64,000 bases of DNA from Dioscorea cayenensis subsp. rotundata (Eukaryota; Streptophyta; Magnoliopsida; Dioscoreales; Dioscoreaceae): the NCBI RefSeq assembly GCF_009730915.1, contig NC_052496.1:186001-250000 (forward strand). Direction: 5' to 3'. The notes beneath the pieces were generated by a model, which saw only the letters and a program-made list of their open reading frames with translations, made no database searches and had not been told where the DNA came from. A program made the translations under genes and the position numbers. Position 1 is the stretch's first letter, and each line of letters begins with the position of its first letter. Shown here one piece after another: positions 1 through 64,000 of the stretch.

Positions 1-87
1 CAAATGTGAGAACTAAAATGGCGAGAAAAACAGAAAGTCTATAACAAGGGAAATTCTGTTGATTCAGTTAGGAAGGTGGACACTCAC

Positions 88-3000
88 CCAAGATACAAGA
101 ACGCCTTCACCAGGAGGCCTTTTCATGTCTACAGGAACCCTACCTGTAAGCAGCTCCAAGAGGACAACTCCATAGCTATAAACATCAGATTTCGTTGTCA
201 AGTGACCAGTCAATGCATACCTGGTCGATAAAAGCTTGTGAATATCATATCATCTTTGAATATTAAAGTGGAAATCAGACATTTTTGCCTACAGATACTG
301 CAGTATAAAAGCTTGATAATTTTGTGGGAGTGACAAAAGCAGTAAGTTTAGGATTTACTCTGGGGCTACATATCCTTGAGTGCCTAAAACTCTTGTGGAA
401 ACATGACCTCCAGCTTTGTCCGATCCAAGCTTGGCCAAGCCAAAATCTGAGACTTTGGCATGGAAGTTCTTGTCTAGGAGGATGTTGCTGCTCTTAAAGT
501 CTCTGTGGATAACAGGTGGATTGACATGTTCATGCAGGTATTCTAGACCTTTTGCAGCTTCAAGAGCTATTTTCATTCTTGTCTCCCAGTCCAACTTTGA
601 AACACCAGCACGAGAACCTGAAGATCTAAATCAGGTTAGTGACCTCAGTGGTTTGAACCAGAGGTACACCAACTAACAGAGTTTAAAGCACTCATTTATC
701 ATTCAAAACGAAATTAACAAGCTGTGTTTCAAAAAGAAGAAACAATTCAATGTTGGATTTGAATGACATTCTCAAATGATGTATTTCAAGTTGGAAAGTG
801 GAAACTGCACCTTTCTTGAAAAAACAGGAAACATAAAACTATATCTGTCCCTTGGGAAATGGCATTCATGCTCATGGAGAACATGTGTCCTGTAAGCATG
901 AGAAAAAGACATGTTTGAGTCCTTGACTTAGCAGATGTAAATCCACATCCTCATTGCAATTTGCAACTCTAACATGATGGTCAACAATTGGCCACCAATA
1001 TAGACAATCACATGACATGGAAAAGAATACAATGGACCAACAAATCATGGCTTAGTGGACCAAAAGTATGTTGATTGAAGAGGCATAGATTTTTGACAAG
1101 AGGAGCGGGGACCCGCTAGAATCGTCGAGGGCGTGCAAAGCCTCGATGAAAGCACGTGGGAGCGGGAGCCCGCGCACGTGCGCGTTAGGGACCACCCTGC
1201 ACACAACCACCACTCACATCTCCCTGAAATGCTGCCTCACTCGAAAATCAACTCGCCACTTTCAGAAAAGTCCCTATCGGCAACCCATGTACCAATAGAC
1301 CAGTGTGATCGTTGGCTGAAAGAGGCATAGATTTGACTTGGAAAGAATAGCCCCTAATCACATTTTCTGAACTTATTGTTCAGGGAAATGTGTAGTTTAC
1401 ATCAAACCTATGAAATAACATCTCTGTCCAGGCACAGCATCTAATAATCACTACTATGAAATGCTCATCCCATCTCACAGGGCAGTCTAGAAAGGTGTAG
1501 CCTATTCATGTCTCATTCAAGAAGCAAAACTTACGCACCGCATTTGTTATGTTATGTGATGACTTCTATTCATGTCAAGCAATCCTCAGGCCGAAAGAAG
1601 CCACACTGCTTACAAATACAGATCAGCATATCCAATTTCAATGCCTCATTTCTTTTCTTAAGTTTCACCTGATTAATAGATGATGTACAGACCTGAGTCC
1701 AAGCCCACACACTATTACCAAACTAGAGTACAAGTTTAGTAAGTAAATTTTGCTAAGTTTGACATCTCCCTTTCTGCTGGATTCCATTCTCGTAATCAGA
1801 CATAAGAAAAGATGCATAGTGCCCAGACGTTTTATTTTTTCTCACTTTTCTTGTAGAAAATTGGAACAAAACTTCATCTACAGGAAAAGTTAAAATACAA
1901 AAGGTTAATCTTCTCAATGCTCTCACTCTTGTCTAATTTCCTCATCTTTGAGGGGACAGGTCAGGGTATCCAGCAATTTGACCCAACAAAATACAGACGG
2001 CTTTCATATTATGAAATTAAATATTGCCTATATAATAAGATTGCAAAGTTAATTTATGATAAATATTTTTCACATTCTTAAATGTTAAGCAAGCGATTAA
2101 TCTCAATCATAGGCAACTTGAAGATATAAACACATAATAACCTCATGAAATGTTACTAACTATAATTACATTCTTCCAGTTACAACACAACATGGATAAG
2201 AAAGAAAATAAGGATTGCTTTTTATTAATGGCAACAAAAACATGATGAGACACAAAAAGACAAACCACAGAATTGCAAATAAATAGACTGACCCGGAATC
2301 AAATACTAGAAAATGACAAAGTAATCCTGTAAGTCAAAAAAAAAGATTAGATGCGTTGTAATACAACACCAGAGCAGAATACTCAACACCCCATACAAGT
2401 CCAACAAAACTACGGCAGTAACATCTGTAAACAACCAACAGAAATGGACATCTCACAAACGGGCTTCATAAAATCTCAACAATCAAAAATGAAAGCAAGA
2501 AGGAGAGTTTCAAACTACGCATTACCTCCAGTAGGATAGAGGTGCTCCTGCAAACCACCATTGGCCATGAACTCATACACCAACAGCCTATGACTCCCAT
2601 CCGAGCAATAGCCAATCAATCCAAGCAAATACGGGGACCTCAACCTGGTCAACAACTCCACCTACACAAGCAGGAGCAATCAAATTCCACAAACTACGAA
2701 TACTGGAGCAAATCACCAACCAAAATAAAAAAAAAAGTAAAAGAGAAAAACCTCCATCTTGAACTCCTCTTCGCCCTGCTTCCCAGCTCGATCCATAAGC
2801 TTGACCGCGATCTTCCGTCCATCAGGCAAGACTCCTCTGTACACCGATCCGAAAGCTACCATGCCCGACGACATTACCTTTCCCAAACCCACCCGTGGCC
2901 GAATGGAGCTGCTTGTAGCTGAAAACCTGCACACCCGCCTTCTCTCCCACCACCACTTGCACCTCTTCACCTCCTCCGCCGCCGACGGACCCATTCCCAT

Positions 3001-3275
3001 GCTCCATCTTCTCAGCATTCCCATTCTCTGAATCAAGAAAAGGATCAGCAACCAAATAAACAAGAACACTCTAGAAAACCAAGCAAATCAACAGAGAGAG
3101 TGGAACAAAGCCAGCAACTGCAGCCATGGTCGTTCCGGCGGCGGAGGCGGGAGAGCTTGGAGCGAATGTGGCAGTAGTAAGCGAAAGCAACGAAGAGTGA
3201 CACAAGAGCGAGGCCGGCGAGGGTGGAGATAACAGCCAGTGTGATGCGCTCCTGCCGGCGCTCCTCGCCGTCCAT
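88..3275 (-). CDS. Membrane-anchored receptor-like cytoplasmic kinase (RLCK), 3' end outside window
   Basis: A Ser/Thr kinase of the plant RLCK/Pelle class with a short N-terminal transmembrane anchor, expected at the plasma membrane in signalling. Exons on the minus strand: 3119-3275, 2752-3027, 2526-2661, 359-617 and 88-220, all with GT-AG borders; the first donor (TGCA|gttgct) is weak and chosen because it keeps phase. Residues 12-34 form one hydrophobic helix. Then come an acidic/Gly linker, the motif [20 protein letters not shown], the glycine-rich loop, IAVKLMD with the beta-3 Lys, [22 protein letters not shown] and [19 protein letters not shown]. About 320 residues lie in the window; the last exon(s), encoding kinase subdomains X-XI, lie upstream of base 1. 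Exon 2 is one base too long (AAA at 2852-2854 on +), which shifts frame inside the glycine-rich loop. Intron 3 (618-2525) holds a SINE. Kinase family call is firm; no gene name is assigned. Confidence 0.9.
1093..1319 (-). mobile_element. tRNA-derived SINE, copy 1, with 15-bp target-site duplication
   Basis: The element lies in intron 3 of the RLCK gene. It is flanked by an exact 15-bp direct repeat AAGAGGCATAGATTT at 1078-1092 and 1320-1334. Read on the minus strand it starts with a box A-like TGGTCTATTGG, then a degraded box B region. It ends GGGTCCCCGCTCCTCTTG followed by a short A run. It is about 60-70% alike by eye to the copies at 36940, 45143 and 57621. The long perfect duplication shows retrotransposition by LINE machinery. 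Confidence 0.85.
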
Positions 3276-4039
3276 CGGAGAAAAGCTAATCGTAACCCTA
3301 ACCCTAGATTGGGACTACTGGGGATTTGAGTGCAAGGGCGGGAGTTCAAAGGGAAATCATAGTCATTGGTCGGGAGTTCAGAGAAAAGAGAGAAGAAAGT
3401 GGGAAATAAAAACCCAGTGCATCAAGATTCGGACAAAGTTCATATCTTGAGGTAATTGTACGGTGGATTCATGGCTAGAGTACGTCTTGCATGAATAATA
3501 GTGGTCCGGCCCTTGATGCTGGTCGTCTTGATCGTTTGACTTTTGACTCATTTTGACTTGACTTTGTACCAGAAAGGGACCCGTGAAGCACTCAAACAAG
3601 TTTTAATTTCCAATATTCAAAAAAAAAAAAAAACCTAAAACACCGACAAAATTATTGGATGTCTGCCCTGTGACATGACCTCCATTCTGTTTAGTTTGAA
3701 TTTGTTTATTGGTACATAAATAAGAACACATCAGGCTCTCATTCAAACGTTCAACATTCACAATTTTCATATGTAGAGTAGCACCTAAAAAAAATTTCCA
3801 GCAATACTGAATGGTGACAAAAGTTTGTATTTTTATGAGACATTAGAGGCCACCAACTTTGCATTGTAATTGATAAATGATAATTAGACCCTGCCTGCAT
3901 GCCTCCCGGGTTTAATAGAATGTCTTCTTTGTAATGTCGATTACCCGCGAGACGGGCGTTGTGAGCTACTAAGGAAAATATATTAGAATTGCTGCATCAT
4001 ACGGTTCTGAGTTTCCCAGGTCTGGATAATAACAGAATA
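3276..4039. other. Intergenic: RLCK promoter side and uL1m 3' flank
   Basis: About 760 bases separate two genes in tandem on the minus strand. A 14-base double telo-box (AACCCTAACCCTAG, 3294-3307) lies 18 bases beyond the RLCK start codon, probably in its leader. An A run at 3619-3632 and plain AT-rich sequence follow. No other gene or repeat is evident. Confidence 0.6.
3294..3307 (-). promoter_or_regulatory. Telo-box pair upstream of the RLCK gene
   Basis: Two overlapping AACCCTA units sit in the 5' leader/promoter. Telo-boxes are known cis elements of plant translation-related and cell-cycle genes and can be bound by TRB proteins. Here the gene is a kinase, so the role is inference. The same 14-mer recurs in the MBF1/Rab3GAP2 promoter at 60057-60070. 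Confidence 0.5.
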
Positions 4040-6706
4040 TCACTTGACTTGTAGTTTGACGTAGTTATCAGCGGCGACAGATAAAGATTGTATCGAGACA
4101 GGGAAACCAGGGCCCATCTGCATCGGCATGATCAAAGCTCAGTAGATTAAATGCATAAATTAATAAGATGTAAAAATGGATGATTTAAGATTTGGAATAA
4201 AAAGAATGGACTGCCAATCAACCAAATGATCGAAAGCATATTACATGCCATGCTGCTAACTATGAATCACTGTACTAATACGCATGGAACATGTATAATT
4301 TAGTTTTCCTAGTGTTAATCTATTGCTGTGCTAGAGATGCTAAAGAAATGCTACTAATCATTGGTCACTGGTTGCTACTCCAGTCCGCTAATCAATGCAG
4401 TTAATCTACATGTGAATAAAAATGAGCAGCTCAGATGAACACAATGGCAAAAGAAGATCACTCACCAGAAAGGAAACCATGATTTTTCCATGGTCTATCT
4501 AAATATATGATTTGAAAATTTTATTGTGTAAATCATGCGATCATAAAAAGAGAGATGATTGATCACTTGTCTAATTATGTTATGCAAGGTCTTCTCTCTA
4601 AACCTTGGATGTTGTTTCTAGAGCATGACAAAATCCACAGAGGCAGTAAAATGCTTACCGTGCTGCTTAATGTGAAGTTTTTCACATACCCAGCATATTT
4701 GGAAGCTGCAAAACCAAACATCAAAAGTAGTTGGTCACAAAACTGAATAGAGTTGACCAACAAGTTGGATATTATATTTAGAATATTGGAAGGCTGTTTT
4801 CACTAGTTTTCAATGACAGAATAATGTGTCCTAGTATCAGTGTGCTGTGCTTTTGAACAACGCATCACTGTACTATGCTCATATAAACATAAAATCGCAA
4901 CTTTGTGTTACAAATTATGCAGCTACTTACTCTTCTTCAGGCCAACAGGTTTTGCCAGCAAAAGAGCATTCACAAAAGCTCCAATATTTTCCCGTAAGGC
5001 CTCATCTGAGAAGTTAACCTGCACAAAGAGATATGTCAAACTACATTGTGGGCAGGAAAATGTTCAATATCAAGTTCTCCTTCAACATTGAATCTTATCT
5101 GCTCAATCAAAATTGAAGTAGATATATGATTAGATAAACTCCAGAGTAACATGCCTTCCCAAGCCCTATTAGTCACATACTATTTTTCATGCATGATAAA
5201 GAAACACCAGAGTAACATACCTTCCCAAGCCCAACATGTATGATAGCAGTTTTATCAATTTTGAAATCAATGCGACCACTCTTGGCTTCTTTTACTGCAA
5301 TAGAAACATTACTGGTCACAGACCCTAGCTGCAGAAACATGGATTATCTAATTAAAATAACGCATGAAAGTATATCATATCAAATTGATAAAGGAAGAAA
5401 CTCACTTTGGGATTTGGCATTAAACCACGAGGGACCAAGAATCCTAGCTATCTGTTCAAAAGAAACCCATAAGCATGATCATACAAAATAACCACACATG
5501 TAACTGGCACCACAGCAGAATATTTCAAATATCCATATACCTTGGAAAGGCGAGGCATGAACATAGGCGTTGCTATGCACTTATCAAAGTTAATCTTGCC
5601 ACCTCCTACACAATGAAGGTAGAGTGATTTATGCTTAACACAAAGCAAGTAAAGGTGAATAAATCCTCTTAAATAGCAGAAAACATATAAAGTTTTTATT
5701 CTGCTCCAATAACAGGGCGATTTGGAACTTACAGATGCACTAGCAACCTTCCATACACAGCAATCATCTGCATTATGTCTAAGGCTGACACAATTATCCG
5801 GTTTCTAACCAACAAGTATGGTTGGACGGTTTCACATGAACACATGAACATAGGAGGACAATCAAGAATCAAGAAGCTACAAAATTTAAAAGGAAGGAGA
5901 AAGTGTTGTTCTATCAACCAATATAAGATAATATAGATATGTAGTAATACATTAAATAATTAAAAATTAAAAAAAAAATCCTTTATAATTTTCCCTGTTT
6001 GAATTAACACAAGTATTGGCAATTTGGATCTGTCCACCTATACATTAAAGCACCAAAAAATATCTCATCAATTAATTCCTTCAGGAATGACACATGGAGG
6101 ATGGAAATGAATATAGATGAAAATTTTGAATTACCAGTTTTTATTTCCTCAATGAGTTCATCACCACCAACTATATCAGCACCTGCAGCTTTTGCTTCCT
6201 CCGCTGCAGCACCTTCAGCAAATACAGCAACCCTGACAGTCTAAAAATTTACTAAGTGTCAGTAACAAATAGGACTTACAATTGGCCATTGTTTATCCAC
6301 AAAAGGCTGGTACATAGATCTTTTAATACCTTCCCAGAGCCATGAGGAAGAGTTAGAGCACCCCGTACCATCTGCAAGGTTGTAGAGGTAATGTTTAGTG
6401 ATTATCTGGTTGAAAAAGTGAGCTAATAACATGCAAAACACATACTAAAAAGTATACTTTTGTAATTTAAACTAATCTTCCTCAAGAAATCACAAAATGT
6501 TTATCTTGGTCAATATTCTTCCACTCGATTAAAATTAATCATAATAAAAGAAATAAGACAAGTTATTAAGAAAAAAATAGTTAGAACCTAAAACCATGCC
6601 AAAGTTATCATTAATATTAATAAGCAATATGCCAAAAAAAATGTACAGAAGTCGGTGAGACACTCGCTTCAAATGAGCAGTCAGGAACTCAAGGAATGCT
6701 ATACAG

Positions 6707-6740
<34 letters not shown>

Positions 6741-8870
6741 AGTTGGTCCACATTTTCAATAAAAAGAAAAAAATAATATGCATAAGCAACTAAAACCAGA
6801 AAACAAAGTGCAAATTGAACCTGATCTCCTCGACGCGGATCCACACCAAGGTTCACATGGGCTTCAACAGTTTCAAGGAAATTACGCTTTTTCGTAGTTG
6901 TACTAGCCTGAAAAAATTCATAATTAACAAACCAGCAAGGAAACAAATATTGGTAGGATATCCTGATGAGGGACTATGCAATTATGAAGTAAAAAACTAA
7001 CAAATTCTGATGTGTTAATGCAAAGCAAAGGGAAACAATAAGATGAACAAGCGCTTAACAAATATCCCAGTTGTGTTAAAGTTGAGATAGTAATGCCCCT
7101 AAATAATAACTGGTATTGACAGTGTACGGAACTTTCATGAGCACATAATCTAAAACCACAACTTAAACTCCTAATATAAGCTATGAAATAACAGTGAAGT
7201 GGACATTTTGTGTCCACCATAACTTTGTTGGACAGCTACCTAATTTTAGAAAGCACCAAAAATTTTGTTTTAAAGATGAAGGAGAAAAGAATCAATAGGT
7301 TTATGGAGTTAGGTTCAGAATATCCTCAGTAAGGAATCTAAAAGATTATTGGCATCAAATGATTAAGAAGGATGTAAGCCACATGCCTTTTAACATAGAA
7401 CATTGATGAGTTTGGAGTTATCTCCCATAGAGAAACTCAAAAATCGCTAGATAATCAACAAGTATCAAAGAAAAGGTTTAACTACATTCCTTTCCTGTAT
7501 TTAAGATGTTTGGAACAAACAATCATGTTTTGCCTAATTTTTATCATCCTGTCCTATCCCACCTTATATGGCAGTAGCAGAAGTTGAGAAAGTTTCCAGT
7601 GAAGCACAACAAACATACAATTATGATGTGAACCCTTCAGATCTGATGTTCGAATCTTATTCAATATAACCTTTTGAAACTTATAACTTGCAAAACTACA
7701 CACCAGCTGGCAGATAGAAGATCAGCCTAATTAGTTCCTCAAGGTAATACAAAACAACAATTCTACTACACTCAATTAGGACAAATTTAAGAAAAGAAGT
7801 CATATAAAGGTTGAGTGTCACAAGATAAAAAAATATTTGACTGTTGTTATCTACTAGTACAATTAACTTTGCTACAATCTTTGGTAAAGGTTCATCATCT
7901 TTGCAAATAAGAATGCCTTAGCATTGCATTTAACAGAGAAACCTTAAGATATTATAGATTGAGGAGCTCAGATCTATAACAGAGGCATGAATAGCTTATA
8001 TTTCACCAACAGCTCAATATCTAAAATATTAGGCCCCATTAAACCACATTTACCAGCTAAACTTCTTTAACTCTGACTGCCGTGCATTCTTAGCATCATA
8101 GAACAACTTTCCTTCGAAATTTATCAACCGTACAGGAATAAAAAAGCTTCAATGTTCTTCTAAGCATCAAACAATAATTCCTATCCAATGCCACCCATAA
8201 AAAAGACGACTTTCTGAATTTTGCTTTCCAAAATTAGTTACAGAGCTAAAAATAACGAAAACCAATAGTAAACAATTCATATAATCCCACGAAAAACGAT
8301 AGCCAGCTAACAAAATCCAACCTTCATTTCCCTGATGGCCTCCCCGAGATCCATTGGTAGCTTCTGCGGCCGCTTCTCCTGCTTGATCAGAGTCGGAAAT
8401 GGGATAACCTCTTCCGCTTGCACCCTAAAATAACTCTTCACCCGCTCATTGCTCTCAATCTCCCTGGCCTCTCTCTTCAGCGCATCATCCCCACCCTCCG
8501 TAGCCTCCGAAGTTCTATCCTCAGGTAACGGCGCCACCTTCGTAGGGTACGATACCGGGGAGATCCTCGGCGCATCCTTCACGAACCGAGCATCCGCACG
8601 GGTCCATGGCCGCGGTATCGGCTGCTCCGAGGAAGAATCCGGCACCGTAGCTTCCGGTCGAGCACTAGAAGAATCAGATTCTGGTTGAGGTGCCGGAGTT
8701 TGAGAGGGCGCATCAGAGGACGAGGACTCTTGCGGCTTAACGGGGTAGGAGATTGGCTTGATCACAGTGGACGAGTCGGAGGAGAAGAAGCGGAGAAACC
8801 CTAGAAATGGGGGTTTCGGAGCCGAGAGATGGCGACGGCCATGAGAGAAGAGGAGTTCCAGGCGCGCCAT
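4040..8870 (-). CDS. Mitochondrial large-subunit ribosomal protein uL1m
   Basis: Protein of the L1 stalk of the mitoribosome, which binds 23S-type rRNA and helps E-site tRNA exit. Ten exons: 8322-8870, 6821-6907, 6330-6371, 6135-6240, 5541-5605, 5406-5451, 5221-5328, 4931-5018, 4659-4705, 4040-4117; all borders are GT-AG. The N-terminus ([16 protein letters not shown], Arg-rich, then FFSSDSS) is a mitochondrial presequence, followed by a Pro/Ser-rich linker. L1 core motifs are [33 protein letters not shown], the IARILG..GLMPNPK segment, [21 protein letters not shown] and the tail [12 protein letters not shown]. Expected product is 404 aa. Exon 6 is 46 bp instead of 45: an extra base in GGG (5431-5433) shifts frame inside the [10 protein letters not shown] segment. 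Exon 3 is a 42-bp microexon. Everything else is intact, so sequence error is likelier than gene death. Confidence 0.92.
5143..5232. repeat. Short duplication of an exon 7 edge in uL1m
   Basis: A stretch of about 26 bases (CCAGAGTAACAT.CCTTCCCA and following) occurs at 5141-5166 and again at 5207-5232, where it carries the true 3' end and donor of exon 7. The upstream copy therefore offers a decoy donor in intron 7. Probably a local slip duplication. Confidence 0.6.
6709..6733. repeat. (TA)n microsatellite in uL1m intron 2
   Basis: An uninterrupted TA run of about 25 bases, one of many in the window. It may be variable in length between individuals. Confidence 0.9.
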
Positions 8871-9927
8871 AAGCGTGTGAAGCGGAGGCCGCGAACCAAA
8901 TGTAGGGGAAGGGTTCAGGAAGAGGGTTTATGCAGGTCAAAAAGACGAAAATGCCCCGAATGAGGTTATCACTTTTGGAAATTTGCATAAATAACCCCAG
9001 ATTGGTGAAATTTTTTTTTATTTGCTCCAATTAAACTTCAAATTTGTTTTATTTATTTAATCCAAACCATCCGTTAGTTCAGCTATCAAAACAACATATT
9101 TGCTGTTGACTCAGCAATTTTTTTTAAAAAGATTGTATATAGTCAAATGATAAATTTATATTATCTTATAGATGAGTTAATAAATTCTTAAAAGATTGTT
9201 GAGGTATCATAACTAGTGCATCACTATATTTTTCTATCATTTGACACCCATTTAAAAGACAATCGTTAGTGGCCTTTATAAAAAAAAATTATATGGTATC
9301 TTGATATCAGATCTCCAGCATAAGTGTTCATATTTAACCAAACAAACACTCCTCAGCTTGCATAAGATATTAACTTATCCACTGACACGTTACTTATCCA
9401 TATTTTAAAATATATATTCTGCAAAAAGACAATATTTTTATATAAAATTTATATATATATATATATATATATTTTTGCACCAAATGCAACTAAACTACTT
9501 GAAAGGAAGTTTAAGGAACTCCTACTTAGATAATTTCCCATTAATATTTTTATTTGTTTAAAAATATAAATATACATATTATTTAAAATTCTATATATAT
9601 ATATATATATATAAATATGTCAACAGTCTCAACTAACGTGCCATGATTCGCTCACTTCGCGGGTCTCGCGCTCTCTTTTCTTAGAACAGACGACACCCTC
9701 TCTGCATTCGGAGATGAAAAACCTTTAGAAATCATCGAACTTCAACGCCGTTTGGTGAGCTCCAGATTGGAATGCGATCGCTCTCCCAATTCGTTGGCAG
9801 GTCAGTACTCCCTCCCTTTCAATTTACGTTTTCTCTGTTCCAATCTCTCAAGAAATCCATAGAAAACAGTATTAGAAATCCATGCCTTTTGAGTGGTTAG
9901 ATTGGTAGGTGAATGATTTGTTCTTAA
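8871..9927. other. Divergent intergenic region between uL1m and the O-fucosyltransferase gene
   Basis: About 1.06 kb between two start codons facing away. It is AT-rich with (TA)n tracts near 9451-9473 and 9593-9615. On the + strand a non-coding first exon probably ends at the donor-like ggcag|gtcagt near 9798. Several short upstream ATGs precede 9928. No other gene seen. Confidence 0.5.
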
Positions 9928-12900
9928 ATGAAAAGTGGTTCCTTTCTTAGTATCAATTGGGAATTTGGGATGGTGGTGGGTAATGTGAAAATCATGCCTT
10001 CTTCTTTGAAGAAGAATCGTTATGGGAGGCATTCTAATGTTTGTTCTTTGCCGGAAAAATCAGTTCTTGCTCATGGTTTGAAGAGTGATGGTGGTTACTG
10101 TGGTGCAGCAGCCAAGGGATTAGAGTGCGGAAAGCGGCATATGGTGATATGGAAGCATTTGAGGATGCTTGGTTTTGTTCTTGGATTGATGACTTCCTTT
10201 TTTGTGCTTGATTCTTTGATGCTTAGTGTGATCCATCATCTTAGTGCTCGGAGTGCTGGGCCTTCTAGAAAAACTATGGGGTTTGAGGTATGCCTATTAA
10301 TTGTTTGATTGGTTTCCTATGTCTACATTGTGACTTGAATGTGGTTTTTTCATGATGATGAGTGGCATTTTTAAATGGAATGTATTGCAGGTGATTAGAA
10401 ATGTTAACTGATGTTTCAGATTTCCTTATTATAGGTTTTCTTACTGAATACTGAATGCATGTCATAACTCATGAGTACATTCAAATTCATTAGGATTACT
10501 TATGCAGTTGAAAAGGGTGAACTTGTAATATGATTGAGAAACAGAATCTGCGTGGGTGACATGCATAGATGAGTATTGGTTATAACATACAAACATTACT
10601 AGTTTGGGAATCATCGTGGTGAATAGAAGCTTGGATTAGGTGGAAAAGGTTGCTATCAAGTTGTGTGGAAGATTGTGGCTGTACAGTTTCTTATAATTTC
10701 TTTTCACACATGCCCCCGCTCGTGCACACACACACACACATATATATAGATATATATAATAAAGGAATTTTTGGTGGATGAATGCTATGATTGTAAACAA
10801 GGAAGAAAGGAGAACAATAGGAGACAATAGTTGTATTGAAATTGAGAATTGACCTGGTATATCTTTTGATTGTTTTGTTTGTGATTTCTTTCCATTGTAC
10901 CAATAGCATTAAAAATATGAATCTTGTTTTAGAGAATATAGAAAATTCACTCTTTTTCATGGGATTGATGGTTAAATTGTAGAACTATGAGAGCTTACAT
11001 TGCTGTGAGCTTGATGAGTTTGTCTGACAATTTTTTTCTTGAAGGATGGAGGGAGAGGATACATTGTTGAGAAAACAAAGGCAAAAATGATGTACAGACG
11101 GCTAGACAACTTGGCTGATAAAGCTCTTTTAATGGTTTGCCTCATATTATAATGAGTGCTTACTTTTCTAGTTGTGCCAACATCATGATAAATTATGGTA
11201 TATGATTTCTCAGCAGAATGAAGTACAGAATGATGAGAATCTGCTATGGGAGGAACCAGCCAGGGCAAGCATCTAGGTGGAAACCTTGTGCTAACAAAAC
11301 TAACTCACTATATCAAGGTAAGACAATAAGTTGGTAATGTCATTCAGTTTATTTGGAATTGTGCATTGTTGACTGTTTATCTTCTATAATCATAATCTGT
11401 TTCTTGAATCAGGGCAGGCTGTTAATCACACTGGTTTTATATTGGTGAGCGCCAATGGAGGACTAAACCAACAACGAGTTGCAGTAAGCAATCATTTAAC
11501 TATATTATTATTTCCAACTTCCCAAAAAAAAGAAAAGAGTTAACTTGAAATGGTCCTAAATTTCAATGGTTGTCTATTTTAAACTGTTTGGAGAAGGTTT
11601 TGCATGAATGCTGCTTCTTCTGAAGCAGTTATTTCACAATTATAGTCTACTGCTCGCCTTCTGAAGTTTAGAAAAACTCGTGAACTAAGTTAATTGCATA
11701 TTCTGAAATGATTTATGTCACCATCACCTCCTTTAATTACCTGAGATTTTCAATATTTTTCTTGACTAGTTGACTGTATGTATGGGCAGGTTATCTGACG
11801 AAGTTGTTTATTACAGGTGTGCAATGCCGTTGCTGTTGCTGTTCTTCTCAATGCAACCCTTGTTCTCCCTAAATTTCTTTACAGCAGTGTATGGAAGGAT
11901 AGTAGGTTCGATAACTTTTCTAGTGATCTAAAATCAATTTTATAATATTTTTTGTTGGGATCCATGCCATCTCTCAGTATGTATAATTTGCATTGAATTC
12001 TTCTTTGTGATGTAATATTTTCACAAGTATTTGCTAAAATTTTCAATTCATACAACATGAAACTCTTTTTAAAGACTTAAGAAATTTCAGCACTTGAATT
12101 TTGCACTACATAGTATCTGATAGAAATCGTAGCTGATAAATTTTGGTTCCATTATGGAATTTATATTGCCTTTGCTTAAGGAGGTTTCCATTACTGCATG
12201 GAATGCACTGTTCAATTTTGACTTCTGATATGAAACCATGGTTCAATTTATGAACTCCCTGTGGAAGAACAAGAAAGTTTATTTTGTATTGAAATGAGTC
12301 AAAAATTGCAAAGCCAGTTTATGATCCAGTAATGTAGATACAATATTTCTTTGAGAGTTTTCTCCTCCTTTAGTGATTCATGCGCTCTGATTTGATTGTA
12401 GTGCAGCCAATTTGGTGATATTTACCAAGAAGATTATTTCATAAATCTTTTGAAGGATGATGTGCGTATTGTGAAAGAGCTGCCTTCTCATCTAAACTCA
12501 CTTGATATTGAAGCAATTGGTAGTCAAGTAAGCTCTTACTGGTTCCCTATCCTTCTAATAGCTAGATAGAGATATGTTACTGATTAGTTATTTATGCCTT
12601 TTATTTCCTTGCTCAGTTTACAGACATGGACATAATGAAAGAGTCAAAGCCTATAGATTTTGTCAAAATAGCGCTTCCTGTTCTAAGAAGAAATGGAGTT
12701 GTTCATTTCCTCGGATTTGGAAATCGGCTTGCATTTGATCCATTGCCTTACAAACTGCAGGTACAATTAATTTTCATTTTGATTCCCATGTCCTGTTATT
12801 TCATTCAAAACGTTCTTCATTATTTTGAATCAAAGATATAGTTTAAGGTCCATCCTTATGTCCATCAGAAATACTGTTTGTGAGTTCTTCAGCAGAATTT

Positions 12901-14078
12901 TCCATCTGCATTTACACCACTCATCATTGTACAATTTTTGGGGGTTCACAAAAGACTCCATTTGATTACTGTCAAATAAGTCATACGCTGGATGATCAGA
13001 GGCAAATGATTGTACTCTTGTTTTGCAGAGGTTAAGATGCAAATGCAATTTTCATGCATTAAAATTTGTGCCTCAAATCCAAGAAGTTGGCTCTTTATTG
13101 GTCCAAAGAATAAGAAGGCACAACTCAATGGTGAGTAAACTAGATGCACAACTTCTTGGAGATCATATGCCTAAAGCTCCAACAACCAATCTTGATACAT
13201 CATCACAAGGGTCATTCAAGTATCTAGCATTGCATATGAGGTTTGAAACAGATATGGTGGCATACTCACAATGTGATTTCGGCGGAGGGGAAAAGGAGTG
13301 GAATGAGTTACAAGCATACAGGGAGATTCATTTTCCCACACTTGTGATGAGAATGAAAAATGAGTAAGTTTCTCATACAAATGTTATCTACCATGAAGCA
13401 TTCATTCGCTTGTTTTCATGCTAAAATACAAGTATTTTCTCAGATCAATATCACCATCAGAATTGAGAATGTTGGGAAGATGCCCATTGACACCAGAGGA
13501 AGCGGCACTGATGCTCTCCGCCCTCGGCTTTAAAAGTAGGACTTACATCTATCTTGCCGGTTCTCATATCTATGGTGGTCAATCAAGAATGCTTCCATTC
13601 ACCAAACTCTATCCAAATTTGGTCACAAAAGAAGATCTCCTTACTCCAAGTGAACTTGCACCTTTTAGAAATTTTTCTTCAAGAGTGAGTTCCACTTGAA
13701 GCATTTCAAATCCATACTACACTCTTGATAGTAATCTTGATACAAACTATTATATTTCCATGCAGTTAGCAGCATTAGATTTCATTGCATGTGCAACTTC
13801 AGATGTCTTTCGCCATGACTGATTCCGGGAGCCAGCTCTCTTCACTTGTTTCTGGTTATCGAGTGTACCATGGTGATGGCCAAGCACCAACATTGCGGCC
13901 GAACAAGAAGAGGTTTGCTAAGATTTTATCTGAGAATGAAACTATCAGCTGGGATCAGTTCAAGGACAGGGTGACGAAGATGATCGATGAAGGTCACAGA
14001 GTTCGTTCACGGCGTTGGGGAAGAAGCATTTACAGGCAACCAAGAACCCCAGGCTGCATGTGCAAGGACTCCTCTTGA
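9928..14078 (+). CDS. O-fucosyltransferase family protein (GDP-fucose O-FucT-like, type II membrane)
   Basis: Plant GT106/GT65-like protein (former DUF246), probably a Golgi glycosyltransferase for cell-wall or protein glycans; the substrate is unknown. Exons: 9928-10287, 11045-11134, 11217-11317, 11413-11483, 11817-11905, 12407-12527, 12617-12760, 13029-13363, 13444-13684, 13766-14078. A cytoplasmic N-terminus precedes one membrane helix at residues 79-104. Family motifs are GFILVSANGGLNQQRVAVCN, NATLVLPKF, VVHFLGFGNRLAFDPLP, the acceptor/donor-site LALHMRFETDM, CPLTPEE, YLAGSHIYGG and SALVSGYRVYHG-like SLVSGYRVYHG near the end. Expected product about 620 aa. Two exons are each one base too long: exon 3 (GGG 11263-11265, between WEEPAR and ASRWKPC) and exon 10 (TTT 13808-13810, in ATSDVFAMTDSG). 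A NAGNAG acceptor (cagcag, 11211-11216) precedes exon 3. Start at 9928 is the first long-ORF ATG. Confidence 0.9.
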
Positions 14079-14362
14079 CAAACCTCAACCATGAAAGAAG
14101 TTTTTCTCCAACTTCTGGAAATTTTGTTGAGCTCAGTCTGTGAATATTTTCTTATTGCATTCAATGTCATCATTGTTTCTTGTTCAAACTGAATCATGAT
14201 TTCTTCTGAAACTTAGATCAGTAGTGTAGGGGGAAAGAATAAAAATAAAGTTTTTATTGCATAACGATCCAAGGAATACAAAACATAAACAAATTAATTC
14301 CGACACTTTCTGCGACCGATCGTCATTTGCTTTGCTGTAAGACTTTGTCGATGATTTTTCGA
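14079..14362. other. Convergent 3' flanks of O-FucT and NAT genes
   Basis: Only 284 bases separate the two stop codons, so the two 3' UTRs probably share or overlap this stretch. No coding signal of its own. Confidence 0.6.
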
Positions 14363-17079
14363 TCAAGATGGAGGAAAGAAGCGGTTTAGGTTGAAAGGAA
14401 GAGTGTAGAACTCTTCATTCCTGCTATCACCTTTGAAAGTTCGGAATCTGGCCCACCATGGCATTCCTCTATCCCTTGCGGTGTCCTTGAACTCAAGAGT
14501 GTTGTCGAGGAAGACAGCCACGATCAGTGCAACAGTTGGCGGTGACGAGAAAATGGTGTTTATGAAGTCATTGAACTGTTATTCGAAGAATTAGTTAGTT
14601 TGTATTCATTCGATAAAGTCATTGAAACGACATATGAAGGTTAGTAGTAACAAACCCATCCAGCATCTGTGTGTGCAGGTCCATGGCGAGCAGATTGGGT
14701 GTAGCTGAAGAAGTATTCGGGAATAGAGAGACCAAGGAACAGGGACACGCCGGTGATGAAAAGGTTGCGCATTGAGTTCATGTTAGTGAACTGCAAAAAC
14801 GAGAGGCCTACGGCCGCTGGAACGGGCAAATGCAACAAAAATTTTAGAACCAATACATAATAATAAACAGATTGATCATCGTATTGACAAAACACAACAC
14901 ACATACCAACAAGACCGAACAATACACAATAGACTGCAGCAAATATCGGGAACGGTATTGATGCAAACAGAGCTCCAAATTTTCCTGTAGAGAAAATACG
15001 CGATATATAAAATTCTCACATGTATGTATTTCTTGGTTGTGAGATTTAGACACGAACCTAACATAGAGAAGAATATCATAAAACCAGCAGATATTTGAAC
15101 AACTCTGCGGCTCCCGACTCTGGTTGCTCCCAGAAGCCCCACATTCTCTCTGTTTTTATTATCAGTATAGTTTGTAGTAGTTTTCAGTATAAATAAAATC
15201 ATTCCATCAAGCATAATTTAGGATAACATGCAGTAGAACAGCTTACACAGAGACGGTTGAGCCAGTGCATGTGCCAAAGAGTCCATCTAGTAGAATTCCT
15301 ATCCCCTGATCAAATGATTTCCAATAAATATTAAATGCATGAACATCGAGTGATGAGAAAAAAAGTTCCAACAACAAACCTGCCAGCCGATGCCTCGACT
15401 GAGCACGTGAGCAGGCGGTGGTGTAGCACTCGCTAGTCGAGCTGCAGCCTTTGTAGGCCCCTGTCGACTATGCACAAGAATAAAGCAGTTTGATTAAGTT
15501 GCAGTGTCAATTCCTCGACCAAACACATGTCAATTATAGTTACCTCAATTAAAGAAACTAGCACGGCAGCCATCATTCCGAAGGAATGTCCAGCATCAAA
15601 TGTTGGCGCGCCCCACTGCAGTGGATACGGAATCTTTATCCTGAAAATGGTGGATGGCACAAACTTTAGCTTGGTGATAAAAAAAGCCGACAATGATGGA
15701 TTGAATTATTGCTAACCATGGAGCAGCGGAGATAAGATTGGCACGGTCCGTGCGGCAATGTGATTGAGTGAGCGGAGGACTGTGTTTGTATGCACCGCCC
15801 ACAGTTAGCAGGTGGGCATAGAGCCAGATGATTGCAGTGGCTGCAAGTAGTGCAAACCTCTCCAATAATGGCACACGCCTTGTATGTATATGCTTCAGAT
15901 ACTGATTAAAAAGATGGAAGAGCATAAGAAAATACGAAATCCAGGCACAATGATAAATCAAAAGCAAGTAGTCTTATACCTGAGAGAACGCAACGAATAG
16001 GATAAGCATTGGAACTCCGATTTCCACACACTTTCCTACCTGATATTTACAAGACAATATGAGCTCTGGCATAATACATAGTTTGCAAAAGACCGAATTG
16101 TAAGATAGAAGTGATATGATACCACAGGAAATCCTCGATTGAAAAGGCCAAAGCCAACTGCGGCAACAACCGGAACCATTCCAAGTGGACTGAAAAATCT
16201 GTTTACATTAACATAGAGAATCACATTAAGCCAATGTAGAGCTAGTGCATTGGCATGGTGTAAGAGAGTTAGATGTAGTAAACCTTGAGCAAATGCCCCA
16301 TAACTGACTGTATCCTAGAATGATTTGAATGCTAGAAGCAACAATCAAGGCTCCTTGAATTGCTCTTATGGTTTGGAGGAACCTCTGCATTAAACGGCTA
16401 GTTAGTAAGCGAAGAAAGGCCGGCCATTGTTTAGCGAAGTTGAGTACCTCATGGCCATCTGGTATATCTCTAAAGGATGAGTCCTGAATTATGGAGATGA
16501 TGGGGACTATGAAGGCATAGGAGCCACCGATCACAGTCGGAAGGCGAGTGCCGAAGAGAGTCTGCAGCAAAGTGTTTATACCTCCCACAAACAACAATGT
16601 CTGCACTACTCGCACCTTGTCACCCTACATTTAGCAAGAGAAAACACTTGATTAAATGATGCAACTCTAATTTGTGCACAGAAATAGTCACAATTGATTT
16701 CTAGCTATTAAGTGACAACTAGAAATGAATGATGAATCAATTATGAAGAATTCACAGAACAAACTGAAGGTGAATTTGAAAGGAATTCAATCTTACATCA
16801 GTGCCACCCATTAAGGGAACTAAAAAACTTGGGATCATTACTGCAGTTCCTAAGGCAAGTATGTAATGCTGAAATCCCAAAACAACGGCTTCTCCTGCAA
16901 CACATACAGAAGGATAGGCAAATATATGAACTACGTTTTGAGATTTAAAGAGTATCATCAACAAAAATTCAATAGAAAACAAGCATACCCCAAGATGGAT
17001 TGGAGTCGATGCAATACTCAAAGCCCTGGAGCTGGTCCATGGGTGGATGAGTGATCTCCTCTGGTTTGATGTCTGCCAT
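14363..17079 (-). CDS. Nucleobase-ascorbate transporter (NAT/NCS2 family)
   Basis: Polytopic membrane permease for nucleobases (xanthine, uric acid, uracil or adenine in studied plant members), usually at the plasma membrane. Fourteen exons on minus: 16989-17079, 16797-16894, 16448-16624, 16284-16384, 16123-16198, 15980-16039, 15717-15901, 15544-15640, 15380-15467, 15247-15305, 15058-15149, 14907-14984, 14656-14816, 14363-14575. The start MADIKPEEITHPPMDQLQG is typical of the family. Then come GFQHYILALGTAVMIPSFLV, GTRLPTVIGGSYAFIVP and the NAT signature ENVGLLGATRVGSRRVVQ (motif [QEP]-N-x-G-x4-T). The C-terminus ends in RDRGMPWWARF and a short cytosolic tail. Expected product 524 aa, the usual length. 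Exon 9 is 88 bp instead of 87: an extra base in CCTTT (15448-15452) just after STGAYK. The 5' leader probably has an intron with acceptor at about 17101. Confidence 0.93.
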
Positions 17080-19283
17080 CTGTCCAACTCTGAACACTGA
17101 AACAGAGGAAAATGAGATACAAACTGGAAAAAAAGCTTTGATTTTTATCAACTATATTCCCCTTTTCTTCACTTCTGAAACTGAAATTCTCATTCAAACG
17201 AGAAGATCACAATTCGCTATGTCAGTAAAGAGGAAAAGATTGAATCTTTGTGCTTTTTTTCAATGTTTATCACCTCAGAGAAGAAGAAACAAGTTGGGGT
17301 TTATGCAGAGGATATGGAGAAAAAGACTGAATCTTTGAACTTTATTTTCCCTGCTTTCAAACTCACTAATTGACAATTTCAATGTGATAAGAAGAACCAA
17401 GTTGGGATTTATGCTGTGAATAAGATCAAAAACAGGGAAACAACCCCACCGACAACCAAAACCATTCAGAAAGCTTGAATCTTTAAGCTTTATATCCTCT
17501 TTCCACCTCAGTTATTGACAGTCCCAATGGGAATAACACCAAAACAAACAGCAAACCAAATCAAAACCACAGATAGAAAGCTTAAACCTTTAATCCTTCA
17601 ATCCCAGACAGAGAATCCCAATGAGATGATAACAAGATCACCAAAACCAATCAACAAAAGCAAGCAAGCGAGAAGAAGAACAAGAAGAGATAGACGATTG
17701 AAACTATGAATGGATGAGGATGAGAAGCAAAGAGGTGTCACTCTATGCAAAGAGATGTACACAAAGAAGGCAAAGATTGACAAAAAGAAAAAGGCCCTTT
17801 GCCACCCACCCACAGAGTCTCTCTTTCTCTCTCTCTCTTTTTCTCTCCCTCTATTTATTCCTTGAGATGTCTCAATGTGAAAAGGGCCGTTGGTTTTCTC
17901 CTGCCCAAAATGCCCCTCACCTTTGAAACAATAGAAAACTTCCGGCAAATGGAGGAAGTTACCGTTGGGTGGTGCAGGACACTCTTGTGAGTTGTGAGTT
18001 GTGACTGACACCCTCTTCCTTCTCTCAAAGAGTAAAAGCTGGTAACTTTGTGTGCTTCCTTGTTAATGGTGATACTTATATAAATAGATATATAAAGATA
18101 TTCATATATAGAGAGTCCAAAGACTGCATTGAATGCATGTTTGATTTTTCATCTTACCTTTTTTATCTTTAAAGTGTGTGTGGGTCATGGAACCAATTTG
18201 CAGTAGAAGACAAGAAGACATGAGGCTCTGAAAATTCTTGTGGGGCATTCACAAGATTACTTCTTTAGCATGAGAATCCACTCACTCTCTATATATATTA
18301 TGAATTCTTTAGCAGGCTTTGATTGTAGTTTGGTTTGTGATTGTTTTAGTAGTTGAGAGATGCTGCTGTTTCTCTTTCAGCCTTCAGGACATTGTTTTCA
18401 AGTTTCAACTCTGGAGACTTGGGTTTGGATTCTGTTCTGCTTCTTTTGCATTTATCTCCTTCAAACTTTTTGTATTTACTTCTTCTTCTTCTTCTTTTTT
18501 TATTTGTACTTTTGGTGAAATGTTTAGAAGAATTATCTCAATATTTAAAAGGTTACTTTTTGACTTGCCTGGTTAACTTTTGAATCCATGTATTTGTTAA
18601 TACTTATTTTTAAAAATAAATCGTGTTTGGATTAAAATGGTTCATCCTACTTGATGGTTTTTTTTTTTGCTTTTGAAAGTGGGAAGAAATAAAAGTATAT
18701 TAAAAATTGTTTTGTTCCCATCTATTTATTTATTTATTTTAAATAAATATGAGTAAACAAAACAAATGTCAAAATTATACGTAGATTTTTTAATTATATC
18801 ACGCGTCTCCACTTTGTGTCAGTGGAAAGTCATGCTCGTGATCTTACTCATACATAGGGATTTGGTGTTAATGAGCTAAAAGACTGTTGACCTAATTTAT
18901 TTATATAATTAATTTTTGTAATAAACATTAATTTGTTTTGTATTTGCTGAAAGTAAATATTGTGAATATGAGATATTTGCCAAATAATGAATTGTTGGTC
19001 ATACAACAATTTTTTTTTTATTTAGAGTTTTTAAGTAAAACATAAATGAGAAAAGTAATGGTAACTTCATCTATTTTTTTAAAATTTTCGAAAGATCCTT
19101 CAAATTTATTAAATTTCAAAATATTTTAAAAAATTAAAACTTTTTAAATCTAAATTAAATAAATTTTACGAACTCGCATTTCCCTCATGACACCTCCACA
19201 ATGTCCTCACACATACACCTTTACACTTGTGATTGGGAGCAAAAAGGGCAAGTAAAACCCTCTAGTTTCTAGACTAAAGTAAG
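17080..19283. other. NAT 5' flank and AT-rich intergenic DNA
   Basis: The NAT leader and promoter lie here, including a CT-rich tract at 17816-17853 and a probable leader intron starting near 17640-17720. Beyond about 18.0 kb the sequence is AT-rich. Short open frames near 18320-18580 are Phe/Leu/Ser-rich pyrimidine runs without family resemblance and are not called genes. Confidence 0.5.
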
Positions 19284-20168
19284 TATAATTTATTTTTATT
19301 TTTTTGAAAAAGACAGGATAAACCATAAATTCATTATAAAAAAAAAGAGAGGAAACAAAAGCCATAAAACAGCAAAATAAAGCAAAAAGGACCCGGTCAC
19401 CGGAGGTAAAGATCAGGAGAACAAACAAGATAGGAGAAAGGAAAGGAAGGCATCATCCAAGAGAAGGGTGATGAGTCGCTGGGAGCCTGGGAGGATTAAA
19501 CTAAATTGGAGCAGATAGAGGGGGTTCATTAGGCTCTCGAGCCGAAAGCTGGCTGAGTCGGGGGTCTAGGGTCCAGAACCCGGTGCTTATCAACTAAGAA
19601 GGTTTTCAAGTTCACTTGTTGGAGTCGGTTGAGTTGGGGATCCGGAATCCGGAATCCTAGGGACCGCAAAGGTCAAACTACGCTTAATCACAGGGATGCA
19701 CTCCTTGAGAAGAGCTCGAGGCAGATCAGGGGATTGTATCAATCCAAGCAAAAAGCAAGTGGTCAGTTTTACAAATAATTGAGATGAAAGTCTAAAACAG
19801 GAAAAGAAAATATATGCCGATTGCGTTCAGCCCAAATAGCCCAACAGACTATCCGAATAAGAAGGTGACCAAATGCTTAGAATGAATCCCTTCTTTCATC
19901 CCCCAAAAGGTCCAAACCTCCCCAAGGGATGGAGACAAAGCAGCCCCCAAAAAGCACCACAAAATGGGCCAAGATCATGATTGAGAAAGAGCACAAAAAC
20001 AAGAGATGTTCATTGTCTTCCTCAGCAGCATAGCAAAGGATACATGTGCTAGTCGCAATACGGTTACAACTCCGTTTGACCAGAATTGTTTATGAGAGGA
20101 TTTTGTTGTGCATGGTTAGCCAAAAAGAAAGGCTTTCACTTTGAGAAGACAGTGACCCTTCCAAATAA
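19284..20168 (-). mobile_element. LINE (non-LTR retrotransposon) 3' fragment, zf-RVT region
   Basis: On the minus strand, broken frames still show the C-terminal zinc-binding region of plant LINE reverse transcriptase. They include FWLTMHNKILS, VKRSCNRIATSTCILCYAAE, a following EEDNEHLLFLCSFS (CxxC...H...C pattern), and RIVCWAIWAERNRHIF, a hallmark of this domain. The 3' end is A-rich near 19284. The 5' part is missing. The fragment continues for a short way at 20802 to about 20880 after an inserted element. Several frames are needed to follow it, so it is long dead. Confidence 0.75.
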
Positions 20169-20586
20169 GGATGGGCATGGAGCGGAGCGGGGACGGGGAG
20201 TATCTCCCCACTCACTCCCCCATCTTGGGCGGGGATTCCCCGTCCCCGCCCCAATTGGGGAATCGGGGAGGAGGATGCCCCACTCCCCACCCCACGGGGC
20301 AGGGATCCCCACCCCGGACTCTAAACATAATTTTTTTAAAAAAAAACAATCCACTAATCTGATGTTTAAATTCATGGACTTAGAATCTTAGATACCAATT
20401 AAAACTCATCTTTATTAATAACAAACATGATATTATATTATATATTTTCTAATTTTTATTTTAACACACTTCTTACAAAAATCCAATAATCTAAGGAAAA
20501 AAAAAATCCATTAAATTAGATATTAATTGAGACTAATCATTACTAATAACAAACATTGTATTATATTATATATTTTTTTTTTATTT

Positions 20587-20624
<38 letters not shown>

Positions 20625-20801
20625 TTGGGGCGGGGGCTCTGCGGGGTGGGGAGATCACTCTCCACCCCCACCCCGCTACAGTGATTGGGGAACTTTTATT
20701 CTCTCACTCCCGCCCCTGCGGGGGAGGAAACCGTGGATTCCCCGTCCTAAACGAGGAGGATCCCCGCGGAAGACGGGGATTCCCCAGCCCCATGCCCATC
20801 C
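20169..20801. mobile_element. GC-rich non-autonomous TIR element inserted in the LINE fragment
   Basis: This 633-base insertion has perfect 12-bp terminal inverted repeats, GGATGGGCATGG at 20169-20180 and its complement at 20790-20801. Both subterminal parts (about 140-160 bases each) are very GC-rich and packed with CCCCGTCCCC and GGGGATTCCCC units, which fold back on each other. The middle is AT-rich with a (TA)n tract at 20591-20619. No ORF for a transposase. No clear target-site duplication beyond AA is visible, so the superfamily is left open. Confidence 0.65.
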
Positions 20802-23677
20802 AAAGGGCTTTACTGAAAGCATAACGTAGTCCGCTATCATTGAGGAGCATAAGCAATTACAACTAATGTTGCCTTGTGTGCTAGAGTTTTTTTAGTATTA
20901 TATTAAAATATTAACAACATACGATCTAATTGAAAAAGAAACCTAAAGATAAAATTATAAAAACAATTAAAAAAAATAGAGAGACAATATTATTAGAATA
21001 AAAATATACAATAAGTTTTTAGTAATTTTACCAAAATACATCCCTCGCCATGGAATATTTACAAAATGGTCATCATTAAAAGGTTTAATTTGCTGAATAA
21101 TTGAAATGGTTGCTCAAAAGTGATCACGTAAAAACAACAAACAAACAACAAACAACAAATAACTACAAAATACAAATAGAAGTAATCATGCGACAATTTT
21201 TACTTTATTAAAGAAACATTGCAATTCCTATTTTCGTGTACTGCTATGTTTGGTTGAATGAAGAAAATGAGATGGACAAGCAATTAATTACTTGGAAAGA
21301 AATATTGTTGCCAAAAGATTTTATACTCCGCATTAACCTACTGCAAAAAGCATGGTATGTAACATTCAAATATTTTGAGTTCAAATTCTGCTAGACATAA
21401 GTGATGCTAACAAATCTCTAGTGTTAGGTTTGCAGCTAGCATTAAGCCTGATTGGATGACCAATTCTCAATCCATACGTATCGTATTTGTCAAAAAAAAT
21501 ACATATTATTAATATATTTGCTTTATTTAACTAATTTTTTAAATAAATTCATAAAAATACAGGGCCACTATCACTATGGTTGAACTGTAAAGCATTTGAT
21601 CCATATGCAGGAGGTTGAGGGGTTGACAGTTGACTTAATGATTAACAGCTAAATAAGGTGTCCATGATGGCTTTTCATCAAATTAATATTTTTCTTCTTC
21701 CCATTAGTGATAAATGGGTTGGATTAGCATACATGGTCCTTTAATATATATATATATATATATACATTTTTTTTCCTTGGATGATAATATATATATATAT
21801 ACATATACACATCCAGCCAATGTCCAAAGTCATAAATACATTTCCTTAAATTCTTTTTCCAAATTTAATAAACAAAATATATATTTATAGTGACTTACTT
21901 AAAAGCATAGTTTAGAGTTTTTTTACATCAACTCAAGTCAGGCGATCAACGAGAGAAGATGATCTTTTATGTTCTTCATTTATTCCCAATTTATTTTTAC
22001 TATTTATGTGCTTGTTGTATCCCAGTCTCCATCTCTACTAGTGATCTATCTATTCTATTTACTTTTTTGTCACTCTCAATTTTTTCAATGAACATGATTT
22101 ATTCACTTATTCATGTTTCAAAAAAAAAACTTTACTTAAAAAAAAAAATCCACAAATCACTTGTTTAAAATGGAGGGTTTCAAAAGTTAATCATTAAAAA
22201 AAAAGTAAATTAAACTTTTGAGAAAACCCACTTATTTAAATTGAAAGCTCATAAAAAAAATTAACTACTAAAAAAAATTTATAAAGGCTTCTATTAAAAG
22301 TTAAAACCAAGAAAAATAAGCTCACCCATGTCATCCACCCCAAAGTGAAAGCAGTTTTCTGAAAACATGTTGTAACAGAGAAAAGACCTCTTAAGAATCA
22401 AGGGACATAAGACTGCAGAAAAAGCTAAAATTATTATTATTATTTTTTAATCTTTTTATCCATGCAACAACAAAAGTTCCGGTGAAAGTTAAATGAAAAT
22501 GTTATAAAAATGGGGGAGGATGAGTCAGCAACAGCATGAAGTACATACAAAGGAATCTCCCCCTCAACGTCCACATTTCTCCATGCTAAGCCAAAATAAC
22601 CCTCATTTGCATGCATTTTTTTTTTAATACTTAAATATTTATTAAATCTCTGAGAAAAGAGAAAGCTATGCATGGTGCAACCCCACCATTTCATCTTCAC
22701 ACTATCCAATAAATAAATAAATAAATAAATAAATAAATACAGTTCATATAAGTAAAATGATGTTCTTTTGTTCTAACATGTTACTCACACTGTCAATGTT
22801 TGTTTGTTGGCCGCTTTTTCTACTTTCAAATGTCTCAAGTAATATTCTTTCTTTCTTTCTTTCTTTTTTTATTTTTCTATTTCAGATATGTAATAATTAT
22901 ATAATATTCACAAACGTTTGTTGTGTGGGAATCTGATTTTGTTTATAATAATATTCAGGGTTAGGTTTGTCCATGTGAAAATTTACTTGGTTAGGATACA
23001 TAGTACAATATATATATATATATAGATGATATTCTAATTAAAAAACAAATCGTGATAGTTTAAGTTTGGTTACGTGTATTGTTGGTAAAAATATAAAACT
23101 ATTTTTCAAACACCAATTATTAAAATCAAAATGTTTATTTAAGAACGAAAGAAAAGTTCATCCAAAGTGATAGCTGGTTTGGGTTGTTTAAATAAATTTG
23201 TTTGAGTTCAAACTCTTGTATATGTAAAAAAATACACCAATTTTAGAGGTCCATTCTTTTATAAGGCTCTCATTATCTACTCCCATAAAATTTATTAGTC
23301 AAAAAAACAACAATAATAATAATAATAATAATTCAAAAATATTATTATTATTATATACAATTTTGATCTAAAAATAAAAGAAAAAGAAGTATTGAGTTTT
23401 TCTTTGAATAATCCACCTATTGTACCTTTATTATAAATTAAGGTTCTATAATTAATTAAAAAATTGAAGGTATTATTGTTATTTAAAATTATATATTGAG
23501 GGTATTACACAGCCAGAGTTAAGCATTTATTTACTTTCATTAAATTTTAAAAAAATTATCTAAACAAAATAAAAGTTTACTTTTAGCCCTCTTTAGCAGT
23601 CTTTTTTACTTTCTTTCATAAATCCTCAATCCAATTCACTATAAATCCTTATGGCTTGTAAACCAAATATTCCATTT

Positions 23678-23709
<32 letters not shown>

Positions 23710-23893
23710 TTTTTTTTTTTTCATTCAGACATATTGTAAATACTAAATAGTAAATACCCAAAGGCTTCTCAAGAATTACATATTCAAATGAAAAGCTGCT
23801 TTATTGTCTCTGAAAAGTACTTTAGGAAAAGAAATTAAAGTTAATATATATATTTTATAAGAATCCAGTTAACAGTATAAGAAAATTCTACAG

Positions 23894-23929
<36 letters not shown>

Positions 23930-24684
23930 CTATTTATAAACCTCAATTCAAACTTAATAATTACATGATGAGACAAAAGTTAAATAACACAAAAAGAAAA
24001 GTTAAGATTTGATTAGAATCATAATTAGAGATTAGATTAGATTAGATTAGGATCAGGGTCTCCCTCTCAGAAACAGAGACAAAGGATACTAAAAAGGGAG
24101 GAACCTCAACACTTTAATAAGGTATGATACAAGGAAAGAATTGTAGTAGAAATGTGGGACCATCATTCAACTTTGAATTATTTGTAGAGATTCTTAACTT
24201 TCGGTTCATGCTGGAAAAGTATTATTATTACATCAGCCTTATCAATCAAGATACTTAGTCTGGGACCAAACCTTATTATTCCAAGTCTTTATCAGCATTC
24301 ATGTCCTTATCTTATAATGTAGGGTAACACCCTACCCTACACAACACTGATTGTGTACTACTTAATGCTATTAAGGTTTTGCCAACCTGACAAGCTCTCT
24401 CAAAATGAACGTCAAAAACATGGAAAAGATGGGTGATTTGTTTCCATCTGGGCGTTCTATATGAAAAAAACATAAAAATAAAAAAACTTGTGAATATATA
24501 TATATATATATTTTTTATCAAAAAACTGGCCTTTTGATGTATTAATACTAGATCTTCTATATAAAATGTTCTATATAAAATATTCGTATTCTGTCAATAC
24601 CGGTCCAAACCTCACTGCACTCAGAATAATGATAGAATAATAATTTCATGCATATAGTATATATCTAAAAAATACTTGCAGATT

Positions 24685-24715
<31 letters not shown>

Positions 24716-24759
24716 GATATAATTATTTTTAAGAAAAAAAAAGCACATTTTCATCCATG

Positions 24760-24795
<36 letters not shown>

Positions 24796-25743
24796 CTTCA
24801 TAAAAATAATATTTGAGACTTAAAAATTCAAAGTAACACCGAGAACTGGTATTTCATTGCCCTCATGCTCGAAAAGTTGTGAGTTCAATACCAGAAACCT
24901 CTTTTAATACATTTAAATGTTCTCATTCATGAAATAATGTCATGCATTAATCAGTATATGCTCTGTCATATTGAGTATAATTCTATCATACAAGCACACG
25001 TTGATGCTTAAAATTAAAAGATAAAAGATAAAAGATAAAAATATGTAACCGTGAGAATGGGTTAGAACATGACTACTATCATACAAAACCAAGATAACTG
25101 AGTGAATGTGTCTCTTTTGATGATGACCAGAAACTAGAATTAGGTCATTGTCATTTTTTGTCAAAGTTTCACAAATTTATCTTTCCCAGCTTCTCTTCCT
25201 CTTTGCTGCATGTAACAGTGAAAAGAGTGAAATTATTAGGAGCTTGAACCAAGGTGAAACAGCGGACTAATTAAAGTTCAAATGTTTCACATGAACATGA
25301 CTAAAAAAATAAATGATCATGCAGTAGACCTCAATAACGAGATGGGCTACAAAGTTATGTGACAATAGTAATTAAAGAAGAAATTGGAATAAAAAACAGA
25401 AATAGATCATTTACACGGAACAATTTGATAAATAATGACAGCATGTGAACCTTAAAACACTCATGAAGGAGATATTCACCAGCAATGCAGCTTGCTATTA
25501 TATTGAGTTCATTCTTAGATCAGTAAGGAAATTTCTCGAAGTCTGATCTTTTGAATCGATTTTGCAAGAACATATTGCTCTCAAGACATAATAACAAAGG
25601 ACAACAAAGAAAATTTCATAATCAGTTATATGGCACTCTTAATTCTAGTGATGATCTGTTGTGAAAATTGGTTAGATTATGACTACTATGATACCTACCA
25701 TGCAACCACATGAAAGCCCTTTTGCTGATGATCAGGTGAATAG
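20802..25743. other. AT-rich intergenic desert with microsatellites
   Basis: About 4.9 kb with no supportable gene. It holds a short LINE remnant at its left edge, many (TA)n tracts (near 21743, 21789, 23697, 23901, 24768), an (AAAT)n tract at 22709-22738, GATTA repeats near 24037 and ATAAAAG repeats near 25018. A stretch around 24840-24900 has a weak tRNA-like box B (GAGTTCAATACC) and may be an old SINE. The right end (25050-25310) is a decayed duplicate of the SAP30BP terminal-exon region. Confidence 0.6.
25060..25310 (-). pseudogene. Decayed duplicate of the SAP30BP-like terminal exon
   Basis: This stretch parallels 25660-25905 at an offset of about 600 bases: GACTACTATCATAC, the block CAGCTTCTCTTCCTCTTTGC at 25188-25207, and GAACCAAGGTGAAA. 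On the minus strand it still has an acceptor-like ttacatgcag before CAAAGAGGAAGAGAAGC, matching the real exon 8. If spliced from exon 7, the phase would give a different short tail (AKEEEKLGKINL then stop). It is a duplicated last exon that has drifted, or an alternative 3' end; no transcript evidence is available. Confidence 0.6.
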
Positions 25744-28700
25744 TCATGATCTTCTCTCAAACTTTCTCTCGCTTGATCTTTTATCTTCAGCTTCTCTTCT
25801 CTTTTGCTGCCTGCAACCAAAAAACAAAGCACAATTGTTTGAAGGAACATGAACCAAGGTGAAAATGCAGAATAATTATAGTTTTAAGTTTTTCACCTGG
25901 AAAAAGTAATTACCCATGCAAACCAAAAACCTAAACAAGACAAGGTTTTAACTTGGGGAAGACATGTATTAGGCAGTAGATCTAAATTAAAAAGATCCGC
26001 TGCAAAGCTGCAGAAAGTAAAAGAAGCAAGAGAACCTGGAAACTTCTAAACAAGGAACATACGCTGATTTATCTATCGTCATGAAAATGATGATGACTCA
26101 ATGAAGCATTAAGATGTTGCAGATCCTCATTATAGGAAGTAACCGACTCTGGACTCACTGCATGACCTTGAGTTAGGCTAAGGTTTTCCAGGATCAAATC
26201 AACCTCTCAAGTAACCAAGTGCAAAAAAATTTGCTGAATTTTTGCCATGCTACACATCATATAAACCTTTTAGTCTATTATTGATGAAAGAAAAGATGGA
26301 AAATAGAATGAGAAAAGGATAAAGGATTTTAAAACAAGAGAGTAAAATTTGTTCTTTAATGGTTGAGGGGTTGAGATTAATAAAGAAAGCAAATAAGGAA
26401 AATAAGCAGCAAAAATAAGTCAAAAGATAAAATTTTATTTTATCTTTAAAAGAAGTATGTTCTAGACCCCAGAGTCTAGCTCCATCAGGTAAACTTTTCA
26501 ATCTAACAAAATTAATTCAATTCCAAGTGAATAGAAAAACCAAGTGTAAATTACTTTTTCAACCCTATATTTTAATCACAGTTCACAACTAGCTCATCTA
26601 CTTGTATTTCCTGTTCATTGCAACATCCTCCATCCAAATTACCATCGCAGGCCCTTTTCTGGTTGACTTGGCTAGACACATGGCAGCCCCAGTTGCACCC
26701 AAGCAAGGGTAAAATTGCCTACTACATATAAATATATACATACACTAAAACAATTTAATTACTTTGAAGAATATTTTAAGCAAAAAAAAAAAATCATGGA
26801 AAATATAAGGTTCAAATGGAAAATTGTAAACTAGAAGGACTAAACGAACAGAGATTTGTAAAGTGTGGAGTCTACACGGTGTTAATTTTTCTTCTTAAAT
26901 TATAAACAGAAACTTTAATGTACCATTTCTTTTCTCACAAGATGTATGTTGCGCACCTGAACCAGCTATGGTGAAATACAAACTTAAGAACCTTTTATTT
27001 AAATACTTGTAAAGTGAGTGCCTTTATTTAATGCTGGTAAAGTGTAAGCTCTATTACAACAATGCATAAAAGCCTAAAAAGCAAAGATAAGTAGGTATTT
27101 GAAGACTTCCCACAGTCATCCTTTTCACATTGTAACAGAATCATGATTTGAAAAATAATGCAATTTAGAGTTTACAAGCATAAAAAGAAACTCGTTGAAG
27201 TACTTCTTTCAAATTTAAGAAAAAATAATACCTTATCTAAACTCTGTGCTTTCTAAATCTGTATTTACAACAATAAAGTTGTATCTTCATGAAGTTTCTC
27301 TTCACCCTTTTAAGCTTACAATATTCCAGCAAGTAATTTGAATTTTTTGGTGTTTTTTTTTCTTTGTGACTATTTTTCCCTTGCCCTGGTACCATGTAGA
27401 GCCATGTGTCAAAATAGCACAACAAAAATTTAACCTATTGATGCAAATTAGGGATGGAGGATACACATTGAAATGAATTGGGCAATACTCAATTGCCAAA
27501 ATTTAGAGCTCAGGTGCTAATTGTGACCTAAGATCAAAATGCAGAGGTTAAAAGGTACTTTACCCAAATAAATAAATAAATAATAAAAAAATCATGGAGT
27601 GAGGCCAGTTGTTTTCTCATCAACCAAAACAGAGAAAACTAAGCCATGTCATATCACAGATTTCTGCAAGTGTACATATCCACATTATATGCATAAATAC
27701 AAACTAAGAAGTTAGAATTTAATCAGGCATACATTGAGTAAAATTAAAGTGTTAGTAAAACTCACGCAAATGCTGTGTATCCAGCACCAGCATTTGCAGC
27801 TGATAAATGGGCTGCATGAACACCAACCGCAGATAAATTATCTTGAGCTCCACTAAGTGGTGGATTCTTAACATCTCCATCAACCTACAGGAAATAGTCA
27901 ATAAAGGGAAATCAGGTTACAATTGTTTCAGTTCCACGCCAAAATGTTCAAAGGAGAAGGGCAAACCTTATCCCATTTTGACTTTTTATTCTGCCGGGAA
28001 TCTTTTGCAATCACATCAACAGCCACAGGAAGTGATTGTAATCCAGGAGCAACAACACCTGAGATAGCACCAACTTATATCAGCCAACAAATGATGATTA
28101 ATCAGGAACAAGTATGTGTGAAAAGATTAAAAATATCTGTTCAAACAAAAACAGGAGTATATACACATGAAAATGCAGTCTGTCCTGGAATAGAATATAA
28201 TTATAATATCACACCTGGGATTTGTGCGCTGATCTTTAATGCTTGAGTAATTGCAGAAGTTTGTGTGCCTCCAGGAACAAAATCAACTTTTTGGGCTTTT
28301 TTCCTTTCTTGCTCCTTTCTTTCCAATTCACGCTTCATGTCAGCCTCTTTAATTTATTTGAAAAAAAAAAAATTATCGATGTCAGTTGTTAAAGTAACGT
28401 AACCTACCAAGCACATTACTGCTGTAGTGCAGCTATAACCTTTATAAGGCAAATTTTTCTAGAAAGTAGAACATGTGGTAAAGATGCTGGAAATGGAGCT
28501 TACAACAAAATAGGAAATGTGGACAAAAGCAACAAGAGGAGAAATTTAATGCTTCTAGACAAGGGATTCCCAATTGCATAATGAACATTTAGGTATAGCT
28601 AATTCATATAAGTTGCTTTTTAATCTGAAGGAATTATTCTGAGATAAAATGTTCATTAATAGATGAAAGGTTTATAAGGGAGAAAGTTCTTATCATTTTA

Positions 28701-31496
28701 GTAAAAAAGGTAGCCTTTCAAAAAGTGTGATTGAGGATGATGGACAGTTATCCAGAAGCATATGCACATGTAATTGCAATTCATGGGGGATTTACATGTA
28801 ACATATCAACTTTTTGCAAATAATAAATGCACAAAACCCTTCAATCTATACACCTCCACAAAAGCATGTATGCATGTCCATGAGCATCATATACAAACAC
28901 ATTGGGTATGCTTGCACATATCAAATACACACTTACAAAATGCACAATTCAGAACTAGGCCAGCAACTATAGACTTCATAAGCCTCAGTAACAGATCAGA
29001 TATAGAATTTAAATAAAATACAAAATATTTTTAAAGAAAATGTCATTTGGATTACCTATTTCATCAAAATAGTCACTTTTGTCATACCCGTGAGGGTCAA
29101 ACACATCTTTACTGAAGCAAGTCCCTATCTGATCTATTTCTTGGTACCTCACTGCATGCTGCAAAAAATCAGGATTGCGGTAATCCTTTCTGTTGCGTAA
29201 ATCAGCATTGAAGCTTTTTCCAGCTTTTTTGTACACCAGAAACTTGTTTATCTTGTCCTGAAATGACCAAACAGAAAATATATCTCATACCCCATAAAAC
29301 AATAGGCTAAAATAAGTTTTAAAAAAAAGATGGTGAAATCCCATAATTTTCATTAACAAGAAGGAGATAATCCATGATTGCAACCTGAATAATTTTCCAT
29401 TACGTATGTCATCGTCATTTAAATTTGTCCATTCAAACCTCGTCTTGAAGAATTTCCAGATTAATTGTAAGTAGAGAAGATTTGCATCGTAATCATCATC
29501 ATGGTCAGATAAAACCTCATCTAAACTAAACAAATCTCTTGCCGGAAAACTATGGGTTGAAAAAGAGACACAAAAAAGACAAGCAGATCTGGAGTTTGAA
29601 AATAGGTCAAGTAGTCTATAAACCTATATAATGTGTGAAAACAACAAAAAATTTGCAGACACCATGACACATCAACAAGAATAGTTATTGCTTACAGTAA
29701 AGTTCACCACAAATAAATTACCAATTGACATTTTTTTAACAAAATTATTCAATAGGAAAGGTTCCATCCAAGTTTATCTGAGTTAAAATTAAATAAACAT
29801 CTCAAACAGCATCAGAGAACATCAATAGCTGTAATTTTCTTCATGTGCAAGTCATGCAAGAGAAATGCTCTGCAAAAGGAGTATATCCTATGATCCACCT
29901 AAAATGACAGAAACTAAGATTCAAGTCAAACTAGGGAATCTACCATCTCTGAAGTATATGGTTCAGAGTCGGTGGATATTGGGCTACATGGATCAAGGTC
30001 GAGTATTAAGAGTATTACCTAGCAAGCACAATGTAAATGATAATTACACAGAGTAAGTATCATTGATCAACCATTAAACTTAACAGAAACATACCTGCAA
30101 TTCCTCAGGGCACTGAATTGTCAGTGGTGGGGGGAGGAAACTATTCAATGGATCAACATCAATTTGCATTTCTGCAGAAGCTACAGTGACTAATTGGTCT
30201 TGAGATACTTCAGGCTCTGTAACAGTATAATCCATTGTGTTGGATGAAAGGTGTTCAGGTAAATCAGATGATTGAGGAGGAGCTGAGTGCCCAGTTGGTG
30301 GTAAAGAACAAACTGCCCCTGATGGTGTTGTACCCTCAAAGTTCCCTAGAAAGCAACAAGCATACGATGAAGCAATCAACAACCATACGAGCTACATTGA
30401 AATATATATATATATATATAAATCAATAAACAGCACACAGTAGTTGGCTATATGTAGCAAGCCTTGACATCAGGATTTAAAAAAAAAAAATGAAATCCAT
30501 TCATCCATGTTTTTCGGTAAAGGCAATACTCTTTATAAGCAATTAAATCAAATTGCTTACTTTCTCTTATGTTTCACTGCTCTGGCAACCTTGTAATGCC
30601 CACAGGCTCTCAACAAATTTTATTTACCATCTACTCAGTTAAAACCATAACTTTAGGTTTTCTCAATATGAAGAAAAGACCAGAAAAGTATCAAGATTTT
30701 CACAGTAACTAAACTGGTTAATCTTGAAACACATACACCTAGTCTACCATCCAAGAAATATACCAATACAATTTACAACATGAAAATGAAAGAACTATGA
30801 ATCTAATCCAAAATGCAATGTTCAACACATTAGAAATGAGCAATATAAGCTCACCATCCGACACCGGACGCTCAGATTCAATCAAAACACGACCACCACT
30901 CCCAATCTCCTCATCCTGCACAAACCCAATACCTCAACAAACATAAGATCAAAACACCAGAGTCCAAAGAAAAAAAAAAAGTATTAACAACAATCTGAAC
31001 CAAGAAAATTGCTGAAAAAATCAAAGCGGCAAAAGAATACCTCCGGTTCGGGGGACAACGCCATCTCATCGTGAGCATAGTCCACGATCGCCACCGACCC
31101 CTTCGCTGCCCTCCGACCATCAAAATTCTCCAAAACCGGAGGAGCGGGCGAAGGAGAACTCGAAGGCAAACGGACAGGCGGAGTGGGTTGGGACTGGAAT
31201 TCGGCGATCTTCGGCAGCGGTGGAGGGGTGGGGCTCCTTAGGGATTTGTAATAGTCCGGATCCTCATCGGAGCCAAGAGGGGTGCGCAATTGAGCCACAG
31301 GCGGGGTAGGTTCCGGAGTCGGTGTGCCATCAGACAGCGGTGCGGGGACGGCAGCGGTTTCCTTCGAACCACCTCCATCGCCATCACCATCTCCATCTCC
31401 ATCGTCCTCTGGCGGTGGTACGGCCGGTTCCTCGTCGTCATCTTCCTCGTCGTTGTACATGGATAGCAAGGCGATGCCCTCGGTGTGGGATGCCAT
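25744..31496 (-). CDS. SAP30-binding-protein-like transcriptional regulator (HCNGP family)
   Basis: Nuclear protein of the SAP30BP/HCNGP family, linked in animals to Sin3-SAP30 co-repression and to splicing. Eight exons on minus: 31041-31496, 30855-30915, 30095-30345, 29056-29257, 28215-28346, 27967-28058, 27766-27884, 25744-25810; the sum is 1380 bp, giving 459 aa with no break. The N-terminus MASHTEGIALLSMYNDEEDD is typical, then an acidic Asp-Gly repeat and a Pro-rich region. The family core spans exon 4: DKINKFLVYKKAGKSFNADL, RKDYRNPDFLQHAVRYQEID and GTCFSKDVFDPHGYDKSDYF. A Lys/Arg helix follows, then SKWDK and the basic tail REAEDKRSSERKFERRS. Start MASHTEG is preferred over an in-frame upstream ATG (31556) because family members start this way. 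Intron 7 is about 1.95 kb. Confidence 0.93.
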
Positions 31497-32415
31497 GGCG
31501 AAGCTCGCGGAGAAGAACGAGAGCAAGGGCCTCTGAAGGCCTCGAGGAGATCTCAAAGATAAAGCATCTACAAAACCCTGTTAAAGCAATGAATTTTGGA
31601 TTTTATATATATATATATATATTCTTTTTCCCATTTCGTTTTGTAATAGATTAATTAAAATTTGTGTATAACAAAAATGGTAAATTACTTAAAATTAATT
31701 TTATTAAAATTTTTCAAAGTATTAATATTAATCAGTTTATAGTAGAGTAATTAGTATTTTCACTCTTTATCCGGTTAAAAAATTAAATTCAAATTCTACT
31801 CTTAGTTTGTTTATAATTTTTTTTAAAAAAATATATTAATGTTAATTAATTATTATTAATTAATAAATATATATAATATTTAAATATTATTCTACCAGTG
31901 TTTTTTATTTATTTATTTTTATTTTATTTAAAAAGTTAGTTAAAACTAATTGATAATCAAAATGTTATAAAAATTATATTATGTTTTTAAGATATTTAAA
32001 AAAATGTTTAGTTAAATATAATTTATTGAAAAGTATAGAATTATTTTAATAAAGAGTAAAGTTAAAAAAATAATATTTAATATTTCTTAAAATTTATAAA
32101 TAAATAAATAAATAAATAAAACTCTCTAAAATGGCAAGGAAGGAGGAAGTAACCCACAACCAATAATGCTCTTGAATATTTTAAAAAAAAACCAACTCAT
32201 GAGGTATTATTTTAAATATTTTGTTTTTTTTTATATATAGTTTTAAAATTTGAACACCCCATCTCATATCTTTACTATTAAATTACACCAAAATTAGAAT
32301 TAGTTTTTAAATTTTAAATAAAAAAAATATTATAATATAGTATTTATAAATAAATAAATAAATTGGAATAAAATTAAGAAAGGAAAGTAAGGTCACACGT
32401 GCGGAGGTTCACGAG

Positions 32416-32424
32416 TATAAAAAA
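32416..32424 (+). promoter_or_regulatory. TATA box of the CIPK gene
   Basis: TATAAAAAA sits in an otherwise mixed-composition stretch about 40 bases before the first leader ATG and 200 bases before the main start. Transcription start would be near 32445-32455. Confidence 0.6.
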
Positions 32425-32455
32425 GAACGTTTCTAAGCCGACAACTCCGTCTCTC

Positions 32456-32594
32456 ATGCGGAATATTCGCATCTCCGACTTTGCCGACTTCTTCTTCTCC
32501 TTCTCCTTCTTATTCCCGAGAAACGGTGCCCTTTCTCCTCTCCCTTCCAAACCCTAATCCCCCCTCCATGATCCTCTCCCTCCCTTCCCAGTAG
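32456..32594 (+). promoter_or_regulatory. Two upstream ORFs in the CIPK leader
   Basis: uORF1 runs from ATG 32456 to TAA 32557 (33 codons, starting MRNIRISDFADFFFSFSF). uORF2 runs from ATG 32568 to TAG 32594 (8 codons, MILSLPSQ) and stops 21 bases before the main ATG. The leader is TC-rich and has a telo-box AAACCCTAA at 32549-32557. Such uORFs usually lower translation of the main frame, which is inference here. Confidence 0.55.
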
Positions 32595-32615
32595 CCGAGC
32601 TCCACCTCTTCATCC

Positions 32616-34058
32616 ATGGCGGCGGAGCCCTTCTCTAAGAAGAAGGAGGGTCTCCTGCTTGGCCGCTACGAACTTGGCCGTATTCTCGGCCATGGCACCT
32701 TCGCCAAGGTTTACTACGCTCGGGACGCCCGCACTGGGGATTCCGTCGCCATTAAAGCCTTAGACAAGGAGCGCATCCTTCAGGGCGGTCTCGTCGCCCA
32801 CACCAAGCGCGAGGTCGCCGCCCTCCGACGTGCTCGCCACCCCAATGTTGTCCATCTCCTCGAGGTCATGGCCACCCGATCCAAAATCTACTTCGTTATG
32901 GAGTTCGTCCGCGGCGGTGAGCTTTTCTCCCGTGTGGCTAAAGGTCGTCTTCATGAGGACACCGCCCGCCGGTACTTCCAGCAGCTGATCTCCGCCGTTG
33001 CCTTCTGCCACGCCCGTGGTGTCTTCCACCGTGATCTCAAACCTGAGAACCTCCTCGTAGATGACACCAATGGCGATCTCAAGGTCTCCGACTTTGGTCT
33101 CAGCGCGGTATCGGATCAAATCAGGCAGGACGGGCTCTTCCACACCTTCTGCGGCACCCCGGCGTATGTCGCGCCGGAGGTGCTCGCTCGCCGTGGCTAC
33201 GACGCTGCCAAGGTCGACATTTGGTCTTGTGGTGTCATCCTCTTCGTTCTCATGGCTGGGTACCTCCCTTTCTATGACCAAAGCGTCATGGCGATGTACA
33301 AGAAGATCTATAAAGGTGAATTCCGCTGCCCACGGTGGTTCTCGTCGGACCTAACAAAGCTCCTCTCTCGCCTTCTTGATACCAATCCACAGACCAGGAT
33401 TACCATCCCGGAGATAATGAAGAGCAAATGGTTCAAAAAGGGATTCAAGCATGTCCGGTATTACATGGAAGATGATAAATTCTATCCTATCGAGGATGCC
33501 ATTGACTATGTGCCGCCTCCGCCGGAGGAGAAGTCTGAGTCGGAGTCTGACTCTGATTCATCAGTGACTTCATGCCCCCCTTCATTGTCTGATGTAGAGA
33601 GGCGTGGATTAGGATTGCCAAGGCCTGCTAGCTTGAATGCCTTTGATATCATATCATTCTCAAGGGGTTTTGATCTTTCAGGGTTGTTTGAGGAGAGGGG
33701 GGAGGAAACAAGGTTTGTTTCAGGTGAACCGGTGTCGAAGATTATCGCAAAACTGGAAGAAATTGCTAAAGTTGTGAGCTTTATAGTGAGGAAGAATAAG
33801 TGTAGAGTTAGTTTGGAGGGGACAAGGGAAGGGGAAAAGGGGCCACTTACAATAGCAGCAGAGATATTTGAGCTTTCAGGTTCACTGTTGGTGGTGGAGG
33901 TGAAGAAGAAAGCAGGTGACAGGGCGGAGTATGAGGAGTTCTGTAACAAGGAATTGAAACCAGGGTTGCAGAGCTTTGTTTATGGGTATGCTGTTGCTGG
34001 TGCCATTGCCTCAGTGGATGTTGCTGATGATTCTGGTCTTGCTTCTGATTTTGAGTAG
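32616..34058 (+). CDS. CBL-interacting protein kinase (CIPK/SnRK3), intronless
   Basis: SnRK3-type Ser/Thr kinase that is switched on by calcium-loaded CBL sensors and phosphorylates ion channels and transporters. Single exon, 480 aa, no break. Kinase domain: YELGRILGHGTFAKVYYA with glycine loop near residues 24-32, catalytic Lys47 (VAIK), HRDLKPEN at 138-145, DFG 159-161, activation loop to APE 186-188. A Ser/Asp-rich acidic linker spans 305-320. The CBL-binding NAF/FISL motif is at 339-356 (SLNAFDIISFSRGFDLSG). A PPI-type phosphatase-binding region and C-terminal domain follow. Intronless structure places it in the intron-poor CIPK clade. GC content is very high in the first 900 bases and falls toward the 3' end, a gradient common in monocots. 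Exact paralogue not assigned. Confidence 0.95.
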   Translation: MAAEPFSKKKEGLLLGRYELGRILGHGTFAKVYYARDARTGDSVAIKALDKERILQGGLVAHTKREVAALRRARHPNVVHLLEVMATRSKIYFVMEFVRGGELFSRVAKGRLHEDTARRYFQQLISAVAFCHARGVFHRDLKPENLLVDDTNGDLKVSDFGLSAVSDQIRQDGLFHTFCGTPAYVAPEVLARRGYDAAKVDIWSCGVILFVLMAGYLPFYDQSVMAMYKKIYKGEFRCPRWFSSDLTKLLSRLLDTNPQTRITIPEIMKSKWFKKGFKHVRYYMEDDKFYPIEDAIDYVPPPPEEKSESESDSDSSVTSCPPSLSDVERRGLGLPRPASLNAFDIISFSRGFDLSGLFEERGEETRFVSGEPVSKIIAKLEEIAKVVSFIVRKNKCRVSLEGTREGEKGPLTIAAEIFELSGSLLVVEVKKKAGDRAEYEEFCNKELKPGLQSFVYGYAVAGAIASVDVADDSGLASDFE

Positions 34059-36939
34059 TAGGAGAACAAAAAAGAGTAATGTTCTCATCTTTCTTAACTT
34101 TTGCTTTTGGTTTTCTGAAGTCAATAATCAGCTATTGTTATTGTCTCTGATATAATTCTTTGTTGGAATTTGTTTGTACTAGGAATCTAGTGAAAAGTAG
34201 TATTCTTTATTCTCAAATATGCATTGATAACTTTCTTAATGTCATTTAAGCTGGTGTCTTTCATTTTTGTTGTTTTTACAATGGATAGTTGAACTCTTGT
34301 GCATTAGCTATACAAACTATTGCAGGACAATTTGTGTTTAGAAATCAATTCTTATGTTTCTAGTACAAATGTAGAATGCTTGGTGGAGTTTTGCCTGAAG
34401 TTAAAGGTGGAAATATAAGGGAGAAAAACCAACTTATTAAATTATTATGGCTGAGGCATAAATTATGAATTTTGTCAAGGACTTATGGTATGAGTCTGGG
34501 AAGGGGATCAGATACTCAAACAAAGAAATGGGATGTGGTTAATGACAAGTAATTGCCGAAATATAGTAAATGTTCTCTATCTTGTCTGAACTAAATCACT
34601 CACCTTGAATAAGAAGCCAAGAACCTTGTGTTCAACTTTGAGAAAGAATAAAGCCCTAGGTTCTGACTCCTGAATGCTATTATCATCCTTAATGCTGCAA
34701 CCTTTGACAGGCTAGAATTAATCCCTCCAAAGAATTTAGATGTCACTCTCCTTGATCAATTGCAATATTAAGCCTTCGTTGAATAGTATGCAATTGTAAT
34801 CATGTATTTTGAAACTAATGAATCAAGCTAAGCCTTTATGGTTATGGTATGCATGGTTTTAATGATGTAATTTTCATTGATTGACACAGATAATGAAAAT
34901 TGAGATAAAAAGGAGCCAGTAGTATTGTAGCTTTTCATCATATGAGTTTTATTTTTTTCCATTGCCTTGGTGCAGTATAGGATGATGAACTTTAATTTGT
35001 TTCAATTTCTGTAATTGGAAAGTTCTGGATAGAAATCCAGCATTTTGCATTGGATACTTTGACAAATCTCTTGTCGTTTCAAGGGTCAAGTTTGTTAATT
35101 TATTCCACTGTGTCGATCTTTAAACCATTTTAATGAGAGCTTAATCATTTCCAGCATAGATCTTTAATATTGGTTCAAGAAGTAATCCTTTTGTTATCAA
35201 GAATTAGATGCAAAGTTGACCATGTAGTATGCTCGGAAGTGCTCCATGGTTTTGTGCACCAGCGCTCGATCGGTGTTCCGTCTCTGCTACCGTGTCCTGC
35301 CGCACGGTGTGCAGCTGGTGCAGTATCTCCCTCATCTCCTTCATCCACTCATTGTAGAAGCTTTGGAACTCCTCTCTTCATCATATGTATATATACCTTG
35401 ATAAGTAACTATATATTGCACACTAGTTATATTAGCTATATACTACTAATGATCACTCCATATATATATATAGATATATATATGAAGGTAGAGAAGAGAG
35501 AGAGATGCAAGGGATGGGAATGAGGAGCAGGAAAGCGTGGACGAAGAGGAAGGAACTGTGACCTTTTAGAGAGGTTCAAGTTGGAAGGATTAAGGGAGTC
35601 ATTAGTTGATGATAAGGGTTTCAGACTAGGTCGACGTTTAATTTGCATGTGGTTTATTATTATTAATATATATATAGATTACTGTTTTGCATGAGAATAT
35701 TGATCACTAAACAGTGAATGGTTACTATTCACTTGATTCAATAGAGTATGTTTTGTCTTGATAAAATATGATGGAAATCATTATGGATTTTGACGGTTGA
35801 AGTTAGTTATTGAAATTCAGAGAGTTATCCTCTATCTTTCATATATATATATATATCTAGAGATGCTGGAGTACTGCCAGAAGTTGCAATTGCAATTAAT
35901 TAATATTGCAAGAAAGTGTGTGTTGTTGACTGAACAAGAAAGAAAACATCCTCTCTAAACGCACGTTATCTTGTTTGAACTTTGAAGGACTTAATTATTA
36001 GTATATTGGAGATAGAAAAATCTTATTTATATGTATATATAATTTGAATTTAAATATGCAGCTAGGGCTCCCGGTACTACTTACATATAATTAAGTCTTT
36101 CAAGTTTTAAACAAGATAATGTTTTTGCTGTTGTATGCATGTCATATCTCCTCCAAACTGATAAATTGATTGAAAATAATGCATTGGTTTCCAAAAATTA
36201 TTTTAATCCATTGTTATTAAATTCAAATCTCTTTTGGGACATGAGGTCCGGTTCACCACTTCATTCCAAATGCTTGTATTAATATATGTTGAAGCTGAAA
36301 CCCATTAAACTCATACTCATCTATTCCTTTGTTCTAGTTGCCCTTCTTGTATGATCCTTTTTTATAAAAGTTATTTTTAATCAATAAAAAATATTGAAGA
36401 AAAATAATGATATTTTTCCCAATGTTGAGCTAGAAGTGCTTAAGATATATCACTAATCATTAAAGAACCGATTATCTTGTTCAAGAAGAAGAAGAGAGTT
36501 TTCTTTTATAATTAATCATAGATCCAATGAGTTACTTGAAAAATCAATTCCCCTCTTAGATGATCATCTAAATACAGATTTAACAACATAGATCATCTCA
36601 CATCTCCAACTAATGTATTTGATTATTTTGCTTTATATCTCATAAATATATATTTTTAAAAAAAATAAAAACATAAAGTTACTAGTAAAATCAAAATCTT
36701 CAATCTTAGAATTAGAAATTAAGAGTGAAATGGGTTAAAATAAATCTTTATAATTAAATTTTATAAATATATATGTAACTAATATATATGGAGTATATAT
36801 ATACACACACATAGACTGTGAAAGGAAAAGTACACGTTAGACAAGAGATAAGGACTTTATTTAGAAGGGGGACGAAGACAAAAGGATAGAAAAGTGACAG
36901 GTAGTGTGGCAAGCGGCATGGTGCTTTGCAGTCAAAAGC
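34059..36939. other. Intergenic region downstream of CIPK
   Basis: The CIPK 3' UTR and about 2.9 kb of AT-rich DNA. It contains one DOG1-domain relic (35197-35384, separate entry) and (TA)n tracts near 35459-35480 and 35840-35853. Nothing else recognisable. Confidence 0.55.
35197..35384 (-). pseudogene. DOG1-domain N-terminal fragment
   Basis: On the minus strand one frame reads FQSFYNEWMKEMREILHQL and the next gives ALVHKTMEHFRAYYMVNFAS. Together these match the start of the DOG1 domain (xSFYxxW...LxxL, then LVxxVxxHYxxYY). The frame changes by one base between the two parts. A possible ATG pair lies at 35379-35384. The rest of the domain (the PPW...LWLGG..P segment) is not found downstream, so it is a partial copy or an exon whose partners were lost. 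A complete DOG1-like gene lies 5.2 kb away on the other strand. The single frame change alone is weak evidence, given similar insertions in sound genes here; the missing C-terminal half is the stronger argument. Confidence 0.5.
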
Positions 36940-37155
36940 AGGATATTGGTACACAGGTCGCCGATAGAGCTCTCACCGAATGGTGAGAGTTCGATTCTCG
37001 GCTGAGGGCACATTTCTGGGAGTTGTGAATAATAGTTGTATATAGGTGGTTCCAGCGCCCATTTGAGCACGGCCCCATCCCCATTTATTCCACCAAAGCT
37101 TGTGCACGTCCCTAGGTCTTTAGTGGATTCGCCCCGCTCCTCTTCCCCAAAAAGT
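36940..37155 (+). mobile_element. tRNA-derived SINE, copy 2
   Basis: Close relative of the copy at 57621: the core from GGTACACAGGTCGCCGATAG through the box B GAGTTCGATTCTC to GCCCCGCTCCTCTTCCCC and an A tail is shared nearly base for base. The 5' head upstream of GGTACACAGG differs, and no convincing target-site duplication is seen, so the left border is approximate. Confidence 0.75.
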
Positions 37156-37424
37156 TTATATATGTATTACTTGAAATGAGTTTCTCTTTTTCTCTAGGAA
37201 CTGACCCACTTCACTGAAAGAGTTCTCTCCGGCCCTCACTATTCCAATTGCCCACTTCCGTGCTCTTTTCCTACATTTCTGTCCTTTTCCTCCATTTCCA
37301 TTCGCTGCTTTACCGCTTTCCTTTACTCTGTTTTACCGTTTTGCTTTTACACCCTGCAGGTGGCTATATAGCCTATATATACATAGAACATAAACCAAAT
37401 GTGCCATAAACAGAAACTAGCTGA

Positions 37425-40206
37425 TTATGTCAGCAATGAAAGGGTGGCTGATTAGTTTTGTAGGTCTAATGAAAATAGAATTGACCGACTCAAACGATTT
37501 AAATTAAGATATTGTATATTTTATTTTTTCTATGCTACTATTTATAAGCATAGTACAACGCTGATGAAGACTGTTGGATTATCTTTACAAACATTCATAG
37601 ATGACACGGTCTCATATATATATATATATATATAAAGAGAGAGAGGTTGTGTCATCTAAAAATATTGGTAAATCTTGTATTTAAAAATATTGGTGCTGAA
37701 CACTTGGATTTAATTTCTTAAAAAAAAATTATTATGTAAATGAATAGTGTTACCTACTTATCTTTTAACTAAGTGCAAGTTTTTTAGAACTATTTACAGC
37801 ATTGTTCGTAAAAACAGAAGAGAGGATAGGATATAAGTGTAGTTGGTCAATATCCAAAATCTATTGTCACTGGTTTCATAGTGTTTTTGTCATTGTTGAT
37901 GAGGTAAATTTGAATATCAATTTAAATAAAACAAAGATATAAATGAGTTAAGACATTAACTCTTTATTTGTATTTGTCTTTCACGTGACTTGTTTATTTT
38001 GTAAATAATTAAAAACTAATGGTGATTAAAATGATTAATTTATAAGATGTTTAGATTTACACTTTAAATTAGATCTTATCTTATAGATAACTCATTATCT
38101 TATTTTATAAAAATTTTTATTAATTAATTATTGTATATATTGCTACGGTAAATTTGTGAATCCATTGTAAAAAAATTATGTAAAAATCTATGGAGTTTGG
38201 ATTACTAATTACCACGATGAAATTTATCTTATGTTATTTTAATATTTAAATTTCAACAACATTCTCATCGTATATGAATCCAACTAACATATGTCTAGAC
38301 TACCCAGTGATAGGACAAAAAATTTAACAATCAAAATAAATAAAATAACACAACAATAACCGTTATGGTCAAGGGGATCTAGCCAATTGTCGTATTCAAT
38401 TTCGTTAAATTATAATTATTCAATTTCTCATATTCACATAATTAAAATAACCTTTTATTAATCACATTAATAAAATCAAATATACGTGTATAACTTAAAA
38501 ATAAAAACATATTAATAATAACATACTAATCCATTCCTCATTTCAATATCACCAGCCCAATAACAACTTCCCCACATTTTAATTAATTTTCAAATTTTTT
38601 AAATATAATTCTCTAAACAGTTTTCTATTTTTTTTTTTTTTCAAACTTACCTTTTAATCCCTTTAATTTAACTATAATATTTTGGTCTATTTACAATTTT
38701 AATTTTATTTATATTAGTTACCTAAATCTTATATTCTAATCCTAAACCATCAAAAAAGGGGATTATATCTACAATGAAAGGGTGGTTGATTAGTTTTGTA
38801 GGTTTAATGGAAATAGAATTAACCAACTTGGACGGTTTAGATTAAAATACTAGACATTCCATTTTTTCTGTACTATAATTCATAAGTATAGTATGACAAT
38901 GTTGATGAAAGTCATTAGATTGTCTCTGCGAGCATTCGTAAATGACGTGGGCTCATATATATATACATAGAGAGAGAGGTTGTGCCCTCTAAAAACGTTA
39001 GTAGATCTTATATTTAAAAATGTTGGTACTAAACCTTTGGATTTCATTTCTCAACAAAAAATTATTGTGTAAATGAATAGTGTTATGTACCTATTTTTTT
39101 AACTAAGTGCAAGTTTTGTTTGGAACTTTTCAAAGCACTGTTTATAAACAAAAAAGAGAAGATAGGTCATAAGTGTAGTTGGTCAATATCTAAGATTTAT
39201 TGGTTCTATAGTGTTTTTATCCCCGTTGAGAAGGTAAATTTGAAACTCAATTAAAATAAAAGGAGAGTATAAATGGGTTAAAGGATTAACTCTTTATTTG
39301 TATACGTGTGATTTGTTTATTTTGTAAATAATTAAAACTAAAATGATGATTAAAAATTATTAATTTGTAAGACGTTTAGATTTACACTTTAAATTAGATC
39401 TTATCTTATAGATAACTCATTATCTTATTTTATAATCTTTTTTTATTAATTAATTATTCTATTTATTACTATGGTAAATTTGTGTGAAAATCCATTGTAA
39501 AAAAATTATGTGAAAATCTGTGGGGTTTGGATTACTAATTACAACAATGGAATTTATCTTATTTTATTGTACTATATAAATTTCAACAACATTTTCATAG
39601 TACATGTGTCGTATATAAATCCAACTAACATATGTCTGGACTACCCAGTGATACGACAAAAAAATTTAACTGTGTCTAGACTATCAGTGATACGACAAAA
39701 ATTGTAACTATGTCTGGACTATCCAGTGATACGATAAAAATAAAATAAAAAAACAATAATATCCGTTATGAACAGCAGATTCAACCGATTGTCGTTTTCA
39801 ATCTCGTTAAATTATCGTTATTTAATTTCTCATATTCACATAATTAAAATAATTATTTATTAATTTCATCAATCAAATCAAATATACATGTATAACTTAA
39901 AAAAAAAAAAAACATATTAATCCATTTCCCTTTTCAAAATCTCCATCCCAATAACAATTTCTCCACATTTCTTTTTTCTTTTAAAAAAACAACCAATATT
40001 TATTTATTTATTTATCTATTATCTACACTAATTTTAATTAATTTTTATTTATAATAAAATAAAAATAAATCCCTAAACAGTTTAACCATATTTTCCAAAT
40101 TTATCCTTTTAGTTTTTTACTTTAAACTGCAATATTATTTTGTTATTTTACAATTTTAATTTAACCATATAAATTTTTTTAAATTCTAATCCTAAATCAT
40201 CACTCT
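37425..40206. repeat. Large tandem duplication (two ~1.35-1.43 kb units), non-coding
   Basis: Unit 1 spans about 37425-38770 and unit 2 about 38771-40206, in direct orientation. Shared anchors include AATGAAAGGGTGG (37437 / 38776), TTAGTTTTGTAGGT, the AGAGAGAGGTTGTG block, TTAGATCTTATCTTATAGAT, CTACCCAGTGATA and TTCTAATCCTAAA. Identity looks around 80-85% by eye. No ORF is conserved between the units. The unit has no obvious terminal repeats, so it looks like a segmental duplication rather than a mobile element. Confidence 0.8.
39626..39740. repeat. Three ~38-bp tandem copies inside unit 2 of the large duplication
   Basis: The stretch TATGTCTGGACTACCCAGTG plus ATACGACAAAA and a short A/T tail occurs three times in a row. 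Unit 1 has a single copy at about 38290-38332. The array therefore expanded after the large duplication. Confidence 0.75.
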
Positions 40207-40262
40207 GACATAACTCGTTTAAACGTAGTGGTGTGACATAACTCGTTTAAACGTAGTAGTGT
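40207..40262. repeat. Two 28-bp tandem copies
   Basis: GACATAACTCGTTTAAACGT plus AGTGGTGT repeats with a 28-base period, at the right edge of the large duplication. Each copy holds the palindrome CGTTTAAACG. Confidence 0.85.
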
Positions 40263-40507
40263 GACTAAAAATATTATAATTTAAAATAAAATATGAATAA
40301 AAACAAATTTACTTTATTTAGAAAATTATAAAAAACAAAAAGCAACCAATGCAAGAAATGCAGGCCACCTCATCCACCGCTGAAATGTAACTCAAAGCAC
40401 GAACTCCAACACTACTTTCTTGTCCTTTTCTCATTCAACGCATCACCAAAGTCAAACCGCTCACCGGACACCCGGGCCCACCTTCCCTTCTCTCTCTCTC
40501 TCTCTCT

Positions 40508-40535
40508 TTATATATATATATATATATATATATAA
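40508..40535 (+). promoter_or_regulatory. (TA)n tract acting as TATA region of the DOG1-like gene
   Basis: A TA run of about 28 bases follows a CT-rich stretch and ends about 66 bases before the start codon. It is the only TATA-like element in range. As a microsatellite it could vary in length and affect promoter strength. Confidence 0.5.
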
Positions 40536-40601
40536 ACACAACAAACATCACCACCACCTTCTTCCTTGTTCCTTGTCCCCAAGCTCCACAAACCCTCAAC
40601 A

Positions 40602-41417
40602 ATGGCGAGCAGCAGCAGCAACACCCCCAACCAAAACCCATCCAAAACCCGCTACCAAGAATGGCTAGCCCAGCAAGAATCCGACCTTCAAGAGCTCATC
40701 AGCGCCACCACCTCACCAAACCGTAACGACGCCGAGCTCCAAGCTCTAGTTTCCAAGATCTTGAACCACTTCGCCGAGTACGTCCAGAAAAGGCAGGACG
40801 TCGCCAAGGAAGAGGCCACCGAGCTGTTATGCCCACCATGGTGCAGTTCCTACGAGACATCCTCGTTCTGGCTCGGTGGTTGCCGCCCATCCATGGCTAC
40901 CCGTTTGCTTTTCTGTGTTGCAGGTATTGACATCGAAGATGATGCCAACCAGGTTCTCACCGGAGCTACTACGCCGATCAACGGCACGGTGACTCTCTCA
41001 CCGGTGCAACTCCGTATGATTGATGAGCTTCAGATGAAGATAATCAAGGCTGAGGATAAGCTTTCTAGCAAGATGGCGAACTTACAAGAGGATATGGTGG
41101 ATAAGCCATTGTTTCAGTTGGTGAAGGAGAGAGGTGTTGGTAGTGGTGATGGTGGTGGTGGTGGTGGTGGTGGTGGTGGGATAAGGAATGGGAATGATGA
41201 TGTGGAGAAGGGGATGAGAATGCATGTAGAGGCAATGGGAGAGATAGTGAAAGAGGCGGATAAGATGAGGTTGGAGATGATGAATGAGGTGGTGAGAGGG
41301 ATACTGTCGCCGGAGCAGGCGGTGGAGTTTCTTTTGGCGGTGGAGAAGATGCATCTGACCATACATCAGTGGGGTGGTCTCAGGGATCTCCAGCGTGCTA
41401 ATTACCGTCGTGGCTGA
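40602..41417 (+). CDS. DOG1-domain protein (DOG1-like)
   Basis: Plant DOG1-like protein; the DOG1 founder controls seed dormancy with clade-A PP2C phosphatases and binds haem, while most DOG1-like paralogues are unstudied. Single exon, 271 aa, start MASSSSNTPNQ. The DOG1 domain begins at about residue 17 (YQEWLAQQESDLQELISA), continues with LQALVSKILNHFAEYVQKRQ, CPPWCSSYETSSFWLGGCRP and LSPVQLRMIDELQMKIIKAE, and ends with ILSPEQAVEFLLAVEKMHL and IHQWGGLRD. A ten-residue Gly run interrupts the region before the last helices. The ORF could extend 12 codons upstream only by a non-ATG start, so 40602 is used. The region carrying the membrane-like LLF..VAG segment is less conserved than usual. Confidence 0.88.
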   Translation: MASSSSNTPNQNPSKTRYQEWLAQQESDLQELISATTSPNRNDAELQALVSKILNHFAEYVQKRQDVAKEEATELLCPPWCSSYETSSFWLGGCRPSMATRLLFCVAGIDIEDDANQVLTGATTPINGTVTLSPVQLRMIDELQMKIIKAEDKLSSKMANLQEDMVDKPLFQLVKERGVGSGDGGGGGGGGGGIRNGNDDVEKGMRMHVEAMGEIVKEADKMRLEMMNEVVRGILSPEQAVEFLLAVEKMHLTIHQWGGLRDLQRANYRRG

Positions 41418-41463
41418 GCTTTCTGCATGCATGGCCCTTTGCTTTTTGTTGTGCTGGAGTCCC

Positions 41464-41497
<34 letters not shown>

Positions 41498-42388
41498 AAA
41501 GACTCTGGATAATATTTTTAATATTTACTAGATATTCACCCCGGTTTCGCATTAGAGTTTTTAAAATTTTGTTTTAAGTTTTAAAACAATATCATGTATA
41601 AAATAATATAATTAAATAATTTATACCATGAAAATTATGGTATATCTTACAAAGATCATGAGTTACTAAAAACATAAGATTGGAACTCAAAGAAAATTTG
41701 AACAAAAAGAAATGGATTTCAAAAGTCTTATAAATATTTATTGTATAAATAATTAGGTGTAATTAATGTTTTTTAATTATTAATATTATAAGTAATATAA
41801 ATAAAAACTTAAATGTTAAAAATTAAAAATTAAAATTGTTACTTAAAATGCTTTTGGAGTAGAATATATATCTACTTTAATAGTATTTATAGATATATTT
41901 ATCTCCTGGCCAAGAATGAATGATGATATTTAAATTAAAAAAAATTGATTTAATCCCTAAATTATATCAATAATTTACTTTGACACGTTTACATCAAACT
42001 CGTGCAGTTATAAATTAAATAAAACACTTTGTTGACTCTAATCTCTGAAGTGTATAAAAATATTCATTTATTAGACTTTTTTTTAAAGAATTTTTAAATA
42101 AATAAAAAAATCATTAAAAAGATAAAAGCACAAAACATTTTTGTGTAATTCTAACAACTTTTTTATTTATTTATAACCAACAGAAAATTTGCTCGTAATT
42201 GAGAACTCACCAATTTTTTTTATTTTTTTTTCTATTTGTGTTAATGTGTGTTTGTATAATGCTTTGGTGCAAGTGTGGTGGCTTTGTTTGTTTGAGTGCT
42301 GCTAATGAATAAAGACTCTAGAATGTTGTTTTGATTACAGATGATGGGGATATTTAGACAGAGTAAAAGAATGAATATAACATAGTTG
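41418..42388. other. Convergent intergenic region DOG1-like / MRH1-like
   Basis: About 970 AT-rich bases with an (ATT)n tract at 41465-41496. It holds the two 3' UTRs; nothing else seen. Confidence 0.6.
41465..41496. repeat. (ATT)n microsatellite
   Basis: Uninterrupted ATT run of about 32 bases in the 3' flank of the DOG1-like gene. Confidence 0.9.
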
Positions 42389-45300
42389 TTAACTTGCTTG
42401 AACTGAGAGGATCTCAAGTTCTGCCCACCAGAGTGGAGAAAGTCTGGGTGTTGCTGCTTCAGGTGTGATTGAGATAATGTTCCTTAGTTTGGATGTGATC
42501 ATCAGCATTGTTGGTCTCTGAGTCTTCACTGTGTCCTGGTCAATGCAGTCTCTAATAACTTCGCATATCATCGATAGTTCATCTTCACTGTGGGATTTCA
42601 ATGATGGGTCAACAATGCTGGATTTATCGGTCATACGTTTCATCGCCTGTTCAAATAAACTATAGTCAAGAAGATTTATTATCAAGATTGGTAGTTGTAG
42701 CAAAGTCTTTACCCAGTCGGCGAGGGAGCCTTGTTCATCGGAATATGGAATTTTTCCAGAAATGATTTCTAGAAGAAGAATGCCGACACCATACACACTT
42801 TGCCGAGGATCAGCTGATGATGAGTCTGTTGTTGTTCCTTTCAACTTGATATCTTTCCAAACACTAGTATCGGCGACCTGAAAATAACTTTCAGAAAATG
42901 AAAGATATTTGTTGAAAGCAATGTAAGGAATTACCTTGGCAGCATAATCATCGGTAATGAATATAGAAGTCGATTTTGGAACAAGGTGTACTATTGGCGG
43001 ACTGAGTTCGTGATGCAAATATTGAAGACAGTATGTGATGCCCATAATAATCCTCATTCTAGCACTCCAGTCAAGATACTCAAATTCCTTGACTGCAAAA
43101 TATGGTTTTCAACTAATGATCATCTAGCAGAAATAACTAAACTTGTTTTTGTGGTTTGGCCAAATGTTCTCACCATGAAGATGCTCAAATAGAGTTCCGT
43201 TAGGAGCATACTCGAAAACCATCATTCTCGTAAAAGGCTCATTCTCTTCACAGTAACCGAGAAGGTTGATAAAGTTCTTGTGGTTTATTCGGGACAACAT
43301 ATCTATCTGCATATCCAAAACAAGAAGTTACATGAATTTAGGTGTGCAAAAGTTAACGAATTTTAAAGAAAATATGCTGGCAACAAGAATGATAGACCTT
43401 TTTTCTGAAACTTGTTTCAGAATGCTTGGACCAATCTTGGGCAGATTTAATTGCAGTTGATACAACTGCAATCTCAACACCACTTGACAATGTTCCCTTA
43501 AATACTGTGTGATATGCAGAACTACTGATAATATTGCTAAAATCCTCACAAGCAGCTACTAGTTCTTCACGGTTTAATTTTGGCACACCTGAAAGATCAA
43601 ATTGTTCATATGGTTCAATTTTGGGGAATGCCAGTGAATTAATGGAACTGACGCGTGACTTTTACAGTTGGTAATAAATTAGAGAATAACATCAGAGCTT
43701 ATTGAAAGTTATCTGTTGTAAAATCATGACATAAATTGAGTAGCAAATAAAGCGGTGACAACAAATCAGCTATTCGGCAAATTCATGTAAACAAATTTCA
43801 CATTTAGAATTCAAATTAAGGGAACTGCATGGGCTATTTGGTTCATAAAATGGGAGTTGGAACATTTTCAAGTATATATACTTGTGTCAAGATTCTAGAG
43901 CTCATTTGCTTCTGTTCCTAAGTACAAGTATGTATGTGCATCATGCACAACAGCGTAATTTCAGATAGTTTAACTCATGTTGTCTTTTTTGTTCAAGTTA
44001 AGATTCCAAGAGACAATATACTCAAAAGAGCACATGGTATAAGCATTCATGTGAAACACATAATCAACTTTCTGGAAGAGTATAATCAAATAACACAGGT
44101 TCAAGCGTCTATCCTAGACTCCTGATCATATTTGTAGTCTTACATAAATAAAGCTTTGGAATATATTATTATATTATTTAAGTGTAAATAAACTTGCAGA
44201 CTTTTATACTACAAAATATGAAATAAATTTTACCTGTTATAAATGCCTTCTTTAGCTGGCCACTTAGTCCAGTCCTCCAAGGACCAATAGTAGGTGCTTC
44301 CTTTTTGCGGCACATCAAAATCAGGACTGCAGACAATATAAGAAGCAAGGCCACTGCTGGAAGTATAAAAATATAAGGTCGCTCTGCCAATCTTCTACTC
44401 AGGGAGTCATGATGCACAGAATTGGTTTGGTCAATAGGTCCTGAGCCAGGCTTGGCAGAGTTAGCAGGTGGATCTTCAGGTGCTGTAGGCATTGGCGGTT
44501 GTTTCTTCTGACTTCCAATTTTAGAATTTGGTATAGCTGGAAACGAGCCACTACCAATAGATGGAACGGCGGCAGCTGGAGGGTTGTAGCTACTCACTGG
44601 AGTTACAGCAGCGAGGTTCCTGGTTTCTTCAAACAGCCTACGTCGGAGAGAGTTTAGTGCATTTCTATTTTGAACTGAAGAAGTGAGGCCTGCAGGGGAG
44701 AAGAAATTGTCTCTTATAAAGCTTAATATGTTGCATTTTGGTTGTGGAACATCAGAACAATATACAATAGGTACCCAAAAGGTTTTCGCTGTTGCCCTCC
44801 CAACGGGCAGATGAAGAGCAGCTTTTAAACTTAAACCTGTCAAAGAAATAGATAAATAAATAAAAAAATCTTAGCAGATATACTCCATTGACTTTTATTA
44901 AAGGATACTAGATCCCTATAACAACTACTGTCAAGAGCCATATAAAGGAATCGATGATTAATCTGAATGATGAAAAGAAAGGATGTATATATATATATAT
45001 ATATAATGTAGCAATTTTCAAGACCATCCGCTGGTTGGCAATTAGAGCCCTTGGCTAAGCTTATCTTGATGTGGAAACAAACTTAGCTTAAATTGTATTT
45101 ACCAAGGACTCCAATTTTTGTCATTCTTTTTTTTTTTCCAAGATGAGAGGCTAGGCCTCTAAAAAAGGCATTGATGTCCACAAGTCTTAGCGGAGGAAGT
45201 GAGGGCGGGGCCCATGCACACATAGGTGCTGAGTACACCCGCACACGACCACTACTCACACTTCCAGAAATATGACCTCACCCATGATTTGAACTCTCAC

Positions 45301-47041
45301 CACTTGTGATGAGTATAATTCTAATGGGGACTCAACTACCAATAGGCCACTTGATCGTTGGTCAATTTTTGTTTTTTTTGTTTTCCAAGTTTCCTCATAA
45401 AACTACTATCAAAGAGGTATATAAAGGAATGGATGATTGATCTGCATGATGAAAAGAAAGAATATATATATATATATATATATATAATGCACCAATTTTC
45501 AAGACTAACAGCTGGTTGGCAATTAGTGGCCTTGGCCAAGCTTATCTTGATGTGGAAACAAAATCTTAGCTTAAATTGTATTTACGAACGACTCCAGTTT
45601 TTGTCCATCTTCTGCCTCTTTCCAACAGCACTTTTAACAGTGGCGAGCTACAAAATTATTCTGATTTCAAAGTCGCTTACTGTAATTTGATCAATTTCTT
45701 AAACGAATGGTTTTTTCATTGGATGCATTCACTAGGCTGTTGTCATGATAATCTCTAAGCATTAAACACAAGCATCTAGCTTGCTCATAGAAAATGTTAG
45801 CAAACCCAATAAATATGCATGAGTTGCAGCATTAAGAGCAAGATCATGTGCCTCATACTCATTGCAGAAACTCATACCAACCCTCTAAGTTCCTTGGCAT
45901 ATAAATATGAGTAAGTAAACTAAGGATAAAAAATACAAAAAACAAATTATTTTGAACATAAGTTTCCTCCTGGTCCAAGCAATAAAATAAATTGTGATAA
46001 ACGCAAGGAAATATCACATCGAGAAGAAATTAGTCATGTACCAGTTATAAAGTTTTCTCTTTATAAAAGCAATCTGAATGGCCTTGTCAAAAATAACATT
46101 TCTATCATCTCTTCTATCAGAAAGCATGTCAAGCCCTTCAATTGAAGAAGGTGAATGACTAGGCAGTTTGTTGCCACGGAGCAGGCTGCAAAGAGCAAAA
46201 GATACACAAAGTAAATTAGACGATCACAACCTAAAAGATGAAAGATAAGTTTGTGATTATATACCCACAGATGCTTAAGTGATAGCATCTCTCTTATCTC
46301 AGTAGGAACTGCCCCACTTAAGTTATTGTTGCGCAAGTCCAACAGCTCAAGCATATTTAGGCTTCCAATCTCCTTGGGGATGGCTCCAAAAAAGTTGTTT
46401 TTATAAAGTACACTATCAAAGCAGTAAATTTAGAATTCCGATATAAAGCATTGAATGAGTACTAGTTGTAAGACAAAAGTAGGCCAAAACCTTCTTTAAA
46501 AAAATGAAGGTTCTTAATTCATTAATGGCCTCAGATAAAGGTCATTCACACATCATGGAGATTAACTACGCCTCATGTTGCTCAAATTGCGGCTATGCAG
46601 AAAGTTAGAAAATCCAATGCCAGATGGACATCATTGATTTCAAAATAGTTACCACCATCTTCATGATAATGATCTTATACAGGTAGGAAAAATATCATCA
46701 GCCAAGTCATATTTGGGCATTATAGTTTGATTATTAATGTAAAACCTAAGCAAGTTGCAAACAATCAATTGAAGGAATAATGGCCATGCAAAACATAAGT
46801 TTTAAATGAAATATAATACTTAAGGTTTTGTTAGATATGAGACATAACAAAGAGAAATTTGTTTCAGATGGGCCAATGCCCATTTATCACCAGTCTATGT
46901 AAGAAGATAAGAAGACTGGGCCTGGAAGTAGCAGCTATGACTACAGTGGAATTAGGATATACGGTGCAATAATAGTTTTCAATTTTTCCCCACTAGAGAA
47001 ATAAAAGCTTATTTGATAAAAATCTACTCAATAGCTTGGTA

Positions 47042-47078
<37 letters not shown>

Positions 47079-48742
47079 ATTAAAGCACAATATTCACGTA
47101 GCAGTCCTGACTACAGTGAAATTAGGATATGTGGGCCAATAGTAGTTTTCAATTTTTTCCCCACTAGAGAGCTAATTTGATAACAATCCACTCAATAGCC
47201 TTGGTATGCATATATAGGCATTGAAGTACGATATTCAAGTAAAATGTCTATAGGTAATTTTGATGAACGGCTTGTGTGATTCCCAATGCCCTGATGCCTT
47301 AAATTAATCACACTGGCTAGGTAAATATATCATTCTGTTAGCTAATATTCATATCTTCCATTTTTTAACCTTATTCTTTATTGTTTGTGTCCAGTAATTT
47401 AATCACATTCAAGAACTTCAGGGTATGCTTGAACCAAGTAAATAAAAAAGAACACAACATAGTACTTAAAATTTAATAACCAGGAAGGTGTCTGCGACGA
47501 ACAATATACAAAATCTTTCATGAATTCTGAATAACAATGCTTACATGGATCTTAGGTGGCAAAGCCTTCCAAGCTCAGGTGCCAACGTCCCTCCCAGTGA
47601 CAGCTCTTTTAGGTTCCTACAATTGAGGTCTCATAAGAATTTGGATTATTATCAGGTCATTCATGCATGCTGACAATTTTTTTATATAATACAGAATTAC
47701 CACAAAAAGTGTGTAAGGTAATTAAACAGAAGCTCAGATATTAGAATGAGAGATCAATTCACATGCTGAAGAATATATATATATATATGTCAATCTAACT
47801 TTTAGATTAACAATGCTAACTACTGACCTACCAGACTCATATAAAGTCCACATCTGACCCTTAGTCAATGTTCAGCCGTATATGAACCATAAATCATAGG
47901 TCGATTTGGTTGTTGTGGGTTTTGTTCACACTACAAGTCAACTTAGACTGGGTTTTTCATTTAACACCAGTTCATAAATGTCCCAAATCCTCTAACCTAA
48001 CCATGCACGCGGCAAAAGCGTATATCAGAGAAATAAACAAATGTAGAGAGCATAGGAGAAGATATGATATGCCAATCACAAGCATTAATATGGAAAAGAA
48101 TAAGGATATGATATGCCAATCACAAGCATTAATATGGAAAAGAATAAGGATAAGGTAGAATCAGGGTAGAGCAAACAAGGAAATAAACAAGCAAGAACTG
48201 CTGTACCAACCAGGAAAAAATATGCAGATAGGGTCTGGTACTAATTAAATGATCAAAATACCATCAGGACATGCAGAGACAACGCCAGAATATACTCTAC
48301 CGAAAAGAGGAGATTAGCAACTATGCCTAGACTCTCATGAACATTGATAAGTTTCAAGTCCTACAAACTAAATATAAATTTGTAAAAATACAAATACTTA
48401 CAACATTTCCACCACTCCATTAACACAATAAACACCAGTCCAGTTACAAGGATCACTGTCTCTTGCATCCCAATTTTCCAAGGCGCCATGAGGATCGATA
48501 TCCCACCCGGGATCGGAACTCCAACAAGGCCAATCCTTTATTGCCAACAAACAATCAAGTATTACAAAATTTGTGCCTCCAAATTTCCAAACAAACACCA
48601 AGAACAACAGTATAATTGACAGCCATCAGAGTGCACCTTCAAAGTTAAGCGACAAACAACCATTTGTGTGAAAGTACATCAACAAGAAGGCGTACATAAC
48701 CTTGCACAACCGATAACCAAAAACATTCCATTCTCTGCCCAT
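42389..48742 (-). CDS. LRR receptor-like pseudokinase, MRH1 type
   Basis: Single-pass receptor related to Arabidopsis MRH1 (root-hair morphogenesis). Twelve exons on minus: 48637-48742, 48402-48535, 47545-47616, 46269-46412, 46042-46185, 44775-44836, 44234-44689, 43398-43588, 43174-43306, 42935-43092, 42713-42877, 42389-42646; expected 673 aa. Signal peptide from MGREWNVFGYRLCKVMYAFL; then the LRR N-terminal part DPCNWTGVYCVNGVVEM, three to four LRRs (MLELLDLRNNNLSGAVPTEI), RRRLFEETRNLAA, and a membrane helix YIFILPAVALLLILSAVLIL. The kinase-like domain lacks the beta-3 Lys (IAVVST where AVK is usual), has VHLVPKSTS for HRDLK.N and KVADTS for DFG, so it should be inactive, as in its relatives. 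Exon 2 is 134 bp instead of 133: an extra base in CCC 48502-48504 just before DIDPHGALENWD. A SINE and three local duplications sit in introns. Confidence 0.92.
44915..45611. repeat. Direct duplication (~215 bp units, offset ~480) around a SINE, in MRH1-like intron 5
   Basis: Unit 1 at about 44915-45126 and unit 2 at about 45395-45611 share TATAAAGGAAT.GATGATT, a (TA)n tract, CAATTTTCAAGAC, GCTGGTTGGCAATTAG, GCTTATCTTGATGTGGAAAC and TTAGCTTAAATTGTATTTAC. SINE copy 3 lies between them. The intron segment duplicated first, and the SINE landed at the end of unit 1. Confidence 0.8.
45143..45362 (-). mobile_element. tRNA-derived SINE, copy 3
   Basis: On the minus strand: head GACCAACGATCAAGTGGCCT, box A-like GGCCTATTGGTA, box B-like GAGTTCAAATC, then the family body TTTCTGGAAGTGTGAGTAGT and GGGCCCCGCCCTCACTTCCT. 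Flanking stretches with the pattern AATTTTTG...TTTTCCAAG (about 45113-45142 and 45364-45389) look like a target-site duplication with slipped T runs. It is the most diverged of the four copies. Confidence 0.7.
46925..47245. repeat. Imperfect tandem duplication (~165 bp) in MRH1-like intron 3
   Basis: Two units share GACTACAGTG.AATTAGGATAT, TAGTTTTCAATTTTT, CCCCACTAGAGA, ACTCAATAGC and TTGGTATGCATATATA. The first unit ends in a long (TA)n tract at 47045-47076. Confidence 0.75.
47045..47076. repeat. (TA)n microsatellite in MRH1-like intron 3
   Basis: One of the longest TA runs in the window, about 32 bases. It marks the junction of the local duplication at 46925-47245. Confidence 0.9.
48061..48148. 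repeat. Perfect 44-bp tandem duplication in MRH1-like intron 2
   Basis: 48061-48104 and 48105-48148 are identical, each starting GATATGATATGCCAATCACA. Lack of any difference means very recent origin, a length polymorphism, or an assembly artefact. Confidence 0.9.
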
Positions 48743-49756
48743 CTCTCCAAGCACCAAAACCAACCATGAAACCACTCCGTCTACACAAAAACAAGCAAAC
48801 GCCTAAATACTCCAAATCAAAGACTTAATCTGCAAGAGATTCAACGGGAAGCAAAACAGGTAGGAGATAGAATTCTCACCTGATGAAATTGACGCACAAT
48901 AACAAACCAATCAAAAGGAAACAACAAAGATTTGGTGATTTCAGTTTACTGGCCATCCATGTCAACAGGGGAAGCGGATTTCACACGCTACCCGTCGTTT
49001 TCCGGGGTCGCTCTCGCTCTCCAACCCTATCTCTTCCATTTCGCTTTCACCCTAGAATTTCCATCCATTTTTCGATGAATTTCGTCGGAGCTCGATCTGG
49101 AGAGGTGAAGGAGGTGGGGGAGTGTCGCCGGCGGCGGGTGGGGAGGCGATTGGGGGTGGTGGTGGAGGTGGAGGTGGATAGAGGGGGAATGGGGAAAGGC
49201 GCTGCGCGCGCGGCGGGTGCGGACGCGCAAACGATATCGTTCGCTTGAACGCGCGCGCGCTGGGGATCGGCTCCGCCAACATCGCCGTATCGCAAGCATC
49301 ACTCTCGCGCGCTCAACTCTGCCGCCTTTTACCTGCTAAAATTCTAATTAACCCCCTGCATTTCATCTTAATTTGAAAGTTCGTCTAAGGATTTTATTCT
49401 TAATTATATAATTATGCCCTTGTAAAATGCTGAAATTTTATATAACCACCTTAATATTTTTTTTTCTTGCATTCCTTTTTATCAATTGTTAGTTATATAG
49501 TTTTAATTAAATTTTGAAAATTAATTAAAGTCTTTTTTAAATATAAAAAAAAATAGAGGATTCAAATACCAAATGATGAGTTCTAATATAAAAAATTTTG
49601 AGAAATTTTTTTATTATTTTGAATGAAATAGACATAAAAATCCAAAAATAATTTTAAAGAAAGTTTGGACTGAAGTCAAATGAAAAGGTGTTTTAGTTAT
49701 AATAAAACAAATTAATTGAAAACATTAAGTTAAAAGTAATTTAAATTTTCTAATTT

Positions 49757-49940
49757 TATTTTATTTTTTTTTTATTTTTAGACAAAGCACCATCCGTTTA
49801 AGTCAATAACGTGCAGGGAGCAGAGCTCAACGCCACCCACGTGCTCTCACCTTGCGTGGACATGGGATTCGATCTCGGATCTTTTCCGAAACAAACGCCT
49901 ATATAAGGGACCCGACCAATTGATCCAAAGACTTGGTTTT
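49757..49940 (-). mobile_element. Probable SINE of a second family
   Basis: On the minus strand: a box A-like ATCAATTGGTCGGGTCCC, then about 50 bases later a box B-like GAGATCGAATCCC, then a mixed-sequence body and an A-rich 3' tail (the T-rich run at 49757-49785 on +). Spacing and tail fit a tRNA-derived SINE. It is not alike to the other four copies outside the promoter boxes. No clear target-site duplication. Confidence 0.5.
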
Positions 49941-51390
49941 TTATTTTTCAATTACAAAATAATTTCTAATTTTCATAATTATCTAAGTTCTCTTTAATAT
50001 ATATATATATATGGGGCCATATCTTCTGGGATGTGAGTAGATTTCTTACCGTGGCTTTCCATGAGCAGATGAGCAATGACCCCCTTCCACCCTACTACGC
50101 TCCCCCTCTTTCACTTATTTATTTAATTTTATTTTTATCATCTATACACATTCATAAATAACAAATTCAATATAAATAAATAAATATATATATATATATA
50201 TGATTTTATTATGTCATAATAAATATAAGCTTTATTTGGATGAATATCTTGTCATTTGGCAATTTTTTAATAATAGGCGATAAGTGTTTTTTTTTATAAA
50301 TATAAATATTAAATAATATATACATACACTATAAGAATAATATAAAAATCTCCGATAAACAGATATATGAACAGTATGGAGAATAGTACTGCTAGGAGAG
50401 AGATTTAAACCTATGACCTCCCTTTTATATTTTGGTGTCATATTATTGGGCTATCCAATGGTTTTGTCATTTGGTAAGTTGAAAAACAGTTAGAAGCAAC
50501 AAAAGTCATAAACTGATTTAGATGGAAAAATGAAAGCAAAGGAAATAGTGACACTTTGAGAGGGAAAAAGAGAATAAGAACAATGCATAAAACATGTATC
50601 TTTGATTTGAATGGCCAATTAATTTCGTCTCAAGATTCACAATTATTTATTTATTTATTTATCATTTAATGTTCTACTTTCGTTTTTTAGAAAGGTGGGT
50701 TTCTTTGAAGTTTCCGTGGATAAAATGGCATCATCAATACCTTTCATTGAAGACTTAGCACAGAGCACAATTTATAGTAGGATTTCAGTACAAGAAGGCT
50801 CAACTTTTTAATATTATCAAATCCAAAATAGAAATTTGACCGGTCAATAAGATCTTTAACATGACACCAAACATTTTAATTAAATTAAATTAAAATTTTT
50901 CCACAATAGATTTTTTTATCAGGTTAGATTTTTTTTCAATGTTACAAAAATCACTCTAAATACACAATTTTTTTTTTTATATTTGAGGTAGTGAAACATT
51001 CCATCTCGCCCTATAAAAATTAAGTGTTTTAACTACTTAATTTTTACTATAGCAACAAAAAGCTGAAATCATTTCAAAATAATAGTTGATTATTTTGAAT
51101 TTATATAGTTAACATTATTAACAAAAAATTGATTAAAATGATAACAATTTGAGCCTTGATTTTGAATTTAAATTTTTATATATAAAAAAAACTACCAATA
51201 AAAAAAAATTTACCTCTGCCTTTATACAATCTTAAGAAATAATAGATAAAGATGAGAGGAAAAAAAACATTATTGAGGTGTTATAATAATAATAATAATA
51301 ATAATAATAAGGTGTACAGTATTTATATAATCAATCGACCATCGGATGATGATCCAACGGCTTAGATTTAAAAATATCCCTAGAATTGAA

Positions 51391-51410
51391 ATCTAGGGAC
51401 GTCCCTAGAT
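51391..51410. repeat. Perfect 20-bp palindrome between two (ATT)n tracts
   Basis: ATCTAGGGACGTCCCTAGAT is its own reverse complement. It sits in a 110-base island bounded by AAT repeats at about 51286-51310 and 51427-51449. The island also has GGATGATGATCCAACGGCT, a motif often seen in dispersed plant repeats. Possibly a small mobile relic. Confidence 0.6.
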
Positions 51411-51421
51411 GATGTTTTTCC

Positions 51422-51452
<31 letters not shown>

Positions 51453-51695
51453 CCAGAGAAGCTTAACAAGAAAAAGAGGAGAAGACCAGTAAAACAAAAC
51501 CGCAACACCCAACCATTCGGTTTAAATTACAAGACCAAGTCAGCGTGGGCAGTGGAGAGAGGTCATACTCACTAAACCACTTTTATTACCCTTTGATATC
51601 TTATTGTTTTAAACTTCCCACCAAGCTCACCAATCACAATATCACCGAAGAACACACCTTTAATCAATCTGACCAATCTCCACGTCATTATCCAC

Positions 51696-51714
51696 CCAAT
51701 AAACAGTGGCCACG
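51696..51714 (+). promoter_or_regulatory. ER-stress response element (ERSE-I), distal
   Basis: Exact CCAAT-N9-CCACG, about 390 bases before the tubby-like start codon. In plants this composite is bound by bZIP28 with NF-Y during the unfolded protein response. The CCACG half is part of a G-box CACGTG (51711-51716). Confidence 0.6.
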
Positions 51715-51904
51715 TGACATGTCGCAATTGTGGGTCACAATTCCAAGTCCCATTGCAGGCCCACAAAATTATCATTATTAATAATATAATGTTAGCACTT
51801 AGCAGCACACCCACAACTAATAACAAAATCCACCACTTAACTTTTCTCAGACTCAAAATCTCACCTTTACCCAACTTGCTAATGTCCACGTCATTAACAT
51901 AAGC

Positions 51905-51923
51905 CCAATAAAAAATCTCCACG
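51905..51923 (+). promoter_or_regulatory. ER-stress response element (ERSE-I), proximal
   Basis: A second exact CCAAT-N9-CCACG, about 180 bases before the start codon. Nearby are a CCAAC-N10-CCACG near-match (51871-51890), a CCAAT-N2-CCACG (51673-51684) and another G-box CACGTG at 51940-51945. The cluster is dense for so short a promoter. Confidence 0.6.
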
Positions 51924-52101
51924 TCACTGGGTGAGAATTCACGTGAGAAGTTGAGTTCCATTTGGGGCCCACCTACGCGCGTCCCCGTCCCTATTGGCAC
52001 ACCCGTCTTCTTCTATGAATAAATAAAAAGGGAAAAAAAAAACAAATTTTTGAAGAAAAAGTCGAGATCGAGGAGCTGCGAGAGCGCTCGTCTCGAGGGC
52101 G

Positions 52102-55100
52102 ATGTCGCGGCGGCGGGCGTTCCTGGCGAGGTGGAGTTCGTCGGCTTCGGCGGCGGCGGCGGAGCTCTTCGGAGAACCGAGGATCGCTGTCGTGGCTGGA
52201 GATGGTGAGGAGGAGGAAGGAGAGGAAAGGTGGGCGAGGTTGCTGCCGGAGTTGTTGGGGGAGATCGTGAAGAGATTGGAAGCGAGTGAGGAGCGTTGGC
52301 CGGCTCGGAGGAGCGTTGTGGCTTTCGGCTGCGTTTGTCGTAGGTGGCGGGAGGTCGTCGCCGGAGTTGTCCGGCCGCCGCTTGATTCCGGGATGATTAC
52401 TTTTCCGTCTTCTCTCAAGCAGGTTGGTTAGTGTTCTTTGATCTTTATGTGCTTTATCTCGTGGTTTTTTTTTATTTTTTATTTGTGTGTGCGTGTGTGT
52501 GGGTTTAGATCTGTGGAGATCTCTGCTGTGATCTGTTGATTTCTTGTGCATTTTTTCTCGGATCTTTGGTTTTTGGTGTTTTCATAGGTTTTACTACATT
52601 TTGATTGTGAATTTACTGTTTGGAATGTGAAGATTTGTGTTGATTTGGTGTGTATGTGATGGTTAATGCAGCCGGGTCCGAGAGATGCACCAATTCAGTG
52701 CTTCATCAAGAGGAACAAGAAGAACTCGACGTTCTATCTTTATCTCAGCTTGACACCAAGTAAGTTGATTTGGAGAAGATGATTCCTGTTTTTCTACGAT
52801 TTGATTTTTTCTATGATTAGGTTGCTGTTTGCTGGTTTCTTTCAAAGCAGGTTCTGAAAATGAAACTTTTGACTTTTTAATCTATTGTCTTGGTGGCACA
52901 GTGTAGAAGCTTGTGATTATTATTATGCAGGGTAAGCCTTTCAAAGGCCTAATTCATGCTTGGGTTCTATAGATTTGAGAAATCAACCGTTTATCGTCTT
53001 CTATTTGTGTGCATCTTGATGATTAACTTGAAAGCGTTGATCAAGCTTTAACTTTGCATGAAATTAAGGCTTATATACTTTTTCTATGCTCATAGAGTAA
53101 GAAGAAACCAGGAGATAGCCTACCTATTTTGTTCTGATGTATATGGATGAGAATAAATAAGCTAACACTATATACAGATATCATTGTTCATTTTATAGCA
53201 AGGCCGCTCTAAAGACTTCCTTTCTTTTGATATTCACAATCTATAGATTTTATGCTGTTGGGAGCTAATTGCCTTTTTACGCTGTTCTAAGGACTTCCTT
53301 TCTTTGGATATTCACAATCTATAGATTTTATGCTGTTGGGAGGTAATTGCCTTTTTATCTTCTTTTTTACCAGTCTTTGGTGCCTATTTTTTTAAGTTTT
53401 TCACCTTATCTAGGTGAATTGCTTTTGGGTAGCAATGGTTATTGTACCAAGGTTTACATGATTTCATCTTGCAGCTTTCATGGACAAAGGGAAGTTCCTC
53501 TTAGCAGCTCGAAAGTTTAGGCATGGTGCACACACAGAATTTATCCTGTCTCTTGATGCTGATGACCTAACCCAAGGAAGTAATGCTTATGTTGGAAAGT
53601 TGAGGTAGCTATCAAGTAGTTTTTTTATCATTCCTGCTGTTACACAAGTTCATATCTGCCAGTGCTCTTGAGTTTCTTAATTTGGATCCTCTGTCTATGT
53701 CTACTACTTCCATAATGACAAAGCAACTGGGTCTCTTTCAAGTTTCAATATCAATGAGATATCCTAGAACCTGCATTTATTTCCATTATCGTTTGTGCGA
53801 AATAATTCTTGCATATTGGTAATATCCAAAAATAAGTCAAGCATCATTGTTGGCAAATTTATATACATTTGACTTTGTTGCACACATTTATTGACTTATT
53901 TGTGTAAATTTACAATTGGAACTGTATGCTGCCTTGTCATTATAGAACTCTTGTTTCGTTTTTCAAGTTGTATGTCAGCATGGCTATAAATACTCTGGGG
54001 ATGACATAAAATTTCCCATTGTTATTCAATCTGCCCTTCTAATCTTGCTTATGAACTCACAAGTAGGTTTTAGAGAAGGCTATTTCCTAAACACTAGTTA
54101 GTAATGGTATATGGGCACAGGTAGAAGTGGAATGTAAAATATGCTTATAGCATACATGAAGCATTATGTTAGATTCTAGGATGTCATATTGTGGGTGATT
54201 CACAGGATTAAGTACCTCACTAGGTAAACGTCAAATGAAGAATTGCACAGGGTCAGTGTGTGGAATATTTTCTTCTTTATGATATCTTTGTTCTAGGTGG
54301 TATGCCTTCGTCAAGAGCCATATACAGAACATGGTTTGCAATTAAATTAGACAAAAGAAATTTTGAAGTAAATACGTTGCAGCAGATATTTATATATATG
54401 CCCTACCCTAAACTTGCCCTTTTTTTCTAAATATGATTGCTTGTACAAGAGTTCTGCCTTAATGATTTTGCATTTATTTTTCAGGGCATTCTGTTAAAAC
54501 TAGGTGGCACACGGTTACTGCAAGTAAAATAAAAAAAAATTTTGATGCAAATAAGTTGTAGCAAATATTTATATATATGCTCTAATCTTGCATTTTTTTT
54601 CCTAAAAATGATTTCTTGTATGAGAGTTCTGTCTTTATGATTTTGCATGTATCCTTCAGGGCTTGCTGTTAAAACTAGATGGCACACAGTTGAATATATA
54701 TGCTCTAAATTTGCCCCTTTTTTCTGAGTATGATTGCTTGTATGAGAGTTCTGCTTCAAAACTAGATGGCACGCAGTTGATTATAATGATTGTTGTCAAA
54801 TCCTCAATGAATCTTGAATCTTACGCACTTTATAGTACATTTAAAAAATAAAAGTAGAGTTTGTTACAATTTTATCCTTCAGAATATCTTAAACGGCTCA
54901 TGTCAAAGATGTTAGCATTTGAGATTACACGCGAAGAGGTGAATCAGTTAATAGACCTGGAACACATAATGCCATTGGAGATTGAACTCACCCCGACCTA
55001 TCTTGCAGATCCGACTTCCTAGGCACAAACTTCACAATTTACGACAGCCGACCACCTTATGATGGAGCTAAAGCATCCAGCCGACGGGCAAGTCGTCGCT

Positions 55101-55558
55101 TTGCCAGCAAGCAAATCAGCCCACAGGTTCCAGCTGGGAATTTTGAGATCGGGCAGGTGTCTTACAAATTCAACCTTCTTAAATCAAGAGGACCAAGAAG
55201 GATGGTGTGCTCAATCCACTGTCCTCCAGCCCAAGAGGCCACCACAGAGTTGCAGAAACCAAAGGCACAGAATTATGTTATTCTGAAGAACAAGGCTCCC
55301 CGGTGGCACGAGCATTTGCAATGCTGGTGTTTGAATTTCCATGGGCGGGTAACTGTGGCCTCCGTCAAAAACTTTCAACTAGTTGCTACTGCAGATCCTA
55401 GCCAGCCCGGTGGCATTGGCGATGAAGAGATGGTGCTGCTTCAGTTCGGGAAGGTAGGTGATGACTTGTTCACTATGGATTATCGGCAGCCCCTGTCGGC
55501 ATTTCAAGCCTTTGCCATCTGCCTTACCAGCTTTGGTACCAAGTTTGCTTGTGAATAA
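52102..55558 (+). CDS. Tubby-like F-box protein (TULP)
   Basis: F-box plus tubby-domain protein; plant members pair with SKP1-like proteins in SCF ubiquitin ligases and bind membrane phosphoinositides through the tubby domain, with roles in ABA and stress signalling. Exons: 52102-52422, 52672-52759, 53475-53604, 55009-55558; 362 aa, no break. The F-box lies at about 43-90 ([20 protein letters not shown], then VCRRWREV). The tubby domain starts at [16 protein letters not shown] and continues with [79 protein letters not shown] and the closing signature [16 protein letters not shown]. The N-terminus is Ala/Arg-rich and lacks the LSRRSFEV leader common in relatives. Introns 2 and 3 contain tandem repeats. 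The promoter carries two ERSE-I elements and G-boxes. Confidence 0.93.
53206..53358. repeat. ~76-bp tandem duplication in TULP intron 2
   Basis: Two near-identical units share GACTTCCTTTCTTT.GATATT, CACAATCTATAGATTTTATG, CTGTTGGGAG.TAATTGCC. Only a few differences are visible. Confidence 0.85.
54361..54782. repeat. Three degenerate tandem units in TULP intron 3
   Basis: Units at about 54361-54530, 54541-54692 and 54693-54782 share TATTTATATATATGC, ATGATT.CTTGTA..AGAGTTCTG, TGATTTTGCAT and TTAAAACTAG.TGGCACAC. The third unit is shortened. Confidence 0.8.
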
Positions 55559-56912
55559 TGTAAACCTGAATGCTGTTGGTGAACCCTCTCATATGCAAAG
55601 GTGTGCTGTTCGTCTGGCATGTCATTATTTTCTTTCTTGTTTTTGCTTGTTGTAATCCTTGTTAAGACTTGTTTCAGCTGAAGGTGGTATTCTTGCTAAT
55701 TCAACTTAGTTCTTAACTTGTGATTTATGTTAACAGATTATTAATATTTATTACATGTATGATGTAACCTCTTTTTTAATCGTTTTAAAAAAGATTGATG
55801 TACTATTATTCACCCTAATTTTATTTTCCCTTTTTGTTTTTGGAAGTTTAGATATTTTATAAGCCTGTAATTGTCATTGCATGAAGTGAGTCATATCTGC
55901 ATGCTGAAGATTGCCAAATTTGATATGGCTTCGTCACATTTATTTATTTATTTACTTTTAATTTCATGATTTTTAAGATTTTGGTTTTTGCAAACGGACT
56001 GGTGCTTATACCAAACTGGTCCAGAGTTTTGCCTCAAATTTTTATTTGATTAAATACCTCTAAAATTAAAAATATAAGACATAAAAAAAAATCTCAAAGA
56101 ATCTGGTATGCTATTTCTAACTTGCTTCTCCCATACTCCAGAATATTTTTCCAAAATATCATGAATAGATGAATCGCATTGCATCATCAAAACTCACAAA
56201 ATTTGATGGACAATGGATTGCTATTTACGCCTCTCCAATTCCAAACATGATAGCCCTTGTCTTATCACAATCAAAACCAGACCCGGCACACGTGCCCTAG
56301 TCCTGTTGGGGCTGAACTATTTTTCTCCTCATGATATGACTCCGCAATAACAACATAGATTAAGTAAATGAACATATCAGCATTAAAAACACAAAAGGAA
56401 GAATGTGGGAAGGTAAAATCAAAACAAAGTCCCTGGATTCCCAGCTTTTGTTGATAAAACATCCACTAACTTTGTCCATGATGGGCTCCCTTAGGCAAGG
56501 TGGTAGGTGCGTGTCACATCCCTAAATTATTAAGTGAAAAAATTTCCTCCAATAGAGCAAAACACCACATCAAACATGGACTACCAATAATGGAGTTTGG
56601 AGAGAGAAATAATCCGGTGATGATTCACATCATGTTAAGGAAAAAAAAAAGAAAAGAAACAGTAAACAGTAAACAGGGAAATATAAACAGTGTCATGCCC
56701 ATCAGATAGAGAAAGGATAAGCAACATAAGGGTTGGGAATACATGACTTAGCTGGGATGCGATAGGCTTGCCAACAGTTTCAAACATTTTGATAATCTTA
56801 AACTGCACAAACTCATGCGCTCACATGCGCTGACACACAGTTTTGAGTTCTAGTACACGCCATATTGATTCCTTGATTGAAAGTAAAGGTCACACTGAGG
56901 AGAGGATGGTCA
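55559..56912. other. Convergent intergenic region TULP / MBF1
   Basis: About 1.35 kb including both 3' UTRs. AT-rich and otherwise plain; a GGCAAGGTGGTAGGTGCG segment near 56495 resembles a degraded tRNA-like promoter box but has no matching body. Confidence 0.5.
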
Positions 56913-59900
56913 TTACTTTTTACCTCTAAGTTTTGTGCCCAGGACCCTTTCCAGTTTGCTGATGATTTGCTGGTTTGGAATTGCCTTTCCGGATTCATAT
57001 TCTTGTATCACTTGAGGCTTTTCATTGATTAGCTGAAACAAGGAATTGTATGTGGCTGTGAGAACTAAGATCATTTGAATTCATTGTACATAAAAGGGGA
57101 AAAGCAGAAAAGGAATTACCTGAGCAAGTTGAGCCTGAGTGAATTTTTTGTCCATTCGAGCTTGCATAATATTTTTCTTCAGTTCGGTTGGGACTCGATC
57201 ATCTAGTTAGCAAAACAATCAAAGATGAAGAAGACTGTCTTTGAGTACATCTTCATTGGGCTAAAAGTATTAAGAATAGTAGGCCAGCATGGAAATAGAA
57301 ATTAATCACCAGAAGTATGAATTTTGTTTCAGCAGAAGGTATGGATGCCACATGTCCATACCTGGGATAGAATAGCCAGAAAATATTCAAGCAGAACATT
57401 AAGTCTATCCGTACCATACTATTCTAAAAACATGGATAAAGAAAAAAACAATTCACAATCTGGTCATCATTCAACTGAGGGAATTATGGATTTATTATAT
57501 AATGGGGACTAATTTTGGGCCAATAGAAAGACCTGGTGAAAAAGGTTTGGAGGTGAACCATTTACCAGTTCAACCAATAAGCACCACAGAAACATTCACC
57601 TTATTATCAACTAGGTGAAAACACCTGCCAACGACCTGCGGGTCTATTAGTACACGGGTCGCCGATAGAGCTCTCACCGAGTGGTGAGAGTTCGATTCTT
57701 GGTTGAATGCACATTTCTGGGAGTTGTAAATAGTGGTTGTGTACGAGTGGTTCCAGCGCCCAACGTGAGTGCGGCCTCGTCCCCACTTGTTCCACCGAGG
57801 CTTGTGCACGTCCCTGGGGTCTCTAGTGGGTTCGCCCCGCTCCTCTTCCCAAAAAAACTAGGTGAAAGACACCAAATAAAGAATACTGTTCAGCATTTTG
57901 ATCTAGGATTTTTCTATGTTTCAAGGATGCAGGAATACCATGACACAAGACATAGGAAGCCTCAGTCCAAACTCCCAACCATTTCTAAGTTGAAATTGTC
58001 CTGGTCATGGTTCAACTATAGAAGCTTATTCAATCCAACATCCCCAAACAGTCCAGATCTCAGCAATAATTTTTCTTTCTAGAATTGAAGAACCAGTAAC
58101 ACAAACAATAGGACGATGGCAGATGACGGGTCACAAATGTTTGAGATTTAAAAAAGAAAAGGAACTATTGAAAGGATGAGATGACTTAATACATTGGTCT
58201 GTCTTCCATATGACCATCCATCCATCAATTGAATTTCATATATTAAAATTGTGTTATATTTGTTTTTTTTTAAAAAAAACTATTCAGACGACTAAATAAA
58301 TTGGTTTGATTCTCAAATAGCTGTCTCCATCCATCCATCCACCCAAAACTAAAATACATCGAATGTTGTTTTGGTGCAAGTTCTGAAGTTAAATTTGAAG
58401 TTGATAGAATCTTATGGCCATCCATCCAATTCAATAATATGTTCAAATCCCAACAATTGACAATGTTATTTTCCCAAAATTCTTACCCAAGAAAAAAAAA
58501 CATTTTATGCAAATAGTAAATGTTCTTGCCCTTTTCTTACTCAAAGGATGGAGAAATGAACAAATATATGCATCACAGAATTCTCCTAAGTGAATTGAAC
58601 ATTTTTTTGCATTCAGGCTCTGCCATCTTGCATGAAAAGGATACATCTACCCATCATCTCAACAAGGCAGCATCATATAAAGAAACTTAAAAGTATATAT
58701 GCTATTACTCTTATGATCATTCAAGGATTTCAAATAATTAAATAAGATTTTTCGTCTTCCGCAAATGGATCCATACCTCCAGCCCATGTAGGAAGGAGCA
58801 CGATAAGAATAAATGACAAAGCATCCATCCAGAATAAGCCGCCTTCTCTAATATGTTCATACGTCCAAGAGGTGCAAAACAACATAACAGGGACTTGTGT
58901 GAACATAAATCCACACCATGTGCATCTACATGAAAATATTGAAGACACACCTAACTAGAAGTTTGCCCAAACATAGGATCACTGAAACTAAACAAAGACT
59001 ACAAAGGAATTTCTATCCAAGTTTGCTTAAGGCACCTTGCAGGGACTACGGACCAACTAAATAAACACACATGAACACCTACAACATATATTGTTGAATA
59101 TGATATGTAGGCAGCAACATATACAGTGGCAGTGACACAAATAAATATATCTCATATACAAATTCAAATGAAACTACAACTGTTCACAAGAAAATATATG
59201 ATCTAATATGTAGGCAGGCATTGTATAAACAGTCAGCCAAATATACAATAATATCGTTGAATACACAAGAAACAGAATACAAATAACCTAATACTTCTAA
59301 GATTAACCATCAAGTTTATGGCGTTTTCCTTTTAGTTTGTAATTCACCTTTCCTACATTCACCTAACATGCTGAATAGTGATTGATTACCGGATATATTA
59401 TCACAAAATGTTATGACCAACAGACAAATGGATATATTGCAATAACGCTGAAAAATCATGATAAAGCCTTCCACAAAGTAAGCACCATGAATTATCATTT
59501 ACCATTACAAAAAGAGCACTTAGTTAAATCCAATCCAATATATATATATATATACAGTGCAACAATTCATAACAAGTTTTTGGGCGAAGAACTCACGGGC
59601 AAGGCTTTCAGTATCATCATCTAATTTCCTCGTGTTCAACGAAGTGCTGCTCGATGCCGCTTTGTTAGTCCCCGCATTAGCTACAAATCAAGACAAACAA
59701 ATACCAACAATCAAATACCATGCAAATCAGCACATACAACACGAAATTGCCAAACAAAAGGTCAATCACAGCATTAAGAACTCAATCCCCATCAAAATCC
59801 AAACATCAATTAAAAACCTAAGTAGTGATCAATCGATCGATCGACAGATCGATCTATTATCAAAGGAATCCGAGAAACAGGAAGATAGCATACACTTCTT

Positions 59901-60035
59901 GACTGTCTCGATGTCCGCGCCGGCGCGACGGGCGGCGTTGACGGCCTTCTCGTCCTTCTTCGCAGCGGAGTTGGGGGCCTTCTTCCGGATCACCACCGGC
60001 TCCCAATCCTGGTTGATCGGACCGATCCCCGCCAT
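56913..60035 (-). CDS. MBF1: Multiprotein bridging factor 1 (MBF1)
   Basis: Transcriptional coactivator bridging TBP and bZIP-type activators; conserved in eukaryotes and archaea, and also acting at collided ribosomes in yeast (EDF1/Mbf1). Four exons on minus: 59894-60035, 59597-59680, 57120-57202, 56913-57032; 429 bp, 142 aa, the standard plant MBF1a/b length with no break. The N-terminal MBF1 region starts [20 protein letters not shown], with [20 protein letters not shown] in the linker. The Cro/C1-type helix-turn-helix spans about residues 88-140 ([58 protein letters not shown]), ending TKLRGKK. It is not the heat-induced MBF1c type, which has a shorter, different N-terminus (inference). 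Intron 2 is 2.4 kb and carries a SINE. Shares a 261-bp promoter with Rab3GAP2. Confidence 0.96.
57621..57855 (+). mobile_element. tRNA-derived SINE, copy 4, with 12-bp target-site duplication
   Basis: The best preserved copy. An exact 12-bp direct repeat AACTAGGTGAAA flanks it at 57609-57620 and 57856-57867. Head CCAACGACCTGCGGGTCTAT, box A-like GGTCTATTAGTACACGGG, box B GAGTTCGATTCTTGG at 57687-57701, conserved body TTTCTGGGAGTTGTAAATAG and TTCCAGCGCCCAACGTGAGT, and 3' end CGCCCCGCTCCTCTTCCC with a short A tail. It lies in MBF1 intron 2, in antisense orientation to that gene. Confidence 0.88.
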
Positions 60036-60296
60036 TATCTGATTCCTCGATCGAGTCTAGGGTTAGGGTTTCAAAGATCGAAACGAAGGTGAAGATGGAG
60101 TAGAGAAACCGCGAACGGTGGCCTTCGACTGAGTCTGCGGGACGAGATAATCTATTCAGACATGGATATAATCACCGCCCGGTGCACTTACCGCATTATA
60201 AATCAAAATATTTAAATAATTATATTTTCAATTAAAATGAAAAAACGTTAAAATAAAACCCGCGTTTCCAGACGGTGACTTCACCAGCCAGAGCGA
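60036..60296. promoter_or_regulatory. Bidirectional promoter MBF1 / Rab3GAP2
   Basis: Only 261 bases separate the two start codons, which point away from each other. A double telo-box CTAGGGTTAGGGTT lies at 60057-60070, just beyond the MBF1 start and probably in its leader. The Rab3GAP2 side is AT-rich (60190-60255), then GC-rich near the ATG. No TATA box is clear. Confidence 0.65.
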
Positions 60297-63152
60297 ATGG
60301 CCCGGCGAGCTCACCATCATCTCAGGGAGGTGGGCTTCATCGCTGGCGAGGACCTCGCCGACGTTGGCGCCGGAGAGAAGGAGGGCTGGCTCTCTGATTC
60401 TTCCCTGCTTGCCGCTCTCCACCCCCGCGCCCTCGCCCTTGCCCGTTCCGATCTGGCTGTCATCCTTGCCCTTGATTCTCCTTCCGATTACTCCGTCAGG
60501 ATCCGCCCATCTCTCTCCCCTGAAGATGGCCAAATCTCTGCCCTCGAGTGGGTGACGCTCTCCGGCGACGATGCCCTTGCCCTCGCCATCGGCACCTCTG
60601 GTGGATCCCTCCTCATTTACTCCCACGACGCAGATCTCATCCACAAGCAGGTCAAATTCTGAGATCCCTTGATCTGTGTCCTTTTCGGATCAAATCGGTG
60701 ATGAATTCTGAGTCATTGTTCGTTTGATTTTCAGTTCATTCACCCTGGGCGAGTGCTGAGGCTGAGGTTCCGTGAAATCAAGGGGAATTCTCAGCAGGAT
60801 GCGGTTTCAGGTGAACTTTGTGTTGTCATGCCCGGTATCATTGCGAGATTTGATGGCTCGGATATCCAGGTATCTTTCGTTTGTTCTTTTGTTCTTCTTC
60901 TAATTTATGTTTATGAGAGTGCAAAAAGTTGGTGTTTTTATTCGGTTTTTTATTTAAACTAAGCAAAATTCAGATTTTCTTTGATTTCTTTCTCTGTGGA
61001 AGTTAATACTTTAGTGGTGCAATTTTGTTCTTTTTTTTTGCGTTGGAGTGTAGAGCTTGCTGAGGAGATGGTTTGAAGATGATGGTTCACGAGCCTGGGA
61101 AAACAAGCTCAATAAGCAAGCAGATCATGAAGATTCACATGGGAGGATTCCATTTCAGTTGTGGAATGTTGGTAAATATGGTTCTTGTGTCGATGCAGCT
61201 ATCACAGGATTGATGGCTCCCCCTCTCTTGGAGTTTCAGGTGAATTACTTATCCTTTTGTCCTTCTACTATTGTATTCTTATTGGGCTCGGCTTGGTATT
61301 TATCTGTAGCCTTATGAGAATGCAATTATATTGTGTTGACACCTGCATTGTGTGTAGTTTCAGTGTTTGTTTTGTGAAATATAATAGATGGTATCTGAGG
61401 CTAATATAGTATTGAATTCAGCTGTTTTTATTGCTGTACAGTCAGGACAGCGTTACTACTGTGGGATCACAATTGGAGATGATGCTGTGATATCTGCATA
61501 TAGGTCTGTTTGAGCTTTTGAATCCCCTTGGAAGCTTCTTGCTTGACTGTCTGGGTTATTTAGAATTTTCATTGGAATGCTTTTATATGGTAAAAATTAT
61601 ATTTAGTGTTGCTGATCATGTATGATTCACAGGCTTTCAGTGGACAGGAGTAGGTCCTTAGTTGGAGCAATTCTCTCAAAGGTTGTACCAGTAACATTTT
61701 CAACATTAGCATCTGTTTCTAGAATGATATGGCGGAGCGAGCAAACATCCATGAAAAAATCCCGACCTTCCCCTCCGCCATTTGCTAAAGGTTAATAGCC
61801 ACTTGGAAACTTATATGTGCTTGTTGTCAAACTTGAGCATTACCTTTGATTAAGTTTGACATATTATGAAATTTATCTTTTCTTTTCCAATCTGAACAAC
61901 AGTGGGTACTTATTCCTATTTGGGAGTAGAATTGATGATGTACATATGGAGATTTGTTATTCAACCAATCAGATGTGAACATAATATATATTCGTTGTTG
62001 TATACTTATCAGTAGAATATTTATTAGGATCATATCATGCACATTAAGTTATAATCAGCAAAAGTTAGACTACAGCTTAGTAGAATATTTATCAGTATCA
62101 TATTCATTATTGTTAGAATCCTTCTTTATCAATGAGGATTACATTTTTTTTGGGATAAGATATTAAATTATCCTTATGTGGTGATTTTGTTTTTTTGCTG
62201 AGCCTTTGCCAGATCTTCACTTTATATCTTTGATAGCTGTTGTTTATGTTCTTGTATTGAATGCCTTCATTCGCCTGACTGAATTTTGAATTCCAGTTCT
62301 ACTTTATTGACGTGGTCAATGAGAAGCATGTTCTTCAAAGAAATGCATTGAATTACATGCTCTTCATTTCATCTTAGAATTTACTTAAATCCATATTACT
62401 AGTTTCTATTCCAGATGTTTAGCATGTTTGCTATGACACTTGTTTTGCTCATCTCTTCGATCTTTTTTATAACTTAATAATATATTTTAACTGTGTGATG
62501 AATTTATTGAAATGCAGAATCAGTTTGAGTTTTGATTTATTGGGACCTTTGCCAGCTTTAACTGAAACTGTAATAAACATTGACTAATTTATAGTTATAC
62601 ATTTTAAATGAAGAGACAAATGGGATCTTCTACACTGTTTAAAATGCATAACTAAAAATAATTATGTTCTTGCTTATTATTGTGTGGCATTTATACTGCT
62701 AAACAACCATCTTGTAATATTTTATCTATGACAAATCTGTATGGACTTATTTTTGGCAGTATATATGTGGCAGCATCATCTTTGACATGTTTGAAAGATC
62801 CCCCAAGAAAGGGAGAAAGACTTACTCTTTCTCCAACTGGTACATTGGCTGCTATAACAGACTCTCTTGGCCGTGTACTGCTTTTAGACACTCAGGCACT
62901 TGTGGTTGTGCGGTTGTGGAAGGTCTCTTTTTTGTCTCGACAATCCAGTTTTTGCTCAATGTATTTCCTTCTATTTTCTCATGTCATGTTGAATATTTCT
63001 ATTTTCAGGGTTACCGTGATGCACACTGCCTTTTTGTGGAGATGTTGATTAACAAAGATAAGCCTTCATCAAGTTCCACACCTTATGTGATTACAAGGAG
63101 TGATTATTGCTTATGCCTAGCCATTCATGCACCTCGCAAAGAAATAATTGAG
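60297..63152 (+). CDS. Rab3GAP non-catalytic subunit-like protein, N-terminal part (gene continues past window)
   Basis: N-terminal domain of the regulatory subunit of the Rab3GAP complex (RAB3GAP2); with the catalytic subunit it acts as GEF for Rab18-type and GAP for Rab3-type GTPases in animals. Function in plants is little known. Exons in window: 60297-60650, 60735-60869, 61054-61239, 61442-61503, 61633-61790, 62774-62922, 63009-63152; 1188 bp, 396 codons, no break. Start MARRAHHHLREVGFIAGEDL; WD-like beta segments include LEWVTLSGDDALALAIGTSG, GSLLIYSHDADLIHKQ, GELCVVMPGIIARFDGSDIQ and LTLSPTGTLAAITDSLGRVL. The family segment LLDTQALVVVRLWKGYRDA then leads to APRKEIIE. The next expected exon (VWQMRTG in relatives) is not in the last 850 bases, so intron 7 runs off the window. 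Confidence 0.9.
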
Positions 63153-63587
63153 GTGCCATCTTTTTTAGCAATTGCTTTGTATGGTTATTTCCTATGTTGG
63201 CTGATCCATGTGCCGAAATTCTCTAACTACTTATATTGCACTTACAGATGGATATGAAAAGACATTATTCCTTGTGTATGACTCTGAGGGTTTTAGAGGT
63301 TTAGAGTTGTTTATGCTTAGAATTATGATGAGCAATCATTTTTTAAACTTGTGGTACCTGGGGCTGTAAACTCAAAGCTCTGGCACCAGTGGCCAAATAA
63401 ACCCCTTTTGGAGCATGGAATGAACCAAAATTTGGACTTATTGTTATTTTATAAGTAGAAATGACTATCGATGCTAGTTATTGTCCTTACAAAATTTAGG
63501 TGTAAGACATTTTTAGATGATAAAATGCAAAGCAATGGAGGTATATAGAAAAGAACTTTATGGTGATCCTCTTGTAGAAAATATTAG

Positions 63588-64000
63588 GGATTTTTACTTG
63601 CATACCCCTGTAAAATCATGAATTTGCTTAAATACCCTCATAAAAATGATATTTGCTTGTATACCCATACAAATCAATTATATTTGCTTATATGCCCCTA
63701 TGGTTAAGATGGCTCTTAATGGCGTAAAATCAATGGATGGAATAAGGGTAAATTACCAAAATAGGTTTGCTTATATACCCCTCTAAATTTTTCTCATATG
63801 GCTTAGGTTGGATGATGTTAAGGGTAATTGGGTAATTTTGTTAAGTTAGGTTAAGTGGGAACTATGGTTAATTCCATAAACCCTAATGGTGGCTAACGGT
63901 AACTAACGGCAGGGATATATAAGTAAAAAAGTTAGTTTTAAAGGGGTATGCAAGCAAATAGTATTTTTATGGGGGTATTTAAGCAATTTCATGGTTTTGC
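63588..64000. mobile_element. Fold-back/MITE-like element cut by the window end, in Rab3GAP2 intron 7
   Basis: The left arm (63615-63675) and the last 60 bases of the window are inverted copies: TTGCTTAAATACCC.CATAAAAAT and ATTTGCTTG.ATACCC occur on opposite strands, with about 57 aligned bases. The interior is non-coding with GGTAAATTACC and TAACGGTAACTAACGGC. The right terminus lies outside. Likely a MITE; superfamily not assigned. Confidence 0.65.

Follow-up and report, generated by a model that had tools for sequence, protein, structure and literature searches.

One-base insertions in otherwise sound genes of the Dioscorea rotundata assembly are very probably errors of its consensus

The window considered here is a stretch of 64 kb (C26:186001-250000) from the 584,211,761-base, 2,249-contig assembly of Dioscorea rotundata. 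The W-linked primer sp16-F published for white Guinea yam, whose marker is placed on pseudo-chromosome 11 (PMC5604175), has a single, exact match in this assembly, on contig 11; the genome is most likely the TDr96_F1 reference, presumably in its version 2. From eleven of its genes we read 75 peptide pieces, 13,290 nt in total, all of which could be located in the DNA. Five of the genes have a broken reading frame: a receptor-like cytoplasmic kinase (RLCK), an organellar-type ribosomal protein uL1 (uL1m), an O-fucosyltransferase-family protein (O-FucT), a nucleobase-ascorbate transporter (NAT), and an LRR receptor-kinase-like gene to which we give the provisional name MRH1-like. They are unrelated, ordinary plant genes, and the O-FucT gene is broken twice. 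The exons read of six other genes contain no break; three of these (CIPK, DOG1-domain and tubby-like) were identified by profile match, and the other three we take to be HCNGP-like, MBF1-like and RAB3GAP2-like. The 13,290 nt thus hold six frame breaks, all of them +1 and none -1, a count that applies to the recognised exons, as unrecognised ones could conceal a break and the RLCK and RAB3GAP2-like genes extend past the window edge. An intron of the tubby-like gene also carries a 72-base direct repeat (53208-53279 and 53286-53357, 96% alike).

Three-frame translation of the exons gives the same picture at each of the six sites, where the conserved protein enters in one frame and resumes in the frame shifted by +1. 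The RLCK exon is interrupted on the minus strand at 2851..2854, in the glycine loop, between pieces 3028-2852 and 2853-2755 (that is, 2852-3028 and 2755-2853 in forward coordinates), and its original frame reaches a stop 9 codons on. The second site lies in a 46-nt exon of the uL1m gene (5430..5433, minus strand; pieces 5431-5451 and 5406-5429), and there, as in the NAT exon at 15448..15452 (minus strand; pieces 15450-15467 and 15380-15451, with one K codon common to both), the original frame meets no stop inside the exon. Both O-FucT sites are on the plus strand, one of them loosely placed at 11263..11265 (pieces 11217-11264 and 11266-11316) and the other in the last exon at 13808..13811 (pieces 13766-13810 and 13812-14075); at each the original frame stops after 3 codons. 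The sixth site, in the first recognised exon of the MRH1-like gene, falls at 48502..48504 on the minus strand (pieces 48504-48536 and 48404-48502), with a stop in the original frame after 16 codons. The first-pass annotation of this DNA had proposed one extra base per otherwise sound exon, and the translations and the 75 located pieces bear this out at all six sites. It had also described each event as a two-base run read as three. Every site does fall within or next to a three-base run, possibly by chance, but placement is ambiguous at four of the six, and at the RLCK, uL1m, second O-FucT and NAT sites the extra base may be the neighbour of the run instead.

How exactly do the two sides of each break join? 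When the sides were submitted separately to a structure search, the two uL1m pieces met on 8v9j_K, the left one stopping at residue 133 and the right one beginning at 134; the left NAT piece stopped at residue 346 of 7ytw_A, and the right piece, after its leading K, aligned from its second residue at 348. These alignments show that nothing is missing between the two sides of either break. In RLCK the left piece reaches as far as the glycine-loop F, its match, to CERK1, being weak (E = 0.042); the right piece begins on the following G of a plant kinase structure. In the MRH1-like gene the downstream frame matches LRRNT_2 from profile position 16, placing the site within that domain. With the short pieces of RLCK, NAT and O-FucT, Pfam searches gave weak matches or none; the O-FucT family is identified by PF10250 matches at C26:197814-197912, 199002-199355 and 199418-199684. 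A paralogous exon on C4 passes the second O-FucT site in a single open frame and is one base shorter there in the alignment. Support at the first O-FucT site, the least exactly placed of the six, consists of its exon phase and of the WKPCA stretch that follows downstream, and locus L082, examined for this site, contains no matching exon. The C4 relative (C4:21896502-21901391) matches exons of the window's O-FucT gene (9970-14075) in the same order at ~70-74% DNA identity, and an old genome duplication may have produced it.

As assembled, the sequence does interrupt every one of these frames, and the five genes could be real recent pseudogenes, or loss-of-function alleles picked by the assembly; unprocessed pseudogenes likewise have frame breaks and keep their introns. 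Real decay does exist in this genome, as in a GRAS locus with ten breaks of both signs (L060) and perhaps in a receptor-kinase cluster on C5 that carries stops. The window genes differ from unprocessed pseudogenes, however, in that the exons read, 75 pieces from 11 genes, contain no stop and no second kind of lesion beside the six +1 breaks, that the breaks have one sign only, and that they fall in unrelated families. The earlier statement that no nonsense change accompanies the insertions therefore holds for these 13,290 nt. For the O-FucT gene, the one gene for which the assembly was searched at the DNA level, only short matches of 70-97% were returned, and no further copy that could replace it was found. 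The same pattern also recurs in the GRAS genes described below, some of which keep otherwise conserved domains despite a break. We consider it very unlikely that the five genes are true pseudogenes or null alleles.

All 67 GRAS candidates in the assembly were scored, giving 63 matches and 47 fetched loci, of which 41 were kept; the six dropped were L060, the fragments L063, L064 and L065, L055 (partial domain) and L040 (two intron-like inserts). Breaks were called with a frame-jump-tolerant profile alignment built from 28 GRAS genes that have a single open frame over the domain. In control runs this aligner gave the right sign to simulated +1 shifts in 84 of 84 cases and simulated -1 shifts in 83 of 84, calling the remaining one as two +1; in a leave-out control, a false pair appeared in 1 of the 28 intact genes, which are the aligner's own training set. 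The 43,611 nt of the 41 genes gave 18 +1 calls and 3 -1 calls, with 13 genes broken and 28 unbroken. Two of the -1 calls are neighbours in a weak stretch of L053, where the net effect is one +1, and the third, in L026, is likewise in a weak stretch. A single divergent gene on a 21.6-kb contig (L061) contributes 4 of the 18 +1 calls, and excluding it leaves 14 vs 3.

A second family gave a similar result. All 104 NPH3 candidates were scored and the table was read by hand after exclusion of fragments, copies resembling repeats and the truncated one at C19:25921940. Over about positions 1-232, 21 genes are single-frame, one of them with an internal stop. Five others are broken, four by a net +1 (two on C8, one on C16 and one on C19) and the fifth, at C19:1377467, by an ambiguous net two. 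Separately, NPH3 fragments with common limits (about 69-155 and 169-258) and a stop recur at C13:7794761-7795262, C13:4892293-4892794, C16:21964877-21965369, C3:2829376-2829877 and other places, as though a mobile element had duplicated part of the gene.

With five of the six sites lying within the window's first 15.5 kb, one might suspect a locally bad unplaced scaffold, with errors limited to C26 or to unplaced contigs. The breaks in the two families are found on contigs ranging from 21.6 kb to >31 Mb, including large ones such as C5, C6, C8, C9, C12, C13, C15, C16, C18 and C19, and in the GRAS genes they occur at about the window's rate. We regard a purely local fault as even less probable than pseudogenes. 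The similar density of breaks in the GRAS genes and the prevalence of +1 in both the GRAS and NPH3 genes point instead to a property of the assembly as a whole, and the earlier proposal of a systematic, insertion-biased consensus error is upheld by these two families, in which every candidate was scored.

Expressed as +1 breaks per kb, the rate is 0.45 in the window (95% interval 0.17-0.98) and 0.41 in the GRAS genes (0.24-0.65), where the intervals assume that breaks are independent. A sign test gives p = 0.03 for the window alone (6/6 of one sign) and p = 5e-5 for the window and GRAS genes together (24/27 of +1). The GRAS rate corresponds to one extra base in roughly every 2.4 kb of coding sequence, or near QV 34; spread evenly, it would extrapolate to some 240,000 extra bases in 584 Mb, although such evenness is doubtful. 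The window and GRAS rates are alike, yet a cluster of five tandem receptor-like kinases on C5, taken from the kinase table (C5:330600-378800, L077-L081; 13.1 kb fetched, ~11 kb aligned), has no clear coding +1 in its aligned sequence. One copy (L078) has two weak +1 calls at its extreme start and also two -1 calls, another (L079) has a two-base insertion, and L077 and L080 have one stop each. This pattern resembles real decay more than the +1 signature, and it implies either that the rate is uneven, the cluster being better corrected, or that the cluster is truly decaying.

All 55 Exo70 candidates were scored and eleven loci were fetched, and a further candidate, C6:2971880, which is open in one frame, lies outside those eleven. 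Of the eleven, eight are unbroken; a ninth contains two +1 without a stop, L075 contains two +1 plus a stop and is not counted as sound, and the last has a -1 call together with a 123-base intron-like jump. Among eight CIPK loci chosen by kinase-domain score, the window's own included, one has a +1 and another a +1 and two -1, all of them beyond the kinase domain. The CIPK calls show that -1 breaks exist in this assembly, so the earlier description of the breaks as all +1 and none -1 stands for the window (6 vs 0) but does not extend to the assembly. For UGT, 86 of 214 candidates were scored; neither this table nor that for O-FucT was used for sign, because introns and partial-protein matching make their frame jumps ambiguous.

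Might the extra bases be real, and the cell compensate for them? The sign is nearly always +1 and the conserved protein continues on either side, which would fit +1 ribosomal frameshifting or RNA editing. Programmed +1 frameshifting joins two frames of one protein by a +1 step, and the yam breaks likewise connect two frames of one protein by such a step. Unlike programmed sites, however, those in yam share no slippery motif, as judged by eye at the break points, and have no stop codon at the point of the shift; a stop-coupled signal is absent, as the original frame stops 3-16 codons on or never within the exon. The 28 unbroken GRAS genes also speak against a general mechanism, and we know of no +1 frameshifting or editing system of this kind in plant nuclear genes. 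That yam cells skip or edit genomic extra bases, with nuclear genes commonly expressed across +1 breaks, is the least credible of the explanations considered, and we give it almost no weight.

The six extra bases are, on the strength of these sequence comparisons, very probably insertion errors that were never corrected in the Dioscorea rotundata consensus, rather than mutations of the plant. Such errors would be expected to leave otherwise sound genes with one-base indels that favour one sign, as found here (6 vs 0 in the window, 18 vs 3 in the GRAS genes), and these are spread across unrelated genes and, in the GRAS and NPH3 families, across many contigs. We presume that the assembly was made from nanopore reads with Flye, and an incompletely corrected long-read draft consensus would be a plausible source of the extra bases. 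Read as consensus error, the feature is an artefact of an ordinary kind, of practical interest only, and not a real biological feature.

The lambda genome, about 48.5 kb long, offers a yardstick for the rate of such errors in unpolished drafts. In one study, Flye drafts of four genomes from nanopore R9.4 reads contain 14,394, 18,718, 177 and 75,290 insertions against 439, 5,039, 2 and 8,459 deletions, respectively (PMC8011154); one-base insertions far exceed deletions there as in the D. rotundata assembly, but the yam rate is lower, at ~0.4 per kb of coding sequence vs ~177 insertions in the lambda genome. According to the same study, Racon shifts two bacterial genomes to an excess of deletions, and yeast remains insertion-rich following Racon and Medaka (PMC8011154). 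Another nanopore assembly likewise has indels at short runs that break frames, but these are mostly deletions, the opposite sign to that in yam (PMC12007338). The insertion sign therefore fits a partly corrected draft consensus, as far as these profiles allow comparison, but is no proof of one. The first-pass annotation had spoken of long-read error left after polishing; the insertion excess agrees with the Flye drafts, but a deletion excess after other polishers and in another data set makes the "left after polishing" part of that phrase the less secure one. In a comparative study, 595 conserved families are lacking from the D. rotundata annotation vs 53 from that of D. alata (PMC9010478), a difference that fits with consensus error, other causes being possible as well. 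In the literature within our reach, which excluded supplements and most subscription journals, we found no report of such an error in this assembly.

The assembly serves as the reference for a staple crop, and the result is a caution for its users rather than new biology: 13 of the 41 surveyed GRAS genes are broken, and if coding sequence does contain ~1 false extra base in every 2.4 kb, any missing families, lost genes or pseudogenes deduced from the assembly need to be checked against reads. It also follows from +1 breaks across the assembly that, as had been suggested at the outset, a single frameshift here proves no pseudogene.

The window also contains repeats. A dispersed repeat of ~130-230 bases is present in four copies that are 71-86% alike (57627-57856 and 36944-37153, with 1090-1316 and 45173-45304 on the minus strand); a stretch near 57690 resembles a B-box, one copy has an end rich in A, and the repeat may be a tRNA-derived SINE. 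Two adjacent copies of ~1.2 kb, at 38761-39970 and 37423-38579, are 77% alike.
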